Shown here piece by piece: positions 1-64,000 of a DNA stretch of 64,000 nt. How positions within the stretch are numbered: position 1 is the first letter of the stretch; the number at the start of each line of letters is the position of its first letter. The stretch is taken from positions 2,294,001 through 2,358,000 of the forward strand of contig NZ_CP114278.1 of assembly GCF_027105095.1 (NCBI RefSeq), written 5' to 3'. Source of the DNA: Brevundimonas vesicularis (lineage in GTDB: Bacteria > Pseudomonadota > Alphaproteobacteria > Caulobacterales > Caulobacteraceae). Position numbers and translations under genes: made by a program. A model generated the notes under the pieces. The model saw only the letters and a program-made list of their open reading frames with translations, ran no database searches and was not told the origin of the DNA.

Positions 1-139
1 CCGTCACATCGGCTTTGGCGTCGCCCGTGTTGCGCACCTCCTCGATAAGCCGGCGCAAGGCGGTGCTGCTAATCGCCTTCAGGCCGATCAGCTTCGATTC
101 GGGTCCGGCGGCAAAGGCTTTGGGGTCCAACTCAGTCAT
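1..139 (-). CDS. Probable second cyclophane RiPP precursor, cut by left edge
   Basis: Partial gene: 46 N-terminal residues are visible and the C-terminus lies outside the window. Its ATG overlaps the stop of the radical SAM maturase by 4 bases (ATGA), so it is translationally coupled. Its segment LKAISSTALRRLIEEV matches AKEVPSAALARLIGEV in the leader of the precursor at 1293-1442, sharing the K, S, AL, RLI and EV positions. I therefore infer a second precursor with a related leader read by the same maturase. The core region cannot be seen. It could instead be another small protein that carries a leader-like recognition segment. Confidence 0.6.
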   Translation of the reverse strand, partial: MTELDPKAFAAGPESKLIGLKAISSTALRRLIEEVRNTGDAKADVT

Positions 140-1293
140 GCGGCGGTGCTTCTCGGTTCCAAGGCGGGCAATTGCGCGATCGTCGCACGCATGGCCGCGA
201 TGAGGTGCTTCTGGTCGGCGCAGAAAATGGTGGGATTCTCATATCCCGAGCCGTCGCGCCAGCGGTGGGCGACCATGCCGCCGCCGCATACGCTCAGTTC
301 GGGGCAGGCTTGGCATAGACTGGACGTGGGTTGCTGCTGAGCGTGGTAGGCCGCGTAGGCTTGGCTCCCGAGGATGTCCGTCAGCCGATCACGGTGGACA
401 TTCCAGGTGGTCTCGAAGCGGTCGGCTCCGGCGTGCGCCACCTTCAGGGTGTCGTTCTTCTGCACTTCGCCGTCGGGCTCAATCACTAGGATGCCGTAGT
501 CGGAAAGGCCGACCCCTTCCTTTTGGGACCGCCCCCCCAAGATCAGCCGCAATAAGTCGTCGAGCAGGCGCACCCGCGGAGGATCGGCATCGGCAAGATA
601 GGCCATCAGCAGACCTTCAAGCCATTTGCCGTACTCGAGCGTCTCAGGAGCCGCCTTGCCGAACGGAAGCCGATCCCAGTTCCCGTCGCGCACCAGGACG
701 TCCACGCCCGGCGCCCCGGCAGCCTTCAGCGAGGCATAGACCGCCGCGGGGTCGGTGCGTGGGTCGATGACAGCCAACACCCCGGCGAACAAGGGCATCG
801 CGTCCGGGCGCGCTCGCAGCCGGGCGATCGCCTTCGAAACCCGCGTGTAGCTCCCACGTCCGAGGTGATCGACCCGAAACTGGTCGTGGGTTTCTGCCGG
901 GCCATCGATGCTGATCGACACGCCCACATCGTAGGCGATCAGGACATCGATGATGTCGTCGCTCAGCAGCAGGCCGTTGGTCTGGATGTGAAGCCCGCAA
1001 GGCTGCGGGAGCTCGGCGCGCAGCGCAGCGAGCAGCTCGGCCAGCCGCTTGCGTCCCAAGAGCAGCGGCTCGCCCCCGTGAAGTACGACGCTGAAGGGAA
1101 CCTGCTGCGCACGGAAGACGCCGCCCAGTTGCTCGGCGATGCGAGCGCCGGTCTCGGCGCTCATACGTTTGGGCTGATCGCGCCAGCCCTCGTCGCCCAT
1201 GTGATAGACGTAGCAGTAACTGCAATCGAGGTTGCAGCGGCTCGCAACCTTCAACAGCACCGTGTCGAGAACGAACGGTGTCTCCGCCGGCAC
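136..1293 (-). CDS. Radical SAM/SPASM cyclophane-forming peptide maturase (YhhB/FxsB-like)
   Basis: A 385-residue cytosolic radical SAM enzyme. The SAM-cluster motif CxxxCxxC (CNLDCSYCY) is at residues 20-28. A cysteine-rich SPASM region near residues 325-365 (CQACPELSVCGGG followed by a later Cys) would hold auxiliary Fe-S clusters. Enzymes of this type join an aromatic side chain to the beta carbon of a residue two positions later, giving three-residue cyclophanes in RiPP precursors. The GTG start overlaps the precursor stop by one base (TAGTG), and the 3' end overlaps a second precursor-like gene, so the locus is one transcript. The family is clear. The YhhB name rests on my recall of families with a Tyr/His/His core. 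Confidence 0.88.
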   Translation of the reverse strand: MPAETPFVLDTVLLKVASRCNLDCSYCYVYHMGDEGWRDQPKRMSAETGARIAEQLGGVFRAQQVPFSVVLHGGEPLLLGRKRLAELLAALRAELPQPCGLHIQTNGLLLSDDIIDVLIAYDVGVSISIDGPAETHDQFRVDHLGRGSYTRVSKAIARLRARPDAMPLFAGVLAVIDPRTDPAAVYASLKAAGAPGVDVLVRDGNWDRLPFGKAAPETLEYGKWLEGLLMAYLADADPPRVRLLDDLLRLILGGRSQKEGVGLSDYGILVIEPDGEVQKNDTLKVAHAGADRFETTWNVHRDRLTDILGSQAYAAYHAQQQPTSSLCQACPELSVCGGGMVAHRWRDGSGYENPTIFCADQKHLIAAMRATIAQLPALEPRSTAA

Positions 1294-1442
1294 TATCGAT
1301 TGTGCCGGTTGTGCGTCCGGTTGTAGCGACCGGCAGCTGCCTTCACTTCGGGCCCGGTGACTTCGCCGATGAGCCGCGCCAGGGCCGCAGAGGGCACCTC
1401 CTTGGCGCGGAGAATGGTGTCGGTTTGCTGCGGTCGATCCAT
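1293..1442 (-). CDS. Cyclophane RiPP precursor peptide, YNR-HNR-HNR core (YhhA-like)
   Basis: A 49-residue peptide directly upstream of the radical SAM maturase, overlapping it by one base. A GAGGAAG ribosome site lies 4 bases before the ATG. Residues 1-37 form a leader containing AKEVPSAALARLIGEV. Residues 38-49 read GRYNRTHNRHNR and hold three aromatic-Asn-Arg triads: YNR at 40-42, HNR at 44-46 and HNR at 47-49. Each fits the aromatic-X-X rule of three-residue cyclophane enzymes, so up to three crosslinks (Tyr-Arg, His-Arg, His-Arg) are predicted. The recalled name YhhA fits the Y, H, H order but was not checked. No export or protease gene is visible beside it. Confidence 0.85.
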   Translation of the reverse strand: MDRPQQTDTILRAKEVPSAALARLIGEVTGPEVKAAAGRYNRTHNRHNR

Positions 1443-1460
1443 GGCACTTCCTCGTTCAGC

Positions 1461-1494
1461 GTGGAAAATAGCCTGAGCGGTCGAAGTTTTCCAC
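1461..1494. promoter_or_regulatory. Inverted repeat upstream of the precursor gene
   Basis: Perfect 8-base arms, GTGGAAAA at 1461-1468 and TTTTCCAC at 1487-1494, are separated by 18 bases. The repeat ends 18 bases before the precursor start codon. It could be an operator for a dimeric regulator or a hairpin in the mRNA leader. No regulator gene is visible nearby. Confidence 0.45.
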
Positions 1495-2014
1495 CCCTTT
1501 TGTCGTAGCGTATATGCTGCGGGTTCTAAACATTGATCCTAGTTAATGGGCGTTTATTGACAGAGTCTAACCTCCACCTCAATGTGCAACCAACACGTCC
1601 TATCCGTTAGGATGGATTAATACTTTGCTAGTCCTATTGATAAAGCTATAATTAGGCGCCTGCTATTGCGCGGAACTCGATCCTGATACTCGCTCCGCAG
1701 AGCGCTGAGTCTTGGTATGCCGCGCTGCGCACATTGCTCCAGCTCCGCTCGTCTTTCAGCTTCCGCCGCTGCCGTCGAAAAACGGACGCTTTGGACTTCT
1801 CCCTTGAGTCAGAAACGGACGTGGGCAATCGACCACGTCAGATGAAGCTATTTGCCCGCGACCGTGTCGTCCAAGTACGGATGTCCGATCGACCATCTTC
1901 CGCACCCGACAATGGGACACCAAAAGGATTCCTCGGATAACGGGCCGCGGCGAGATCACGAGGAGTATACCGTCGGCGTCGTCAAAGCTTGCGCGGAGAA
2001 GACAAAGCTGAAAT
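1495..2014. other. Intergenic stretch without a recognisable gene
   Basis: No reading frame here looks like a protein. The part at 1510-1680 is visibly richer in A and T than its surroundings and probably holds the promoter of the minus-strand RiPP locus. A small hairpin TCCTA/TAGGA sits at 1598-1612. A TTGACA at 1557-1562 has no convincing partner. Confidence 0.5.
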
Positions 2015-2476
2015 TCAGCGCGCCATGGCCGTAAGGCCGATTAAGGCAGTCCGGCAGGTCGACTCCCCTCTGACAAACACCATTCCTGCATCATTTGGAT
2101 CTCCCACCTTCCGCACCGCCACCATAGAACCATCATCGTAGATGACTTCCAGAGGCATTCCCTGCGAAGCGAATAGATCGATGACTTGGGCAGGGTTTTC
2201 CAGGTTGATGCTGCTGGTAAGGCTTTCACACCTTCCTTCCCCCACAGCAGCGACATACCATATCTTGTCAGACGGTGATTCAGGCCGCGCCGGTATCTGC
2301 TCCAGTTTTGCTCTGCTCTCCGCTTCTGTAACATAGTCAGGATCCTGCTGGCGGATCGCCTCCAGTTGCTGCTCGGCTGATTGTTGTTCAGGTGGTTTTA
2401 TCTGAACCTGGTTGGACGGTTGGCAAGCAGACAAGGACAGCGCCACAGCGGCGCATGCCAGCATTTGAATACGCAT
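2015..2476 (-). CDS. Small hypothetical lipoprotein
   Basis: 153 residues. A signal peptide ends in the lipobox SLSAC with the lipidated Cys at residue 18, followed by a Gln/Glu-rich linker to about residue 60. A compact C-terminal domain contains two Cys (in GRCESL and STCRTAL) that could form a disulfide. The second ATG is chosen as start because GGGG stands six bases before it; an in-frame ATG two codons earlier is possible. Expected location is the periplasmic face of a membrane. I do not recognise the family. It has no operon partner. Confidence 0.7.
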   Translation of the reverse strand: MRIQMLACAAVALSLSACQPSNQVQIKPPEQQSAEQQLEAIRQQDPDYVTEAESRAKLEQIPARPESPSDKIWYVAAVGEGRCESLTSSINLENPAQVIDLFASQGMPLEVIYDDGSMVAVRKVGDPNDAGMVFVRGESTCRTALIGLTAMAR

Positions 2477-2861
2477 AGTCATCCCCGTGTTCGCCTCCGG
2501 CTGAAGCCGGGGCGGTTGAACACGCGCACACAGGGAACGCGCCTCCCGTATTCCCTACGAGAGGTGTTGTATTCCGGGAGCCGCCCGACAAAAGCGGGGT
2601 CTCCTGTGTTCACGGCATGCGCGGTCGCGAGCGGTGTTCAAGCCGAGCCGCGACCGGGGCTTTAGATCACGAAAGGAATGCACATGCTAGGCGGCATCAT
2701 TCCTGTTTCACGTTGGCATGCGCTTGGTGGTCTATGATCGCCCTCCCCCATGCAGAGGCTTGGGGCTAGTTTTCCGGGGTTTGGGCTCAGATAGACGTAA
2801 TTTACATTTCATCTGGTCGGCTTCGCGTCGCGCGTAGCGCTGCGCGGGTGGTTATCGGCGT
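2477..2861. other. Intergenic stretch between lipoprotein and recombinase
   Basis: Nothing recognisable as a gene. A hairpin CCGGCT-GA-AGCCGG lies near 2503. A 17-codon plus-strand frame at 2684-2737 is preceded by GAAAGGAA but has no other support. The right boundary of the recombinase element may fall here, but I found no repeat that marks it. Confidence 0.4.
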
Positions 2862-4007
2862 CTAGCTAGGACGCGATTGGATAGTTCCGTCGGCGAGTAT
2901 CCCAGCAGCCCGCCAACCGATCCCGGCCGGGTGTGAGGCTCGACGCTCGCGAGCCCGGTTCTGGTTCACCCTCAAGGCCGCCTCCAAAGCGCGCGCCTTG
3001 TTGTAGTATTTTTCGGACGTGCGGATCGAAGAATGGCCCAAGATCGTCATTATCAGGTCGATCTGTTCTGGCGCGCTGGTCGCAATCGTTGTCGCAGCAA
3101 TATGGCGAAATGCATGAGGATGGATCGCCGTCCCAAACTCGACCTCCGTCCGCCGACACACCGTTTCATATATGGCCTGAGATGACATCTTGCGGCCGTG
3201 GCGCGATATCCAGAGAGCTTCGGTAGCTGGCCCACGAACGGCATATCGTGCAAGCAGTGCTGGTCTGTGAACCGTCAGATACTCGGCCAACGCCACATCC
3301 AACTGACCCGGCCAACGGCAAAAGATTTCCCGTCCGGATTTGGTCTCTTCGCCGGGGATACGGATCTGCCAGTGATCACCTTGCCTCTCCAATCCATTAC
3401 CAATGGCCAGCGATGCAAGGTTGCGGCGCCGTAGCGGGCAGAAGATGAGCAACGCAATCATCAGCCCATCCCGAAACCGGAGCGAACCATAGCCGCCCGC
3501 ATCTGGACCGTGGGCGCCCGTTACGGCGTCTTCCATCAAAGCGAACCCTAAATCCAGCACTTCGGCAGCGGGTCGCAGGATGTTTCGGATCTCCTTTTGG
3601 GGTTTGGCTTCGCGATGAACACGGTCGGCCGCGAGCCGGAGGATGGACCAGTCGTTATCTGGCTCGATCGCTCCCAAGGCTCTTGCAATCGAGCGGATCC
3701 GACCAGCGATCGTGTAGTCTGCAAGCCCCTGCTTTCTCATGGCTGAATGATAAACCCGCAAGACGTCAATGGTCGCCCGGTCCCCCGGCCGGAGCATGAG
3801 AAGGTACGGCTCCTCTCGACCTAGCCAGTTCAGCCAATGGCCATACCCATGCGCGATCCCTTCGATCGTGGCCGGCGCCAGCTCAGAAAGAGCGTTCGAT
3901 CGAAGATCGAAGATGTCGCGGCCCTGAATGGCTTGTGTCCAACGCTCCCTATCAAAGGTTGGCCACTGCCAGAGCGGTAAAGAGCGGTTCTCAGGCGTCT
4001 GCTTCAT
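2862..4007 (-). CDS. Tyrosine recombinase, shorter of a tandem pair
   Basis: A 381-residue site-specific recombinase of the phage integrase family. The catalytic domain is C-terminal: Arg in CPLRRRNLASL, the HAFRH box (HxxR), LGHSSIRTSEKYYN with the second His and the nucleophilic Tyr. The N-terminal part should hold the SAM-like core-binding domain. The ATG overlaps the stop of the upstream 594-residue recombinase by 4 bases, so the two are co-translated and may act as a hetero-complex. Probable role is integration or excision of the element at 2862-6708. All visible catalytic residues are present. Confidence 0.88.
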   Translation of the reverse strand: MKQTPENRSLPLWQWPTFDRERWTQAIQGRDIFDLRSNALSELAPATIEGIAHGYGHWLNWLGREEPYLLMLRPGDRATIDVLRVYHSAMRKQGLADYTIAGRIRSIARALGAIEPDNDWSILRLAADRVHREAKPQKEIRNILRPAAEVLDLGFALMEDAVTGAHGPDAGGYGSLRFRDGLMIALLIFCPLRRRNLASLAIGNGLERQGDHWQIRIPGEETKSGREIFCRWPGQLDVALAEYLTVHRPALLARYAVRGPATEALWISRHGRKMSSQAIYETVCRRTEVEFGTAIHPHAFRHIAATTIATSAPEQIDLIMTILGHSSIRTSEKYYNKARALEAALRVNQNRARERRASHPAGIGWRAAGILADGTIQSRPS

Positions 4008-5788
4008 CTGACACCCTGACGTAGGCTAACGCGGGCCTCGGCAAGGGTGTGATGGTATTGCGCATGGGCGGTATTGGACTGCGACTCTGCATAGTGCGTG
4101 CGGGTCACCTTGTCGGACCGATGCCCTAGGAACTGACGCGCCGTTTCCATATCTCCAGGGTGCGCGGCGAGATACATTTTGACTGCAAGGTGCCGGAACA
4201 AGTGCACATGCATGATCAGGCCGGTCTCCTCGCGCACGAATGCACAGATTGCCTGAGCGAAATGGGCCGTTGCCCGTTTTTGGCCAAAGCGGTTCGGAAA
4301 CAAGAAGCTAGATCCAGCCGATGCGAGGCGAGGCCAATACAGAGCGAGATACTCATCCATCAGCGCGCTGGTGTCAGGCGGCATGGCCATTTCGAGGTCG
4401 TCTGGGCCCTTCATCTCCTCCGAGTCAATATGAAGATGGCGAACCTGGTGGCGTCCACGCCCGATCACAACAAAGTGCCGATCTATTTCCAAGGCGGTGA
4501 GATTGCTCCCTCGAAGCGCCGCGAAAAGTAGCATCTCGACCGCAAAAGCCAGCATCAGGCGACGCGGATCACTCTTATCGCGCCCCTCGTCCATACGCGC
4601 TTCAGCGAAGACCCTGTAGGGAAGGTTCAGCAGCGCCGCTCTATTGGCTGGCACATCGAACTGCCGCAGCCGCGCCAGGTTGCGCTCTGACATGCCAGTA
4701 CGTTTGCTGAGCTTTTTGCTAAGCCGCTTGGCGCGCTCACGCAATTCAGCGGCGTGAGCACTGTTTTTCACGGTTTTGTCGGCAATAAGTGAAAGAAGCC
4801 AAACCATCTGCTCAAGTGATCGGCATATACCCTTCCGATCTTTTTGGACTCTGAAAGCTGAGATAGCATTTTCAGGGGTGACGAGAACCGACAGGCTTGT
4901 GAGACTTTCGATAGGAAAGCCGCTGCAAACCAGAAGGCTTGAGAGGAGGCGTAGCTGACGGCGCCGGAGCGAAATCGTCGTGGGAGCGGACTTATCCTTA
5001 TAATCGTCCGCGAAAATATCATCCACCGCGTACGACGTCAGAAAGGACTCTACTTCGGCGACATAGCTAGCTGGGAAATCTGTCCAAGGCCGCGAGAAAT
5101 AGCGTGCATGGCGCTTGAGGGGAATTGTCACTTGAGGCCAGCCTACAACAACACCGACAGCATCATTCCAACGGCGGACCGAGTTGCGAAACACGGCTTC
5201 GTGGCCCTCTTTCAAAGAGCGGTCACGCAGATAAATTTCGAACTGATCGAAGGTCGCTTCATTGACGTTCGTCGGCTGAACCGCATGGCGTGTGCAGTAG
5301 CTAGCAAACCGAGAAAGCCCCAGTTGGATAGGCTTCGCAGCTCCCTCAAGAAGGACAGACCATTCAGCGCTGTGGCCGCCGACGTCGCGACCAGGCTCAA
5401 TTTCGATCCCGCTTTTTCGAAGGTGCGTGGTCACAAGGCTACGGATGCGCGTCCAGCGAGCAGGCGTCATCTTCGGCACCGCGGCAGGCACCGCATCTGC
5501 AATGAGTTTTCGAATAACCACCGGATCAGTCGGCACCTGCCCTGGAGCTTTACCAAAGACATCAGACATGCGGTTGAAGGCGCACTTTACCTGATCGGCA
5601 TAGCGATGCGGCGGATCCTGCATATCAAGGCGAGCGATGACCTCCGCAAAGGTCCTGGGCGTATCCGTCGGATCGTCCAAATCAAAGGCGCGGACCCATC
5701 CGCGGCGGACTGACGCCTTCGTGGCGCGCGGAGCATCCGAGGCACGACGTAGAACAAGCATCGCATCAGCAGTTTCTGTAGTCATCAT
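4004..5788 (-). CDS. Tyrosine recombinase, longer of a tandem pair
   Basis: 594 residues from the chosen ATG, which has GGAG nine bases upstream; in-frame starts up to 5872 exist but lack a good ribosome site. The catalytic C-terminus shows Arg in ALRGSNLTALEI, HLFRH, then LGHRSDKVTRTHYAES with His and Tyr, so it looks active. The N-terminal half is much longer than in a standard integrase and contains extended DNA-binding regions. It is coupled by ATGA overlap to the 381-residue recombinase. About 210 bases separate it from the AlpA/excisionase genes, with palindromes in between. Confidence 0.87.
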   Translation of the reverse strand: MMTTETADAMLVLRRASDAPRATKASVRRGWVRAFDLDDPTDTPRTFAEVIARLDMQDPPHRYADQVKCAFNRMSDVFGKAPGQVPTDPVVIRKLIADAVPAAVPKMTPARWTRIRSLVTTHLRKSGIEIEPGRDVGGHSAEWSVLLEGAAKPIQLGLSRFASYCTRHAVQPTNVNEATFDQFEIYLRDRSLKEGHEAVFRNSVRRWNDAVGVVVGWPQVTIPLKRHARYFSRPWTDFPASYVAEVESFLTSYAVDDIFADDYKDKSAPTTISLRRRQLRLLSSLLVCSGFPIESLTSLSVLVTPENAISAFRVQKDRKGICRSLEQMVWLLSLIADKTVKNSAHAAELRERAKRLSKKLSKRTGMSERNLARLRQFDVPANRAALLNLPYRVFAEARMDEGRDKSDPRRLMLAFAVEMLLFAALRGSNLTALEIDRHFVVIGRGRHQVRHLHIDSEEMKGPDDLEMAMPPDTSALMDEYLALYWPRLASAGSSFLFPNRFGQKRATAHFAQAICAFVREETGLIMHVHLFRHLAVKMYLAAHPGDMETARQFLGHRSDKVTRTHYAESQSNTAHAQYHHTLAEARVSLRQGVR

Positions 5789-5871
5789 CCTATCTTTCTC
5801 CATTACGGATACGCGGACACGCGGCAGACCAACAATGGACGACGGAACGCGACAGCCCACGACAATAGCCA

Positions 5872-5919
5872 ATACATTTATTGTATAATGGCGTCATATA
5901 CTCAGCCATTGTTATGGCT
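5872..5919. promoter_or_regulatory. AT-rich palindromes ahead of the recombinase pair
   Basis: Two inverted repeats lie just upstream of the recombinase gene: ATACA/TGTAT at 5872-5876 and 5882-5886, and AGCCAT-TGTT-ATGGCT at 5904-5919. The surrounding DNA is strikingly A+T rich for this genome. They are candidate operator or excisionase-binding sites for the small HTH proteins encoded just upstream. Confidence 0.4.
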
Positions 5920-6002
5920 ATTGTTACTTATGCCGCCATGAATAAGCCTAATAGCGCCCCCATTGGTTGGCCTTTTCTGATTGCCACCACGCAGATCACG
6001 CT

Positions 6003-6191
6003 TCAATTTCGCCCTCTTTCGACAAATACACGATAGTCGGCGGCAGATATCCGGACGCTTTTGCCGAAGCGGTGGACGGGCAATTCGCCGGAAGCCATCC
6101 ACCGCTCGATCGTTTTGATTGACACCTGGAGGCGTTGTGAAACTTCGGCTTTCGTCATCATCAGACCGAGGTTCGTTGGCACCCTCATCAT
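6003..6191 (-). CDS. Excisionase-like MerR-type HTH protein
   Basis: 62 residues, nearly all one winged-helix DNA-binding domain of the excisionase (HTH_17) type: TKAEVSQRLQVSIKTIERWM forms the helix-turn-helix and GELPVHRFGKSVRISAADY the wing. Its ATG overlaps the stop of the preceding AlpA-like gene by 4 bases. As the last of three chained small DNA-binding proteins before the recombinase pair, it is a candidate excisionase or directionality factor. A transcriptional role is equally possible. Confidence 0.75.
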   Translation of the reverse strand: MMRVPTNLGLMMTKAEVSQRLQVSIKTIERWMASGELPVHRFGKSVRISAADYRVFVERGRN

Positions 6192-6499
6192 GCGCGATCC
6201 CCGGATTGGGCCGGTACGAGAGATGCCTCAACGATCAGCGCAGTCTCGATCCAGGCATCAACTGCAGCGGTGTTCCAGGCACTGAATCGGCCGATCTTTA
6301 CCGGAGGTGGAAAACGACCGGCTGCGATTTCGCGATAGATCCAAGACTTGCCCATGCCGGTCCGCATGAGAACCGAAGGCAACCGTTCGAGGCAGGGGGA
6401 TTTGATGGCGTGATGCACGGGCTCAGGCTCCCCGTAGGAAATCTGCCTGGCCCATAAGAGGGCTTTACGACACGACCCAGCGTGAGTCGAAACGGTCAT
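6188..6499 (-). CDS. AlpA-family regulator 2
   Basis: 103 residues from the ATG that overlaps the previous gene's stop (ATGA); a longer in-frame start at 6550 would lie inside that gene. The AlpA core is LERLPSVLMRTGMGKSWIYR followed by GRFPPPVKIGRFSAWNTAAVDAW. AlpA proteins are small DNA-binding regulators that activate excision functions in P4-like elements. It differs from its neighbour at 6496-6708 in having about 45 extra N-terminal residues without a clear domain. Confidence 0.75.
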   Translation of the reverse strand: MTVSTHAGSCRKALLWARQISYGEPEPVHHAIKSPCLERLPSVLMRTGMGKSWIYREIAAGRFPPPVKIGRFSAWNTAAVDAWIETALIVEASLVPAQSGDRA

Positions 6500-6708
6500 T
6501 GGCGCCCTCCGGCAGACGCTCTTGCGGCATCGAGTTGGGCATAAATCCAATCATCGACCGCAGCTGCGCTCCAACGCGAGGCGCCACCCACCTTGCATGG
6601 AGGTGGAAAGCGGCCGGCGGCGACCTGTTTGTAGAGCCAAGAGCGGCTCATGCCCGTGCGAGCGACAACGCTCGTCAGCCGCTCAAGGCGGAGGCTATCG
6701 ACTGACAT
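6496..6708 (-). CDS. AlpA-family regulator 1
   Basis: 70 residues, a textbook AlpA length. It shows LERLTSVVARTGMSRSWLYK and GRFPPPCKVGGASRWSAAAVDDW, closely similar to the following gene, so the two are tandem duplicates that have diverged. It is first in a three-gene chain with 4-base overlaps. Expected role is DNA-binding regulation of the recombinase genes downstream. Confidence 0.8.
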   Translation of the reverse strand: MSVDSLRLERLTSVVARTGMSRSWLYKQVAAGRFPPPCKVGGASRWSAAAVDDWIYAQLDAARASAGGRQ

Positions 6709-7044
6709 TAAGATGTCCCTTTTTAAATCGCCTACGCGGGTTGCGCAGACAGGACATCAGCATCGCGTCACGACCGCCGGAGCGGCCCGCTTTTCAGCAC
6801 AAAAAAATCGCTTGGCGTTTCAAACGAGAGACAATAACGCCCGTCACGACTTAACGATTTCAGTGACTTATAAAATTCTTTGGGCGCCTTCTTCGGGCTT
6901 GCACTTTTTTCGCGGATCGGCCCGACTTACGCTCTGTGCAGCGATAGACAATCCCAAGCTTCGGCGTCCGCATCAGGACCAGACGGAACCTGCGACGACC
7001 GCGGCTAATCAGCAAGTGCGTCGATGGAACGAGGTTCATGACCG
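6709..7044. other. Intergenic stretch between AlpA genes and P4-type integrase
   Basis: No gene is seen. It must hold the minus-strand promoter for the AlpA operon. A+T-rich segments occur at 6715-6730 and 6850-6915, the latter with a short T run downstream of the end of the adjacent integrase gene. Confidence 0.4.
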
Positions 7045-8250
7045 TCAATCCGTCGTCGGAAAGCGCGTGCAGAAGTCGCCCCAGTCCCTCATCAATGAGG
7101 CCCGCTTTTGGAGGAGGTCACCACGCTGGTAGGCGGCTTCCGCCTTGTCTTTCAGTTGATGCGCAAGGGCGTGCTCGATCACCTCCCGGGGGTAGTTTGT
7201 CGTTTCGCCAGCCCAATCTCTGAAAGTCGATCGAAACCCATGTTGGGTTATATCCGTATAACCCATACGCTTGAGTACGGCCGTCAATGACATGTCAGAT
7301 AGCGGCCCTCCTCGAGGCGCCCCGAACACGTGAGGCTCCTTGTCGAAACGCGGCAGGATTCTCAGCAACTGGACCGCTTGAGGCGCGAGCGGGACCCGGT
7401 GCTCTTTACCCGCCTTCATACGGTCGGCTGGGATTGTCCAAATAGCGCCCTCCAGATCGAACTCATTCCACAGGGCCCCTCTGACCTCGCCGGACCGCGA
7501 AGCGCACAGGATGCTGAACTCGAGAGCACGGGCGCTAGCGCCAGGTCGCATTTGGAGGTCGCGGATCAGCTCAGCGACTTTGTTATAGGGCAGAGCTGCA
7601 TGGTGAATGACGTCCTGCACACGTCGACGTGGAGGCAGAATTTTATCTAGGTGGCCACGCCATCGCGCTGGGTTGTCGCCATCCCGAAACCCTTGAACCC
7701 GAGCCCAGTCGAGGACCGCTTCAATCCGGCCCCGCAGACGACTGGCTGTCTCGGTTTTTGAGGTCCAGATCGGCTGTAAGATGGTAAGCACCGCACGCGT
7801 ATCCACGTCGGCGACAGCACTCTCGCCAATCGTGGGATAGGCGTAGGTCTTCAAAGTCGCTGACCACTGAGCGGCGTGCTTCTTATTCTTCCAGCCTGCA
7901 CGGTTCATTTCCACATAGGCCTCCACGCAGGATCCGAAGCTGGTTACAGGCTGCCGCTCTGCCTGATTCTGCAGTCTGGCGTGTTTCCGCTCCTCCACGG
8001 GATCAATGCCCCTCCGGATTTGCCGCCTTAAGTCGATTGCGGCATCGCGAGCCTCCGCGAGCGTCACTTCTGGAAACGGCCCCAAGCCTATATCGCAACG
8101 GCGTTCACCGACCGTTGCGCGCAGCACCCAAGCTCGACTTGCCCCCGCTATGCGCAAGTGCAAACCATCGACACCGCCAACTGCGTGGCGCCCTTCATCT
8201 CTGAGGCGGCTCACGGCCAGTGCAGACAACTCCTTGGCTTTGCGCGGCAC
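7045..8250 (-). CDS. P4-type tyrosine integrase (DUF4102 arm domain)
   Basis: 401 residues from a GTG with GGAGGG five bases upstream; a 418-residue version from 8301 is less likely. The N-terminal arm-binding domain reads PRKAKELSALAV, then GLHLRIAGASRAWVLRATV and DIGLGPFPEVTLAEAR, typical of P4 integrases. The catalytic residues are visible: Arg in SRSGEVRG, HGFRSTFRDW, HALAH and Tyr in AAYQRGDLL. Such enzymes usually integrate at a tRNA 3' end, but no tRNA lies next to this gene, so the element may have been rearranged or may use another target. Confidence 0.92.
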   Translation of the reverse strand: MPRKAKELSALAVSRLRDEGRHAVGGVDGLHLRIAGASRAWVLRATVGERRCDIGLGPFPEVTLAEARDAAIDLRRQIRRGIDPVEERKHARLQNQAERQPVTSFGSCVEAYVEMNRAGWKNKKHAAQWSATLKTYAYPTIGESAVADVDTRAVLTILQPIWTSKTETASRLRGRIEAVLDWARVQGFRDGDNPARWRGHLDKILPPRRRVQDVIHHAALPYNKVAELIRDLQMRPGASARALEFSILCASRSGEVRGALWNEFDLEGAIWTIPADRMKAGKEHRVPLAPQAVQLLRILPRFDKEPHVFGAPRGGPLSDMSLTAVLKRMGYTDITQHGFRSTFRDWAGETTNYPREVIEHALAHQLKDKAEAAYQRGDLLQKRASLMRDWGDFCTRFPTTD

Positions 8251-8725
8251 GAGCCCTCCATCAAACCCACTTGTTGTCCCACATAGTATAGTGGATTTCA
8301 AGCGACAACCATGGTTGGGCGTGGACGTCTCACAATATTAAGCTATTGTTTTATATTCATATAAAACATTGAGAGATACTTTTGTGGACGTTGGTCAGGC
8401 AGACACCCTCTCCGCCATTCCGTCGGGAATAGCCTAAACTCAAAAGATCCAAGCCTCAGACGCCCGCTGATTCTGACCTTCTGGCATGCATCATTGCTCA
8501 GCGCGCGTGCGTCGCCGTGCTCTAAGGCAATCCCCTGCACCCGCTGACGGGGCCGCCGCTGATCGACAGGTTTTCTTAAATGGCGCCGTCAGTTGTGACG
8601 ACATTCAGCCGTGCGCACGCCGCCCCGATGTTGAGGTCGAAGAGCACAACCGACGAAGACCCTCGCTCAGAACAACGCCACGCCCTCTTCCCCACGACAC
8701 AAGAGCGAGAGCCATGGTGTCGGCG
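8251..8725. other. Intergenic stretch upstream of the P4-type integrase, with palindromes
   Basis: No convincing gene. Two perfect inverted repeats occur: CAACCATGGTTG at 8306-8317, and GTTTTATA-TTCA-TATAAAAC at 8348-8367 in an A+T-rich patch. They are candidates for integrase promoter operators or for the attachment region. I could not find a matching direct repeat at the other end of the island. Confidence 0.4.
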
Positions 8726-9637
8726 CTATTTCGGTATCCGAACCTGAAGCTCCGCCTTGGGAAAATCCAGGGCGAAGGCATCGAGGTTATTCAACAGGTC
8801 CGACCCGAGGATCAGCTCTGGCGTTTGCCCCCCCCTGGCGTCAGGTGCTTCGTCAGCAACGAAGATCAACGGCACGTTCTGGAAGTTGACCGGCCCCAAA
8901 CGGATGCGGTTCACAGTTCCCTCTAGGACCGCCGTCCCATGGTCGGTCGCACCGCGGATCTCGCCCGCTGGCGCAAGGTGCGAATCGGTCTCCGTCCAGC
9001 CGAGGGCCTTCAAGGCCCCTCCAGACGCCACGGAAACGGATGCGCCGGTATCGATCAAAGCGTTGAAGGTTACGCCGTCGATGTCGACCGGCACCTCAAG
9101 CAGGCCGCTGTCGTTGAGGCGGCCGGCGACGGAGACAAAGCCCGTCTTCGGGATACCGGAGGGTTCGATCGAAAGACGCTTTGCAGCGTTGTCGAAGACG
9201 ACACGATCCTGGGTGAAAACCTCCATGCCGACGATGCCGCGCGCCTCGGTGACCGTCGCGTTCGGCAAGGCGATCATGCCGACGGCCGTCCTATCAAACA
9301 GGGCTGTCTTGAAATGATCGACGCCATAAAGCGCAGCCTGCTGCTGGCCAGCGACCCCGCCGACACCCATCTCCCCAATCGCCGGCAACCCCAGCTCGTC
9401 GATCAGCGCCGGCGTCAGAAGGCTGGTCTGCGCGGCGGTATCGACGACCATACGGAAGGGTCCCTTCCCATTGATCTCAGCCTCGATCGTCGGTCGGCCA
9501 CGGCTGTCGCGGGTCAAGGCCGACTCCTTGGAAGCGAGCATGGGCGCCGCGGCTGCCGCGGCTTGCTGCCGTGGCTGCCCAGTGGTGGGCTGGGGCGCGT
9601 TGATGGCCAGGCCGGCGATCAGGATCAGAGCGTACAT
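8726..9637 (-). CDS. Periplasmic double retropepsin-like aspartic protease
   Basis: 303 residues from the ATG that has TGGAG seven bases upstream; in-frame starts up to 9757 would run into the preceding kinase. A short hydrophobic signal (YALILIAGLAINA) is followed by an Ala/Gln linker and two retropepsin-like domains. The first carries VDTAAQTSLL (Asp-Thr-Ala), the second the canonical IDTGASVSV (Asp-Thr-Gly). Tandem domains could pair within one chain as in pepsin. It follows the sensor kinase on the same strand but has its own copy of the 18-base box at 9679-9696. Substrate unknown; a peptide or envelope protein is likely. Confidence 0.8.
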   Translation of the reverse strand: MYALILIAGLAINAPQPTTGQPRQQAAAAAAPMLASKESALTRDSRGRPTIEAEINGKGPFRMVVDTAAQTSLLTPALIDELGLPAIGEMGVGGVAGQQQAALYGVDHFKTALFDRTAVGMIALPNATVTEARGIVGMEVFTQDRVVFDNAAKRLSIEPSGIPKTGFVSVAGRLNDSGLLEVPVDIDGVTFNALIDTGASVSVASGGALKALGWTETDSHLAPAGEIRGATDHGTAVLEGTVNRIRLGPVNFQNVPLIFVADEAPDARGGQTPELILGSDLLNNLDAFALDFPKAELQVRIPK

Positions 9638-9678
9638 GTCAGTCTCCAGGACAGATCGCTCGATCTGTACTCGACCAA

Positions 9679-9696
9679 GCTGATCGGAAACTGGCG
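9679..9696 (-). promoter_or_regulatory. PhoB-like box A (retropepsin promoter)
   Basis: Coding strand CGCCAGT-TTCC-GATCAGC, the most diverged of five copies of the cluster box. The first repeat is well kept and the second partly. A TACAGA hexamer begins nine bases downstream, and the start codon is 41 bases from the box. Confidence 0.5.
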
Positions 9697-9728
9697 CCGT
9701 CATTTCGCCAGACTTGGTCTGCCTGTCG

Positions 9729-11150
9729 TCATGGCCGCGAGGACGCGTCGGGATCAAAGCGCAGCGCCACTTCGGCGCCCCCGCCCGGCGCCTCTCCGAT
9801 CTCCACCGCGCCCTCGTGCCGATCGACCACAGCTTTCACGATCGCAAGCCCCAAACCGTAACCGCTACGTCCCGTCGAAAAGCGGGTGAACGGTTCGAAC
9901 AGCGTCTTGATTTGTTCGGCGGGAATACCGGGCCCCTGGTCGCGCACCCTGACCCAGCCATCCTTGTCCAGCCGCACCACGACCCGCTGTCCCTCAGCCG
10001 AAAACGACAGGGCGTTGTCGATCACATTGCCGATCGCGGTCTCGACCAGGCCCGGATCGGCCCAGAGGGTGTAGCGCGTCACTTCGCGTTCGAAAACGAG
10101 ATCGAGACCGCGACGGGCCGCGACGACTTCGCGCTCGCCAACCGCCTTCCCCGTCAGCGTGACCAGATCGGATTCTTTCAGCGGTTCCGGCGCCTCGCCG
10201 ATCGTCATCAGCTTGAGCAACTGGTTGGCCAGGTCAGTCAGACGACGAACGTCGGAGATCAGCTTCTCCTTCAGCCGTCCGTCGTCCATGATTTCGAGAC
10301 GGGTGCGCAGCACCGTGAGAGGGGTGCGCATCTCGTGGGCGGCGGCCGACAGGAAGAAGCGCTGTCGACGCTGGGCCTCATCAACCCGCACGATCATCTG
10401 GTTGAGCGCCGATACAAGGGGCGCGACCTCCAGGGGGAGGCCTTTCTCCGGGAAGAGGTCGCTCAGATTGTCGGGATCGAGATCGCGCGCCATGGCGGCG
10501 ACCCTGCGAATGCGCAGAACGTTCGCCAGGAGGATGATTGCGAAAACGACGAACGCCGCCCCGACGGTGAAGAGGAAGATGCCCCCGTAACTCCAGATGA
10601 ATTTGCTGTAGAGCCGAACCGATCCGCTGGCCGCCGTGGTCGTCGCATGTTCGATCCCAGCGTACTCGTAGTAGCTGGCCTGACCTCCACATTCCGAATA
10701 GGCGAGAAAGCTGCGTCCCGGTCCGCCAGGGTCGTCGTTCGTGCTGGTCAGGCACAGGCCTGAATAGGCCTTCGTCAAATCCTGCTTTTGCAGCCTGTCG
10801 AACGCCAGGCTGATGAAGAAGGGCGTCCCTTCACCCGAGCGAAACTCACGCCCACGGACCTTTATGAAATACCGAAACTGCGGATTGTGCGCCTTGATGT
10901 CGCGCAAGACAGGATCAGCGGCGAGGTCGCCGCCTGCGCCCGGGCGCTCGCGTTCGGCGAAGGCGAACCGGCTGAGGACCTGAGAGGCGTTAGATGCCGT
11001 GATCTGCACGGGATCGGCGACGCCGGAGGGTTCGACGGACAGCAGGGGGCGCAGCGTGAAGAAGTAGACGCCAAACCCCACGAACAGAATGGTGATGAGC
11101 GCCAGTTGCCCGAACATGGACCGGTGCAGACTTCGTAACGCCAGACCCAA
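9729..11150 (-). CDS. Sensor histidine kinase of the envelope cluster
   Basis: 473 residues with a TTG start preceded by a strong GAGGAGG. TM1 is at about 12-33, then a periplasmic sensor of about 155 residues with two Cys (133 and 154) that may form a disulfide, TM2 at about 190-215, and HAMP to about 265. The phospho-acceptor His272 is in AAHEMRTPL. N, G1 and G2 ATP boxes are visible (GNVIDNALSFS, DQGPGIP, GYGLGLAIV). No response regulator adjoins it. The only one in the cluster is the OmpR-type gene at 27498-28172, inferred to be its partner. It is the last gene of the operon running from 23369, so its supply would follow the system's own promoter. Confidence 0.9.
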   Translation of the reverse strand: MGLALRSLHRSMFGQLALITILFVGFGVYFFTLRPLLSVEPSGVADPVQITASNASQVLSRFAFAERERPGAGGDLAADPVLRDIKAHNPQFRYFIKVRGREFRSGEGTPFFISLAFDRLQKQDLTKAYSGLCLTSTNDDPGGPGRSFLAYSECGGQASYYEYAGIEHATTTAASGSVRLYSKFIWSYGGIFLFTVGAAFVVFAIILLANVLRIRRVAAMARDLDPDNLSDLFPEKGLPLEVAPLVSALNQMIVRVDEAQRRQRFFLSAAAHEMRTPLTVLRTRLEIMDDGRLKEKLISDVRRLTDLANQLLKLMTIGEAPEPLKESDLVTLTGKAVGEREVVAARRGLDLVFEREVTRYTLWADPGLVETAIGNVIDNALSFSAEGQRVVVRLDKDGWVRVRDQGPGIPAEQIKTLFEPFTRFSTGRSGYGLGLAIVKAVVDRHEGAVEIGEAPGGGAEVALRFDPDASSRP

Positions 11151-11237
11151 CCCGTCCTCCTCGCCCTTGAGCGCTCATGCCTCATCCTAGCCGATGCCCG
11201 CGAGGGTCAAAACAGCACGCTTACAGGGGCGTGGGCC

Positions 11238-14200
11238 TCAGTCGGCCGCGAGACCCTCGAAGCGATTTCCGGCAGAGCTGGCGGCCTGCCGCTTGACCAA
11301 CTGCGCGAGGTCCCTTCGAATCCGTTCAGCAGCCGGCCTGTCTGAGAATGTCGCCAACGTCTCTGCGAAGGCGTCAGAATCCAGTGGCGGGTCACCTGGA
11401 TCGACGGAGTCGCGATCGGCGGGATACAGACTTTGCAGCAGCGCAGCCTGCATCAGTTCTGCGGCGATAGCATTCTCACCGGCGCGTCCATAGGCGCGTG
11501 CAGCCGCTAATCTCAGGCCAGCGGATGGCGTCGACAAGAACCGCAACTGTCGGGTCAACCCCGCCAGGCGCTCTTCATTCAGCGCCACCGGAGCCTTGCG
11601 TTCGAGCGCCAGGAAGAGCGCCAGGTCATTGACGCCGATCGGCGGTCCCAACAGTCGGCCGGCAAGCGCGTCGAGCCGCGCCTGTCCCGCGCCCTGGCTC
11701 CAAAGACCGTCTGCAATCCTGTCATAAAGTCGCATCTGCCGCGCCTGCATGGCTCCCGACAGGCTCGAGAGCTCGGCTTCGACCTCTGCCGTGACGGCGG
11801 GATCGTCGGTCAAGGCCGCCAGAACCGGCGCGGCATAACCGGCGGCTGTCGGATCCGCCAGACTGTCGATCAAGGCCTGACGATCGGCCGTGTCGCCCTC
11901 CTCGCGTCCGCGTGGCGACGTGGAGCGCCATAGACTGCGGAGAGCGTCGGCTCTCGCCGCACCCTGTATCTGCGGCTCAACCAGTCGATCAAGCGGCCGA
12001 GCGGCCGCCGAGGCCATACGCTTTGGCTCTTGAACAGCGAGGGCGACGACAGCTGGCGCTTGCGCAAACCGTTGCCTATAGGCGGCCCAGACCGGCTCGA
12101 AGGCGCTCAGCAGATCGACTTCGCCGCGGCGCGGAGCTGCAGCTCGGGTGACGAGTTGACCGATCCATTCGGGATCATCCAGATCGACGCTCGACGCTTG
12201 CGCCACGCGCGCCGCGTCGGCGGGATTGTCTGTCAGACGGTAGGCTAGGCCCAGCAGGGTGGCGAGCACCTGATCCTCTGATCGGCTCGCGGCGTACGGG
12301 GCTGCGCTCGCGACAAAGGCGGGAAAATCGCCGGCCTTGGCCTGGATCAACAGCAAGCCCGCGATACAGGCGCCGTTCTCGGGCTCGACGGAGACCAGTT
12401 TGGCGTAGGCGGCGGCGACCTTGGGATTGACCGGCGTCTTGGCAGCTTCGCCTTGCAAGAAGCGTCTTTGGAAGCGAGCCGTCTCGTCACGACTTAGCCG
12501 GGGCGCCGATAGGAAGGCGTCAAATGCCGCCTGACGCTCGACCTCGAACTTCTGCGTCAGTAGTCCCGCGAGACTTAATGGCGGCGTTTCCATCGCCTCT
12601 TGCAGAGCGGTCAAGGCTTCGAACGCCCGGGCGCGATCACCAGCAAACCAAGCTGTCAGAACCTCCGGCAGACGCGCGCTGTCGGCGTAGCGCGCCGCGA
12701 CGACCCGCGCGCCTGCTATCAAGACCTCCTGGTTGGCGGGCGGCGCATCCAACCGCAAAAGCAACTCCACAAAGCCGGCGCCGGTGTCAGCCGCCGCCGA
12801 CCGTTCAGCGCTGATGTCCCGGATCAAGACGGCTTGCAGCCGAGCCCTTTGCGCCGGGGTGATCGAGGCGTCGAGCAGATAGCCGGCGATGGCCTTCTGC
12901 AGCCCCGAGGCCGCACCCGTCTGCTCGAGACGCTCAACGAGCGCATCGTAGAGATCAATGAGCCGATCCGGCTCGAACCGTTGCGTCATCACCTGCAGGG
13001 GCGTCGGACCGCCGTCCCGCCGGCCCGCCGCCCCCGCCACGGGAAGCGGATCATTACCGCGCGAAACCAGCAGTTGGATGAGGACTTCATCCGAAAGCAG
13101 GCGACGACCTGCAGCGGCCTCCAGCTTGGCGAACCTGGCGGGATCGATGCGATAGACGTCGTAAAGAGCCAGATCGTTGAACGATGTCTGCGCCAGCGGT
13201 GCCAGAATGTCCTCGCGCACGATCTCTGGACGGTCGACGTCGGCCGCCTTGAGCAGAAGCGAGACCAACATAGGCGGCTGGCCTTCGATCACGCCCTTTT
13301 CACGTTGGGCTCGCCAGGGCGTGTCCGCCGCGATCGCCTCGTCGGTCAGGGCACGAATACGGACGCGGTCCCGGGCTTCGAAGGCCAAGGCCAGACCCAG
13401 ATCGAAATCGCCGCTCGCCTCTGACTGGCGCCGCAGATCTGCGATGGGCCAGTCAGCTCCCGCCGCTGGGGACGCCTGAGGCGCCGGAGCCGGCAGATCG
13501 GCCAACGCGTTCCGTGCATCAGTATCTTTCGCAAAGGGGGCGAGGAGCGATGTCTGCAGTTCGCCCAGATCGGCCTCGCCTAGGAAGGTAGCCAGCCGCT
13601 GGTTGATGCTGACGATCAGCGCGAGCCTGGGATAATCGGCCAGCTTGGCCGCCCCGCCCGATGCGGCCGATTGCGGCGGCAGCGCTGCAGAGGACGCGGT
13701 CCGGCGCCAGGCGGCCAAACGCTCTGGGGTCTCATCGGCAGGCCACGTCAACAGCGCGCCTTCGATCAGCGTCGGCGCGTACTGAGCGGCATCGAGCGCC
13801 TTCAGGGCGTCGCTGGCGCTTTGCGTCGGCTGCCGCTGCACAAGGGCGTTTAGACCGCGCCAATAGAGGGCGCCGGCTTCCGATTTCTGGCCCGACTGTT
13901 CCAGCAGGACAGCAGTGCGGGCGATCAGATCGAGATTGTCCTGATCCTGCAAAAGCGCCACGCGGTAGCTGGCCAGGGCCTCGCGTGTCATTCCAGCCTC
14001 GGCATAGGCCTCGCCTCGCAAGGCGTCCACGTTCACCAGTCCGCCGATGTCGCCCATCAATGCAAACGCCCGCTCGGCGCCGGCGACATCGCCTTCCTTC
14101 AGGAAGGTCTCCGCGAGGTCGGCGTAAACCTCCGGCGGATAGGGTTTACGCATCGCCACAAGGCGGCGGCCGTAGACCGCCTTGCGCGCCGGGTCGCCTG

Positions 14201-16742
14201 CCGCCGATTCACTGTCGGACGTCAGACTGATCAGTTGACGCAGGACCGCCGGCTTCTGATCGCCCGCGACCGCCAGCGAGGACTGGAGGGCGCGCAACTG
14301 TAGTTCAGGATCGCCGCGCCCTTGGCCTATATCGCCGACCAGCGATGACAGCCGGACATCATCTCCATCCTGCAGCATACGCTCCAGCGCTGCGCGCCTC
14401 GCCCACCCCAGGCGGGCTTGCGTTAGATCGGCCGGGACTGGGTCGCTGTCTGCGTCGCCGGCGGACAGCACGTCCAGAAGGCCATTCAAGGCGGCCATGA
14501 ACGCGGCGGCGCCCGGGGCCGCCTCCGCTTTGAACTGAAGCAGACTGGCGGCCTGCGCCGCCTGTCCTTCCGTCTTCATCGCCGAGGTGTATTCCAGCAG
14601 CGCGTCGACGTCTCCCGGGGCTAGCGCGAGAGCGCGTCTGTGTTCGGCCAGCGCCTCGGCGCGTCGGTATCCCGATGTATAAATCGACGCCGCGAACCGC
14701 GCGGCTTCGACATCGTCGAGTTGGCCGGCGGCGCGCATCCGCGTCATCAGTTCATCCACGCGACGATTGCGATCCGCCTCGCTCTCGGCGGGGTCCGGGA
14801 AACGCAGCAGATTGATGATCAGCCGGCGCAGATAGGCGTCCGCGTTGGCGGGATCGGAATCGGCCAAGAGGGCCAGGCTTGCGTTGAGACCGGCGTAGTT
14901 CCTGAGCCGCGCCTGAACCGCCGCCAGTTGCTCCAGGGTCCGAACTTCTCCTGACCGCGAACGCTCAGCATAGCGGCGAACCGCGCGCTCAGCCCCCGCG
15001 CCGTCCTGCTGCGCGATGCGGATTTCGACCAGCAGGCTCACCTCGCCCTGATCCGCAGCGCCCGAGGTGATCCGCCCTTCGAGTTCGGCGGCAATCGTCT
15101 CCAACTGACCCGTTTGCCGGGCGGCGCGAATGATCTGTCGTTGCAGAAAGACCTTGCGCGCGGGCAGCTGGGTGCGGGCCCACAGCACCCGCCAACGTCT
15201 CAACGCTTCCGCAGGCTGGCCGGCAGCGAAGGCCAGGTCCGCGATATGGGCCTGTTGATCGTCGTCCAGCGCGCCGCCTCGCGACTCCGCGCCCAGCAGG
15301 GTTTCGAGCGCCAGATCCTGGCGACCCAGCCGCTCGTAATCTTCCGCCACGGCGACAAGGAGGGCCGTATCGCGCGGCGCGGCCGCCGAAAGAGCACGAA
15401 GGCCCGCCTCGGCCTCAGCCTCGCGACCCTGATCTATGGCGGTCTCGACTTCGAAGCGACGGATCGCGGCGGTCACCGCCGGCGACGAGCCGGCGTCACC
15501 CAGGATACGGGTCGCCTGCTCCCCCATCCCCATGGCGATCATCTTGCGCGCCGTCTCGATCTGCACATCAGCGTCGGCGCGATTAGCGACAGCGAGACCG
15601 CGATAGACCTCAACCGCCTCGTCCGCCTTGCCCTGTTCCAGATAAAGGGCGGCCAAGCCATCGGCCCAACGGGGGTCGGCGGGCTGAGCCGCAATCAGGC
15701 GGCGATATTCGGCCTCGACTTCCGCCGTGCGATCCGCCGTCTTCAGCACGCTGAGCAACCGCTCGCGCAGAGCGCCGTTCCCGCTCTGCCGAACCAGGGC
15801 GACTGCATCGTCGTAGCGTCGCAGCTCCAAAAGCACATCGAGGCGAGCCTGATCCACGTCCGCCCCACGCGGTTTCTGCGCCAGAAACACCTCGGCGCCC
15901 GCGAGCTGATTCGCTGTCCGATAGGCTTCCACTAAGAGGGCCAGGGCGTAGAGCCGATCTTCGGTGGTCACGGCGGCCTCGGCAGCACGCCAGGCTGAAG
16001 CGGCGGCCGCATCCGGCGTACCTTGGCTGATGGCCCAATCCGCCAGGCGCACCCCATCGCTGTACCGCGCGCTGGCTTCCGTCTGCGGGCGATAGAGCGC
16101 CGCGGCATCGCCGGGTCGCCCAAGCAGCGCGAGAACCGCCGCCGCCCGGTTCGCCATGACCGCGTCACCCGATCCCGCAAGCTGAGACAGGGCCTCCGGC
16201 TTACGTCCCGTCACTCCAATGATCGCCAGGCGACGGTCGAGCAAGGCGCGCTCTTGCGGGTCCTCAGATTGCGCCCGCGCCCGTTCATACCAGACCGAAG
16301 CCGCCCCGGCCTGGTTCTGAATGTCCAGCAACTGACCTCGCAGGAGCAGCGCGTCCGTGGACTGACAGTGATCGAGCGCATCTGAGACGGTGTCGGTCGC
16401 GGCATCGACATCGCCGTCACGCCATTCCAGCACCGCTTTCAAAACGCCGACCCGACAGGCGCGCTCTGAATCGGCGCCGACCGACAGCTCATCCAGTCGT
16501 CCATAGACGGCGCTCAATTCGTTCGCGAGCACGGCGCGGGCGTACAGGCTATCCGCCGCAGCGAAGTCGAGCCGCGCGCCGGACAGGGCGCTGTCGATCA
16601 TCGCGCGTGAACCGACGCCGTTCGGGGTCGGCGGCGTCGAAATCTCGCCGCCCGGCGCCGTTTGCGCCATTGCCGACGCGACGCCGGCGCCGGCCAAACT
16701 AAGGCCGAGGGCGAGAAACAGGGAGCGTGATCGCAAGGTCAT
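11238..16742 (-). CDS. Giant periplasmic TPR-repeat protein
   Basis: 1834 residues from the ATG opening a clear signal peptide (LFLALGLSLAGAGVASAMAQ). Almost the whole chain is alpha-helical, Ala-rich tetratricopeptide-like repeats, for example LYLEQGKADEAVEVYRGLA and YAEAGMTREALASYRVALL. This suggests a long solenoid scaffold in the periplasm. It starts 10 bases after the VWA gene and belongs to the same operon. TPR proteins often accompany MoxR, DUF58 and VWA proteins, but are normally a few hundred residues; this size is unusual. No catalytic domain was seen. It may organise the membrane-bound VWA proteins. Confidence 0.85.
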   Translation of the reverse strand: MTLRSRSLFLALGLSLAGAGVASAMAQTAPGGEISTPPTPNGVGSRAMIDSALSGARLDFAAADSLYARAVLANELSAVYGRLDELSVGADSERACRVGVLKAVLEWRDGDVDAATDTVSDALDHCQSTDALLLRGQLLDIQNQAGAASVWYERARAQSEDPQERALLDRRLAIIGVTGRKPEALSQLAGSGDAVMANRAAAVLALLGRPGDAAALYRPQTEASARYSDGVRLADWAISQGTPDAAAASAWRAAEAAVTTEDRLYALALLVEAYRTANQLAGAEVFLAQKPRGADVDQARLDVLLELRRYDDAVALVRQSGNGALRERLLSVLKTADRTAEVEAEYRRLIAAQPADPRWADGLAALYLEQGKADEAVEVYRGLAVANRADADVQIETARKMIAMGMGEQATRILGDAGSSPAVTAAIRRFEVETAIDQGREAEAEAGLRALSAAAPRDTALLVAVAEDYERLGRQDLALETLLGAESRGGALDDDQQAHIADLAFAAGQPAEALRRWRVLWARTQLPARKVFLQRQIIRAARQTGQLETIAAELEGRITSGAADQGEVSLLVEIRIAQQDGAGAERAVRRYAERSRSGEVRTLEQLAAVQARLRNYAGLNASLALLADSDPANADAYLRRLIINLLRFPDPAESEADRNRRVDELMTRMRAAGQLDDVEAARFAASIYTSGYRRAEALAEHRRALALAPGDVDALLEYTSAMKTEGQAAQAASLLQFKAEAAPGAAAFMAALNGLLDVLSAGDADSDPVPADLTQARLGWARRAALERMLQDGDDVRLSSLVGDIGQGRGDPELQLRALQSSLAVAGDQKPAVLRQLISLTSDSESAAGDPARKAVYGRRLVAMRKPYPPEVYADLAETFLKEGDVAGAERAFALMGDIGGLVNVDALRGEAYAEAGMTREALASYRVALLQDQDNLDLIARTAVLLEQSGQKSEAGALYWRGLNALVQRQPTQSASDALKALDAAQYAPTLIEGALLTWPADETPERLAAWRRTASSAALPPQSAASGGAAKLADYPRLALIVSINQRLATFLGEADLGELQTSLLAPFAKDTDARNALADLPAPAPQASPAAGADWPIADLRRQSEASGDFDLGLALAFEARDRVRIRALTDEAIAADTPWRAQREKGVIEGQPPMLVSLLLKAADVDRPEIVREDILAPLAQTSFNDLALYDVYRIDPARFAKLEAAAGRRLLSDEVLIQLLVSRGNDPLPVAGAAGRRDGGPTPLQVMTQRFEPDRLIDLYDALVERLEQTGAASGLQKAIAGYLLDASITPAQRARLQAVLIRDISAERSAAADTGAGFVELLLRLDAPPANQEVLIAGARVVAARYADSARLPEVLTAWFAGDRARAFEALTALQEAMETPPLSLAGLLTQKFEVERQAAFDAFLSAPRLSRDETARFQRRFLQGEAAKTPVNPKVAAAYAKLVSVEPENGACIAGLLLIQAKAGDFPAFVASAAPYAASRSEDQVLATLLGLAYRLTDNPADAARVAQASSVDLDDPEWIGQLVTRAAAPRRGEVDLLSAFEPVWAAYRQRFAQAPAVVALAVQEPKRMASAAARPLDRLVEPQIQGAARADALRSLWRSTSPRGREEGDTADRQALIDSLADPTAAGYAAPVLAALTDDPAVTAEVEAELSSLSGAMQARQMRLYDRIADGLWSQGAGQARLDALAGRLLGPPIGVNDLALFLALERKAPVALNEERLAGLTRQLRFLSTPSAGLRLAAARAYGRAGENAIAAELMQAALLQSLYPADRDSVDPGDPPLDSDAFAETLATFSDRPAAERIRRDLAQLVKRQAASSAGNRFEGLAAD

Positions 16743-16752
16743 GATCTCGATC

Positions 16753-19227
16753 TCAAACGGCGATCCGCCGAGGCGGCCAGCGACGATAGACGATGTCGGC
16801 GACATAGAGGGCCAAAGCCAACCAACAGAGCCAGCCCCAAAGGTCCAGCGCCGAGGCGGGCGGACGTGCCGGCGAGAGGGCGACGGCGCTGATGCGAGAC
16901 GGATTTTGGATCACCGTCCCGCCCGTCAGACGCGCGAGTTCATCCAGTGGCAGGCCGTCGGCCTCGGAGACCGGGCGGTCGGACTGACCGCCGGAAACGG
17001 CCGGCAGCGCCGCTCGGGACACGCCGCGTCCGTCGCGAACCTCGGCGAGCACCGCAGACTTCGTCGGCGCAGGGCCTTCCGCCGTAAACAGAACCGGCGC
17101 CCGTTCGACTGTCGAAAGCGCGGGACCAGCTTGGCCTGCGGCGTCCATCAACCGGATCTGCGGCGCGTCGGCGCCGGCGCTGCGGACACGCTGCGCCACG
17201 ATCTTGACCCGGTCGCCGACGCGGCCGAGACGGACATCCCAGTCGGGTCGCGGGTCGGCCGTGCGGGCGATCAGGCCTTGCATCCAGTCGCCGTAGCCGG
17301 ACCAGTTGCGCCAACGGGCGGTTCCCTGCCCCACAGGCTCGGTCATCAGCGCCGTCACACGCCCGGCGCCCCATTGCCAGGACGCCAGAACCGGCTCGCC
17401 GGTCGTCGTGCGGATCAGGGTCTGCGCCAACGGCTTTACGCCCGCCTGGGTGTAGCCGTCCAACTGCCTGGGCGGGGCCGCCGCCAACTCACCCCAACCG
17501 AAAGATGGGGCGGATGCGGCCAGGGCGAAACCTCCGCGCTTAACGCCCGGCTGAGGCTTCTGCTGCGGCTGTTTGAAGTTGATCTCGACAAGGTTGAACT
17601 CGTCCCCAACGACATAGAACCGACCCCGCCCCAGCCGCGCCCACTGCGCCATCCGGGCTTGGCCCTCGACGCTGCCGCCGACCAGCACGGTCGATACAGT
17701 GACCTGGTCCTCGGCGATGTGTCGGATCAGTTGGGGATAGCGGTCGGCGTTCACCCCAGCATCCGAGATCACCAGGATATGGCGATAGCGGGCCTGGGTG
17801 TTCTGAAGCCCATAATAGGCTTCCTGCAGGGCGCCGAAGAGATGTTCGCTTCCGCCCTGGGCCTGGACCCGACCGATGGCGCGCTCGATCTCAGGAACAT
17901 CTCGCGCAGGCTGCATCGGCGCGACCCATTGGCGACCGCCGTAGAACTCGACCACGCCGACGCTGTCTGCCGGCGTGAGTTTGCGCACCGCCAGGCGCGC
18001 GACCTGCTTGCCCAGATCAAGCGGCGCGCCAAGCATCGAGCCTGACGTGTCGATCACGACGGCGACGGCGACGCTGGGATCCTCGGTCTGCTCGTCCTGG
18101 CGGATGGTCACGGGCAAGGCGGCGGCGAGCGGCGTGCCGGCGTAACCGCCCGCGGCGAAGGCGCTGTCCCCACCGGACACCATCAGGCCGAGACCGCGAG
18201 AGCGGACCGCCTCGATCAACCGTTGCTGCGAAGGAACCGGCAGCGCAGACGCGGGCACATCATCCAACATGACCGCGCGGTAGGCCGACAGGTCGATGCC
18301 GCCCAAGGCCGCCGGCGCCCGGCTGTCGATGCGAAGACCCGGACCCGCAAGTCTCTGAAGCGCCGCCGCGCCGCCGGCCTGGCCTCCGTCGACATACAGG
18401 ATGGGAAGCGGATCCTGCACGGCGGCCGCCGTCTCGAACTGGCTGGCGACAGCGCCGCCGCGTGTCAGCTCGATACGTAGCGGCATGAAGCCTGGTTGAT
18501 CGAGGGGGATGGCCAGAGCCACGCTGGCAGGGCCGTCGAGGTCGATCGGTCCAGCCCCGCCGACCCGCCGATCGCCGCTGAACACCGAGATCGACAAATC
18601 CTGCCCGACGCCGTCCAGCCGCACCCGCGCCGAGACGCGCTCGCCGGCGCGGCCTGCAGGAATGGCGACGTCGGAGATGAAGGCGTCCCGGCGTCCAACG
18701 GTGACTGGCACGCTGTCCACGACCACGCCACGCGCCAACAGGGCATCGACGGAACGCCCCCAGACGCGATCGGCGCCCAGGCCAGAGCCGATCATCGTGA
18801 CCCTGCCCTCTGAGCCGAGCGGGAAAGCTGCAAGCGCTAAATCAAGCGCATGAGAGATGCCACCCGTCTGGCCGCTTTCCGGCAAGGTGACGTGCCGCGC
18901 CGCCTTCAGGGCGAGAGGCGCGCCGCCCCGCTGGATGACAACGACGGGGCCGTTGCGTTCCACCCGCGCCACCACCGATTGGGCGGCCGAGGCGGCAAGC
19001 GCGCGAGACGCAGGCGAAAGCGCAGCGCCCTGATCCACGATGATCACCGACGTCGGACCGCCCCGACGCACAATCAGACTGGGTTGAGCCAGGGCCGCGA
19101 CGAGCGCCACGAAGACGGTCGTACGAAGGGCAACGCGCACCCTGGAAGCCTTGCGCGCCCACCAGACGAATCCGGGGATCAGCAGCAGGAGCCAGCCCGC
19201 CTCAGGATGAAGAAAGGTCAGGTTCAC
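16753..19227 (-). CDS. Membrane VWA-domain protein of the MoxR partner operon
   Basis: 824 residues. An N-terminal BatA-like segment with two membrane helices (GWLLLLIPGFVWWA; TTVFVALVAALAQP) is followed by a glutamine-amidotransferase-like region. A von Willebrand A domain has the MIDAS motif DTSGS near residue 393. A Gly/Ala-rich region and a last membrane helix near the C-terminus (LWGWLCWLALALYVADIVY) complete it. VWA domains bind metal and protein partners, and MoxR ATPases are thought to remodel such complexes. It sits 10 bases from both neighbours, BatA-like upstream and TPR downstream. Confidence 0.85.
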   Translation of the reverse strand: MNLTFLHPEAGWLLLLIPGFVWWARKASRVRVALRTTVFVALVAALAQPSLIVRRGGPTSVIIVDQGAALSPASRALAASAAQSVVARVERNGPVVVIQRGGAPLALKAARHVTLPESGQTGGISHALDLALAAFPLGSEGRVTMIGSGLGADRVWGRSVDALLARGVVVDSVPVTVGRRDAFISDVAIPAGRAGERVSARVRLDGVGQDLSISVFSGDRRVGGAGPIDLDGPASVALAIPLDQPGFMPLRIELTRGGAVASQFETAAAVQDPLPILYVDGGQAGGAAALQRLAGPGLRIDSRAPAALGGIDLSAYRAVMLDDVPASALPVPSQQRLIEAVRSRGLGLMVSGGDSAFAAGGYAGTPLAAALPVTIRQDEQTEDPSVAVAVVIDTSGSMLGAPLDLGKQVARLAVRKLTPADSVGVVEFYGGRQWVAPMQPARDVPEIERAIGRVQAQGGSEHLFGALQEAYYGLQNTQARYRHILVISDAGVNADRYPQLIRHIAEDQVTVSTVLVGGSVEGQARMAQWARLGRGRFYVVGDEFNLVEINFKQPQQKPQPGVKRGGFALAASAPSFGWGELAAAPPRQLDGYTQAGVKPLAQTLIRTTTGEPVLASWQWGAGRVTALMTEPVGQGTARWRNWSGYGDWMQGLIARTADPRPDWDVRLGRVGDRVKIVAQRVRSAGADAPQIRLMDAAGQAGPALSTVERAPVLFTAEGPAPTKSAVLAEVRDGRGVSRAALPAVSGGQSDRPVSEADGLPLDELARLTGGTVIQNPSRISAVALSPARPPASALDLWGWLCWLALALYVADIVYRRWPPRRIAV

Positions 19228-19237
19228 GGCGCGGTTC

Positions 19238-20947
19238 TCAGGCCATCGCGCCGCGCTGATGCAGCCGCCACTCGAGCAACAACAGCAGACCGGCGATCAC
19301 GACGAGCAGGATGAAAAGAAGATCGACAGCCGGACCCCGCACCGACGTCACGACGACATCGGAAGGCGCGGCGCTGGCGGCGTCCATCGTGATCTCGCGA
19401 TCCGTCAAGGAGACGGCCAGGCGCAGGTCGCCGATCCGGGTCTCGCCCGCCTGGCTCAAATACAGGTCGCCGTTCAGGGCGCGTTCGGCGATCCGGCGAT
19501 CGGAAGACAGGCCATAGAGGTCCGACTGATCAGTCAGATCGGTTCCGGCCTGGGCATAGGGAACCCAGGGGCCGGCATCCACCAGCCAGGACAGGGTGCG
19601 CGACACGAAGACGGGGAAGCTGGCGGCCGCCGGAAATCCACCGCCATCGTCGAACAGGGCCGACCAGACCGCCACGCTCCGCTGCTGGCCCGGCCGCGTT
19701 TCAGCCGAGACATCGCGCCGTGTCGTGCGGGCCAGCGCCTGGGTCTCGACGTCGGACATCCCAAGGGCGTCCAGCGCGCCGGACAGGTCCGGCTCAGGCT
19801 CGCCGACGCCATAGGTGAAGACAAAAGCGGGCTGATCGCCAGATTGGGTGACGACCAGGGCTGGGCGGTCCTCGCCGAACCGCTCGCCTGAACGCCGCAC
19901 CACGACCTGGGCGTCCTGCGGCGCTGTGACAGAAAAGGCGGGATTGAGCCTCACGGCGCGCACGACGGCGGCGGGGGCGCCCGGCGACAAGGCGACGTTT
20001 ACAGGGCGCTCGTCCGGCAGGCGCAAGCTGGCTTGGTCGTCCGCTGGGAAGGCGTCTGGGCGCGCCAGTCGGACGGTGAACAGAGCGCCGTCCGCGACCA
20101 CGTCCCGAACGATCAGCCGTCCGTCGGGACGAGCTAGGGTTTCGACCCCGACATCGCGCCCATCGCGACTGAAACGCAGGGCGTCCGCCGGCAAGGGACG
20201 ACCATCTGCGCCGGTCGCCTCAACCAGGATATCCGCACGAACGGCGTCGCCTGAGGCGGCGGGCGATGCGCCGAGTGCGACCACGCCGCGATTGTCCGGC
20301 GTCGGTGCGGCCAGATAGCCATAGACCAGACGCCGATCGGCAGATGGCGCGACTGTCCGCGCGCCCGACCAGGCGCCGTAATAGTGGATGACGGAAGGCC
20401 GACCCGACGACGCCGCGCCGTCCAACTCACGACCGGCGACGGCATGGGCAAAGCTGGAGGGCGCGGGCCGGGCCTTCACGTCTTCCAGCCGTTGACTGAG
20501 CAGGGCGAGGTTTTCGCCAGGCTGCAGCAGCGGCGTGGCGACCGCGCCGTCCAGATAGACGGCGCGGCGCGCGGGATCGGTGTTCCGGGCATCGGCGATC
20601 AGGGCGCGACGCGCCTGCGCCAGGTCGTCACGTCCCATCAGCACGGCCGAGGCGTCGAGGTAGAAGATGTGATCCGCTGCGTCTCGACCGGGCGTCATCT
20701 CGGGCCGTGCGCCGGCGATCCAGAGCAACAGGGCGATCGTCAGGATCAGCAGATAGGCCAACCAGCGCTGGAACCGCTGCCGAAACACTCGCAAGGGTGT
20801 GACCCTGGCCGCCTGCGCCCAAAGGCCGGCAGCGGCGATCCGCACAAGCTTCTGTCGCGCCTTCAGAATCTGCAAGGCGAACAGCAGGGCGGCGAGGCCG
20901 ACGGCGCCGGCGATGACCGCCCACATCGGAAGGGACAGGAAACTCAC
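19238..20947 (-). CDS. BatA-like membrane protein
   Basis: 569 residues. The N-terminus has the aerotolerance-regulator (BatA) layout: a helix (MWAVIAGAVGLAALLFALQIL), a short positively charged loop, and a second helix (AYLLILTIALLLWIAGA). A long periplasmic region follows without a clear MIDAS motif, so a degenerate VWA fold is possible. One C-terminal helix (DLLFILLVVIAGLLLLLEW) ends it. The start overlaps the DUF58 gene by 4 bases (ATGA). Likely a membrane partner of the VWA and TPR proteins in a MoxR-dependent complex. Confidence 0.8.
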   Translation of the reverse strand: MSFLSLPMWAVIAGAVGLAALLFALQILKARQKLVRIAAAGLWAQAARVTPLRVFRQRFQRWLAYLLILTIALLLWIAGARPEMTPGRDAADHIFYLDASAVLMGRDDLAQARRALIADARNTDPARRAVYLDGAVATPLLQPGENLALLSQRLEDVKARPAPSSFAHAVAGRELDGAASSGRPSVIHYYGAWSGARTVAPSADRRLVYGYLAAPTPDNRGVVALGASPAASGDAVRADILVEATGADGRPLPADALRFSRDGRDVGVETLARPDGRLIVRDVVADGALFTVRLARPDAFPADDQASLRLPDERPVNVALSPGAPAAVVRAVRLNPAFSVTAPQDAQVVVRRSGERFGEDRPALVVTQSGDQPAFVFTYGVGEPEPDLSGALDALGMSDVETQALARTTRRDVSAETRPGQQRSVAVWSALFDDGGGFPAAASFPVFVSRTLSWLVDAGPWVPYAQAGTDLTDQSDLYGLSSDRRIAERALNGDLYLSQAGETRIGDLRLAVSLTDREITMDAASAAPSDVVVTSVRGPAVDLLFILLVVIAGLLLLLEWRLHQRGAMA

Positions 20948-21903
20948 AGCCTGACCCCGCCCTGGCCGAACAGGGCCGACAGTTGGTCGCGCACCGGCCG
21001 GTCGGCGTCGATCTGGACGAGACCCGCCCCCCGTGTCCGGGCGAAGTCCGACAGGACGTTGCTGAAGTGACGGTAGGCGGCCTTGTAGCGGGCCATCAGA
21101 TCGGGCGTGACCGTAACCGAGGTCGGCTGGGCGTGTTCGCCGTCTTCAAGTAGGATGTCGCCGTTCAAATCCGGGTGACGCTCAGGATCGGCGTCATGAG
21201 CTTTGACGATCTGCACCAGCAGAAGCCGGTGCGGCAGTTGCTCCAGCCCGCGCACCACGGCCTCGACGCCCGCTTCATCGAAGAAGTCCGACACCACGAT
21301 CACCAACCCCTGGCGCAAGCGAAGGCCGGCCAGGTGAGAGAGGGCCGCCGCCAGGCCTGTGCCTTGCAGCGCCGAATATCCCGCCAGGCTATGCGCTACG
21401 CGTGCGAGGTTGCCCTTTCCGGAGACCGCTCGAAACTCGATTTCCAGCTTGTCAGAGAAGGGGAAGAGGCCGACGGAATCGTGCTGGTCCAAGGCCACCG
21501 CCGCCAGGGCCAGGGTCGCCGCCTGGGCCGCATGAATGCGCGGCGGCTGTTCGACGAACAGGCTCCGCGACCGATCCACCAAGAAATAGACCGGCATGTC
21601 CTGGCTTTCTTCGAACACCCGCACGAACAGGCGTCCCAGGCGGCGATAGACGTTCCAGTCGATGGCACGCAGGTCGTCGCCTGCCACATAGGGTTTGAAG
21701 TCGGCGAACTCCGCGCCCTGTCCCCGCGCGTTGGTCCTTTGCTCGGCCAAACGGCCGCCCTTCTGGGCGCGAGATATCCGCAGCGAAAACGGACGAAGCG
21801 CCGCCAGAAAGGCTGGATCGAACAGCGCCTCGAAGGTCAGGGGATCGGCGAGGCCAGCGACTGCGGCTGGCGCGGCGACGGCCGCGCGACGGTGAAAGAG
21901 CAT
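20944..21903 (-). CDS. DUF58 family protein
   Basis: 319 residues. The DUF58 signature GAEFADFKPYVAGDDLRAIDWNVYRRLGRLFVRVFEE is clear near residues 65-100, followed by a VWA-like fold with VDRSRSLFV in place of a perfect MIDAS. DUF58 proteins almost always accompany MoxR ATPases and are taken to be their adaptors or substrates. Here MoxR is encoded about 4.5 kb away, beyond the divergent M16 gene. The start overlaps the upstream gene by one base and the end overlaps the BatA-like gene by four. Confidence 0.9.
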   Translation of the reverse strand: MLFHRRAAVAAPAAVAGLADPLTFEALFDPAFLAALRPFSLRISRAQKGGRLAEQRTNARGQGAEFADFKPYVAGDDLRAIDWNVYRRLGRLFVRVFEESQDMPVYFLVDRSRSLFVEQPPRIHAAQAATLALAAVALDQHDSVGLFPFSDKLEIEFRAVSGKGNLARVAHSLAGYSALQGTGLAAALSHLAGLRLRQGLVIVVSDFFDEAGVEAVVRGLEQLPHRLLLVQIVKAHDADPERHPDLNGDILLEDGEHAQPTSVTVTPDLMARYKAAYRHFSNVLSDFARTRGAGLVQIDADRPVRDQLSALFGQGGVRL

Positions 21904-23369
21904 CAGCGGCCGCCCGCGTTGCGCGCATTGAAGTAGTCGCGCGTGACACGCAGGTCTTGGGCGCTGGCGGCCAGCGGCGCTGTCCGTCGCGCCTCGCCCC
22001 GAGCGCTCCCACGATCCTGGGCCGACGCGCCACGCGCCGGCAGGGGCTGGGGCACGCCATCACGTGTGGTGGTGCTGACGCGGCCGGGACTCATCATCCC
22101 GCTGAGTTGATCCTGCATCGGGGTGGCCAGCATCAGGCTGGACACGCCGCGACCCTTTTTGGGACCAGTCTCGGCTCCGCTCTGACTGCCATTCTCGCCC
22201 TGCCCGCCGCCCTGCTCTCGGCTGGACTGGCCCTGATCGCCACGCCGGCTGCGCCCGGGCTGCTGCCCCTCGCCGCTCTGCGATGACCCGGAACCCTCCT
22301 GAGGCGGCTGAGGCCGGCTGGCCGACGGCGCGTTCTGGCGGGCGCCGGCGGACTGTCCGCCCGACGTGCGGGAGGTCGACGCGTCAGCTTCGATCTGGGC
22401 GCCGGCCACGCCTTGCGCCTCTTGCGCCTCATCGCGGGGTTGCTCGCCGTCAGAACCCTGAGCCGCGCCGGTGCGGGACGCGCTGGTTCCCGCTCCGCCC
22501 TGACCGCCGCGGCCCGCGCCTTCGCCGCTGGCGGCGGACTGGGACGGCGCCGCCGGACGCGCGGCGGCGCTTTGCGCCGGCGCGGCGGCGCCCCCCGACG
22601 GCGACAGGCGGGCGATCAGGCGCTGAAACGCGGCGATCAATCCAGCCCCGGGCTTGTCCTCACCGCTCCGAACGGCAGCGCCCGCGTCACGACCTGTTTC
22701 TGCAAAGGGAGCCGCTCCAGCCATCAACGGTGGATCGACCGAGGGATCGTCGGACACGGCGACGGCCGATCTTGGCGTCAGGTCGCTTCTCGCCGGGTTC
22801 GACGCTCCGCCGGCGGCGCCCGTTGCGAACTGAGGCATGACGAAGGCGGCGCCGAGGCACAGGAGGCCCGCGACCGGCCAAAGCCAGAGGCGTGAGCGGC
22901 CAAGCCTCAGCGCGCCTGCTTCATCGGCCAGCGGACTGTCCTGCGCCCGAGCCACCCACGGCGCCGCCTCCAGCAGGGCAGCATCATGAAAGGCGGTCCG
23001 GCGATCCAGCCGTTCAAACTCGTCGGACGTCTGCAGACGGTCGTTCAACCTCAGACGCTGATCGAGAAGCGCCAAGGCCGCAGTGCGGGACCGCGCAGTC
23101 GACTGATGCGCTTGAGCATAGGCCAGGCCTATCGCCACCACAGGAGGAACGACGACGGCGATGGCCGTTGCGATCAAGCTTGGCGCGACAAACGGAGCAC
23201 TCAATACGAGCGCCGCAGGGCCGAGAAGCGAAGCGGGCGCGGCCCAGGCCAGCGCCGTTCCGAAAACCTGACGTCGACCCATGGTCGACAGCACGTTGCG
23301 GCCGCGCGTCTCGAGACGATCGAGGCGACGACGCAACCCATCATCGACGCCCTGGATCATCCGTTCCAT
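21903..23369 (-). CDS. Membrane protein with long low-complexity tail, first gene of the operon
   Basis: 488 residues, family not recognised. Two hydrophobic helices lie at about 48-92 and one at about 160-185 (LWLWPVAGLLCLGAAFVMP). The stretch from about 245 to 410 is dominated by Ala, Gly, Ser and Gln and is probably disordered. The C-terminus has a conserved-looking SSLMLATPMQDQLSGMM. It opens the five-step coupled series DUF58, BatA-like, VWA, TPR, kinase and lies 44 bases from box B. Its place suggests a membrane anchor or regulator of the MoxR complex. An alternative ATG three codons downstream has a somewhat better ribosome site. Confidence 0.75.
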   Translation of the reverse strand: MERMIQGVDDGLRRRLDRLETRGRNVLSTMGRRQVFGTALAWAAPASLLGPAALVLSAPFVAPSLIATAIAVVVPPVVAIGLAYAQAHQSTARSRTAALALLDQRLRLNDRLQTSDEFERLDRRTAFHDAALLEAAPWVARAQDSPLADEAGALRLGRSRLWLWPVAGLLCLGAAFVMPQFATGAAGGASNPARSDLTPRSAVAVSDDPSVDPPLMAGAAPFAETGRDAGAAVRSGEDKPGAGLIAAFQRLIARLSPSGGAAAPAQSAAARPAAPSQSAASGEGAGRGGQGGAGTSASRTGAAQGSDGEQPRDEAQEAQGVAGAQIEADASTSRTSGGQSAGARQNAPSASRPQPPQEGSGSSQSGEGQQPGRSRRGDQGQSSREQGGGQGENGSQSGAETGPKKGRGVSSLMLATPMQDQLSGMMSPGRVSTTTRDGVPQPLPARGASAQDRGSARGEARRTAPLAASAQDLRVTRDYFNARNAGGR

Positions 23370-23413
23370 TTCGACCCGCGCAAACTCATCAGAACTGTCA
23401 CATAGGACCGTCA

Positions 23414-23431
23414 GCTTGCACCAACCTTACA
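23414..23431 (-). promoter_or_regulatory. PhoB-like box B (MoxR-partner operon promoter)
   Basis: Coding strand TGTAAGG-TTGG-TGCAAGC: two 7-base direct repeats with a 4-base spacer. TATGTG begins nine bases downstream, a good -10 candidate. It shares the divergent intergenic region with box C. Confidence 0.65.
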
Positions 23432-23487
23432 GCCTGTGCGCTAGCGAGGGCCATTTTTCCTTGCGCTCCAAGGGCGAGGCTGTCGGA

Positions 23488-23505
23488 CGTCAGGCTGGCG
23501 CAAGC
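23488..23505 (+). promoter_or_regulatory. PhoB-like box C (M16 peptidase promoter)
   Basis: Reads CGTCAGG-CTGG-CGCAAGC on the plus strand, pointing to the divergent M16 gene 49 bases downstream. It is the only box on this strand, as expected from the gene's direction. The -10 is weaker: TTGATG after nine bases, or TATGTT after four. Confidence 0.6.
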
Positions 23506-23554
23506 TTCGTATGTTTGATGGCGGCCACGCGACTTCGGCGTGTGAGGATCGACC

Positions 23555-26302
23555 TTGAAGACCTTCGGAAAACCCATCGCCGGCGTCGTGCTGGCCGTCC
23601 TTTTGTCCTGCGGCGCCTCGAGCGTGGCGCTGGCCCAGGCGCGCCCCGAACTGGGCCAGGTCCGCATCCCCTACGAGACCTTCACCCTCCCGAACGGCCT
23701 GACGACCCTGGTCTACACCGATCACACCGCGCCCACGGTTTTTGTCGGCGTCTGGTACCGGATCGGCTCCAAGGACGAGCCCGTCGGAAAGACCGGCTTC
23801 GCCCATCTGTTCGAACATTTGATGTTCCAGCCGACGGTCAATCGTCCCACCGAATATTTCACGCCGCTGGAAGCCGTTGGAGCCACGGGCCTGAACGGCA
23901 GCACCACAACCGATTACACAAACTATATCCAGACGGTGCCCACCAACGCGCTAGACCGGGCTTTGTGGATGGAAGCGGACCGCATGGGCCATCTGACAGA
24001 CGGGATGACGCAGGCGCTGCTCGACGAGCAGCGGGCCGTGGTGAAGAACGAGAAGCGCCAGAGCGAACTCGGCCCGGGTCGGGCGGCTGAGGCGCAGTTC
24101 CTCAAGAGCTACTACCCTGCCGGACACCCTTACGCCCATACGACCATCGGTTCGATGGAGGATTTGGACGCCGCCACCCTTGGCGACGTCAAGGCCTGGT
24201 TCGACGCCAACTACGGCGCCTCCAATGCCGTGCTGGTCCTTGCGGGCGACATCGACGCCGCGACGGCGCGCGAAAAGGTCGCCTTCTATTTCGGCGGCGT
24301 TCGCCAGGGCGAGCCGATCAGTCGACCGGATCGCTGGACTCCGTCGATGCCCGACATCCGGCGCGATATTGTCTATGAGAATATTCCGGCGGCCGTCATT
24401 TCGCGGACCTGGCCGCTCAGCAATGCGTCGCCGCGCGAAAACACGCTCTCGCAACTCGCAGCCCGTGCGATGGCGGCGGGGCGCGGCACGCCGCTGCACG
24501 ACGCTCTGGTCGACAGGCTGAAAATCGCCGACGGCGTGTCCGCATCCGTCGGCGAAGGTCAACTGGCCAGCGCCTTCACCCTGTCCGTCGCCCTGAAGCC
24601 TGGCGTGACGCCGCAGGCCGCCGGCGAGGCCATCGATCGCGAACTGGCGGCCTTCTTCGCCGCTGGACCCGACCCAGATCGTCTGGAACAGGTCGTGACG
24701 GCCACCGACATCTCTCTCCTGAAAACGATGGAAAGCAGCGCAGCGATCGGCGCCTGGCTCGCCAACGGCGCCGTGACGCACGACGACCCTGTCTATTTCC
24801 TCAAGCAGCGCGAATGGATCAGCGATGTCGATCCGGACGCATTGGCGCGGCTGACGCAGAGCGTGCTCTCGCGGCCCTACTATGAGCTGGTCCAGCTTCC
24901 GACGCCGGTTCCTGTCGCCGCACCGTCCGGCGTAGCCGACCCCACGCGCATGCCCGATCCCGGCCCGGCGGACACGACGATCGCCTTCCCCGCCGTGGCC
25001 GAGGCGACGCTCGCCAACGGGCTCAAGATCGTTGTGGCCAATCGCCCTAATCTTCCGATCGTGAGCGCCAGCCTGCAGTTCTCAACCGGCGCGCTTGCCG
25101 AAGAGGCGTATGGACGTGGCACGGCCAATCGCGCCGTGGCCATGCTGACCAGCGGCTCGCGCCGCTACACCGTCGAACAGCTGCAGCGCGAGGCGACCAA
25201 GGCTGGCGTCAACATCGCCGCCGGTGCTGAAAGTCGGCAGAGCGCCGTGAGTTGGACCATGCTCGCCGCGCGCCTGGACGACGGCTTCAGGTTTGTTTCC
25301 GAGGTGGTGCGGCACCCCACCTACCCTCAGACCGAGATCGACAAGGCGTTAGATCAAGTCGCCCCCCAGTTCGACGCCTATGAGCGCAATCCGCTCCAGG
25401 CGGCCGGCCCAATCTATTCTCGAGCGATATGGGGCGAAGACCATCCTCTCGGTCGTATCGGCACGCGCGAAGACGCCAAGGCCGTGTCACGCGACGATAT
25501 CCAAGCTTTCCACGATCGCGAGATCGGCCCGAACAACGCCACCCTCTATATCGTTGGCGACATCACACTCGAGCAGGCTAAGTCGCTGGCGCAGTCATAT
25601 TTCGGCGACTGGCGACGCATCACCCCGACACCTCTCAACGAGCGAGGCGCGGCGACCGGCGTCCCAGGTCGCATCATCCTGGTTGACGCGCCTGGTGCAG
25701 CTCAGACGAGCCTGACGGTGGGCGAGCTGACCACGCCGTTCGTCGCGGAACAGGCGGCGGCGTCCCTAGCGGACTCCATCCTGGGCGCCGCCTTCAACAG
25801 CCGGCTGAATATGAATCTGCGCGAGGAGAAGGGGTGGACCTACGGCTTCACCGGCGGCGTGGCCGACACGCCCGTTGGCCCACGCACCTTCACCGCCTCA
25901 GGCACGGTCGAGGCCGGCCGGACGGCCGACGCGATGGCGGAGATCCGCAAGGAGATCGCCGCCTATGTCGCCGACAGGCCGGCCACGGCCGAAGAGTTGG
26001 AACGGGATCGCACCGCGCGGACGCTTGCCCTGCCCTCGGCCTTTTCCGGCAACGGCGCCTTCCTTGCGGCGATGACCAGCGCGGCGGCGTATGGCCAGCC
26101 GTACGATCATGCAGCGTCTTCAGGCGCTCGTCTGACGGCGGTCACGCTCGATCAGGTCCAGGCTGTCGCCCGGCGGACCTACGATCCGGCCCGCCTGACC
26201 TGGGTCGTGGTGGGCGACCTGTCCAAGATCGAGACCTCCGTCCGCGCGCTCAACTATGGCCCTGTCGAGGTCTGGGACGTCTATGGCCACAAGGTCCGCT
26301 AA
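23555..26302 (+). CDS. Periplasmic M16 family zinc peptidase (two-domain)
   Basis: 915 residues with a TTG start preceded by GAGGATC. A signal peptide (VVLAVLLSCGASSVALAQ) points to the periplasm. The N-terminal M16 domain carries the inverted zinc motif HLFEH in GFAHLFEHLMF near residues 85-95, with the further Glu in EQRAVVKNEKRQ. The second half (from about 480) repeats the M16 fold without the zinc motif, as in pitrilysin-type clamshell peptidases that degrade peptides held inside a chamber. It is transcribed away from the MoxR-partner operon, but under a copy of the same box, so I place it in the same regulon. A peptide substrate is likely. Confidence 0.93.
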   Translation: MKTFGKPIAGVVLAVLLSCGASSVALAQARPELGQVRIPYETFTLPNGLTTLVYTDHTAPTVFVGVWYRIGSKDEPVGKTGFAHLFEHLMFQPTVNRPTEYFTPLEAVGATGLNGSTTTDYTNYIQTVPTNALDRALWMEADRMGHLTDGMTQALLDEQRAVVKNEKRQSELGPGRAAEAQFLKSYYPAGHPYAHTTIGSMEDLDAATLGDVKAWFDANYGASNAVLVLAGDIDAATAREKVAFYFGGVRQGEPISRPDRWTPSMPDIRRDIVYENIPAAVISRTWPLSNASPRENTLSQLAARAMAAGRGTPLHDALVDRLKIADGVSASVGEGQLASAFTLSVALKPGVTPQAAGEAIDRELAAFFAAGPDPDRLEQVVTATDISLLKTMESSAAIGAWLANGAVTHDDPVYFLKQREWISDVDPDALARLTQSVLSRPYYELVQLPTPVPVAAPSGVADPTRMPDPGPADTTIAFPAVAEATLANGLKIVVANRPNLPIVSASLQFSTGALAEEAYGRGTANRAVAMLTSGSRRYTVEQLQREATKAGVNIAAGAESRQSAVSWTMLAARLDDGFRFVSEVVRHPTYPQTEIDKALDQVAPQFDAYERNPLQAAGPIYSRAIWGEDHPLGRIGTREDAKAVSRDDIQAFHDREIGPNNATLYIVGDITLEQAKSLAQSYFGDWRRITPTPLNERGAATGVPGRIILVDAPGAAQTSLTVGELTTPFVAEQAAASLADSILGAAFNSRLNMNLREEKGWTYGFTGGVADTPVGPRTFTASGTVEAGRTADAMAEIRKEIAAYVADRPATAEELERDRTARTLALPSAFSGNGAFLAAMTSAAAYGQPYDHAASSGARLTAVTLDQVQAVARRTYDPARLTWVVVGDLSKIETSVRALNYGPVEVWDVYGHKVR

Positions 26303-26317
26303 TCGGCGGACCTCCTC

Positions 26318-26355
26318 AAAAAAAGCGCCGCGGGCCAAGCAGGATCCCGCGGCGC
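26318..26355 (-). terminator. Rho-independent terminator of moxR
   Basis: A perfect 10-base stem, GCGCCGCGGG at 26325-26334 pairing with CCCGCGGCGC at 26346-26355. On the minus strand it is followed by seven T (26318-26324). It lies between the convergent M16 and MoxR genes. It fits MoxR best, but may also slow M16 transcripts. Confidence 0.85.
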
Positions 26356-26390
26356 CCTTAAGCACCCTCTTTGACGGTCCAGATTGGGGG

Positions 26391-27407
<1,017 letters not shown>

Positions 27408-27455
27408 TGAAAATCCGCACACTTAGATCCAGTCAAACAGGGTATGGCATAGAAG

Positions 27456-27473
27456 GCTTGCACCAGTCTGGCA
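27456..27473 (-). promoter_or_regulatory. PhoB-like box D (moxR promoter)
   Basis: Coding strand TGCCAGA-CTGG-TGCAAGC, close to the consensus. CATACC begins nine bases downstream. It lies in the gap between the response regulator gene and moxR, so moxR can be transcribed on its own. Confidence 0.65.
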
Positions 27474-27497
27474 GGCCTTTCGAAAGCCGAAGCGGCG

Positions 27498-28172
27498 TCA
27501 GCCTTCCGCCGCCAGACAATAGCCGAGACCGCGGACCGCCTGGATGCGCACCTTGTCCGTGCGCCGCGCCAGATTGGTCCTCAGCCGTGAAATCTGTGAC
27601 TCAAGCGAGTTGGCGTTGACGACCTTGTCGTATCCATAGACCCGCGCCTCCAGCGTCTCGCGCTGGATCACCGCGCCGGGCCGGGCCATCAACGCTTCCA
27701 GCACCAGCGCCTCGGTGCGGCGCAGGGTCAAAGGCGCCTCGTCGATGAAGAAGACACCGCTTTCCAGATCGTGCATCAATGGTCCGAACTGACGAGTCTC
27801 ACGACGCGCCTCAAGCGAACGACGCAGGGCGATGCGAATTCGCGCCAGAAGTTCACGCGGCTCGAACGGTTTGGCGATATAGTCGTCGGCGCCGGACTCA
27901 AGGCCTTCGACACGATGATCCGGCGCGGCCATGGCCGTGAGGATGATATAGCGCTGACGGCGGTTGCGATGCGCCGAATAGGCGATCAGGGAAACCCCGT
28001 CGCCATCCGGCAATCCTCGATCCAGCAGCACAAGGTCGAAGTCATTCGCGTCGACGGCAGTCCTTGCGATCGCGAGAGATGGCGCGACATCGACGACGAA
28101 GCCCTGTCTTTCCAGGTAGACGACAAGCGTTTCCGCAACGTCGACGTCGTCCTCCACCAGCAACAGACGCAC
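27498..28172 (-). CDS. OmpR/PhoB-family response regulator
   Basis: About 224 residues from a GTG with GGAGGT upstream; an in-frame start at 28223 is less likely. The receiver domain has acidic residues 7-9 (VEDD), phospho-acceptor Asp51 in LVLLDRGLPDG, and Lys in YIAKPFEP. The C-terminal winged helix (LTLRRTEALVLEALM ... SLESQISRLRTNL ... VRGLGYCL) is of the OmpR/PhoB class, which binds tandem 7-base repeats as a dimer. It is the only response regulator in the window and has no adjacent kinase. The kinase at 9729-11150 is the natural partner. I infer it binds boxes A-E. No box precedes its own start. Confidence 0.92.
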   Translation of the reverse strand: MRLLLVEDDVDVAETLVVYLERQGFVVDVAPSLAIARTAVDANDFDLVLLDRGLPDGDGVSLIAYSAHRNRRQRYIILTAMAAPDHRVEGLESGADDYIAKPFEPRELLARIRIALRRSLEARRETRQFGPLMHDLESGVFFIDEAPLTLRRTEALVLEALMARPGAVIQRETLEARVYGYDKVVNANSLESQISRLRTNLARRTDKVRIQAVRGLGYCLAAEG

Positions 28173-28261
28173 CTCCGACCTCCCTTCTGACGCTCCAATC
28201 CGTATTGGCCGGATATGAAGCATTTCGCCTTCTAACGAACAGGCAGGCCGTCGGCCCAGAG

Positions 28262-28287
28262 GCAGGGCGCGCTGGTGCGCGCCCTGC
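28262..28287. terminator. Strong hairpin between TonB receptor and response regulator
   Basis: A perfect 11-base stem GCAGGGCGCGC / GCGCGCCCTGC with a 4-base loop, five bases after the receptor stop codon. On the receptor's own strand no T run follows; TTTT follows only on the plus strand. It may reduce read-through into the response regulator or stabilise the receptor mRNA 3' end. Confidence 0.6.
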
Positions 28288-28292
28288 TTTTG

Positions 28293-31244
28293 TCAGAATG
28301 AATACTGGAGCTCCAGAGACAAGGTCCGACCTGCGGCATTGTAGCGTCCCGTATCGTAAGGCCGCCCCTGAACCACCACGAACGGCGGCGCCTGATCCAG
28401 TATGTTTCGACCCGCGAAACTGATGCGGATGTCGTTCGTGACCCGCCAGGCGGCCGTCAGGTCGAGGATGAGCATGTCATCGACCGGCACAAACTTCCGC
28501 TCGTCGGTTACGTTGCCGGCGGCCCGGAAGACCTCGTAGTCGTTCGTGTACTTCGGCGTGTAGTAGGCCCAAAGGGATGCGCTCATGTCGTGATAATACC
28601 AGCCGACCGAGCCCACCACCTTGTAGTCGTCAGGCCCCTGGAGGAAGCCCAGGTTCGAGACGGGTTCGCGATTGGCGAAGGCCTGGCGTTCCGACTTGAT
28701 ATTGTCCAACACATTGATCTTCGGCTCGAACGTGCCCCAACGCGTCGGCCAAAGGTAGCTCAGCTCGTAGGCGATCGACTCATATTCCGAGCCGATAATG
28801 TTGAAGGTGTAGTTCCTCGCCTCGATGATCTTGCCGCTGGCGTCGCGTGGATAGAACTGAGAAAGCTGAAGAATCTCGCGCCGGGTCAGGAAGGTCTGCA
28901 GGTCGTTGGGGTTGGCGTATTCGCTGTCGATCTTGGTCGAGTTATAGGCGACATCCAGGGTCAAGCCCTTCAGTACGCCCTCGGGACGCCAGTTGAAGCC
29001 CAGGGTGTATTGCGTGGACACCTGCGGCTCCAGGTCGGGGTTCGGGGCCACGACCATTGGGACGACATAGGTTCTTGGCCGCACACAGTCCGTCGTGCAG
29101 GTGTAAAGCGGATCGTCAGAGATCGTCGTGGTGTAACGCTGAGTGCCAGTCGGGTTGAAGAGTTGCGTGTACGGCGGCGCCTTGAAACCCTCGGTCCACC
29201 GAGCGCGGAGCGCCAGGCCCTGGAACGGTTCCCAGCGCAGACCGATGGCCGGGGTGGTGTTGGCGAAGGTGTTGGACTCGTAGAGCAGTTCTCCGCCTTG
29301 GGAATAGGGCACATTGTTGACCGTGCCGATCGGTCCCGAGGTCTTATAGCTGTCGCGTCGCGCAGCCAGGCTCAACAACAGGGATCGCGCGCCCGGATAG
29401 TTGAAACCCTCGCCAAAGATCGGAACGGTCAGTTCGCCGAAGTAGGCGTGGCGGTCGCTCGTGACCGGATTGATGGTCCGGACACGGACTTCCTTACTGT
29501 CCGTGTCGTCCACAGACATCTCGGCCCCCGCCGCGTAACGGATCTTCCCAGCGGGCAGCGCCCACAGGGCACCCGTCAGCCGCGCTTCCCAGTTCTCGGT
29601 GCGCGTCGACCGCTCCTCGGTGACAGGAATATAGTAGAAGTCGGCGACACTGGACCCGCCGCCGTCGGCGGACGACTTCCAGGGATTGAAGGCGAGCGCG
29701 GGGTCGCTGCTCGTCAAGGCGAGGCATTGCCGGTCGAAGACCGCCTGGAGCATCTCCCGGTCCGTACCGTTGAGTTGGTTCTGCGCAAGCTGGAAGTTAT
29801 AGCAACTCACGCCGTTTGGGGCGGCCGCGTCTCTGATGAGTTCAACAGTAGAGCCTAACAGCGGGCTCTGACCTGACGTCTCGGATTTGGAGGTGGTGTA
29901 AAAAAGCTCCGCCTTGGTGTCGGTGTTGATCTGGTAACGCAGGCCCAGATTCAGGTTCCACTGTGTCGCCGTATTCGAAATCCGCCCTGTCGGCAGCTCG
30001 CCCGCGTCGACCTCCGACTTGGGGTTGTAGGCCACCAGCGGCCCCGGCGTGAATCGGTCGAAATAATAGGCTGGGAAGGGATTGTAAGCCTGGCCAGGGG
30101 CCAGCTGAACGCGCAATCCTTCCGAATACAGGATGTCCTGCTCGTTCTTGCTGCGCGAATATAGTGCGTTGCCGAAAGCTGTCAGCCTGCTGGTCAGCTT
30201 TTGCTCGAAGTTGAGCGTACCGCTGATCGTGTCAGACTCCGGACCGGCCAACTCCGGCACAATGTCCGGCAAGGCCTCAGCCCCGACTGTAATGAAGTCG
30301 TTCAAACCGGGACGACCAACCAGGCCCGGCCTGACGGTCAGACCCTGCGCGACGTAACGCGCATTGTAATCGGGCGGATCGAACGAATAGTAGCCACGGT
30401 CGATGACGCCAGGCTGCAGCCCGCGACTGAACGACCGCAGATCAAACGACGTGTCGCCGCCGTAGTAGCTGGCGTAGTTTTGCGTGACATAGCCGCTCTT
30501 ATAGTTGTTGACCGGCTTACGGCGGCTGTAGTCGATCGTCCCCGAGATGTTGCCGGAGCCCCAGGAATAGCCGGAGAACAGGCTTATGCGGCTGTTGTCT
30601 GCGTCATTGCTGGACTCTTCGTGCTGAACCGTCAGGGTCGAACCGACGAAATCCTTGCGCAGAATGAAGTTGATGACGCCACCGATGGCGTCGGCGCCAT
30701 AGATGGCGGACGCGCCGCCAATCGAGATTTCGACACGCTCCACGGCGCTGAGGGGGATGCCGTTGAGGTTAGCAAAACCATCCTCGATCCCTGCGGCTCC
30801 GGCGACGCGCCGGCCGTTGACAAGGATCAGCGTGTTGCCGGCGCCCAGGCCGCCGAGATTGGCGGCCGACACGCCGAGCGAGCCGATCTGCGAGACACCG
30901 ACCTTGCCGCGATTGGACAGCGGCCCCCGCGCGCGTTCATTGGTGACGGCGCCGATGGTGTTGACGTTCTGCGGCAGAGTCCGGATCAGTTGCTCGACGC
31001 TGGTCACGCCGCGCGCCTGGATTTCTTCCTTCGAAATGACAATGACCCGCGAGGTCGGGTCACCCGTTGCAAGACGGCTCCCTGTCACCTCGACCGATTC
31101 CACGACCGAAGCCTCACCGGCTGGCTGAGCGGCGCGGGCGCGTTCAGCTTCCGTCGGCTGCGGAGCCGATTGGGCCCAGGCCCCGCCAGCAGATGCACAG
31201 AGCATCAGCGCCAGCATTGAAGTGCTCATCGGTCTCGTCGTCAC
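28293..31244 (-). CDS. TonB-dependent outer-membrane receptor
   Basis: 983 residues from a GTG with AGGGGGA upstream, giving a normal signal peptide (SMLALMLCASAGGAWAQ). A TonB-box-like VESVEVTGSR is followed by the plug domain (VISKEEIQARGVTSVEQLIRTLP ... NTLILVNGRRVAG ... VERVEISIGGASAIYGADAIGGVINFIL) and a large beta-barrel ending in the aromatic LQYSF. The barrel is of the oar-like/large substrate class seen in Caulobacterales and Xanthomonads. Substrate unknown. The shared box E and the neighbouring M16 and aspartic peptidases make a peptide-like ligand plausible. The promoter region is about 130 bases from the start, so the mRNA leader is long. Confidence 0.94.
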   Translation of the reverse strand: MTTRPMSTSMLALMLCASAGGAWAQSAPQPTEAERARAAQPAGEASVVESVEVTGSRLATGDPTSRVIVISKEEIQARGVTSVEQLIRTLPQNVNTIGAVTNERARGPLSNRGKVGVSQIGSLGVSAANLGGLGAGNTLILVNGRRVAGAAGIEDGFANLNGIPLSAVERVEISIGGASAIYGADAIGGVINFILRKDFVGSTLTVQHEESSNDADNSRISLFSGYSWGSGNISGTIDYSRRKPVNNYKSGYVTQNYASYYGGDTSFDLRSFSRGLQPGVIDRGYYSFDPPDYNARYVAQGLTVRPGLVGRPGLNDFITVGAEALPDIVPELAGPESDTISGTLNFEQKLTSRLTAFGNALYSRSKNEQDILYSEGLRVQLAPGQAYNPFPAYYFDRFTPGPLVAYNPKSEVDAGELPTGRISNTATQWNLNLGLRYQINTDTKAELFYTTSKSETSGQSPLLGSTVELIRDAAAPNGVSCYNFQLAQNQLNGTDREMLQAVFDRQCLALTSSDPALAFNPWKSSADGGGSSVADFYYIPVTEERSTRTENWEARLTGALWALPAGKIRYAAGAEMSVDDTDSKEVRVRTINPVTSDRHAYFGELTVPIFGEGFNYPGARSLLLSLAARRDSYKTSGPIGTVNNVPYSQGGELLYESNTFANTTPAIGLRWEPFQGLALRARWTEGFKAPPYTQLFNPTGTQRYTTTISDDPLYTCTTDCVRPRTYVVPMVVAPNPDLEPQVSTQYTLGFNWRPEGVLKGLTLDVAYNSTKIDSEYANPNDLQTFLTRREILQLSQFYPRDASGKIIEARNYTFNIIGSEYESIAYELSYLWPTRWGTFEPKINVLDNIKSERQAFANREPVSNLGFLQGPDDYKVVGSVGWYYHDMSASLWAYYTPKYTNDYEVFRAAGNVTDERKFVPVDDMLILDLTAAWRVTNDIRISFAGRNILDQAPPFVVVQGRPYDTGRYNAAGRTLSLELQYSF

Positions 31245-31374
31245 GTCATTCCCCCTGCCAGCCACGCCGGCGAAAATTTCCACCTCCGTTGCGTGGTGAA
31301 GGGAATGACGCGGCGTTCAGTGACCGGCAGAAATTCCGCAGCACGTTGCAACACCGTCATGGATACGTCGCCAA

Positions 31375-31392
31375 GCTTGCACCAAACTGGCA
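31375..31392 (-). promoter_or_regulatory. PhoB-like box E (TonB receptor promoter)
   Basis: Coding strand TGCCAGT-TTGG-TGCAAGC, the best copy. The similarity extends to an 11-base tandem repeat, TGCCAGTTTGG then TGCAAGCTTGG. TATCCA begins nine bases downstream of the 18-base box. Confidence 0.7.
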
Positions 31393-31700
31393 GCCCTAAC
31401 GCCGTGAGATGAAATCGCACCCCGCAACAACCCGCACGCAACAATCTTGCCGATCGTGTCCTCTTGGACACAGCTGACGCACGATCCTCTCCGTCTACCT
31501 CAACCACGGGTTGTCCATGCCTCAAACGACCATTGAGCGTGTCGCCAACCTCATAAACTACCCGCTCAACTAGGCGGGTGATTTGTCGTGCTGCCGACAT
31601 CAGACAGTTCCTCGTGTCGGCGGGATTTGTCCGTTTGCGGCGCAGCATCGTCTTGCGTCGCAGCCACAGCCTAGACATAAGAGCGAGACCGCAAATGCGG
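31393..31700. other. Intergenic stretch upstream of tRNA-Thr
   Basis: No convincing gene. A minus-strand frame crossing 31241-31678 exists but lacks codon-use or family support and overlaps the receptor promoter. The tRNA promoter must lie within the last 60 bases. Confidence 0.4.
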
Positions 31701-31776
31701 GCCGGCTTAGCTCAGTTGGTAGAGCGCCAGTTTTGTAAACTGGATGTCGCGGGTTCGATTCCTGCAGCCGGCACCA
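31701..31776 (+). tRNA. tRNA-Thr (anticodon TGT)
   Basis: A 76-base cloverleaf with encoded CCA. The acceptor stem GCCGGCT pairs with AGCCGGC, the D arm is AGCTCAGTTGGTAGAGC, and the anticodon stem CCAGT/ACTGG encloses TTTGTAA with anticodon TGT. The T arm is GCGGGTTCGATTCCTGC. It reads ACA codons. No integrase or att repeat lies next to it. Confidence 0.97.
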
Positions 31777-31797
31777 CGCTTTTCGAACATCGGGGAC

Positions 31798-32424
31798 ATG
31801 GCCGACACAACCAACAAGCTGGGCCACAAGATCGGTGCGCGAGGCGGCAGAACCCGCCAGGCGATCCTCGACGCAACCCAACGCCTGTTGAACGAGCGGC
31901 ATTACGGTGAAATCCGCGTCGCCGATCTGGCCTCGGCCGCCAGTGTATCGCCTTCCAACTTCTACACCTATTTCAAGACGGTCGAAGAACCTGTTCTGGC
32001 GTTGTGCGAGGTCGCCGCAGCGGATTTTCAGGGGCTGGCGGCGCATTTCCAGGCCGACTGGCCGGGCGACAAGGCCTTCGTCATCGCGCGCGCCTTCATT
32101 CTGGACGTGATGGCGATCTGGCGTAGTCACGGTCAGGTGTTGCGTGTCGAACATATGCTGGCGGACAACGGCGACGCCGCCTTCGTCGAGAGCCGGGTGC
32201 GCCGTTTGCGCCGACTACACCTGTCCATCGAACGCCGCGTGGCCCAAGCCCACGCCAGCGGCCTGCATCCCAAGGATTACAATCCGCGGCTGGCCTCCTA
32301 TCAGATCGCCTCCATCGCCGAATCGACGGCGGCCAGTTTCGATCTGTTGCGGCGGGCCGATACGCCCGAGGCCATTCTGGATACGGCGGCCATCATCATC
32401 GTCAAGCTGACAACAGGACGTTAG
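31798..32424 (+). CDS. TetR family transcriptional regulator
   Basis: 208 residues from the ATG preceded by GGGGAC, 21 bases after the tRNA. The N-terminal helix-turn-helix reads TRQAILDATQRLLNERHYGEIRVADLASAASVSPSNFYTYFKTVEE, typical of TetR. The helical C-terminal half should bind a small ligand and dimerise. Its target is not evident. The nearest genes are a prepilin peptidase on the opposite strand and feoAB, neither a usual target. It overlaps the peptidase gene end to end by 4 bases. Confidence 0.9.
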   Translation: MADTTNKLGHKIGARGGRTRQAILDATQRLLNERHYGEIRVADLASAASVSPSNFYTYFKTVEEPVLALCEVAAADFQGLAAHFQADWPGDKAFVIARAFILDVMAIWRSHGQVLRVEHMLADNGDAAFVESRVRRLRRLHLSIERRVAQAHASGLHPKDYNPRLASYQIASIAESTAASFDLLRRADTPEAILDTAAIIIVKLTTGR

Positions 32425-33185
32425 AGACCCAGCGGCCCATACAGCCAGGTCAGCCAGATGCCGACGGCCAGGAAGACGCCGAAAGGCAGCTTATCCGATC
32501 CGCTGACGCTGCGCCGGACCACCAGAATGCTGAAAACCAGGCTGAGCCCTACCGCGCAGGCCCACAGCAGCACGCTGGGCAGGCCCATCCAGCCGACCCA
32601 GGCCCCTGCCCCCGCGAACAGGAAGGGGTCGCCTCCCCCCAGTCCCTGGCGCTTGCGGACGAGCTGGTACAGCCAACCGACCAGCCAAAGTCCGCCAAAA
32701 CCGACCGCCGCGCCAATCAGATGGGAAAAGCCGAGGCCCCAGTCCAGAATCAGCGCGACCGTGACGCCTGTAGAGATCAAGGGCAGGGTCAGACTGTCCG
32801 GCAGCCAGAAGTGTTCGCCGTCGATGATGGCGATCAGCAACAACTGCCAACCCAGAACGGCCGTGGCGGCGATTATGAATACTGAGGCGGCGCCTGTCGC
32901 GCCCCACACCCCGGCCCAGATGCCGACGCCGGCCGAAGCTAACTCGATCAGCGGATAACGCGGCGAAATCCGCGTGCGGCATCGCGCACACCGCCCGCGC
33001 AAGCCAAGCCAGCTGAAGACCGGCACAAGCTCCCAAGGGCGTAGTGTCTGATCGCAGCCCCGGCATCGCGAGCGGGCGACGACGATGTCCTCGTCGCGCG
33101 GCAGGCGAACGCTGACGGCGGCGATGAAACTGCCGACGATCACGCCCAGCCCGCCCATGACGGCGGCGGCGAGTACAGGATTCAT
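32421..33185 (-). CDS. Prepilin peptidase / N-methyltransferase (A24)
   Basis: 254 residues, an integral membrane aspartic peptidase that cleaves and methylates type IV prepilins or type II secretion pseudopilins. The N-terminal zinc-type domain has two CxxC pairs (CRGC and CARC) inside the GSFIAAVSVRLPRDE context. The two catalytic Asp residues are in IDGEHFWLPD and GGGDPFLF. Seven to eight hydrophobic helices are evident. It stands alone, without other pilus genes in the window. Confidence 0.92.
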   Translation of the reverse strand: MNPVLAAAVMGGLGVIVGSFIAAVSVRLPRDEDIVVARSRCRGCDQTLRPWELVPVFSWLGLRGRCARCRTRISPRYPLIELASAGVGIWAGVWGATGAASVFIIAATAVLGWQLLLIAIIDGEHFWLPDSLTLPLISTGVTVALILDWGLGFSHLIGAAVGFGGLWLVGWLYQLVRKRQGLGGGDPFLFAGAGAWVGWMGLPSVLLWACAVGLSLVFSILVVRRSVSGSDKLPFGVFLAVGIWLTWLYGPLGL

Positions 33186-33218
33186 CAGGGCGTCTCGAAG
33201 GCGGCGAACCCTTCTGGC

Positions 33219-35087
33219 TTAGCCGCCTCCGAGCGCCACCGCCACATGATAGGTCACCAGCGACGCCAGATAGGCCAGACCAAACATGTAGCCGATCATG
33301 ATCCAAGTCCATTTCAGCGAGTTGGTCTCGCGCCGCACCACGCCCAAAGTGGCCACACACTGGGGCGCAAAGATGTACCAGGCCAAGAAGGACAAGGCCG
33401 TCGCCAACGACCAATGCGACGCCAGGGTCGAGGCCAGAAGGCCCGTCGCATTCTCGGCGTCTGCGATGGCGTAGGTGGTGCCCAGCGCCGCCACTGCGAC
33501 CTCACGTGCCGCCATGCCGGGGATCAGGGCGATGACCATCTGCCAGTTGAAGCCGATAGGGGCGAATATCGGCTCCAGCGCCCGGCCGATCATGCCCGCG
33601 AACGAATAGTCGATGGCCGGCAGGGTCGCGTTCTCCGGCGGATAGGGGAAGGTCGCCAGCACCCACAGAATGATCACGAGCGGCAGGATGATGCGGCCCG
33701 CCCTGTTCAGGAAGATCTTGGCCCGGAGCCACAGATTGAAGCCGACGCTGCGCAGGTCCGGCGTCTTGTAAGCCGGAAGCTCCATCATGAAGGGCTCGAC
33801 CGCGCCGCGCCAGAACACCTTGCGGATCAGCAGGGACACAATCAGGGCGCTGACGATGCCGGCGGCATAGAGGCCGAACATCACCAGACCCTGAAGGTTT
33901 GCAAAGCCCCATACCGTCTCATTCGGAATAAAGGCGGCGATGATCAGCGTATAGACTGGGATGCGCGCCGAGCAGGTCATCAGCGGGGCGACCAGGATGG
34001 TGGTCAGGCGGTCGCGTCGCGAATCGATCACCCGCGCCGCCATGACGCCGGGAATGGCGCAGGCGAAACTGGACAGCAGCGGGATGAAGGCCCGGCCGTG
34101 GAGCCCAGCGCCGCCCATGATTTTGTCCATCAAGAAAGCCGCACGGGCCATATAGCCGAAATCTTCCAGCGCGATGATGAACAGGAACAGGGTCAAAATC
34201 TGCGGCAGGAACACCAGCACGCTGCCCACGCCGGAAATGACCCCGTCCACGATCAGGCTTTGCAGCAGGCCGTCGGGAAGGACATTGGCGACCAAGCCGC
34301 CCAACCAGGCGATGCCGGCCTCGATTCCGTCCATTACGGGCGCGGCCCAGCTGAACACGGCCTGGAACATCACGAACAGCAGGGCAAACAGGATCAGCAG
34401 CCCGCCGACCGGATGCAGCAGCACCGAGTCAATCTTGCCGGTCAGGGTGTCGGGCCGCTCGGGAGGTCGGACGCAGGCCTTCATGATCCGCTCGGCCTCG
34501 CGGGCGGCGGCTCGTAGCTCGGCGGCGTCAGGGCTGCGCCATTGGCTTTCGGTCATGGCGGCGACGGCGGCCTGGGCCTCAATGGCGACGACCAGATCGT
34601 CGATGCCGCGCTTGCGCGTCGCCACGGTGGTGATGATCGGCACGCCCAGTTCGGCGCGCAGTCGCTCCAGATCGATGCGTAGGCCCTGGCGCTGGGCGAT
34701 GTCATACATGTTCAACGCCAGAACCATCGGCCGGCCGACAGCCTTCAGCTCCAGAATCAGGCGCAGGACCAGACGCAGATTGGTGGCGTCGGCGACGCAG
34801 ACCACCACGTCGGGCGGCGTCTCGCCGGCCAGTCGCCCCAGAACGGCGTCGCGCGTGACCTCCTCGTCCGGGCTGCGCGCGCGCAGGGAATAGGTGCCGG
34901 GCAGGTCCAGCACCGACATCGTGCGGCCCGAGGCGGCGCGGATCAGGCCTTCCTTACGCTCCACCGTCACGCCGGCGTAGTTGGCGACCTTCTGGTGAGC
35001 GCCGGTCAGGGCGTTGAACAGAGCCGTCTTGCCGCTGTTGGGATTGCCGACCAACGCGACGCGAGCCGTCTTCAGCGCAACGTCCAT
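33219..35087 (-). CDS. feoB: Ferrous iron transporter FeoB
   Basis: 622 residues, inner-membrane Fe(II) transporter. The N-terminal G domain shows G1 GNPNSGKT at about 15-22, G3 DLPGTYSL and G4 NMYD. The membrane part has the two Gate segments (PQILTLFLFIIALEDFGYMARAAFLMDKI and the later AREVAVAALGT). The ATG overlaps the feoA stop by one base (TGATG), so the two are translationally coupled. It is somewhat shorter than E. coli FeoB, as in many alphaproteobacteria. Confidence 0.97.
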   Translation of the reverse strand: MDVALKTARVALVGNPNSGKTALFNALTGAHQKVANYAGVTVERKEGLIRAASGRTMSVLDLPGTYSLRARSPDEEVTRDAVLGRLAGETPPDVVVCVADATNLRLVLRLILELKAVGRPMVLALNMYDIAQRQGLRIDLERLRAELGVPIITTVATRKRGIDDLVVAIEAQAAVAAMTESQWRSPDAAELRAAAREAERIMKACVRPPERPDTLTGKIDSVLLHPVGGLLILFALLFVMFQAVFSWAAPVMDGIEAGIAWLGGLVANVLPDGLLQSLIVDGVISGVGSVLVFLPQILTLFLFIIALEDFGYMARAAFLMDKIMGGAGLHGRAFIPLLSSFACAIPGVMAARVIDSRRDRLTTILVAPLMTCSARIPVYTLIIAAFIPNETVWGFANLQGLVMFGLYAAGIVSALIVSLLIRKVFWRGAVEPFMMELPAYKTPDLRSVGFNLWLRAKIFLNRAGRIILPLVIILWVLATFPYPPENATLPAIDYSFAGMIGRALEPIFAPIGFNWQMVIALIPGMAAREVAVAALGTTYAIADAENATGLLASTLASHWSLATALSFLAWYIFAPQCVATLGVVRRETNSLKWTWIMIGYMFGLAYLASLVTYHVAVALGGG

Positions 35088-35353
35088 CAGGCGGCGCCCA
35101 GTCGGATCGACAGGCTTTCCGCCTCGTGGCGACGCAGGGCCACGCGCATGTCGTCCACCTTCATAGCGATGGGGTCGCGTCCGAACAGACCTTCGTGCAG
35201 CAGTTCGATCTGCGCGCCTTCAACAAAGCCCAATTCCAGCAGACGGCGTTCCAGCTCGACCGCCTCGCCCTGATGGTGACAATGGGTGCCCACCTGAACG
35301 ATGACGCCGCGATCGCCGCGTCGGGCCTGGCTCAACTTGATGGTGTCGGTCAA
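35087..35353 (-). CDS. feoA: Ferrous iron transport accessory protein FeoA
   Basis: 88 residues from a TTG, the only usable start giving a normal FeoA length. An in-frame frame reaching 35587 would pass through the promoter and the divergent cytochrome gene. The SH3-like FeoA fold is seen in TIKLSQARRGDRGVIVQV, RRLLELGFVEGAQIELLHEG and DPIAMKVDDMRVALRRHEA. It binds FeoB and tunes transport. The ribosome site is weak. A perfect CTGAT-W-ATCAG palindrome lies 54 bases upstream. Confidence 0.88.
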   Translation of the reverse strand: MTDTIKLSQARRGDRGVIVQVGTHCHHQGEAVELERRLLELGFVEGAQIELLHEGLFGRDPIAMKVDDMRVALRRHEAESLSIRLGAA

Positions 35354-35407
35354 TTCTACGCTCGCACGGGCGAGGCCGCTCCCCAACGGCTCCGCGTTTC
35401 TTTGACA

Positions 35408-35418
35408 CTGATTATCAG
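35408..35418. promoter_or_regulatory. Candidate Fur-type operator of feoAB
   Basis: An 11-base perfect palindrome, CTGATTATCAG, lies between feoA and the divergent cytochrome gene. TGATWATCA resembles the core of iron-response operators, which fits iron control of feoAB. No second half-box was found, so the assignment is tentative. Confidence 0.5.
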
Positions 35419-35504
35419 GTGCGAGGGGGCTCCGTCCAGCGGGACAGCTTGACCAATTGCCACGCCGATGCGTTGCGCTATCACAAGGCAAACAGGAAGC
35501 CGCC

Positions 35505-36008
35505 ATGACACGCCAAACCCTCGTCGCCCCCCTTCTTCTGGCCCCGCTTTTAACTCTGGCCGCCTGTGGCCAGGGCGAGCCGTCCACAACTACGCCTGCC
35601 GCGCCGCTTCACGTGCTGACGGATGCGGAAAAGGCGACCCTGCTGGCCTCCCTGCCCGCCCCCTACAATGCGGGCGATCTCGAGAACGGGCGTCGGGCGT
35701 TTGCGCGCTGTCGCGCCTGCCACACCATAGGCGAAGGCGGCCCGGACATGGCGGGGCCGAACCTGTACGGTGTGTTCGGCCGCAAGGCGGGAGATCGCCC
35801 GCGCTATAACTATTCCAACGCCATGCGCACGGCGAACTTCACCTGGGACGCCGAGAAGCTGGACCACTGGCTGGAAAACCCGCGCACCTTCCTGCCCGGC
35901 AACAAGATGACCTTCCCCGGTCTGCCCGACGCCACGGATCGCCGCGACGTCATCGCCTTCCTGAAGGTGGAGACGGGCTACAAGCCGGAGCCTGCGCCCG
36001 CCTCCTGA
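35505..36008 (+). CDS. Membrane-anchored c-type cytochrome (class I)
   Basis: 167 residues from the ATG with AGGAAG upstream. A lipoprotein signal ends at LLTLAACG, so it is probably lipid-anchored on the periplasmic face. One heme site, CRACH in RCRACHTIGEGG, and an axial Met in PGNKMTFPG place it with small cytochrome c550/c552 electron carriers; MAGPNLYGVFGRKAG is the usual class I segment. It is divergent from feoAB and close to the RND genes, with no oxidase nearby. Confidence 0.93.
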   Translation: MTRQTLVAPLLLAPLLTLAACGQGEPSTTTPAAPLHVLTDAEKATLLASLPAPYNAGDLENGRRAFARCRACHTIGEGGPDMAGPNLYGVFGRKAGDRPRYNYSNAMRTANFTWDAEKLDHWLENPRTFLPGNKMTFPGLPDATDRRDVIAFLKVETGYKPEPAPAS

Positions 36009-36012
36009 TCCG

Positions 36013-39000
36013 TCAGGCCTCGGGCAGTTCCTTGGGGCCGCCTTCGCGCAGTTCCTGGGCTTCCCACTCCTCGATCTTGCGGGCGGTCCATTCCGGCGAC
36101 TTGGTGAAGCGCGCCAGGACGCCATAGATCACCGGCACCACGAACAGGGTCAGGACGGTGGCGAAGATGGCGCCGGTGAAGATCACCACGCCGATCGTCT
36201 GACGGCTGCCGGCGCCGGCGCCTTGCCACAGCACCAGCGGCAGAGCGCCGAAGGCGGTTGCGATCGAGGTCATGATGATCGGACGTAGCCGCAAGGACGA
36301 CGACTCGATGATCGCCTCCCGGATCGACCGCCCCTGGTCGCGCAGTTGGTTGGCGAACTCCACGATCAGAATGCCGTTCTTGGCCGCCACGCCGATCAAA
36401 ATGATCAGGCCGATCTGGCTGTAGATGTTCAGGCTGGAGCCCGCCATCAGCAGGCCGAACAGACCGCCCGCCGCCGCCAGCGGCACCGTCAGCATGATGA
36501 CCGCAGGCGTGATCCAGCTTTCGAACTGGGCCGCCAGAACCAGGAAGACGAGCAACAGCGCCAGACCGAACGCCGCGAACACCGCCCCGCCCGCTTCCTG
36601 CTGATCGCGCGCCGCCCCACCCCACTGGGTGACGACGGCGCCTTGCGGCTGCTTGGCCGCCTCGGCGTTCAGGAACTGTATCGCGTCGTCGATCGTGGTG
36701 CCGGGATTGAGGTCGGCCTGGAGGGAAATCGCGCGCTGACGATCCAGACGGCGACGGTCCGGCGTGTCGCCGCTGGTCTTGGTCGTCACAACGGCCGACA
36801 GCGGCACCAGTTGGCCGCCCCCGGTCGCGACATACAGGGCTTCCAGATCAGCGACCTCGCGACGATTGTCGCGCTCGGTCTGCAGGATGACATCGTATTC
36901 CTGACCGCCCTTGATGTAGGTCGTGGCGCGGCGAGAGCCAAACATGGTCTCCAGCGTGCGGCCGATCGACTGGGACGAAACGCCCAGCGCGGCGGCCTTC
37001 TGTGGATCGACATCGACCAGCAGACGCGGCGAGTTCGGCTCATAGTTCAGGCGTGGACGCGAGAAGCCGGGATTGGCCTGGGCCGCGGCCAGCATCGGCT
37101 GCAGCCAGGCGTAGATCTGCTGATAGTCGCTTCCTGTCGCGATCAGCTCGATGGAATTGGAGTTGCCGCCGCCGCGCTGGAAGGCGCCGGGGGTCGAGGC
37201 GTTGACCTGGGCGCCCGTCTGGCCGCGCAGCTTGCCGTTCAGTTCCTGAGCGATCTCGGCCGCCGAGCGGTCGCGCTTGGACCAGTCGGCGAGCGTGAGG
37301 ACGGCGTTGCCGGAGTTGAAGCTGCCGCCGCCGAAGCCGGGCGCGGACACCAGATAGCTGTCGGCCTCGCCGCTGGTCTTGTATTCAGCCAGCAGAGGCT
37401 CCAGCCCCAGCATGATCTTGCGGGTATAGTCGAAGCCCGCGCCCTCGGGCCCGGCGACGCGCACCGTGACCCGGCCGCGATCCTCGTCCGGCACCAGCTC
37501 GTTGGGCAGGGTCAGGAAGATGCCGCCCGCCCCCGCTGCGACCAGCAGGATCAGGGCGCCGACGCCGATCACCGCGATGCGACGGCCCAACAGCATATCC
37601 AGCGACCGGCCATAGGACGACTTTAGCCGGTCCATGCCCCAGTCGACCTTGCGCGCCACCCAGCCGCCGCCATGTGCGGGTCGCAGAATCTTGGAGGCCA
37701 GCATCGGCGACAGGCTAAGCGCCAGGAAGGCGGAAAAGGCCACGGCCGCCGCGATCGCCGCGGCCAGTTCGACGAACAGACGTCCGACATAGCCCGGCAG
37801 GAACAGCAGCGGCGCGAACACCGACAGCAGCACAATGGTGGTGGCCACGACCGCGAAGAAGACCTGGCGCGCACCGCGTTCGGCGGCGACCAGAGGCGGC
37901 TCGCCCAGATCCAGACGGCGCTGGATGTTCTCGACCACCACGATGGCGTCATCGACCACCAGGCCGATGGCCAGAACCAGGGCCAAAAGCGTCAGCAGGT
38001 TCAGCGAGAAGCCAAGCGGCGCCAGGACGATGAAGGTCGCCAGCAGACAGATCGGCGCCACGATGGACGGAATCAGCGCGGCCCGTAGGCTGCCCAAGAA
38101 GATGAAGTTCACCAGCGCCACCAGGGCCATGGAGATGCCGATGGTGATCCAGACCTCATCGATCGCGTGCGAGGTGAAGACCGAGTTGTCGGATCCGATC
38201 TCGATGGTCACGCCCGGCGGCAGGGTCGGCCGGATCTGGTCGATCATCTTGTGGACGCCATCCGAGATGGCGAGGTCGTTCGACTGCGCCTGACGGGTCA
38301 CGGCCAGACCGATCTGGTCCATCCCATTGCCGCGGAACAGACGACGGTCTTCTTCCGGCGCCTCCTCGACGCGGGCGATGTCGCCAAGGCGCGTCACATA
38401 GGTCGGCTGCCCCTGGATGATAGCCGACGATCCGCTGCCCGTGCCTGTGGCGACCGTCGCTGAGGCCGAGGCCGAGCCTCGCGTGCCGATGGGCAGTTGG
38501 CGGAAGTCTTCCGGCAGGGCGTAGGTGCGCGCCACGCGGACGGTGTAATTCTTGTCCGTCGACTCCAGCGAGCCGGCGGGAAGCTCGACGTTCTGGCTCG
38601 TCAGGGCCGTCTCGACGTCGTTGACCGTCAGGCCCCGCGCCGCCATGGCGGCGGAATCCAGCCAGATGCGCATTGAGTAGCGCTGCTCGCCATAGATATT
38701 GACCTGAGCCACGCCGGGCACCGTCGCCATCCGGTCGATCAGATAGCGGTCGGCGTAATCGGTCAGCTGAAGCCGGTTCATGCTGGTCGAGCGCAGGAAG
38801 ACGATGATGATCGGCTGGCTGTCGGAATCGGCCTTGGCCACTTCGGGCGGGTCGGCCTGATCGGGCAAGCGGCCGACCACGCGGCTGACGCGGTCGCGCA
38901 CGTCGTTGGCGGCGTCGTCGATATTACGGTCCAGCGAGAACTCGATGTTCACGTTGGAGCGTCCGTCGCGGCTGGTCGAGTTGATGCGTTCGACGCCCTG

Positions 39001-39222
39001 GATGCCGGCGATCTGCTGCTCCACCGGCTCGGTGATGCGGCTCTCGATCACCTCGGCCGAGGCGCCGGCATAACTGGTGTTGACCGAGACGATGGGCGGA
39101 TCGACGTCCGGCAGTTCGCGCACGGGCAGGAAGAAGAAGGCCGCGGCGCCGATGACGCACAGCACGATGGCCGCGACGGCCGCGAAGACGGGTCGCCGGA
39201 CCGAAACGTCGGACAGCATCAT
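36013..39222 (-). CDS. RND efflux pump permease (HAE-1 type)
   Basis: 1069 residues, inner-membrane proton-driven exporter. It opens with the classic SVRRPVFAAVAAIVL, has VRELPDVDPPIVSVNTSYAGAS, and carries the proton-relay pair in GLVVDDAIVVVENIQRR near residue 410. The C-terminal transmembrane block with RPIIMTSIATAFGALPL is complete. It overlaps the adaptor gene by 4 bases. No outer-membrane TolC-type partner is encoded here, so it must borrow one. Multidrug or fatty-acid/dye substrates are typical; the exact one is unknown. Confidence 0.95.
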   Translation of the reverse strand: MMLSDVSVRRPVFAAVAAIVLCVIGAAAFFFLPVRELPDVDPPIVSVNTSYAGASAEVIESRITEPVEQQIAGIQGVERINSTSRDGRSNVNIEFSLDRNIDDAANDVRDRVSRVVGRLPDQADPPEVAKADSDSQPIIIVFLRSTSMNRLQLTDYADRYLIDRMATVPGVAQVNIYGEQRYSMRIWLDSAAMAARGLTVNDVETALTSQNVELPAGSLESTDKNYTVRVARTYALPEDFRQLPIGTRGSASASATVATGTGSGSSAIIQGQPTYVTRLGDIARVEEAPEEDRRLFRGNGMDQIGLAVTRQAQSNDLAISDGVHKMIDQIRPTLPPGVTIEIGSDNSVFTSHAIDEVWITIGISMALVALVNFIFLGSLRAALIPSIVAPICLLATFIVLAPLGFSLNLLTLLALVLAIGLVVDDAIVVVENIQRRLDLGEPPLVAAERGARQVFFAVVATTIVLLSVFAPLLFLPGYVGRLFVELAAAIAAAVAFSAFLALSLSPMLASKILRPAHGGGWVARKVDWGMDRLKSSYGRSLDMLLGRRIAVIGVGALILLVAAGAGGIFLTLPNELVPDEDRGRVTVRVAGPEGAGFDYTRKIMLGLEPLLAEYKTSGEADSYLVSAPGFGGGSFNSGNAVLTLADWSKRDRSAAEIAQELNGKLRGQTGAQVNASTPGAFQRGGGNSNSIELIATGSDYQQIYAWLQPMLAAAQANPGFSRPRLNYEPNSPRLLVDVDPQKAAALGVSSQSIGRTLETMFGSRRATTYIKGGQEYDVILQTERDNRREVADLEALYVATGGGQLVPLSAVVTTKTSGDTPDRRRLDRQRAISLQADLNPGTTIDDAIQFLNAEAAKQPQGAVVTQWGGAARDQQEAGGAVFAAFGLALLLVFLVLAAQFESWITPAVIMLTVPLAAAGGLFGLLMAGSSLNIYSQIGLIILIGVAAKNGILIVEFANQLRDQGRSIREAIIESSSLRLRPIIMTSIATAFGALPLVLWQGAGAGSRQTIGVVIFTGAIFATVLTLFVVPVIYGVLARFTKSPEWTARKIEEWEAQELREGGPKELPEA

Positions 39223-40319
39223 TTGGCGGGGCCCGACTTGCGACCGTGGCCGCCCACGCTGACCGGGGCGCCCGGCTGAATGCGGTTCAGGCCCGATCCG
39301 ACGATTCTGTCACCGGCCTCGATGCCGGACAGGATTTCGACGAAGCCGTTCTCGACAGCCCCGGCTTCGACCTCGACCCGCTGCGCGGTGGAGCCGTTCT
39401 GGCCGGGCGCGATGCGATAGACGAAGGCGCCGGCGCCTTCATATTGCACAGCCGACTCGGGCACGGCGGCGCTCTGACGCTGACCTTGCTGGACCGCAAC
39501 ACGCATCAGCATGCCGGGACGGATGCGACCGCCGGGGTTGGGGAACTCCGCGCGCGCGGTTGCGGCGCGCGTCGTTTCGTTGACGCGCGTGTCGATCAGG
39601 GCGATCCGGCCCTGAAACGGCTCGTCGCCATAGGCGTCTGCCGTCGCGGTCAGCTGGGCGCCGGGACGCAGCAGGTTCAGATAGCGCTCAGGCAGCGGGA
39701 AATCGACGCGGATCGTCGAGGTGTCGTCCAGCGTCGTGATGACCGCGCCCGGGTTGATGAGCGTGCCGGGCGTCACCGTCGTCAGACCGACGCGCCCGGA
39801 GAAGGGCGCCCGGATCACCCGGTCGCCCCGACGCGCCTGGGCCGCCTGCAACGACGCCCGCGCGGTTTCCAAGCCGGTCTCGGCCTGTTCCAGCATGACT
39901 TGGGGCGCGACGCCCCGGTCGGCCAGGGCCTTGTAGCGATCGTATTCACGCTGGGCCTGATTGACGTTGGCGCGGGCTTCGATAATGGCCGCGTCTTCTT
40001 CGCGCGCCTGAAGCTCCACCAGAGGCGCGCCGGCCGAGACGTACTGGCCGTCCGCGAACAGGACGCGGGTGATCAGTTCGGTGGTCGAAGAGGTGACGTT
40101 CACCGACCGCTCGCCGCGCGCCACGCCCAAAACGCGAATCTGATCCGAGAAGGGTCGCTGCGCCACGACGGCCTCGGAAACCTGCTGCGCCCCGCGTCCG
40201 CGACCGCCGGGTCCTGCCGCCTTCTTTTCATCTCCGGCGGAGACTTTGACGATGGCGGCGACGACCATCAGGGCAAGCAGGACGGCGGCGGCAACGAGGA
40301 AGAAGTGACGTTTGATCAC
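39219..40319 (-). CDS. RND periplasmic adaptor (HlyD/MFP family)
   Basis: 366 residues, anchored by an N-terminal helix (HFFLVAAAVLLALMVVAAIV). A split lipoyl-like domain (VLFADGQYVSAGAPLVELQ and APFSGRVGLTTVTPGTLIN) flanks a coiled-coil hairpin (EARANVNQAQREYDRYKALADRG). Beta-barrel and membrane-proximal domains follow (IRVDFPLPERYLNLLRPG; GIEAGDRIVGSGLNRIQPG). It links the permease to an outer-membrane channel. It is the first gene of the pair and has palindromes just upstream. Confidence 0.94.
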   Translation of the reverse strand: MIKRHFFLVAAAVLLALMVVAAIVKVSAGDEKKAAGPGGRGRGAQQVSEAVVAQRPFSDQIRVLGVARGERSVNVTSSTTELITRVLFADGQYVSAGAPLVELQAREEDAAIIEARANVNQAQREYDRYKALADRGVAPQVMLEQAETGLETARASLQAAQARRGDRVIRAPFSGRVGLTTVTPGTLINPGAVITTLDDTSTIRVDFPLPERYLNLLRPGAQLTATADAYGDEPFQGRIALIDTRVNETTRAATARAEFPNPGGRIRPGMLMRVAVQQGQRQSAAVPESAVQYEGAGAFVYRIAPGQNGSTAQRVEVEAGAVENGFVEILSGIEAGDRIVGSGLNRIQPGAPVSVGGHGRKSGPAK

Positions 40320-40352
40320 GCGGGGGTCTCTCGGTCAGGGGGACGCCGCATG

Positions 40353-40396
40353 CATTACCGGGTAATGAAGTGCGCGCAATGTTACGTATCAGTAAC
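40353..40396. promoter_or_regulatory. Two palindromes in the RND promoter
   Basis: CATTACC-G-GGTAATG (40353-40367) is a perfect 15-base palindrome. GTTAC-N6-GTAAC (40381-40396) is a second inverted repeat 13 bases further upstream. Both have arms related to TTAC/GTAA and look like operators for a TetR- or MarR-type repressor. No regulator gene adjoins the pump. Confidence 0.6.
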
Positions 40397-40431
40397 GTGC
40401 CGGATCACATTTTCCGTCGCGGAAATCTTGC

Positions 40432-41406
40432 CTAAAATCGTCTCCAGATCGAAAGAACGGGCCCGCGGCTGATGGGGATCTCTTGGCCTGCGACGGTTTG
40501 TCTCCATCCGGCCTGCACGCTCCAAGCGCCGAAATCGCGCACGACCGAGGCTTCCAGCGACAACCAACGCGCGCCGCCGTCCGCCGCGCCGCCGAACGCT
40601 TGACCCAGCACCATCCAATCCTCGCCGATCCGGGCGCCCGCCGTCGCGTCGATGCGGGTCTCGTCCGGCAAGCCGTCGCGCAGTCGGCGCGCCGCCTGAA
40701 CCTCGACGAATGCGCCGTCCATTCCCCAGCGCTCGCCCATCTCGCCAAGGGACCGGCCGACCGACACTCGCGCCTCCCAATCGTGATCGCCGACGCCCGG
40801 CGCGGCATAGCCGGCATTGCGCCCCTCCCCGGCCTGGGTATAGCCGCCATAAAGGCTGACGGCGTTCCGGTCATCGCGCCAGACCTGCCAGGTCGCACCG
40901 ATCTCGATGGGACCGCGCCCACTGTAATTGACGAAGGCGTCCTCGCCGTCCTGCCAGTCCGCCTTCAACTGCAACGTCAGCCGATTCGACACGCCGTATT
41001 CGGCGAACACGCCCAAGGTCGCGTCGCGCCGCTGACCAGACAGATCACGCTCCTCGCCAGCAGCGTCGAAACCTGTGTCGGCGCTCAGCCGCTCGTATTT
41101 GACGATCGCCTGGCCCTTGCCCTTCGGCTGGGTCCAGGCGCCGGCGAGGGCTTGGGTCGGCGTCAGCGCCGCGAGGACAAGCGCCCCCGCGAATAGTGGA
41201 GTTAGGCGTCGTAGCCCGGCGACTTTCGATCCAGCTGTCGCAGAGCGCCCGGCCAGGCCAGCGACGAGATGTAGCCGATGCCGCGCCCCTGCTCCTTGGT
41301 CTCGGCCTGAGCCTCGTCCGGCGCCAGCAAGATGTGCTCGCGCCCGCCGGACAACGCCGCAACCTGCTGCGCGCAGGCCCTCTCCAGGAAGAAGATGCCG
41401 ATCCAT
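40432..41406 (-). CDS. Predicted outer-membrane beta-barrel protein, start unclear
   Basis: The body from about 41185 to 40432 reads as a beta-barrel: alternating strands such as LTLQLKADWQDGED and NAVSLYGGYTQAGEG, an aromatic C-terminus (LSIWRRF), and a signal peptide LFAGALVLAALTPTQALA. The nearest in-frame ATG, GTG or TTG is at 41406, 205 bases inside the aldolase gene in another frame, and the residues it adds look like noncoding translation. The real start may be a rarer codon, such as the in-frame CTG within the aldolase 3' end, or the gene may be broken. It is downstream of the aldolase on the same strand. Confidence 0.7.
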   Translation of the reverse strand: MDRHLLPGEGLRAAGCGVVRRARAHLAGAGRGSGRDQGAGARHRLHLVAGLAGRSATAGSKVAGLRRLTPLFAGALVLAALTPTQALAGAWTQPKGKGQAIVKYERLSADTGFDAAGEERDLSGQRRDATLGVFAEYGVSNRLTLQLKADWQDGEDAFVNYSGRGPIEIGATWQVWRDDRNAVSLYGGYTQAGEGRNAGYAAPGVGDHDWEARVSVGRSLGEMGERWGMDGAFVEVQAARRLRDGLPDETRIDATAGARIGEDWMVLGQAFGGAADGGARWLSLEASVVRDFGAWSVQAGWRQTVAGQEIPISRGPVLSIWRRF

Positions 41407-41966
41407 GCTTGAGCCGCCGTTTCCCCGACCGCCAGCGTGCCGTGGTTTCGCAGCAGCATCAGCGGTTTGTCCCCCAGGTCGGCGACCAGACGTTCGCGTT
41501 CGTCATGGTTCAGGGCCAACCCCTCATACCCATGATACGCAACCTGATGCTGTAGTAAACACGCGTTCTGACTGACGGGGAGCAAACCCTCGGCCTGAGC
41601 GGCGACGCCCACGCCGTTCACGGTGTGCAGATGGATGACGAACTTGGCGTCTTCGCGCGCGGCGTGGACGGCCGAGTGGATCGTGAAGCCCGCCGGATTG
41701 ATGAAATAGGGTGTGTCCTGGACGATGTTCCCCTCCAGATCGACCTTCACCAACGAAGAGGCCGTGATCTCGTCGAAGTAGAAGCCGTAGGCATTGATCA
41801 GGAAATGATGCTCCGGCCCGGGCACGCGCGCCGAGATATGGGTGAAGATCATGTCGTCCCAACCGTTCAAGGCGACGAGCCGATAGAGGGCCGCCAGCTC
41901 GACACGGACCTGCCATTCGGCCTCGGACACGCGCGACTTGATCGAGGGACTGGTTCCGTCCGCCAT
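41202..41966 (-). CDS. Class II aldolase/adducin family protein
   Basis: 254 residues. The class II aldolase fold is plain: LYRLVALNGWDDMIFTHISARVPG, the zinc-binding HLHT (in FVIHLHTVNGVGVAA) and the later His in LLRNHGTLAVG. Enzymes of this family cleave or epimerise phosphorylated sugars; many alphaproteobacterial members have no assigned substrate. The third zinc ligand and active-site Glu are compatible with activity. Its 3' end overlaps the outer-membrane protein frame. Confidence 0.92.
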   Translation of the reverse strand: MADGTSPSIKSRVSEAEWQVRVELAALYRLVALNGWDDMIFTHISARVPGPEHHFLINAYGFYFDEITASSLVKVDLEGNIVQDTPYFINPAGFTIHSAVHAAREDAKFVIHLHTVNGVGVAAQAEGLLPVSQNACLLQHQVAYHGYEGLALNHDERERLVADLGDKPLMLLRNHGTLAVGETAAQAWIGIFFLERACAQQVAALSGGREHILLAPDEAQAETKEQGRGIGYISSLAWPGALRQLDRKSPGYDA

Positions 41967-42139
41967 GATTTCCTCCTGCCTCTGAATGGGCTTTTACAAA
42001 CCGTCACCCCGCGCGGTCGCGTCGTCAAGCCGACAAGGCCGCCGTTGACGTGACGTCACCGCCTGCGGCGGCCTTGCTTAACCCGGTCTTCATCACGCAA
42101 GTATATGGTTAAGCATCGTCGCCGGTTCGGGGAGCCGCC

Positions 42140-43264
42140 TTGTCTGTCGTTCAACTGGAGCCGCCCCGCGACGCCTGGGACGACCGGACTGTGTCTGAGC
42201 TTCTGGCGCTGGCCAGCAGCCGTTCGGCCGACGACCGTCAGCGCCTGCTGCTGAAGGTCACCTCGCTGTGTGAATCCGATCCGCCGCCGCCCAAGGTCGC
42301 GCCGCTGCTCAGCGACATCTTCCTCGCTCTGACAGCCCAGGCCGAGCGGGATATTCGACTGGCCCTGTCCGAACGGATCGCGGGCGTCGACTGGGCGCCG
42401 CCCGCCCTGATCAATATGCTGGCGCTGGATGAGATCGAGATCGCCCGCCCGGTCATCACCTCCAGCCCGCTTCTTCAAAACGCCGACCTCATACGCCTGC
42501 TGATCGAGGCGACGCTAGAGCATCAGATCGCCGTCGCGCGGCGCCCGCAGCTGGCGCGGCCGGTCGTGGACACGATTGTCGATCGCGCCGAACCCGTCAC
42601 CATGACGGCGCTGGCGTCCAACCGTACGGCCGACATTGGCGAAGACGCCATGCGCAAGCTGGTCGATCATTCGCGCCGCATCGCGGGCCTACGGGCGCCG
42701 TTGACGCGTCACCCCAGGCTGAACGAACAACTGGCTCAGCAGCTTTATCAATGGGTCGGCCAGGCTCTGCGTCAGTCGATCGGCGAACGCTTCCGCATCG
42801 ACGACGCCCAGTTGAATGTGGCGGTTCAGGACGCGGCGGCGAAGGCTGTCGGCAGCCCGGAATGGCGCGCCATGTCCGCCCGGATGACCGAGGATCGCGC
42901 ACGCATCGACGCGGAACGACGACTGGTGGAAAAGCTTCAAGCCGCCGGCCAGTTGCGTCCTGGCCTGCTGGTCCGCGCGCTGCGGGAACAGCGTTTCGAA
43001 CTGTTTGAACAGACGCTGGCGGTCCTGGGCGGCTTCAGCGAGGCTCAGGTGCATCACGCCATCCGCGCGCCGACCGCCGAGCCGCTCTATCTCGCCTGCA
43101 TCGCCGTGGGCGTGGACAAAGCCGTCTTCGCCTCCCTTTTGGTCGAGGTGCGCAAGCTTTCGGGCGGAATGCCTGCCGACGGCGGCTGGAAGGCGACGCC
43201 GATGAGCGCGCACGCCGCCTCTCGCGCCTTCCATCAGATGATGCACAAGCCCGCGACCGTTTGA
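42140..43264 (+). CDS. DUF2336 family protein, copy 1
   Basis: 374 residues with a TTG start preceded by GGGGAG. All-helical, Leu/Ala-rich, with HEAT-like repeats, for example [16 protein letters not shown] and [26 protein letters not shown], as in DUF2336 proteins of Caulobacterales. Function is not established; such proteins are cytosolic and linked to regulatory processes by context only. A second DUF2336 gene lies at 44681-45820 on the other strand, with NAD kinase and an Hpt protein between them. Confidence 0.82.
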
Positions 43265-43295
43265 CTCCGCGCCCAAGCTCGGGCCACGTCGCCAA

Positions 43296-44090
43296 GTGAC
43301 TCAGTCAAGCGCCTCTCCCCTGCCGTCATCGCCCAGATTGGCCTTCGTCGCCAGCGATCGACCCGAAGCCCAGGCGGCGCGCAAGGCGCTTATCGCCCGA
43401 TATGGCGCCGTGTCTGAAGACGAGGCCGATGTGATCGTCGCATTGGGCGGGGATGGACAGATGCTGGAAACCCTGCACGGCAATCTGCGCCAGCGCACGC
43501 CGGTGTATGGGATGAACCGCGGGTCGGTCGGCTTTCTGATGAACGACTACGACGAAAACGATCTGCTGGAGCGGATCGCGACGGCCGAAAGGACGGTCAT
43601 CCACCCTCTGCAGATGGACGCCTGGACTGAAAGCGGCGAGGTCCACACCGGCCTGGCCATCAACGAGGTGTCGCTGCTGCGCCAGACGCGCCAGTCGGCC
43701 AAACTGCGGATCACCGTCGACGAACGCGTGCGGCTCGAAGAACTGTCCTGCGACGGCTGCCTGGTAGCGACGCCTGCGGGATCGACCGCCTATAACCTGT
43801 CGGCGCACGGTCCGATCATTCCTCTGGACGCCCGCATCCTGGCCCTGACGCCCATCAGCGCCTTCCGGCCCCGTCGCTGGCGCGGCGCCCTGTTGTCGCA
43901 TGGGGCCAAGGTGCGGTTCGAGGTCCTGGAGGCTGACAAGCGCCCGGTCTCGGCCACCGCCGACAACTTCGAGGTCCGACGCGTCGCCCGCGTCGAGGTG
44001 CGCGAGCGTCGTGACGTCACCCTGACCATGCTCTTCGATGCGGGCCGGTCGTTCGACGAACGCGTGATGGCCGAACAGTTCGCCAACTGA
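43296..44090 (+). CDS. nadK: NAD kinase
   Basis: 264 residues with a GTG start. The motifs [11 protein letters not shown] (residues ~51-61), [12 protein letters not shown] and [23 protein letters not shown] are diagnostic of ATP-NAD kinase, which makes NADP. It is 31 bases downstream of the DUF2336 gene on the same strand and probably co-transcribed with it and with the Hpt gene that follows. Confidence 0.97.
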
Positions 44091-44151
44091 TCGGTCACGG
44101 CTTCTTAAGCCCGCTACCGTATCTTGGCGTGAACGTCCTATGGAGCCCGCC

Positions 44152-44628
44152 ATGAGCAATCCGGCGCAGATCACCCCTCCGACCAATTCGCTGCGCCTCA
44201 AGGTCGGTGGCGGCTTCGGCATCAACGCCGACGCCATCGCTCGTGCAGAGGAGGCGCTGAAAGCCATGTCGGCCCAGTTCGGCCAGTGGCTGAACGACGA
44301 GATCGTCAAGCTGGACAAGGCCCAGGCCGACATTCGTGAGCAGGGCTACACCCCCGCCACCGCAGAGGCTCTGTATTTCCGGGCTCATGATCTGAAGGGC
44401 TTGGGCACGACCTATGAATATCCGCTGGTCACCCGCATCGCCGGTTCGCTGTGCAAGATGCTGGACGACGCCGATCGCCGCATGACCGCGCCCATCGCCA
44501 TTCTGGACGCCCACATCGACGCCATCCGCGCCGTTGTCCGCGACCAGATCAAGACCGACGAACATCCGACCGGCCGCGCCTTGGCCGAGACCCTGGAAGC
44601 CCGCGTCGCAGATCACCTCGCAGGCTGA
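44152..44628 (+). CDS. Histidine phosphotransfer (Hpt) domain protein
   Basis: 158 residues from the second ATG, which has GGAG upstream; an ATG four codons earlier is possible. The Hpt helix reads YFRAHDLKGLGTTYEYPLV with the phospho-accepting His in HDLKG near residue 80. The rest is helical, consistent with a stand-alone phosphotransfer protein relaying phosphate between a hybrid kinase and a response regulator. No partner kinase lies next to it. A strong terminator follows. Confidence 0.88.
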   Translation: MSNPAQITPPTNSLRLKVGGGFGINADAIARAEEALKAMSAQFGQWLNDEIVKLDKAQADIREQGYTPATAEALYFRAHDLKGLGTTYEYPLVTRIAGSLCKMLDDADRRMTAPIAILDAHIDAIRAVVRDQIKTDEHPTGRALAETLEARVADHLAG

Positions 44629-44651
44629 AGTCCCCCCGGCCGTTTGCGAAA

Positions 44652-44679
44652 GGCCCGCCGTCTCCGGCGGGCCTTTTTT
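44652..44679 (+). terminator. Rho-independent terminator after the Hpt gene
   Basis: Stem GGCCCGCCG / CGGCGGGCC with a 4-base loop and a run of six T (44674-44679). It ends the nadK-hpt transcript just before the convergent DUF2336 gene. Confidence 0.95.
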
Positions 44680-44680
44680 C

Positions 44681-45820
44681 TTAGGCGGCGTTGGCGGCGG
44701 ACAGGCTAAGCGACGGCGACTGATCCAGCCGCTCCATCAGATAGGCCAGATCGTCGCGCAGCACCGCCGGACGCTGGGTCAGGAACCGCTCCAGCATCTG
44801 ATCGCGGAAATAGGCGCTCGACGTATCGATGCCCTCCGCCGCCAGCGCACGCCAGGTGTCGACGCCCGCGCGGAAGGCCTGGAACAGGCGCGGCGGCAAA
44901 CCCGCGCGATCATAGATGGCCTTCAGCCCCAGCGGACCGGCGTCATGCACCATCAGCCAGGCGCGGTGATGCGGCGTGTTGGCCAGTTCGGCCAGCCCAT
45001 ATTCGAACATCGCCATCTGACCTCGGGCCAGTCCGCGCAGCAGCAGCGATGCATTCAGCACGCGACGGACATTGAGCTGGGCCATGAAGGCCGCAAGATC
45101 GGTGCTGACGCTGGCCTGATCTACCAGATCGACCGTCATCCGCTCACGAGAGTATTGAGCCAGACGGATCGCAGTTTCCGGCGCCACGGCGTGGTGGCTG
45201 ATCAGATGTTCGCGCACCGCCTCGCTGGCCAGTTGGATCAACCGTTCGGTCACATGCAGCGGCAGGACCTGGCGATAGGCCACGGCGGTAACGACTTCAG
45301 GCGCTTCGGCGAAACGATCGACGACGGTCGCCAGCGCCCCTTCGGACAGGTCGGCGTTGTCGTTCGCCGCCAAGGTGCGAACCGACTGCTCGCAGCCTTC
45401 GGCCGCCAGCACCGTCGCGACATCGCGCGACACCCGCGCCCGTCCAGCTACGGCGACCTGACGTACGACCGATCCGGCGCGCACGATCTCGATCAGATCC
45501 TCGTCGCTGAACGCCGGCGACGAAGCGATGATCGGCAGGGCGATGCTGTCCAGATCGCCGGCCAGCTTACGGGCCACGTCATTGGGAATCAGATCGGACG
45601 CCTTCAGCGTGACGGCCATGGCGCGACGTACCAGTTCGGCGGCGTCATTGGCCAGCAGACGCAGGATTTTCTGCGCCGCCGCCCGGTCGTCCTCATTCAG
45701 TTCCGTGCGCTCCATGTTGCGGCACAGCTTGTGCGCCGCCTCGGCCCGCTCATCGTCGTCCGTCGCCTTGATCAGGCGTCGAATGTCCACTTCTGTCAGG
45801 CGGGCGCGGAAGGCGGTCAT
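44681..45820 (-). CDS. DUF2336 family protein, copy 2
   Basis: 379 residues, all-helical. DDDERAEAAHKLCRNMERTELNEDDRAAAQKILRLLANDAAELVRRAMAVTLK and LPIIASSPAFSDEDLIEIVRAGS resemble the DUF2336 core of the gene at 42140-43264 (there [20 protein letters not shown]). The two are diverged paralogs facing each other. Function unknown. Its stop lies directly beside the hpt terminator. Confidence 0.85.
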   Translation of the reverse strand: MTAFRARLTEVDIRRLIKATDDDERAEAAHKLCRNMERTELNEDDRAAAQKILRLLANDAAELVRRAMAVTLKASDLIPNDVARKLAGDLDSIALPIIASSPAFSDEDLIEIVRAGSVVRQVAVAGRARVSRDVATVLAAEGCEQSVRTLAANDNADLSEGALATVVDRFAEAPEVVTAVAYRQVLPLHVTERLIQLASEAVREHLISHHAVAPETAIRLAQYSRERMTVDLVDQASVSTDLAAFMAQLNVRRVLNASLLLRGLARGQMAMFEYGLAELANTPHHRAWLMVHDAGPLGLKAIYDRAGLPPRLFQAFRAGVDTWRALAAEGIDTSSAYFRDQMLERFLTQRPAVLRDDLAYLMERLDQSPSLSLSAANAA

Positions 45821-45910
45821 GGACGGCTCGTGATGGAATCGGACGTTGATCCCAGAATGAGACTGCCATGCTTAACGGGCGGTTTACCATCGGTTGCAAT
45901 GTAACGACTC

Positions 45911-45972
45911 AGAGCCTGATCGCTTTTTTGACGAACCGCTGCGCGGTTCGGCTGATGTGTGAATCAGGCTCT
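45911..45972. repeat. Nested-hairpin repeat unit 1
   Basis: A 62-base cruciform-type unit. The outer stem AGAGCCTGAT (45911-45920) pairs with ATCAGGCTCT (45963-45972). The inner stem CGAACCGC / GCGGTTCG (45932-45939, 45943-45950) has a TGC loop. The ends match an inverted copy 12 bases away. It resembles REP-type intergenic elements. Confidence 0.85.
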
Positions 45973-45984
45973 TGCTTTAATCTG

Positions 45985-46044
45985 GAGCCTGATTCACGGC
46001 ATCAGCGAAGTCGCGAAGCGACTTCCCCTCTACCGATCAGGCTC
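45985..46044. repeat. Nested-hairpin repeat unit 2 (inverted copy)
   Basis: A 60-base unit. The outer stem GAGCCTGAT (45985-45993) pairs with ATCAGGCTC (46036-46044). The inner stem GAAGTCGC / GCGACTTC (46007-46014, 46018-46025) encloses GAA. Read on the minus strand, its ends match unit 1 closely, while the inner stem differs in sequence but keeps pairing. Its last base touches the transglycosylase stop codon. Confidence 0.85.
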
Positions 46045-46841
46045 TAGGTCGATTCCTTGCCACTTGGCGAGAAAGCGCCGCCGAAGCCGCTGCTGGACGA
46101 CCCATCCTGACCGAGCAATAGCGCCAGAAGGCCTTGATCCTGCTTCAGGCGATCCAGACGTGCGGCCAGCATCTGGTCCTTGTCGCTCAGGTTCGGCACG
46201 GCGTATTTCGTCTCGCCGGCTCCGGCGGCGGGTGCGCCCTCGCCGGCCGTACGCTGCAGATTGGCGTGAACCTCGGCGACCGTGGCGGCGCGTCCATTGC
46301 GATAGAAGATGCTGCGGTTGGCCCGCGCAGCGTCGGGGAACAGCGCTGCGGCGCTGCCGCCCGGATTACGATCCATCGCCTCCATCAAACCAGCGGCCCC
46401 AGCCGGCCCCAGGAAATGAGCCGCATACAGATCGCCTGCGCCCGGTTCCTTGCCCGTGCGTCCGCGCAGATAGGCGGCGTTGGACGCCGTCAACTCGGCC
46501 GCCATGGTTGAGGCCGCATGGGGATCGAACCGCAGGTCCAGCACCACGTTGCGCGCCGAACCCTCGACGCGCCAACGTCCGTCCGACCCGCGATGGATCA
46601 GATCGGCGTACTGGCCATAGCCGTGCTGGGCCCCGTGCTGCTTGACCGTGCCCAGCCAAGTCTGCTCGATAAATTGAAACAGCCCGGCCGCTGACGAGGT
46701 CGGGGCCTTGGCCGACGGGTTCATCGCGCTCTCGCGCCGCGCGGTCTTGACCAGGAAGTCATAGTCCACGCCAACGGCGTTCGACGCGCGCCGGATGGCC
46801 GCCTCTACGCCTCCTGTCGATGGAATCGCTCCGATACCCAT
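46044..46841 (-). CDS. Lytic transglycosylase-like (SLT) protein
   Basis: 265 residues. The SLT fold begins near residue 20: [38 protein letters not shown], with the catalytic Glu in ARRESAMNP and the GLFQF motif. No cleavable signal peptide is apparent, so export may use another route, as for some flagellum-associated muramidases. The C-terminus is low complexity (Ser/Gly). It probably cuts peptidoglycan. It is divergent from the TonB-like gene. Confidence 0.85.
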
Positions 46842-47007
46842 GTGCGAAGGGTCGGCGAACGTAGTTAACCAACTCTTAATTCTTAACGGTCGCGTTAACG
46901 CCTCGACCTTCGTCGAACGGGAAAACTTCGCCGTAAAGCCGCCACAACCTGCGCGCTCAACTTCCAGTTACGGGCGCTGCGGGGGCGGTGAACGAGGGAG
47001 TGACGTT

Positions 47008-47742
47008 ATGATGATCCGTGCTGCCGGTGGTCCCGGCTTGATCAGCCCGATCGACTTCGGGGAACGCAAGAAGCCTATCCCGCGCTGGATGCTGGGCGCC
47101 ATCGGCGTCTCGGTGATCCTGCACGTTGCGGCGGGGGTGGTGCTTTATAATCAACGGTTCGAGCTGAGCGGGCTGACGCCGCCCGAAAAGCCCGATGCCC
47201 CGATCGATATCGTCTTCCAAACGCTGCCGGAGCCCAAGCCGCTTCCGCCCACGGTTACGGCCGCCCCGCCGACGCCAATCCATAAGCCGGCGCTGGCCGT
47301 TCCTGTCGATGTGCCGACAATCGCACTGACCCCGCCAGACAATCCGACGAATACGGCGCCGCCCGGACAAGTGATCGTCAGCACCGCACCCACCGGCGTC
47401 GAAGGCGGCACGGCGACGGTCGAGACGCCGCCTCGCCCGCCCTCGGTGATCAACAATCCGACCTGGGCCAGCCGTCCGTCGGCGGCCCAGATGGCGCGGG
47501 CCTATCCAAGCCGCGCCGCAGAGAACGGGACGCCAGGGTCCGCCAGCCTCAGCTGCGTGGTGCGGGTCGATGGCGGTCTGACCGGCTGTCGCGTTGTGGG
47601 CGAGACGCCGAGCGGCCAGGGCTTCGGCCGCGCCGCGCAGAGCCTGACGCGTGACTTCCGCATGAACCCGCGCACCGTTGACGGCCGGCCCATCGACGGC
47701 GCGACCGTCAACTTCACCGTCCGATTCGCGATGGAGGGCTAG
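47008..47742 (+). CDS. TonB-like energy-transducing protein
   Basis: 244 residues from the ATG just after GAGGGAGTGACGTT; longer in-frame starts would overlap the divergent gene. One membrane helix ([21 protein letters not shown]) is followed by a Pro/Thr-rich periplasmic spacer to about 150. A TonB C-terminal domain follows ([36 protein letters not shown]). No exbB or exbD is present. It could energise TonB receptors such as the one at 28293-31244, although this is only a possibility. Confidence 0.88.
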
Positions 47743-48752
47743 AACCGACCAGGGTCGAGGGCGCGGGCGTGCGGCGACGCCGTCCGCCCCTCGATCGAAT
47801 CGGCGACCACGGCGCCGACCAAGGGTCCCAGCAGCCAGCCGTTGCGGCGCGGCGCCAAGGCCAAAAACAGACCCTCTTCACCAGGCGCCGCGCCCGCGAG
47901 CGGCAGACCATCCGCCGTAGCGCCCCGGATGCCGACGCGCCATTCGACCGCCAGCGGTTCAGGCGACCGCCCCAGCGCAGCCCACGCCGCCTGGGTCAGG
48001 CGTTCGCACGCCTCGGCATCCGGCGCCGTATCCCGCCGCCCCGGCTCCATCGTCGCTCCGATGACCGCGCCAGACGCCATTGGCGCGACATAGGCGCCCG
48101 GTCCGCGCACGACATGATCGACAAGATGTCCGGCTGCGACACCGATCTGTCCGCGGATCGGCTGGATCTCCTCGATCAATCGGCGCGCGACATCGGGCAG
48201 ACCCGCAACGGCCTCACCGGCGCCGGTGGCCAGCACGACCGCCTCCGCATCCAGCCACTGATCGCCGATTTCGAGTCGCCAGCCGCCATCGGCGCGGGCG
48301 ATCGTCGTCACCCTCCCCGCTACGACAGCCTCGCCCAGCGCCTGCCTCAGCGCCGCTAACGCCTGTGCAGGATCGACCTGATAATCCTCTTCTGTCGTGA
48401 CGGAGTCGCCCTCGCGCCATGCGTCGAAGCCCAGCGCGCGCAATCTCGCTTCCATCCCTTCCACGTCGCCGCCTCGCCATTCGGCCGGTCGATACGCCAG
48501 AGCGATCCTCGCCGCCGCCGCGAACTCGGGCCAAAGGTCGCGTCCCGCCCGAAACAGTTGGGCGCGATCAACCGACACGTCGTCGATGGCCGATTCCATT
48601 GCCGGGGCGATCATCCCCGCAGCGATCAGGGAGGCATTCACCTCGCCGGGATCGACCACCAACACCGCTTGGCCGCGCCGATGCAGTTCGAACGCCGTGC
48701 AAAGCCCCAGCACGCCGGCGCCGACGATCACGATTGGAGAAGAAGACATCAC
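47739..48752 (-). CDS. FAD-dependent amino-acid oxidase, ThiO-like
   Basis: 337 residues of the DAO family. The dinucleotide-binding [20 protein letters not shown] is at residues 7-26, and RGQIG and [14 protein letters not shown] follow in the usual order. Glycine oxidase (ThiO) supplies dehydroglycine for the thiazole of thiamine, but no other thi gene is in the window, so a D-amino-acid oxidase role is equally possible. It overlaps the TonB-like gene tail to tail by 4 bases. Confidence 0.82.
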
Positions 48753-48800
48753 GGGCCGTCTGATCGACCCGTGACGCCCCTATTGCAAGATGGCTTTCGC

Positions 48801-50648
48801 CTATTCCGCCGCCATGGAGGCCGCGCCGGCGTCGTCCAGACGCGCGACCAGGGCCGCGTGCTGGTCCCACAGGGCGGTCGGCAGTCGATCGCCGAACTGG
48901 CGATAGAAGTCGGGGATCAGCGCCGCCTCTTCGGCCCAGACGCCTGCATCGACGTCCAACAGGGTCGACAATTGCGCCGGCGTCAGGTCCAGGCCTGACA
49001 GGTCCAAGGCCGTGACTGACGGCACGCGCCCGACCGCCGTATCGACCGCCTCGGCGTCGCCGTCGATCCGCTCGCTGATCCACTTCAGCACGCGCGCATT
49101 GTCGCCAAAACCGGGCCAGACGAAGCGGCCGTCCTGATCCTTTCTGAACCAGTTGACGAAGAAGATGCGCGGCAGTTTTGAGGCGTCTCGCCCCTGCCCC
49201 GTCTTCAGCCAATGGGAGAAATAGTCGCCCATGTTGTAACCGCAGAACGGCAGCATGGCGAAGGGATCGCGGCGCAGTTCGCCGACCTTGTTCTCGGCCG
49301 CCGCCGTGCCTTCGGACGCCACGGTCGAGCCCATGAAGACGCCGTGCTCCCAATCGAAGGCTTCGGTCACCAGCGGCACGGCGCTGGCGCGGCGGCCACC
49401 GAACAGAATGGCGTCGATCGGCACGCCCTTGGGATCTTCCCACTCCGGCGCGATGGCCGGGCATTGGCTGGCGGGCGCCGCGAAACGGGCGTTGGGGTGG
49501 GCGGCGGGTTCGCCGGACGCGGGATCGTGCGGATTTCCCTTCCAGTTCGTCAGGCCGTCAGGCGCCTGTTTCGTCAGCCCCTCCCACCACACGTCGCCAT
49601 CGTTGGTCAGGGCGGTGTTGGTGAAGAGGGTGTTGGAGGCCAAGGTCTCCAGCGCATTGTGGTTGGTGTTGCGGCTGGTGCCCGGCGCGACGCCGAAGAA
49701 GCCGGCCTCGGGATTGACCGCATACAGTCGCCCGTCGTCGCCGAACCGCATCCAGGCGATGTCGTCGCCGATGGTCTCGGCCTTCCAGCCCGGCAGGCTG
49801 GGCTGCAGCATGGCCAGGTTCGTCTTGCCGCACGCGCTGGGGAAGGCGGCAGCGACGTATTTCGCTCGGCCCTTCGGATCCGTCAGCTTCAGGATCAGCA
49901 TGTGCTCGGCCAGCCATCCCTCATCACGAGCCATGATCGAGGCGATGCGCAGGGCGTAGCATTTCTTGCCCAACAGGGCGTTGCCGCCATAGCCCGAGCC
50001 ATAGGACCAAATCTCCCGCGTCTCGGGGAAATGCACGATCCATTTGTCGTCGTTGCAGGGCCAGGCCACGTCCGCCTGACCATCGGCCAGCGGCGCACCC
50101 AGGGTATGGACTGCCGGCACGAAGACGCCCGTTTCGCCCAACTGATCCAGCGCCGGTTTACCCATACGGGTCATCACGCCCATCGACAGGGCGACATAGC
50201 CGCTGTCGGTAATCTCGACGCCCAGGGCGCTTATCTCCGACCCCAGCGGGCCCATGCAGAACGGGACGACATACATGGTCCGCCCGGCCATGCAGCCGTC
50301 GAACAGACTGTCTAGGCGGGCGCGCATCTCGATCGGATCGGCCCAGTTGTTGGTCGGACCGGCGTCAGCCTCGTCGTCCGAGCAGATGAAGGTGCGGCTC
50401 TCCACGCGCGCGACGTCGCGGGGATCGGAGGCGGCGTAGTAGCAGCCCGGCCGCTTGGTCTGATCCAGCGCCTTCAGCGTGCCCTTGGCCAGCAGGTCGG
50501 CGGTGATGGCTTCTTTCTCGGCCTCGGAGCCGTCGCACCAATGGACCTTGGCGGGCTTGGTCAGGGCGGCGATCTGCTCGACCCAGGCGATCAGCCCGGC
50601 ATGGGCGGTGGGCGCCGGGCGCAATCCGGGCGTAGTGAGAATGGACAA
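48801..50648 (-). CDS. pckG: Phosphoenolpyruvate carboxykinase (GTP)
   Basis: 615 residues, the usual length of the GTP-dependent enzyme that converts oxaloacetate to phosphoenolpyruvate in gluconeogenesis. The nucleotide loop with the reactive Cys reads [12 protein letters not shown] near residue 285. The metal-binding and substrate regions [26 protein letters not shown] and PWLYPGFG-type [13 protein letters not shown] are present. It is a single-gene unit with a palindrome 54 bases upstream. Confidence 0.97.
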
Positions 50649-50702
50649 GGGCGTCTCCTGAGCGAAAAGGTCCGACGATCTGACGCCGTCGTGGCCTTCA
50701 GC

Positions 50703-50717
50703 GCGTGACGATCACGC
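50703..50717. promoter_or_regulatory. Palindrome upstream of pckG
   Basis: GCGTGA-CGA-TCACGC is a perfect 6-base inverted repeat 54 bases before the pckG start codon. It is a plausible operator for a carbon-metabolism regulator of pckG. A repeated TTGCGC occurs further upstream, near 50731 and 50760. Confidence 0.45.
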
Positions 50718-50844
50718 ACTGTTACAAGCGAATTGCGCCGGGCCTCGGTGATCGTCAAGTTGCGCAAAAAATGCACACACAACCGGCCTTTCGCGGTGAG
50801 AAATCGCAGATGTGTTCGTCGCGTTTCGGCGATACTTAGGTGGC

Positions 50845-51480
50845 ATGAATAGCCTGGATTCCATCACTGTCTTGCCGGACGGCGCACTGACATCGCCCGC
50901 CGCGCGTCGAAACGCCGAGGCGATTCTTCGTGTGCTCCGCGCCCATCTGTCCGCGCGTGGATCGGTGCTCGAGATCGCGTCCGGATCGGGCGAACACGCC
51001 GCCGCCTTCGCCGCCGCCCTGCCGGATCTGGACTGGACGCCCAGCGACCCCAGCGATCAGGCCCGCGAAAGCATCACCGCCTGGAGCCGCCAGCTCGATC
51101 TGTCGAACCTGAAGCCGCCGTTGGCGCTCGACGCCGGCGATCACACGACATGGCCGTCCGACATTTTTGACGCCCTGTATTGTGCGAACATGACGCACAT
51201 AAGCCCCTGGTCGGCGACCGAGGGGCTGATGGATCTGGCCGGTCGGGTCTTGCGACGGCCCGGCGGCCTGCTGGCGCTTTATGGCCCCTACCGCGAGGCC
51301 GAGGTTACGCTGGCGGAGTCGAACGCCGCCTTCGAGGCCAGTCTGAAGGCGCGAAACGTGCAATGGGGTTTGCGTGATCGCGAAGCGGTCGAGGCCCTAG
51401 CCCGCTCGCATGGCCTTGCAGCCACGCTACGGGTTCAGATGCCGACGAACAACCTCATCCTGCTGTTCCGCACCGTCTGA
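50845..51480 (+). CDS. DUF938 family SAM-dependent methyltransferase-like protein
   Basis: 211 residues from the ATG preceded by TAGGTGGC. The fold starts with TSPAARRNAEAILRVLRAHL, then the SAM-binding loop VLEIASGSGEHAAAFAAALP, DPSDQARESITAW, and the DUF938 signature NMTHISPWSATEGLMDLAGRVLRPGG-type segment. It probably methylates a small molecule. The substrate is unknown. It faces the DJ-1-like gene, ending directly beside it. Confidence 0.88.
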   Translation: MNSLDSITVLPDGALTSPAARRNAEAILRVLRAHLSARGSVLEIASGSGEHAAAFAAALPDLDWTPSDPSDQARESITAWSRQLDLSNLKPPLALDAGDHTTWPSDIFDALYCANMTHISPWSATEGLMDLAGRVLRRPGGLLALYGPYREAEVTLAESNAAFEASLKARNVQWGLRDREAVEALARSHGLAATLRVQMPTNNLILLFRTV

Positions 51481-51972
51481 TCAGACGATCGCGCCGACCA
51501 GCTTGGACAGTGCGCCGTTGTCGCTCAGCAGGGTCACGGCGCCGTCCTTGAAAACCGCGCCATCGGCCTCGGCGGAAACGCCGAAGCGCTCGGCCGACAG
51601 GGCCACGCCGTTAGCGAAGGCGATCACCGTCAGGCCGTTGGCGCGCGCCAGGTCGATCAGCGACCGCGCGGCCGCCAACGACGCCTCGTCCGTCGAACCG
51701 CCCGGAACGACCAAACCCTTCAGACGGCCTTCGGCGATGTCCTTGGCCGTTGCGGTGGCCAGCACTGTCACGCCGCCGGCGATCAGACTGGCGTCGCCCG
51801 TCGAGATCGGGGCCAGGCCCACGCCTTCGGCCCGCAACGCGCCCTCCACATCACCCAACTCGCCAAACGCCATGTCACGCCGCATCACCAGCCCCATGCG
51901 CAGACGGGTGGGAACGGGACGGTTGTAACCGGTGCGACGGGGGCCTGCGGAAGATTTGTTTTGAGCGAACAA
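51481..51972 (-). CDS. DJ-1/PfpI-like protein lacking the nucleophile Cys
   Basis: 163 residues with a TTG start preceded by AAGGAGACG. The Rossmann-like layout includes GLVVPGGSTDEASLAAARSLIDLARANGLTVIAFANGVALSAERFG. At the nucleophile elbow, where DJ-1 and PfpI proteins have Cys (ICxG type), this protein reads AFANG and has no Cys, so protease or glyoxalase chemistry is unlikely. The N-terminal strand is also atypical. It may be a degenerate, non-catalytic member. It probably forms a single-gene unit. Confidence 0.7.
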   Translation of the reverse strand: MFAQNKSSAGPRRTGYNRPVPTRLRMGLVMRRDMAFGELGDVEGALRAEGVGLAPISTGDASLIAGGVTVLATATAKDIAEGRLKGLVVPGGSTDEASLAAARSLIDLARANGLTVIAFANGVALSAERFGVSAEADGAVFKDGAVTLLSDNGALSKLVGAIV

Positions 51973-52251
51973 GACGTCTCCTTGGTATGTTTCAATACTG
52001 ATCCAGATCCGACAAGCGACGCTGTCGAACCACCCACGCCGATGACCAGAAAGATGAAAATCGACGGGTCCGACGCGTGTCGTCCCGCACTCTGGATCAT
52101 TTGTGGAATGCCGTCAGATATAGTGACGATCCCGTCTGAATCAACCTGCCAGTTCAAACGGACCGGCCTTGCTAATTCTGAAAACGGCGATCCGCTTGCT
52201 CGCGATCCCGCCCGGCTCTAGACAGCCGCATCGACTGGACGACGGAATCGC

Positions 52252-53031
52252 ATGGCCTTCACCCGCACCTATGATGGCGACGAGCCCGTTCGCGTGAACA
52301 AGTGGCTGGGCCAGACCGGCGTCTGTTCGCGACGCGAGGCCGATACCCTGATCGCCAATGGTCTGGTCTCTATCGATGGCGAGACGATCACCGACGCCGG
52401 CAGAAAGATCCAACCGGGCGAAACCCTGAGCCTGAACGACACCGCCCAGGCGGCCTTGGCGACGGGCATGACCCTGGTGCTGCACAAGCCGGTCGGTTAC
52501 GTCTCGGGCCAGCCAGATCCCGGCAAGATCCCAGCCGTGCGACTTCTGAAGACGCCCAATCGTATCGGCGAGGGCGAGACGCCTGGCCGCGACGCCTCCC
52601 TACCCCCCATCGGTCGGCTGGATGAGGATTCTCGTGGCCTGTTGCTTCTGTCGTCGGACGGCGTCGTCGCCAAGGCGGTGATCGGCCCGGCGTCCGAGCT
52701 GGACAAGGAATATCTGGTCGTCGTCGAAGGCCAGATCACCGAAGGCAAGCTCAGCAAGCTGCGCCACGGCCTGTCGCTGAACGACAAGCCCCTGAAGCCC
52801 GCCCGCGTCACCCAGATCGAGCAGCAACGCCTTCGCTTCGTCCTGACGGAGGGCAAGTATCGCCAGATCCGCCGCATGTGCGAACTGGTCGAGCTGCAGG
52901 TCGTGGATCTCTATCGCATCCGCATCGGGCCGCTGGAACTGGGCAACCTGCCCGAGGGTCGCTGGCGCCACCTGACCGATCAGGAACGCGCGATGCTGAT
53001 CGCGGCCTCGACGACGCCGCCCGCGCCATAA
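52252..53031 (+). CDS. RNA pseudouridine synthase, RsuA/RluF family
   Basis: 259 residues. An N-terminal S4 RNA-binding domain (VRVNKWLGQTGVCSRREADTLIANGLVSIDGE) precedes the catalytic domain with the Asp motif GRLDEDSRGLLLLSSDG and the later EGKYRQIRRMCELVELQVVDLYRIRIGPL. Motif detail is closest to RluF (23S rRNA U2604), but RluB or RsuA activity cannot be excluded. Its 3' end overlaps the convergent ATP12 gene by 52 bases. Confidence 0.9.
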   Translation: MAFTRTYDGDEPVRVNKWLGQTGVCSRREADTLIANGLVSIDGETITDAGRKIQPGETLSLNDTAQAALATGMTLVLHKPVGYVSGQPDPGKIPAVRLLKTPNRIGEGETPGRDASLPPIGRLDEDSRGLLLLSSDGVVAKAVIGPASELDKEYLVVVEGQITEGKLSKLRHGLSLNDKPLKPARVTQIEQQRLRFVLTEGKYRQIRRMCELVELQVVDLYRIRIGPLELGNLPEGRWRHLTDQERAMLIAASTTPPAP

Positions 53032-53792
53032 TCTAGCGCCCTGAACCACCGATCCAGCAATTGGGCTTCCTCACGGCGCGCCGCGGTGCGTTCGGCGGCC
53101 TCGGCGTCCACGCCCCACTGCTCTTCCTGAAACAGCTCGTCGATCCGCGACAGGTCGAACGCCGCGCCGCCCTCCAACGCCCCCTGCTCCACCGCCAAGG
53201 CCAATACGGCCGACCCCAGCAGAGGCACGGCCGTCGCCAGTCCGGTCAGGCGGAAGTCGTCCAGCGACAGGGCGTGCGCCTTGACCCGCGCGATGGCGTC
53301 AGGCGACTGCGGCCGATGCACGATGCCTTCCACAGGCTCCAGCGCCACACCCATCTCGCGCGCGGCCCAATCGCGCCAAGGCCCCCACTCCCGCGCCTGC
53401 TGTTCGACCAGCGGCGTCGGATGTTCAGCCAGATAGCAGACCACATCCGATCCGGCATAGGCGGCGATCTCGTCCGCCACAGCCTCGCGCGCCTGCCCAA
53501 TCCGGTCGATCGCGGTCGAGGCCAAGCGCGTCGCTGGCATGGTCGAGGGATCCAGGAACTGCCCCTGCGCCGCCCATTCGTCGGCGACCAACTGCGCCGC
53601 AGCCTGTGTCGGCAAGACCAGCGCCGCCTTGTCCGGCGTCTTCGGCGTGCGTCCGTCCAACAGCACGGCCCAGCCCCCGTCCGCATGCGGCCCGACACCC
53701 GCCTCGGTCCAGAAACGGGAGATGCGGTCTTCTGTCTCGCGGAACCCTTTGCGAGCGGCAACGATGGGATCGAGCGGTGGAATATGGCTCAT
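52980..53792 (-). CDS. ATP12-family F1-ATPase assembly chaperone
   Basis: 270 residues. The ATP12 family, known from mitochondria and alphaproteobacteria, chaperones the F1 alpha subunit. Supporting segments are AVLLDGRTPKTPDKAALVLPT, LVADEWAAQGQFLDPSTMPATRLASTAIDRI, VVCYLAEHPTPLVEQQAREWGPWRDWA and LEPVEGIVHRPQ. The start overlaps the rluC-type gene by 4 bases, and the order crcB, pseudouridine synthase, ATP12 is familiar in this group, often with a HAD phosphatase that is absent here. Confidence 0.93.
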   Translation of the reverse strand: MSHIPPLDPIVAARKGFRETEDRISRFWTEAGVGPHADGGWAVLLDGRTPKTPDKAALVLPTQAAAQLVADEWAAQGQFLDPSTMPATRLASTAIDRIGQAREAVADEIAAYAGSDVVCYLAEHPTPLVEQQAREWGPWRDWAAREMGVALEPVEGIVHRPQSPDAIARVKAHALSLDDFRLTGLATAVPLLGSAVLALAVEQGALEGGAAFDLSRIDELFQEEQWGVDAEAAERTAARREEAQLLDRWFRALDYGAGGVVEAAISIARS

Positions 53793-54814
53793 CGGATTCG
53801 CTTCACGCCCAGGAATGGATCGTCTTCGGCTTCGTCTTCGGAGAAGCCGAAGTGGGCGAAGCCGGCTTTCATCTCGGGGCTCAAGGGGGCGGTGACCTTG
53901 AGAACGCCGCCGCGCGGGTGGTCCAGTTCGATGCTGCGGGCGTGGAGTTGCAGCTTCAGCGGACCCGACAGTTCACGCGATTTCTCATCGCCGTATTTCG
54001 GATCGCCCAGGATCGGATGGCCGATCCCCGCCATATGGGCGCGCAACTGGTGCGTCCGTCCGGTGAAGGGGCGCAACGCCATCCATGACGCCCGGTGCGA
54101 GGCGCGGCTGATGGTGGAGAACGCCGTTTCGGCCGGTTCGGCGCGCGGGTCCTTGCGCTCGGCCGGGCGCATCATCTCGAAGTCGTTGATGCCGGTCTTC
54201 TTCAGCGGCATGTCGATCTGGCCCGAATAGGGTTTCGGATTGCCGATGACGATGGCCCAATAGGTCTTCTTGGCCTGCCGCCGCGCGAAGGCGCCCGCCA
54301 GCCGCTTCGCCGCCTCCGGCCCCTTTCCCAGCAGCAGAACGCCCGAAGTGTCGCGGTCCAGACGGTGGACCAGACGCGGACGCTCCAATCCCTCGCCCCA
54401 TGCCGACAGCAGACGGTCCACGTGGCGGCTCGTCTTGGTCCCGCCTTGCACCGCCAAACCATGCGGCTTGTTCAGGGCGATGACCATGTCGTCTTCGTAC
54501 AGCACCAGCGACTTGGCGAAGGCGATGTCGCGTTCGGACAGGGTGTGGGCGTCGCCCGCCTGGCGAGAGGTGTCGTCGGGGATCGGCGGCACGCGCACGG
54601 CGGCGCCGGCGGTCAGCCGACCTTCGGGTTTGATGCGGGCGCCGTCCACGCGGATCTGGCCGCTACGGGCCATCTTCTGCACCTGGATGTTCGACAGATG
54701 CGGCCAGCGCCGACGAAACCAGCGATCCAGCCGGATGCCGTCCTCGTCCTCGGCGACATAGATCGTCAGGACTTCGCGCTTGGGCGCGTCGGCTGCGGGC
54801 GGCTGATCGGTCAA
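53789..54814 (-). CDS. Ribosomal large-subunit pseudouridine synthase, RluC/RluD type
   Basis: 341 residues. An S4 domain (IRLDRWFRRRWPHLSNIQVQKMARSGQIRVDGARI) and the RluA-family catalytic motif LVHRLDRDTSGVLLLGKG, with Asp as nucleophile, are followed by PFTGRTHQLRAHMAGIGHPILGDPKYG. It converts uridines in 23S rRNA. Coupling to both neighbours is by 4-base overlap (crcB upstream, ATP12 downstream). RluC is the likeliest subtype from this gene order. Confidence 0.93.
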   Translation of the reverse strand: MTDQPPAADAPKREVLTIYVAEDEDGIRLDRWFRRRWPHLSNIQVQKMARSGQIRVDGARIKPEGRLTAGAAVRVPPIPDDTSRQAGDAHTLSERDIAFAKSLVLYEDDMVIALNKPHGLAVQGGTKTSRHVDRLLSAWGEGLERPRLVHRLDRDTSGVLLLGKGPEAAKRLAGAFARRQAKKTYWAIVIGNPKPYSGQIDMPLKKTGINDFEMMRPAERKDPRAEPAETAFSTISRASHRASWMALRPFTGRTHQLRAHMAGIGHPILGDPKYGDEKSRELSGPLKLQLHARSIELDHPRGGVLKVTAPLSPEMKAGFAHFGFSEDEAEDDPFLGVKRIR

Positions 54815-55206
54815 GCGGGAACTCCAAAGGCGCGGCGGGCGACCATCAGGCCGACGAACAGGGCCGCGATGGCCAGAACCACCGAGCCGATCACATAGGC
54901 GGCGGCCAGGCCGATTTGGCGGCGCTCGATCATCTGCACCGCTTCCAGCGAATAGGACGAAAAGGTCGTGAACCCGCCAAGCACGCCCACGGCGGCGAAC
55001 AGGCGCACCATCTCCTGCTGCGCCCCGCCCCGGAACGCCAGCCAGCCGACGAGCAGACCCATCAGCAGACCGCCGCCGACGTTGGCGGCGAAGGTGCCAA
55101 CGGGCCAGCCGGCATTGGGGGCAAGCCGCCCGGCGGCGAGGCCAAGGCCATACCGCGCCATGGAGCCGATGGCCCCACCTGCCGCAACGAGAAGAAAACG
55201 TGTCAT
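54811..55206 (-). CDS. crcB: Fluoride exporter CrcB/Fluc
   Basis: 131 residues with four membrane helices. The signature GGAIGSMARYGLG, GTFAANVGGGLLMGLLVGW and GGFTTFSSYSLEAVQM is that of the dual-topology fluoride channel. The ATG at 55206 is chosen over an upstream frame because the family begins MxxxLLVAxGGAIG. A 6-base-stem hairpin sits just before the start, and no ordinary ribosome site is visible. No fluoride riboswitch consensus was recognised. Confidence 0.95.
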   Translation of the reverse strand: MTRFLLVAAGGAIGSMARYGLGLAAGRLAPNAGWPVGTFAANVGGGLLMGLLVGWLAFRGGAQQEMVRLFAAVGVLGGFTTFSSYSLEAVQMIERRQIGLAAAYVIGSVVLAIAALFVGLMVARRAFGVPA

Positions 55207-55246
55207 CGTGCGGCGATATATACGCCGCCCGCGCCGAAAGCGATGG

Positions 55247-55735
55247 TCAGCGCGGGATGGAGCTCTGCACCGAACGTGCGTCATAGGCGTTCGGACGATC
55301 GGGCTTCTGGCCGCGTCCCAGAACCACTTCCAACGTCGTCGAGGTCGGCTGCGGTCCGCTGAAATTCAGACCAACGCCCACGCCGACGCCAGACGCCGAA
55401 TAGCCGCCATATCGGCTGCTGCCGCCGCCGATGGAGACGCTCGGGCTGACGCCGCCTGCGCCACCCGGCCGACCATCGGTCCAGCTCTGCGTCACCTCGA
55501 ACCAGTCGTAGCCTTGTTCGGTAGTCAGGTCGGCGGCGCGCACCAGCGCCCAATTGGCGACACGGCCCGCAGCGCCGACGCCGTCGTAGGTGACCCGATA
55601 GCGATTGGATTCGATCCGCTGCTCGGAATACCCCTGCCCGTTCGGCCCGATCTGCGCGCCATAGGGCGCCAGGCTGGCGCAGGCGGTCAGGGCCAGGGCG
55701 GAAAGGCCGGTTAGGGCGAGGGCGAGACGCTTCAT
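55247..55735 (-). CDS. CC0125/CC1285-type lipoprotein
   Basis: 162 residues from an ATG that opens a lipoprotein signal (LALTGLSALALTACASL, Cys at 19). The mature part has YSEQRIESNRYRVTYDGVGAAGRVANWALVRAADLTTEQGYDWFEVTQ, typical of a small lipoprotein family in Caulobacterales. The C-terminal half is Gly/Ser-rich with an amphipathic strand (VGVGLNFSGPQPTSTTLEVVLGRG). Function unknown; periplasmic or outer-membrane localisation is expected. The family name is from recall. Confidence 0.85.
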   Translation of the reverse strand: MKRLALALTGLSALALTACASLAPYGAQIGPNGQGYSEQRIESNRYRVTYDGVGAAGRVANWALVRAADLTTEQGYDWFEVTQSWTDGRPGGAGGVSPSVSIGGGSSRYGGYSASGVGVGVGLNFSGPQPTSTTLEVVLGRGQKPDRPNAYDARSVQSSIPR

Positions 55736-55784
55736 CAGAGTTATCCTTTCCGTGACATAGCGCCGAAGCCGGGACGTCGTTCCG

Positions 55785-56138
55785 TCAGAGGCCGAGGAGC
55801 AAGGCGGCCAGCGCCAAAGCGGCTGGCACAGCCTGGACCAGCAGAATCTTGCGGCTGACAGTCGCCGCTCCATACAGGCCCGCGACGATGACGCAGCCCA
55901 GGAAGAAGATCTTGATCTGAAACCCCGGCTCGCCGAGCCAAAGGCCCCACGCCAGCCCAGCGACCAGAAACCCGTTGTAGAGGCCCTGATTGGCGGCAAG
56001 CACCTTGGTCTCCTCAGCCTTTTCGGCGTTCATGCCAAAGGCGTGCCGGCCGCGCGGCGTGGTCCACAGCACCATTTCCAGGACGACAATGTAGGCGTGG
56101 ATCAGGGCGACGACGCCGATCAGGACGGTGGCGATCAT
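55785..56138 (-). CDS. DUF1304 small membrane protein
   Basis: 117 residues, four membrane helices. The DUF1304 pattern is clear: IHAYIVVLEMVLWTTPRGRHAFGM, LAANQGLYNGFLVAGLAWGLW and CVIVAGLYGAATVS. Function is not established. It stands alone between the lipoprotein and a pseudouridine synthase gene. Confidence 0.92.
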   Translation of the reverse strand: MIATVLIGVVALIHAYIVVLEMVLWTTPRGRHAFGMNAEKAEETKVLAANQGLYNGFLVAGLAWGLWLGEPGFQIKIFFLGCVIVAGLYGAATVSRKILLVQAVPAALALAALLLGL

Positions 56139-56192
56139 GGGGCCTCTCCAGTTTCCGATACCAGTCGATCACGCTTGGAGTAGGCCCGCAAC

Positions 56193-56915
56193 CTATAAGC
56201 CTAGCGCCGTCCTCAGCTTCGCGAAATCCTCAGGCGGCGGCGCCTCGACCGTCGTCGTCCCACCCTCGGGATGCGGAAAGGTCAGTTTGGCGGCATGCAG
56301 CATCAGACGCGGCGCCGGCCCGACCGGTGTGGTCAAGGCGCCCCCGTATCGCACGTCCCCGATCAACGGCCGGCCGATATGGGCCATATGCACCCTCAAC
56401 TGATGCATCCGCCCGGTCAGCGGCTCCAGCTCGACCACGGCCCCTTCCGGTCCCTCGGCCAAGGTCCGATAGCGGCTTTGCGACCCTTGCGCGCCCGGCG
56501 CGTCAAAGGCGACGACCCGCATATAGCTCTCGCGCCCGATTTCTTCGCGTCGCAACGGCGCGTCTATGGTGGCCGCCCTGGGCTCAGGCGCGGCTGACAG
56601 CAGAGCCAGATACTGTTTTCTGAACCGCCGCATCTGCAACGCCTTGCCCAGAAAACTCGCCGCCGGCTTGGTCTTGGCCGCAAGGATCACGCCCGAGGTG
56701 TCGCGATCCAGCCGATGTACCAGCTCCGGCCGCTTGCCGTTTGACCGCGCGAACGCCCACAGCAGGTCGTCCAGCGTATGGGCCTTGATCCGCCCGCCCT
56801 GACTGGACAGGCCCGGCGGCTTGGAAAAGGCGATGACGTGCGCATCCTCGTGGATAACCCACGACCGGACGGCGGCGATATCATCGGATGAAAGATCGGC
56901 AGGAATGCGGGTCAC
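56193..56915 (-). CDS. RluA family pseudouridine synthase
   Basis: 240 residues without an S4 domain. Catalytic motif LVHRLDRDTSGVILAAKTKP; companion motifs VIAFSKPPGLSSQGG, LEPLTGRMHQLRVHMAHIGRPLIGDVRYGG. It modifies tRNA or rRNA uridines; the exact target cannot be told from sequence alone (TruC- and RluA-like enzymes lack S4). It is the third pseudouridine synthase in 5 kb. Confidence 0.9.
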   Translation of the reverse strand: MTRIPADLSSDDIAAVRSWVIHEDAHVIAFSKPPGLSSQGGRIKAHTLDDLLWAFARSNGKRPELVHRLDRDTSGVILAAKTKPAASFLGKALQMRRFRKQYLALLSAAPEPRAATIDAPLRREEIGRESYMRVVAFDAPGAQGSQSRYRTLAEGPEGAVVELEPLTGRMHQLRVHMAHIGRPLIGDVRYGGALTTPVGPAPRLMLHAAKLTFPHPEGGTTTVEAPPPEDFAKLRTALGL

Positions 56916-56954
56916 GGCGCGTCCATACGCGACGGCGCGCCCTGCGTCAGCCCA

Positions 56955-57398
56955 TCAGCGCAGCACGCCGCGTTTGCGCATATTGAACGCATAGCTAAAC
57001 AGTAGAACCGCAATCAGCAGGATGACGATCGGCATCCAACTCATGGCCGCCACCTCGGGCGGCGCAGGCGGCGGGGGATCGATCAGCTTGCCATAGATCA
57101 GACTGACCAGGGCTCCCAACAGCGACAGGCCGAAGGCCTGAACCGCCCAGCGCAGGCGCAAAAGCAGCATCACCGAACCGATCACCGCACCCCAGACTCC
57201 CAGCGTCCACGGCACATACATCCAGCCGGGCATGGCCTCGTAATAGGCGACCATGGCATCGTCGAAACCCGCCGCCCGCATGTAGGCCTCACCCCGCGTC
57301 GTGGTCTGGATGAAGTCGAACGCGCCGAACCCATTCCATAGCAACGACAACACCCCCACCAGCCACAGATGCCAGGGCGTTTTCACCGTCTCGATCAT
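56955..57398 (-). CDS. Hypothetical four-helix membrane protein
   Basis: 147 residues. Hydrophobic helices at about 8-28 (WLVGVLSLLWNGFGAFDFI), 60-80 (YVPWTLGVWGAVIGSVMLLL), 85-105 (AVQAFGLSLLGALVSLIYG) and 122-140 (MPIVILLIAVLLFSYAF). I recall similar small proteins in alphaproteobacteria annotated only as hypothetical or sugar-transporter-like. No function can be given. It stands 71 bases from the rarA stop. Confidence 0.8.
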   Translation of the reverse strand: MIETVKTPWHLWLVGVLSLLWNGFGAFDFIQTTTRGEAYMRAAGFDDAMVAYYEAMPGWMYVPWTLGVWGAVIGSVMLLLRLRWAVQAFGLSLLGALVSLIYGKLIDPPPPAPPEVAAMSWMPIVILLIAVLLFSYAFNMRKRGVLR

Positions 57399-57469
57399 CG
57401 TCCCCTCCCAAGGATGTCAGGCCGGAACGCTAACTGCGTTGTCGACTGGCGACAATGAACGACGTTCAG

Positions 57470-58786
57470 TCAGTCGTCTGACCCGTCCACCGCCATCCGC
57501 GCCCGCATCTCGGCCCAGCGCTCCAAACGCGCCTTGACCTTCTCCTCGTGTCCCTCGCCCTTGGGCTTGTAGAAGGTGCGACGGTCCATCTCGTCAGGGA
57601 AGAAGTTCGCGCCCGAGAAGCCCTCGGGCGTGGCTGGGTCGTACTGGTAGCCCTTGCCGTAGCCCAGCGACTTCATCAACTTGGTCGGGGCGTTGCGGAT
57701 ATGGGCGGGGGGCATCAGCGAGCCCGTCTCATAGGCCGCCTTCTTGGCCGCCTTGAACGCCTCATAGACACCCACCGACTTGGGCGCTGTCGCCAGATGC
57801 ACCACCGCCTGGGCCAAGGCCAGTTCGCCCTCGGGACTGCCCAGGAAGTCGTAGGTATCCTTGGCTGCATTGGCGACCAGGATCGACAGCGGATCGGCCT
57901 CGCCGATGTCCTCGACCGCCATCCGCACGATCCGCCGAGCCAGATAGAGCGGATCCTCGCCTCCGTTCAGCATCCGCGCCAGCCAATAGAGCGCGGCGTC
58001 AGGATCAGACCCGCGCACCGATTTATGCAGGGCGGATATGAAGTTATAGTGTTCTTCTCGACTCTTGTCGTAGGCGGGCGCTCGGCGTTGCAGGACGCCT
58101 GCTAGCCCCTGCACGTCCAGCTTTTCGCCTTCAGGCAGATCGAACAACACCTCCGACATGGTCAGCAGATAGCGCCCGTCGCCGTCGGCCAGGGCCAGCA
58201 TCGCCTGCCGGGCCTCCGGCGTTAGCGGCAGGGTCCGGTCCATATGCGTCTCGGCCCGGCTCAGCAGCTGATCCAATGCGGCGTCGTCCAGCCGCTTCAG
58301 CACATAGACCTGACTGCGCGACAGCAAGGCGCCGTTGAGCTCGAAGCTGGGGTTTTCCGTCGTGGCCCCGACCAGGGTCACCACGCCTGCCTCGACGAAG
58401 GGCAAAAAGCCGTCCTGCTGGGCGCGGTTGAAGCGGTGGATTTCATCGACGAACAGCAGCGTGCTCTGTCCCGCCGCACGCCGCATCCGCGCCGCCTCGA
58501 ACGCCTTCTTCAAGTCGGCGACGCCCGAAAACACCGCGCTGATCGCCTGATATTCATAGCCGGCCGCCTGCGCCAGCAGGCGCGCGATCGTGGTTTTGCC
58601 CGTCCCCGGCGGTCCCCACAGGATCATTGACCCCAGCCGCCCGGCCTCAATCATGCGCCGGATCGGCCCGCCTGGCCCCAGCAGATGATCCTGCCCCACC
58701 ACCTCGTCCAGCGTGCGCGGACGCAGGCGGTCGGCCAAGGGGGCGTCGGGGGGCAGAATGCCGGAGGCTTCGAACAGGTCGCTCAT
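57470..58786 (-). CDS. rarA: Replication-associated recombination protein A (RarA/MgsA)
   Basis: 438 residues, AAA+ ATPase related to clamp loaders and Werner-interacting protein 1. Walker A is GPPGTGKTT (about 58-66), Walker B is LFVDEIHRF, sensor 1 is GATTENPSFELN. The C-terminal tetramerisation region includes HKSVRGSDPDAALYWLARML and GYGKGYQYDPATPEGF. It acts at stalled replication forks. Full length. Confidence 0.97.
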   Translation of the reverse strand: MSDLFEASGILPPDAPLADRLRPRTLDEVVGQDHLLGPGGPIRRMIEAGRLGSMILWGPPGTGKTTIARLLAQAAGYEYQAISAVFSGVADLKKAFEAARMRRAAGQSTLLFVDEIHRFNRAQQDGFLPFVEAGVVTLVGATTENPSFELNGALLSRSQVYVLKRLDDAALDQLLSRAETHMDRTLPLTPEARQAMLALADGDGRYLLTMSEVLFDLPEGEKLDVQGLAGVLQRRAPAYDKSREEHYNFISALHKSVRGSDPDAALYWLARMLNGGEDPLYLARRIVRMAVEDIGEADPLSILVANAAKDTYDFLGSPEGELALAQAVVHLATAPKSVGVYEAFKAAKKAAYETGSLMPPAHIRNAPTKLMKSLGYGKGYQYDPATPEGFSGANFFPDEMDRRTFYKPKGEGHEEKVKARLERWAEMRARMAVDGSDD

Positions 58787-58860
58787 GGGTGCGACCTATG
58801 TAGGCGTTCGCCAAAGGCTTTTCACGCGTTAGTATGGCGAACCGCCACGGAGACCGCCCC

Positions 58861-59283
58861 ATGACCGAAGCCAATCCGACCCAAGGTCCGACTTCTGGCG
58901 TGACACCCCACCTTACCATCCCGTCGCGCGGCGCCTCTGCGGCGATCGATTTCTACATCATCGCCTTCGGCGCCGGGGTGTTGGACCGCCGTCTCGCCGA
59001 CGACGGCGAGCGACTGATGCACGCCCACCTGAGGATCAACGGCGCCAGCGTCATGTTGAATGACGAGTTTCCGGAATACGGCGGCTCGCAGGATGTCCGC
59101 CCTGCCGGCGTGACCCTGCATCTTCAGGTCTCCGATCCCGACGCCTGGTGGACGCGCGCCATGACCGTCGGCGGCGCGGAACCTGTGCTGGACATGGCCG
59201 ATCAGTTCTGGGGCGACCGCTACGGCGTCCTGCGCGACCCCTTCGGCCATACCTGGTCGATCGGCGGGCCGACGAAGACCTGA
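58861..59283 (+). CDS. VOC/glyoxalase family protein (PhnB-like)
   Basis: 140 residues from the ATG with GGAG upstream. The paired beta-alpha-beta-beta-beta units of the VOC superfamily appear as PHLTIPSRGASAAIDFYIIAFGAGVLDRRL and VTLHLQVSDPDAWWTRAMTVGG, and GDRYGVLRDPFGHTWSIG gives the usual metal-site Glu/His region. Substrate unknown. It is convergent with the degP-type gene, 4 bases apart. Confidence 0.9.
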   Translation: MTEANPTQGPTSGVTPHLTIPSRGASAAIDFYIIAFGAGVLDRRLADDGERLMHAHLRINGASVMLNDEFPEYGGSQDVRPAGVTLHLQVSDPDAWWTRAMTVGGAEPVLDMADQFWGDRYGVLRDPFGHTWSIGGPTKT

Positions 59284-59287
59284 AGAC

Positions 59288-60697
59288 CTATCTCAGCACG
59301 CCGCGGATCTGACGGCCGCCACGGTTGACGACGACCTCCCAAGGGCCGCGACCGGAACTGGCGGCCTCCACATCGCGGGCCGAGCCGATGGCGCGGCCGT
59401 TGATGCTGACGATCAGGTCGTTCTGGCGGAAGCCCGCACGGGCCGCGTAGCCGCGTCCGGACACGCCCGTCACGATGACGCCCGTCGCGAACGGATCGCC
59501 GCCCAGTCGGTCGGCCAGAGCAGGGCTGAGCGCGACGACCTCGGCCCCGGCGAAGGGGCCGGACTGGATCGTCACCCCCTGCTTCGGATCAGCGTCGCCC
59601 GGCAGGCTTTGCACCCGCGCCGTCAGGGTCTGCGCCCGTCCGTCGCGCAGGATGGACACCTGCACCTGATCGTTCGGATTGCGTGAGCCGATGCGATAGT
59701 TCAGCCCGTTCTGGTCATTGATCTCCTGACCGTCGACGGCGGTGATGACGTCGCCCTGACGAATGCCGGCGCGCGCGGCCGGACCGTTGGCGTAGACGTC
59801 GGTGACGACCAGCCCCTGCGGCCGGCTAAGGCCCAGGCTGCCGGCGATGTCGCCAGTCACAGTGTCGCCCTTCACGCCCAGCCACGGCCGAACCACAGCC
59901 GTCGCGCCGCCCAGCGCGCTGTCGACGACCCGCTTGACCATGGCCGCCGGCACGGCGAACCCGACGCCGGCCGAGGAGCCCGAGCGCGAGAAGATGGCGG
60001 TGTTGATGCCGATCAGGTCGCCGTCCATGTCTACCAGCGCCCCGCCTGAGTTGCCGGGGTTGATGGCCGCATCGGTCTGGATGAAGGACCCGCTGTCGGA
60101 AATGCCGGTCTCGGTTCGGTTCAGGGCCGAGATGATGCCGTTGGTCACCGTCTGGCCCACGCCGAACGGATTGCCGATGGCCAGAACCAGATCGCCGACC
60201 TGCTGCTCTTCCTGATCGTCGATAGCCAGGACCGGCAGGCGGTCGCTGACGTTCTCCAGCCTCAGCACGGCGATATCGCTGCGCTCGTCGGCCAGGATGA
60301 CGGTGGCGGGAAACTCGCGCCGATCGTTCAGCACGACCTTGATCTGCTGGGCGCCGTCGATGACGTGGTTGTTGGTCACCACGATCCCGTCAGAGCGGAC
60401 GATGACGCCGGAACCCACGGATTCCGCCACCCGCGCCTGGGGAATGCCGCCGCCGAAGAATTGGAAGAAGGGATCGGCCTGCACCCGCTGCACGCTACGT
60501 GCCGAGATATTGACCACGGCCGGCGCGGCGGATCGCACCACGGGCGCAAAACTGGACTTCATTCCCGCCGCATCGGCCGGGGCGGTGCGCGTCGGCTGGG
60601 CGAACTCGCCCTCCTGCGCCTTGGAGTTCGAGGGATTGCCGCACGCCGACAAGGCGAAGGCGGCGGCGAGCACGATCGATCGGGTCTTCATGGGCAT
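59288..60697 (-). CDS. Periplasmic Do-family serine protease (DegP/HtrA)
   Basis: 469 residues. The trypsin-like domain has the triad His in NNHVIDG, Asp in RSDIAVLRL and Ser in NPGNSGGALVD. Two PDZ domains follow (GLVVTDVYANGPAARAGIRQGDVITAVDG; GVIVTGVSGRGYAARAGFRQNDLIVSINGR). The signal region ends in ALSACG, a lipobox-like site, so it may be lipid-anchored, unlike soluble DegP. An in-frame ATG two codons downstream is an alternative start. Protein quality control in the envelope is the expected role. Confidence 0.95.
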   Translation of the reverse strand: MPMKTRSIVLAAAFALSACGNPSNSKAQEGEFAQPTRTAPADAAGMKSSFAPVVRSAAPAVVNISARSVQRVQADPFFQFFGGGIPQARVAESVGSGVIVRSDGIVVTNNHVIDGAQQIKVVLNDRREFPATVILADERSDIAVLRLENVSDRLPVLAIDDQEEQQVGDLVLAIGNPFGVGQTVTNGIISALNRTETGISDSGSFIQTDAAINPGNSGGALVDMDGDLIGINTAIFSRSGSSAGVGFAVPAAMVKRVVDSALGGATAVVRPWLGVKGDTVTGDIAGSLGLSRPQGLVVTDVYANGPAARAGIRQGDVITAVDGQEINDQNGLNYRIGSRNPNDQVQVSILRDGRAQTLTARVQSLPGDADPKQGVTIQSGPFAGAEVVALSPALADRLGGDPFATGVIVTGVSGRGYAARAGFRQNDLIVSINGRAIGSARDVEAASSGRGPWEVVVNRGGRQIRGVLR

Positions 60698-60896
60698 CCG
60701 AGAAAGTCAGGCTTCAAGCGACACCATTCCGCACCCGGTTTCGGGCCGGATCAAGGCGTGTGCGCGGCCTCAACGGAAAAGCGGGACAGCCCGTTCCGCC
60801 CGGCGGCGAACGCAAGATTGTCAACGGCTTCGAGCTTGACGCCTTGCACCCTGCGTCGGACTGTCGCGGCTCCCCAAGCCGCCTGAAGAGTCCTCG

Positions 60897-62858
60897 ATGA
60901 TCCGTTCTTGCCTGCGCGCCGCTCCGCTCGGCCTCGCCCTACTCTTGGCCTCGACCGCCCCGGCCGCCCTGGCGCAGCAGACCTCGACCACTCCGCCCTC
61001 CCTGCCCGCGCCCCTGCCTGCGATTCCGGAAGCGCGGGACGTCGCCTATCCCGGCGTCATCACCCTGGACGTCGACGCCACCAATCTGGCCCAGCACATC
61101 TTTGCGGTGAAGGAAACGATCCCGGTCGCCCAGGCGGGACCGATGACCCTGTTCTTCCCCGAGTGGCTGCCGGGCAACCACGGCCCCGTCGGCCCCATCG
61201 CGCAGTTGGCCGGCATCGAGATCACCGCGAATGGCCAGCGGGTGCAGTGGGTTCGCGACACCCTGCATCCCTTCGCCTACCACGTGGTCGTCCCGGCCGG
61301 TGCGACGGCGCTGAACATCACCCTGCAGCACCTGTCGCCGACGACCGGCAATCAGGGCCGCATCACGATGACGCCCGAGATGCTGAACATCCAGTGGGAG
61401 AAGATGCTGCTCTATCCCGCCGGCCACTGGTCGCGGAACATCACGATCCAGCCCACGGTCAAGTTCCCCGCCGGCTGGCAGTTCGGCACAGCGCTGGAAC
61501 CCGAAACCAAGGCTGGCGACGTCCAGACCTTCAAGCCCGTCAATCTGGAGGTGCTGATCGACAGCCCGGTCTTCGCCGGCGTCCACTATCGCCAGATCGA
61601 CCTCGATCCCGGCGGCCGCTCGCCCGTTCGCGCCAACATCGTCGCGGACAAGGCCGACAGCCTGAGGGCCACCGACGAGCAGATCCAGATCCTGCGCAAT
61701 CTGGTCGCCCAGATGGACCGGCTGTATGGTGCGCGCCATTTCGACCACTACGACTTCCTGATCGCCATGACGGACAAGCTGGGCGGCATCGGGCTGGAGC
61801 ATCACCGCAGTTCGGAAAACTCGGTCGATCCCGCCTTCTTCACCGGCTGGGACACCCATCTGTCCGACCGCGACCTGCTCAGCCACGAGATGAACCACTC
61901 CTGGGACGGCAAATGGCGCCGCCCCGCCGACCAGTATGTGCCCAACTTCAACAGCCCGCTGCAGAACAGCCTGCTGTGGGTCTACGAGGGCCAGACCCAG
62001 TACTACGGCCAGGTGATCGCCGCCCGCTCGGGCCTGCTCAGCAAGCAACAGGCGATGGACGCTCTGGCCATGACCGCCGCGACCTACGACACGCGCGTCG
62101 GCCGCGAATGGCGCGCCCTTCAGGATACCACCAACGACCCGATCATCAGCCAGCGCCAGCCCAAGGGCTGGCTGTCGTGGCAGCGCGACGAGGACTACTA
62201 TTCGGAGGGCGAGCTGATCTGGCTCGACGTCGACACCACGATCCGCGAGAAGACCGGTGGCCGGAAGTCGCTCGACGACTTCGCCCGCGCCTTCTATGGC
62301 GTTCAGGACGGCAGCTACACCCCCGCTCCCTATACGTTCGAGGATGTGGTCGCGGCCCTGAACGGCGTCGTCGCCAATGATTGGGCGACCTTCCTGCGCA
62401 CCCGCCTGGACGCCGACGGCCCCGAGGCCCGCGCCCCGCTGGACGGTCTGGCGCGCGGCGGCTGGCGGCTGGCCTATTCGGACAAGCCCACCGATTACAT
62501 GAAGACCCTGTACGCCGAGCTGAAACGCAATGACTTCACCTATTCGCTGGGCTTCCAGACGGGCGAGGGCAACAAGATCCGCAGCGTCCAGTGGAACGGC
62601 CTGGCCTTCAAGTCGGGCTTGGCCGCCGGGATGGAGATCGTCGCCGTCAATGGGCAGGCCGCCAGCGCCGAACGCCTGACCGAGGCCGTCACCGCGGCCA
62701 AGGATCCGTCGACGCCCATCACCCTGATCGTCAAGGACGACGAGCAATACCGCACCGTCGTCTTCGACTACCACGACGGCCTGCGCTACCCCCGCCTGGA
62801 ACGCATCCCCGGCACACCTGACCGCCTGGGCGACATCCTGACGCCGCGTCGGCGCTGA
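60897..62858 (+). CDS. M61 family glycyl-aminopeptidase-like protease, copy 1
   Basis: 653 residues with a signal peptide (LGLALLLASTAPAALAQ). A beta-rich N-terminal domain precedes the M61 catalytic domain, whose HEMNH zinc motif is at 330-334, with the third ligand Glu364 in WVYEGQTQYYG. GIGLEHHRSSEN lies just before. A PDZ domain (RSVQWNGLAFKSGLAAGMEIVAVNGQ) is at the C-terminus. It is a periplasmic metallopeptidase. A closely related gene follows after 112 bases on the same strand. Confidence 0.93.
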   Translation: MIRSCLRAAPLGLALLLASTAPAALAQQTSTTPPSLPAPLPAIPEARDVAYPGVITLDVDATNLAQHIFAVKETIPVAQAGPMTLFFPEWLPGNHGPVGPIAQLAGIEITANGQRVQWVRDTLHPFAYHVVVPAGATALNITLQHLSPTTGNQGRITMTPEMLNIQWEKMLLYPAGHWSRNITIQPTVKFPAGWQFGTALEPETKAGDVQTFKPVNLEVLIDSPVFAGVHYRQIDLDPGGRSPVRANIVADKADSLRATDEQIQILRNLVAQMDRLYGARHFDHYDFLIAMTDKLGGIGLEHHRSSENSVDPAFFTGWDTHLSDRDLLSHEMNHSWDGKWRRPADQYVPNFNSPLQNSLLWVYEGQTQYYGQVIAARSGLLSKQQAMDALAMTAATYDTRVGREWRALQDTTNDPIISQRQPKGWLSWQRDEDYYSEGELIWLDVDTTIREKTGGRKSLDDFARAFYGVQDGSYTPAPYTFEDVVAALNGVVANDWATFLRTRLDADGPEARAPLDGLARGGWRLAYSDKPTDYMKTLYAELKRNDFTYSLGFQTGEGNKIRSVQWNGLAFKSGLAAGMEIVAVNGQAASAERLTEAVTAAKDPSTPITLIVKDDEQYRTVVFDYHDGLRYPRLERIPGTPDRLGDILTPRRR

Positions 62859-62866
62859 CGTCGCAC

Positions 62867-62900
62867 GTCTCCTCCCGATCGTTCGCGAGAGGGAGGAGAC
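62867..62900 (+). terminator. Hairpin between the two M61 genes
   Basis: Perfect 10-base stem GTCTCCTCCC / GGGAGGAGAC with a 14-base loop, eight bases after the first M61 stop. No T run follows, so it may be an attenuator, mRNA stabiliser or intergenic repeat as well as a terminator. Confidence 0.55.
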
Positions 62901-62970
62901 ACAACGCCACGCTTGACGCATCGCCCCTCGCCCCCGACGGTGCGGCTCCCTCGCCGAACCGGATGACCGA

Positions 62971-64000
62971 ATGCCGCGTACCCGTCTGACCGCCGCCTGC
63001 CTCGCCGTTTTGATGATGGCCGCCGCTTCGCCAGTTCTGGCCCAGAGTTTCCAGTCCACTCCGGTCGTCATCGATGCGACCCAGGCGCCGCTGGCCCTGC
63101 CCCGCGCCCAGCCGGCCATCCCGGCGCCGCAAGACAAGCCCTATCCGGGCGTGATCCAGTACCGCGCCGACATCACCGACCTAAACCGTCGCATCATCAA
63201 CGTCAGCCAGACCATCCCGGTCGCCAGCCCGGGCCCGCTGACCCTGCTCTATCCGAAGTTCCTGCCCGGCAACCACGCCGCCACCGGCCCGATCCAGCTG
63301 CTGTCCGGCCTGACCGTCACCGCCAATGGCCAGCGGATCGAGTGGCTGCGCGACACGCTGGACCCTTACGCCTTCCACCTCGACATCCCGGCGGGCGTGA
63401 CCAGCATCGACGTGCAGTTCCAGCAACTGACCCAGCCGGACGCCTCCAACTGGCGCGTGCTGATGACTCCGGCCATGGTCAATCTGCAGTGGGAAAAGGC
63501 CATCCTCTATCCGTCCGGCTATTTCAGCCGCCAGATCCAGGTCGCCCCCTCAGTGGTCCTGCCTACCGGTTGGAAATACGGCACGGCCCTGACCACGGCG
63601 TCTCAGGACGGCGACGTGGCGACCTTCGCCCCGACCGACCTCTACACCCTGATCGACAGCCCCATCTTCGCCGGCGCCCATTATCGCCGCGTGGACATCG
63701 ACCCCAGCGGCGAGCGCGTCCACCTGAACATCCTGGCTGACGAGGCCAAGGGTCTGGCCGCCACTGACGACCAGCTGAAACTGTTCGAGAACATGGTCCA
63801 GCAGGCCGACCGCCTGTTCGGCGCCCGCCACTTCGACAACTACGAATTCCTGTTCGCCCTGACCGATCAGATGGGCGGCATCGGGCTGGAGCATCATCGC
63901 TCGTCCGAGAACACCGGCGCGCCCGACTTCTTCACCAACTGGACCAAGAGCGCCGGCGACCGGGGTCTGCTGCCGCACGAGTACACCCACTCCTGGAACG
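62971..64000 (+). CDS. M61 family protease, copy 2, cut by right edge
   Basis: The first 343 residues are visible. A signal peptide (LTAACLAVLMMAAASPVLAQ) and then the same domain order as copy 1 are seen: YPGVIQYRADITDLNRRIINV, LYPKFLPGNHAATGPIQLLSG, GIGLEHHRSSENTGAPDFF, and zinc motif HEYTH at 336-340, cut just after HSWN. It is clearly a tandem paralog of the preceding gene. The remaining catalytic Glu and any PDZ domain lie outside the window. Confidence 0.93.
   Translation, partial: MPRTRLTAACLAVLMMAAASPVLAQSFQSTPVVIDATQAPLALPRAQPAIPAPQDKPYPGVIQYRADITDLNRRIINVSQTIPVASPGPLTLLYPKFLPGNHAATGPIQLLSGLTVTANGQRIEWLRDTLDPYAFHLDIPAGVTSIDVQFQQLTQPDASNWRVLMTPAMVNLQWEKAILYPSGYFSRQIQVAPSVVLPTGWKYGTALTTASQDGDVATFAPTDLYTLIDSPIFAGAHYRRVDIDPSGERVHLNILADEAKGLAATDDQLKLFENMVQQADRLFGARHFDNYEFLFALTDQMGGIGLEHHRSSENTGAPDFFTNWTKSAGDRGLLPHEYTHSWN

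Follow-up and report, generated by a model that had tools for sequence, protein, structure and literature searches.

Promoter boxes shared across a MoxR and TonB receptor gene cluster of Brevundimonas vesicularis, and their predicted reading by the cluster's own OmpR-family regulator

The window (the whole stretch of 64,000 bases that was analyzed) spans positions 2294001-2358000 of the 3,120,167-base genome of Brevundimonas vesicularis. It contains a cluster with the following genes, given in window coordinates.

28293..31283, minus strand: TonB-dependent receptor (TBDR), by family search
27498..28172, minus strand: response regulator of the OmpR/PhoB family with a receiver and a winged-helix DNA-binding domain (Pfam PF00072 and PF00486), likely GTG start
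26391..27422, minus strand: MoxR AAA ATPase (PF07726)
23555..26302, plus strand: M16 peptidase of double length with one HxxEH motif (HLFEH)
21903..23369, minus strand: g488, low-complexity protein that reaches no family cut-off
20944..21903, minus strand: DUF58 protein (PF01882 above cut-off)
19238..20947, minus strand: g569, some of whose UniRef relatives are named 'Aerotolerance regulator N-terminal ...'
16753..19227, minus strand: von Willebrand A (VWA) domain protein (PF13519 above cut-off)
11238..16805, minus strand: g1855, large protein with TPR matches below threshold
9729..11150, minus strand: histidine kinase (HK; HisKA, HATPase_c), gene six of the g488 operon
8726..9637, minus strand: retropepsin-like aspartic peptidase with motifs DTAA and DTGA, ATG at 9637

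The six genes from g488 to the HK gene, which is the last, form the g488 operon. MoxR is found together with DUF58 and VWA partners (PF07726, PF01882 and PF13519, all above cut-off), as in Bat/MoxR operons, and g1855 is a candidate TPR partner in which every TPR match stays below cut-off; no family cut-off was reached by g488, g569 or g1855 in the family searches. Among solved structures the M16 peptidase matches 4nnz best (7.5e-40), followed by the proteases 6b03 (1.5e-11) and 6brs (4.1e-11); 6b03 and 6brs are structures of FusC, which belongs to the ferredoxin-import system. The genes for TBDR and regulator share a strand, with 69 bases between them if the regulator starts at its ATG or 120 with the GTG start; the GTG at 28172, the start adopted in an earlier preliminary description of this DNA, fits the start kept in relatives.

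We note several features around the cluster. Two integrase-family genes and a 622-aa family-less ORF (window 2862-8301) adjoin its retropepsin end, and no match to them was found in the stretches examined of the related genome G056, though the cluster is present there. At 136-1293 the window encodes a protein carrying CNLDCSYC, which by this motif presumably resembles a radical SAM/SPASM peptide maturase. A tRNA-Thr gene (TGT; 31701-31776) adjoins the TBDR promoter, and a 184-aa ORF on the other strand (31600-32154) overlaps it and is probably no gene.

The preliminary description had proposed five promoter boxes in this cluster, and all five sequences are found where it placed them, each facing the next start codon.

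31375..31392, minus strand: box before the TBDR gene and the response regulator gene behind it, TGCCAGTTTGGTGCAAGC; orthologous promoter boxed in 5/5 diverged clusters
27456..27473, minus strand: box before MoxR, TGCCAGACTGGTGCAAGC; orthologous promoter boxed in 5/5 diverged clusters
23488..23505, plus strand: box before the M16 peptidase gene, CGTCAGGCTGGCGCAAGC; orthologous promoter boxed in 5/5 diverged clusters
23414..23431, minus strand: box before the six-gene operon from g488 to HK, TGTAAGGTTGGTGCAAGC; orthologous promoter boxed in 5/5 diverged clusters
9679..9696, minus strand: degenerate fifth box between the HK and retropepsin genes, CGCCAGTTTCCGATCAGC

The distances from box to start codon are 44 bases for g488, 49 for M16 (TTG), 33 for MoxR and 91 for TBDR. 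The four strong boxes (31375, 27456, 23488 and 23414) share the pattern AGNYTGGYGCAAGC, which has four exact matches in the whole 3.12 Mb genome, all of them these boxes, and four matches in the window as compared to none in 100 dinucleotide shuffles. With one mismatch allowed, AGNYTGGYGCAAGC gives 20 matches in the genome against 37 for the reversed control, i.e. no wider excess. The claim that the boxes are variants of one consensus holds in the sense that the four share AGNYTGGYGCAAGC, but not for the consensus as literally proposed: TGCCAGTNNNNTGCAAGC with three mismatches has 7 matches in the window where 5.9 are expected, and was rejected as a genome scan (83 + 89 matches, fewer than the 227 + 248 of the reversed control). 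The own-genome search was done by pattern, and matrix searches were run on individual loci. Since AGNYTGGYGCAAGC was derived from the four sites themselves, the decisive evidence is comparative.

Clusters of this kind were found in Luteimonas sp. XNQY3 (L025), in Sphingomonas azotifigens (L026) and in two further genomes of the order of S. azotifigens (G513 and G452). Few of the genomes searched carry the cluster, yet they include both Alpha- and Gammaproteobacteria: a g488 homologue was found in 3 of 150 relatives (own genome counted). Of 396 genomes sampled in the order of S. azotifigens, five gave a g569 match (S. azotifigens itself, G513, G452, a short G226 contig and one weak fragment), and of 398 sampled in the order of Luteimonas, three matched, two of these matches being weak fragments. 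A protein search returned 53 relatives of g569, including proteins of Brevundimonas, Sphingomonas, Novosphingobium and Idiomarina (30% identity), and g569 had no plasmid match at E 1e-5. The cluster has spread horizontally.

For a held-out test, a matrix was built from the four window sites only and run on five diverged loci of 32-40 kb each (one from Brevundimonas, one from Luteimonas and three from the order of S. azotifigens). Nineteen of the 20 promoters were found boxed exactly, on the right strand and among the top four matches of their locus, as compared to at most 4 of 20 for any of 500 column-shuffled matrices, even with 150 bases of slack. The one miss, the MoxR box of S. azotifigens (rank five), arises because the retropepsin box of that genome outranks it. 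The boxes are kept in a rearranged cluster as well: in G452 the block of TBDR, response regulator and MoxR is inverted and placed behind the HK gene, and each promoter keeps its own box. Being about 95% identical and hence not independent, the G056 cluster contributes neither to the 20 promoters nor to the 24 sites counted here; the six clusters that remain share ancestry and are not six independent trials, and a binomial figure based on them is therefore too favourable.

A second pattern, GYMAGNYTNSYGCAAGV, set after reading the sites of four clusters, has 4, 4, 4, 4 and 5 matches in G000, G002, G056, G150 (Luteimonas) and G151 (S. azotifigens), respectively; all 21 are inside the cluster, and the reversed control has 6 in all. 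In the two genomes unused in its making, G513 and G452, it has 5 and 4 matches, of which 4 and 3 are inside the cluster (the g488 box of G452 is missed, as it ends in T). Altogether, 28 of 30 matches in these seven genomes fall inside the cluster, as compared to a mean of 0.69 per genome in 145 relatives in which the cluster was not seen (the 150 less three that carry the cluster and two that retain decayed remnants). Across the 150 relatives, own genome included, there are 115 matches in 67 genomes; the 145 account for 100 of them, with five each in G104, G127 and G141. Six of the regions around these 100 non-cluster matches, in five genomes (G092 twice, G128, G136, G139 and G142), contain no cluster genes, and their only matches are to generic kinases and regulators (27-34% identity). 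With motif frequency and conservation both checked in this way, the boxes are real, the regulon reading of the preliminary description is supported overall, and that description was largely right.

Incomplete clusters were also seen. On the short 10.1 kb contig of G226, which carries MoxR-DUF58-g569-vWA-g1855, no regulator match was found, and GYMAGNYTNSYGCAAGV has 0 matches genome-wide. Two genomes of the same genus contain decayed clusters: in G090 (L105-L106) the tail of g1855 runs into M16 residue 137, and in G009 (L107) the match to TBDR extends no further than residue 581 and that to HK begins only at residue 373. Of the boxes, those of MoxR and TBDR survive in G090 and that of TBDR in G009.

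The 24 sites of the six clusters (four promoters each) give the consensus NGYMAGNYTGGTGCAAGC, with two 7-base half-sites 11 bases apart. At a lag of 11 bases, 124 of 168 comparisons are identical (74%), as compared to 9-37% at lags 3-10, 12 and 13, which implies half-sites of 7 bases separated by a spacer of 4; the 7-4-7 geometry of two repeats proposed earlier is thus borne out. Positions 2, 5, 6, 9 and 13-17 are invariant over the 24 sites. The core of the first half-site is GCAAG, GCCAG, GTAAG or GTCAG, and that of the second is GCAAG in all 24. The YTGG spacer is conserved like the first half-site (T9 in 24/24); this exceeds the need of a neutral spacer and counts against a simple binding-site reading.

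Downstream of each box in the window lies a -10-like element.

31360..31365, minus strand: -10-like hexamer TATCCA, nine bases past the TBDR box; TA at that spacing in 6/6 clusters
27441..27449, minus strand: extended -10-like element TGC-CATACC, MoxR; TG at that spacing in 5/6 MoxR promoters
23512..23520, plus strand: extended -10-like element TGT-TTGATG, M16; TG at that spacing in 6/6 M16 promoters
23399..23404, minus strand: -10-like hexamer TATGTG, g488; TA at that spacing in 5/6 g488 promoters
9664..9669, minus strand: -10-like hexamer TACAGA, fifth box; TA at that spacing in 5/5 loci, four of them Brevundimonas

The dinucleotide TA is found at offset 9 in 11 of the 24 sites (mean 0.55 per offset) and in no more than three at any other offset from 0 to 25; A is found at offset 10 in 19 of 24. 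These TA dinucleotides belong to the TBDR and g488 promoters, 11 of 12 of which carry TA nine bases past the box. The M16 and MoxR promoters are without TA there and have weak hexamers, and 11 of these 12 carry TG at offset 6-7, which fits the extended -10 layout with a hexamer starting at offset 9. The -10 therefore appears to come in two forms, plain (TBDR, g488 and retropepsin) and extended (M16 and MoxR). The extended form is the weaker claim because TG, present at offset 6 in 11 of 24 sites, is frequent also at offset 1 (8 of 24). The proposal of a -10 hexamer exactly nine bases on stands for TBDR, g488 and retropepsin, where TA is in place, but less well for MoxR and M16, whose weak hexamers are preceded by TG. 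As judged from spacing in the sequence, a box at this fixed distance upstream of the -10 would fit a class II activated sigma70-type promoter.

The fifth box is a different case. On a matrix of 16 sites its score is -0.4, which 278 positions in the window equal or exceed, and this is chance level; in Brevundimonas its second half-site is poor. It reads CGCCAGYTTCCGATCAGC in the window, G056, G002, G090 and G009, a conserved block in diverging surroundings. At the same place S. azotifigens has TGCCAGCTTCGCGCAAGC and G513 has GGCCAGCTCCAGGCAAGC, in which the repeat is kept and the spacer differs; the G513 site is not among the top matrix matches of that genome and has CA instead of TA at nine bases. 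No retropepsin match was found in the Luteimonas and G452 stretches examined. Because its sequence score is at chance level, the fifth box is rescued by comparison only, and the view that it is mere chance, suggested by the score, was dropped after its conservation in relatives was seen. It appears to be a real, weak member. The five boxes as one set are thus four strong sites and a fifth that is degenerate by sequence and supported by relatives; likewise, of the five targets proposed earlier, the g488 operon, M16, MoxR and TBDR have strong boxes, but the retropepsin box is degenerate.

As the preliminary description had stated, an OmpR/PhoB-type regulator is encoded among these genes, with PF00072 and PF00486 above cut-off. 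Its label 'PhoB-like' holds at the level of the OmpR/PhoB family, but not beyond. The NCBIfam models rank PmrA (154.9 bits, cut-off 330), TctD (150, cut-off 337) and PhoB (147.1, cut-off 296.2), and none of the best 25 reaches its cut-off; a PhoB ortholog (TIGR02154) and a PmrA ortholog (NF007928) were both rejected on these scores. The closest solved chains are those of BasR/PmrA (8jo2 and 4s04). The OmpR-type regulator is present in 6/6 clusters, its recognition-helix region NSLESQ[IV]SRLR being nearly constant over the six, like the box, and a HisKA/HATPase_c protein is present in this cluster and in the other five. The likeliest reader of the boxes would be this regulator, assigned by co-occurrence, and the kinase would be the partner that phosphorylates it.

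The same code is found outside the cluster. In G092, which belongs to another family of the order, a non-cluster GYMAGNYTNSYGCAAGV match on C66 led to a locus (L109:9076-12081) with the gene order PmrA/QseB-like regulator, kinase, mipA (Pfam checked), where TGCAAGGTTAGTGCAAGC lies upstream of mipA with CATAAT nine bases on. The regulator there is 34% identical to the cluster regulator and is PmrA/QseB-like by model rank, below cut-off. In G945 (L131), TGCAAGGTTGGTGCAAGT is followed by CATAAA nine bases on, mipA lies behind a kinase motif, and MipA is 80% identical. MipA matches occur in 14 of 60 genomes of the family of G092, and the box in two (G092 and G945); at the other 12 MipA loci (26-38% identical) no match above 15.6 bits was found. 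As the box recurs beside an OmpR-type pair, these loci support a regulator of this family as its reader; as the locus of regulator, kinase and MipA is otherwise unrelated, the code is not private to the cluster, and other regulators may read the box too.

A gammaproteobacterial MAG (L027) contains, at 3626-20636, a regulator, a kinase, two TonB receptor genes and a g1855-like protein. The regulator (46% identical) adjoins the kinase. The best matrix match of this locus (13.0) is CGTAAGGTTTCGGTAAGC, upstream of a receptor gene, and the third (8.3) is TGTCAGCTTCCGGTAAGG, nearby and in the opposite direction. These sites seem to resemble the same 11-base layout with GGTAAG, which we regard as only a lead, as there are two sites in one genome.

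Taken together, we read the boxes as predicted head-to-tail sites of the 27498-28172 regulator, which would activate its own cluster in class II fashion and travel with its own sites, and we put the probability of this reading at roughly 85%. Once phosphorylated, the regulator would occupy roughly -39 to -22, replacing the -35 element, and would recruit RNA polymerase to promoters that offer a -10 or extended -10 only. Its targets would be the cluster itself, so that receptor, proteases and machinery would be switched on together. Both signalling genes are preceded by a boxed promoter, the regulator gene by that of the TBDR gene and the HK gene by that of the g488 operon, which it closes; the system is therefore probably positively autoregulated.

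Other readings of the boxes were weighed. A chance resemblance picked by eye might be suspected from the literal consensus, which is not enriched in the window, and from the fifth box, whose own score does not rise above chance; the held-out prediction in five diverged clusters refutes it for the four strong boxes, and we give it practically no weight. The boxes could instead be sites of a host chromosomal regulator of PhoB, PmrA or QseB type with the cluster as one of its targets, and the PmrA/QseB-like locus of G092 does have the same box alongside. Such a regulator should have sites elsewhere, however, and the own genome has no other exact site, while all 21 matches of GYMAGNYTNSYGCAAGV are in-cluster in hosts as distant as Brevundimonas and Luteimonas; we consider this quite unlikely. 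Given the fixed distance to the -10 and the conserved TTGG core, the motif might also be part of the promoter itself, recognized by an alternative sigma factor and not by an activator. A -35 element usually lies 16-18 bases from the -10, which does not suit a direct repeat of 18 bases whose end is nine bases short of the -10; as the scan of 11 cluster proteins showed no sigma factor either, this explanation is very improbable.

The cluster regulator might also bind the boxes and repress, since they overlap the promoter, and PhoB is a dual regulator according to site position, as described in part of one report (PMC10294691). The fixed -10 spacing and hexamers too weak to act unaided are the layout of an activator-dependent promoter, and PhoB sites overlap the -35 in an initiation complex modelled in a section of another (PMC3348028). 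Repression therefore seems unlikely, and activation by the cluster regulator is the reading we carry forward.

In its widest form, to which we give even odds, our proposal is that a Bat/MoxR-type machine, a TonB receptor and proteases of two kinds move between hosts as a unit together with a dedicated two-component system, which brings its own 7-4-7 sites (YGYMAGN-YTGG-TGCAAGC). Nothing but the regulator and a -10 would be required at such promoters, so the cluster could be regulated alike in Alpha- and Gammaproteobacteria. The gene content suggests a common handling of envelope proteins or peptides, possibly by an inducible system that takes up and degrades envelope proteins (import-and-degrade) or repairs them (envelope repair). 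The code at the MipA loci and the GGTAAG variant of L027 would place the system, as one branch among others, in a broader TGCAAG family of envelope-sensing regulators; if this is true, co-evolution of regulator and box becomes testable. The role of the MoxR/Bat machine is poorly understood, and a dedicated inducer system would provide a handle on it, as its signal may lead to the function. The regulator-box pair, with sites in several diverged hosts, should also be useful for work on recognition codes.

Searches of the open-access literature found no paper joining MoxR, DUF58, a TonB-dependent receptor, M16 and a two-component system. Those for a TGCAAG direct repeat with a response regulator returned only monooxygenase work, those for Brevundimonas MoxR, TonB-dependent and response regulator returned only the Caulobacter iron response, and among the papers listed none combined retropepsin with MoxR or with TonB-dependent proteins.

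Several known systems resemble this one in part. The Pho box is CTGTCAT, whereas the box here is TGCAAG, and there are no phosphate genes among the targets. What is shared with PhoB is the OmpR/PhoB domain architecture and, going by a section of one paper, direct repeats that overlap the -35 (PMC3348028). OmpR/PhoB-family regulators bind direct repeats, and a 7-4-7 site is given for PhoP of M. tuberculosis in part of a further paper (PMC4832192). PmrA (BasR) is alike in being the best NCBIfam model, in providing the closest solved chains and in its period of 11, its half-sites standing head-to-tail and five bases apart in the portion of the source that bears on them (PMC3973317); however, these half-sites are CTTAAG and XTTAAT as compared to GCAAG here, and the targets differ. 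The loci of regulator, kinase and MipA in G092 and G945 share the box and the nine-base spacing, but have one target gene seen and no MoxR cluster. A published parallel is P. aeruginosa, where mipB has parRS as its neighbour and gel shifts described in part of a report show ParR bound to the mipBA promoter (PMC10936184). For R. anatipestifer, sections of two papers describe a response regulator, PhoP, that controls a moxR/Bat operon. Gel shifts show it bound ahead of moxR and ahead of a gene for a TonB-dependent receptor (PMC9603813, PMC11834572); in these sections it has 583 peaks with TTTAACA as the most conserved bases, whereas the motif here is another and its sites are almost cluster-only. 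Bat or MoxR-vWA operons are alike in MoxR, DUF58, VWA and the naming of g569 relatives, but here a TBDR, an M16 peptidase, a retropepsin and a two-component system are added, which would tie TonB receptor, both peptidases and the MoxR-DUF58-vWA machine into one regulated unit.
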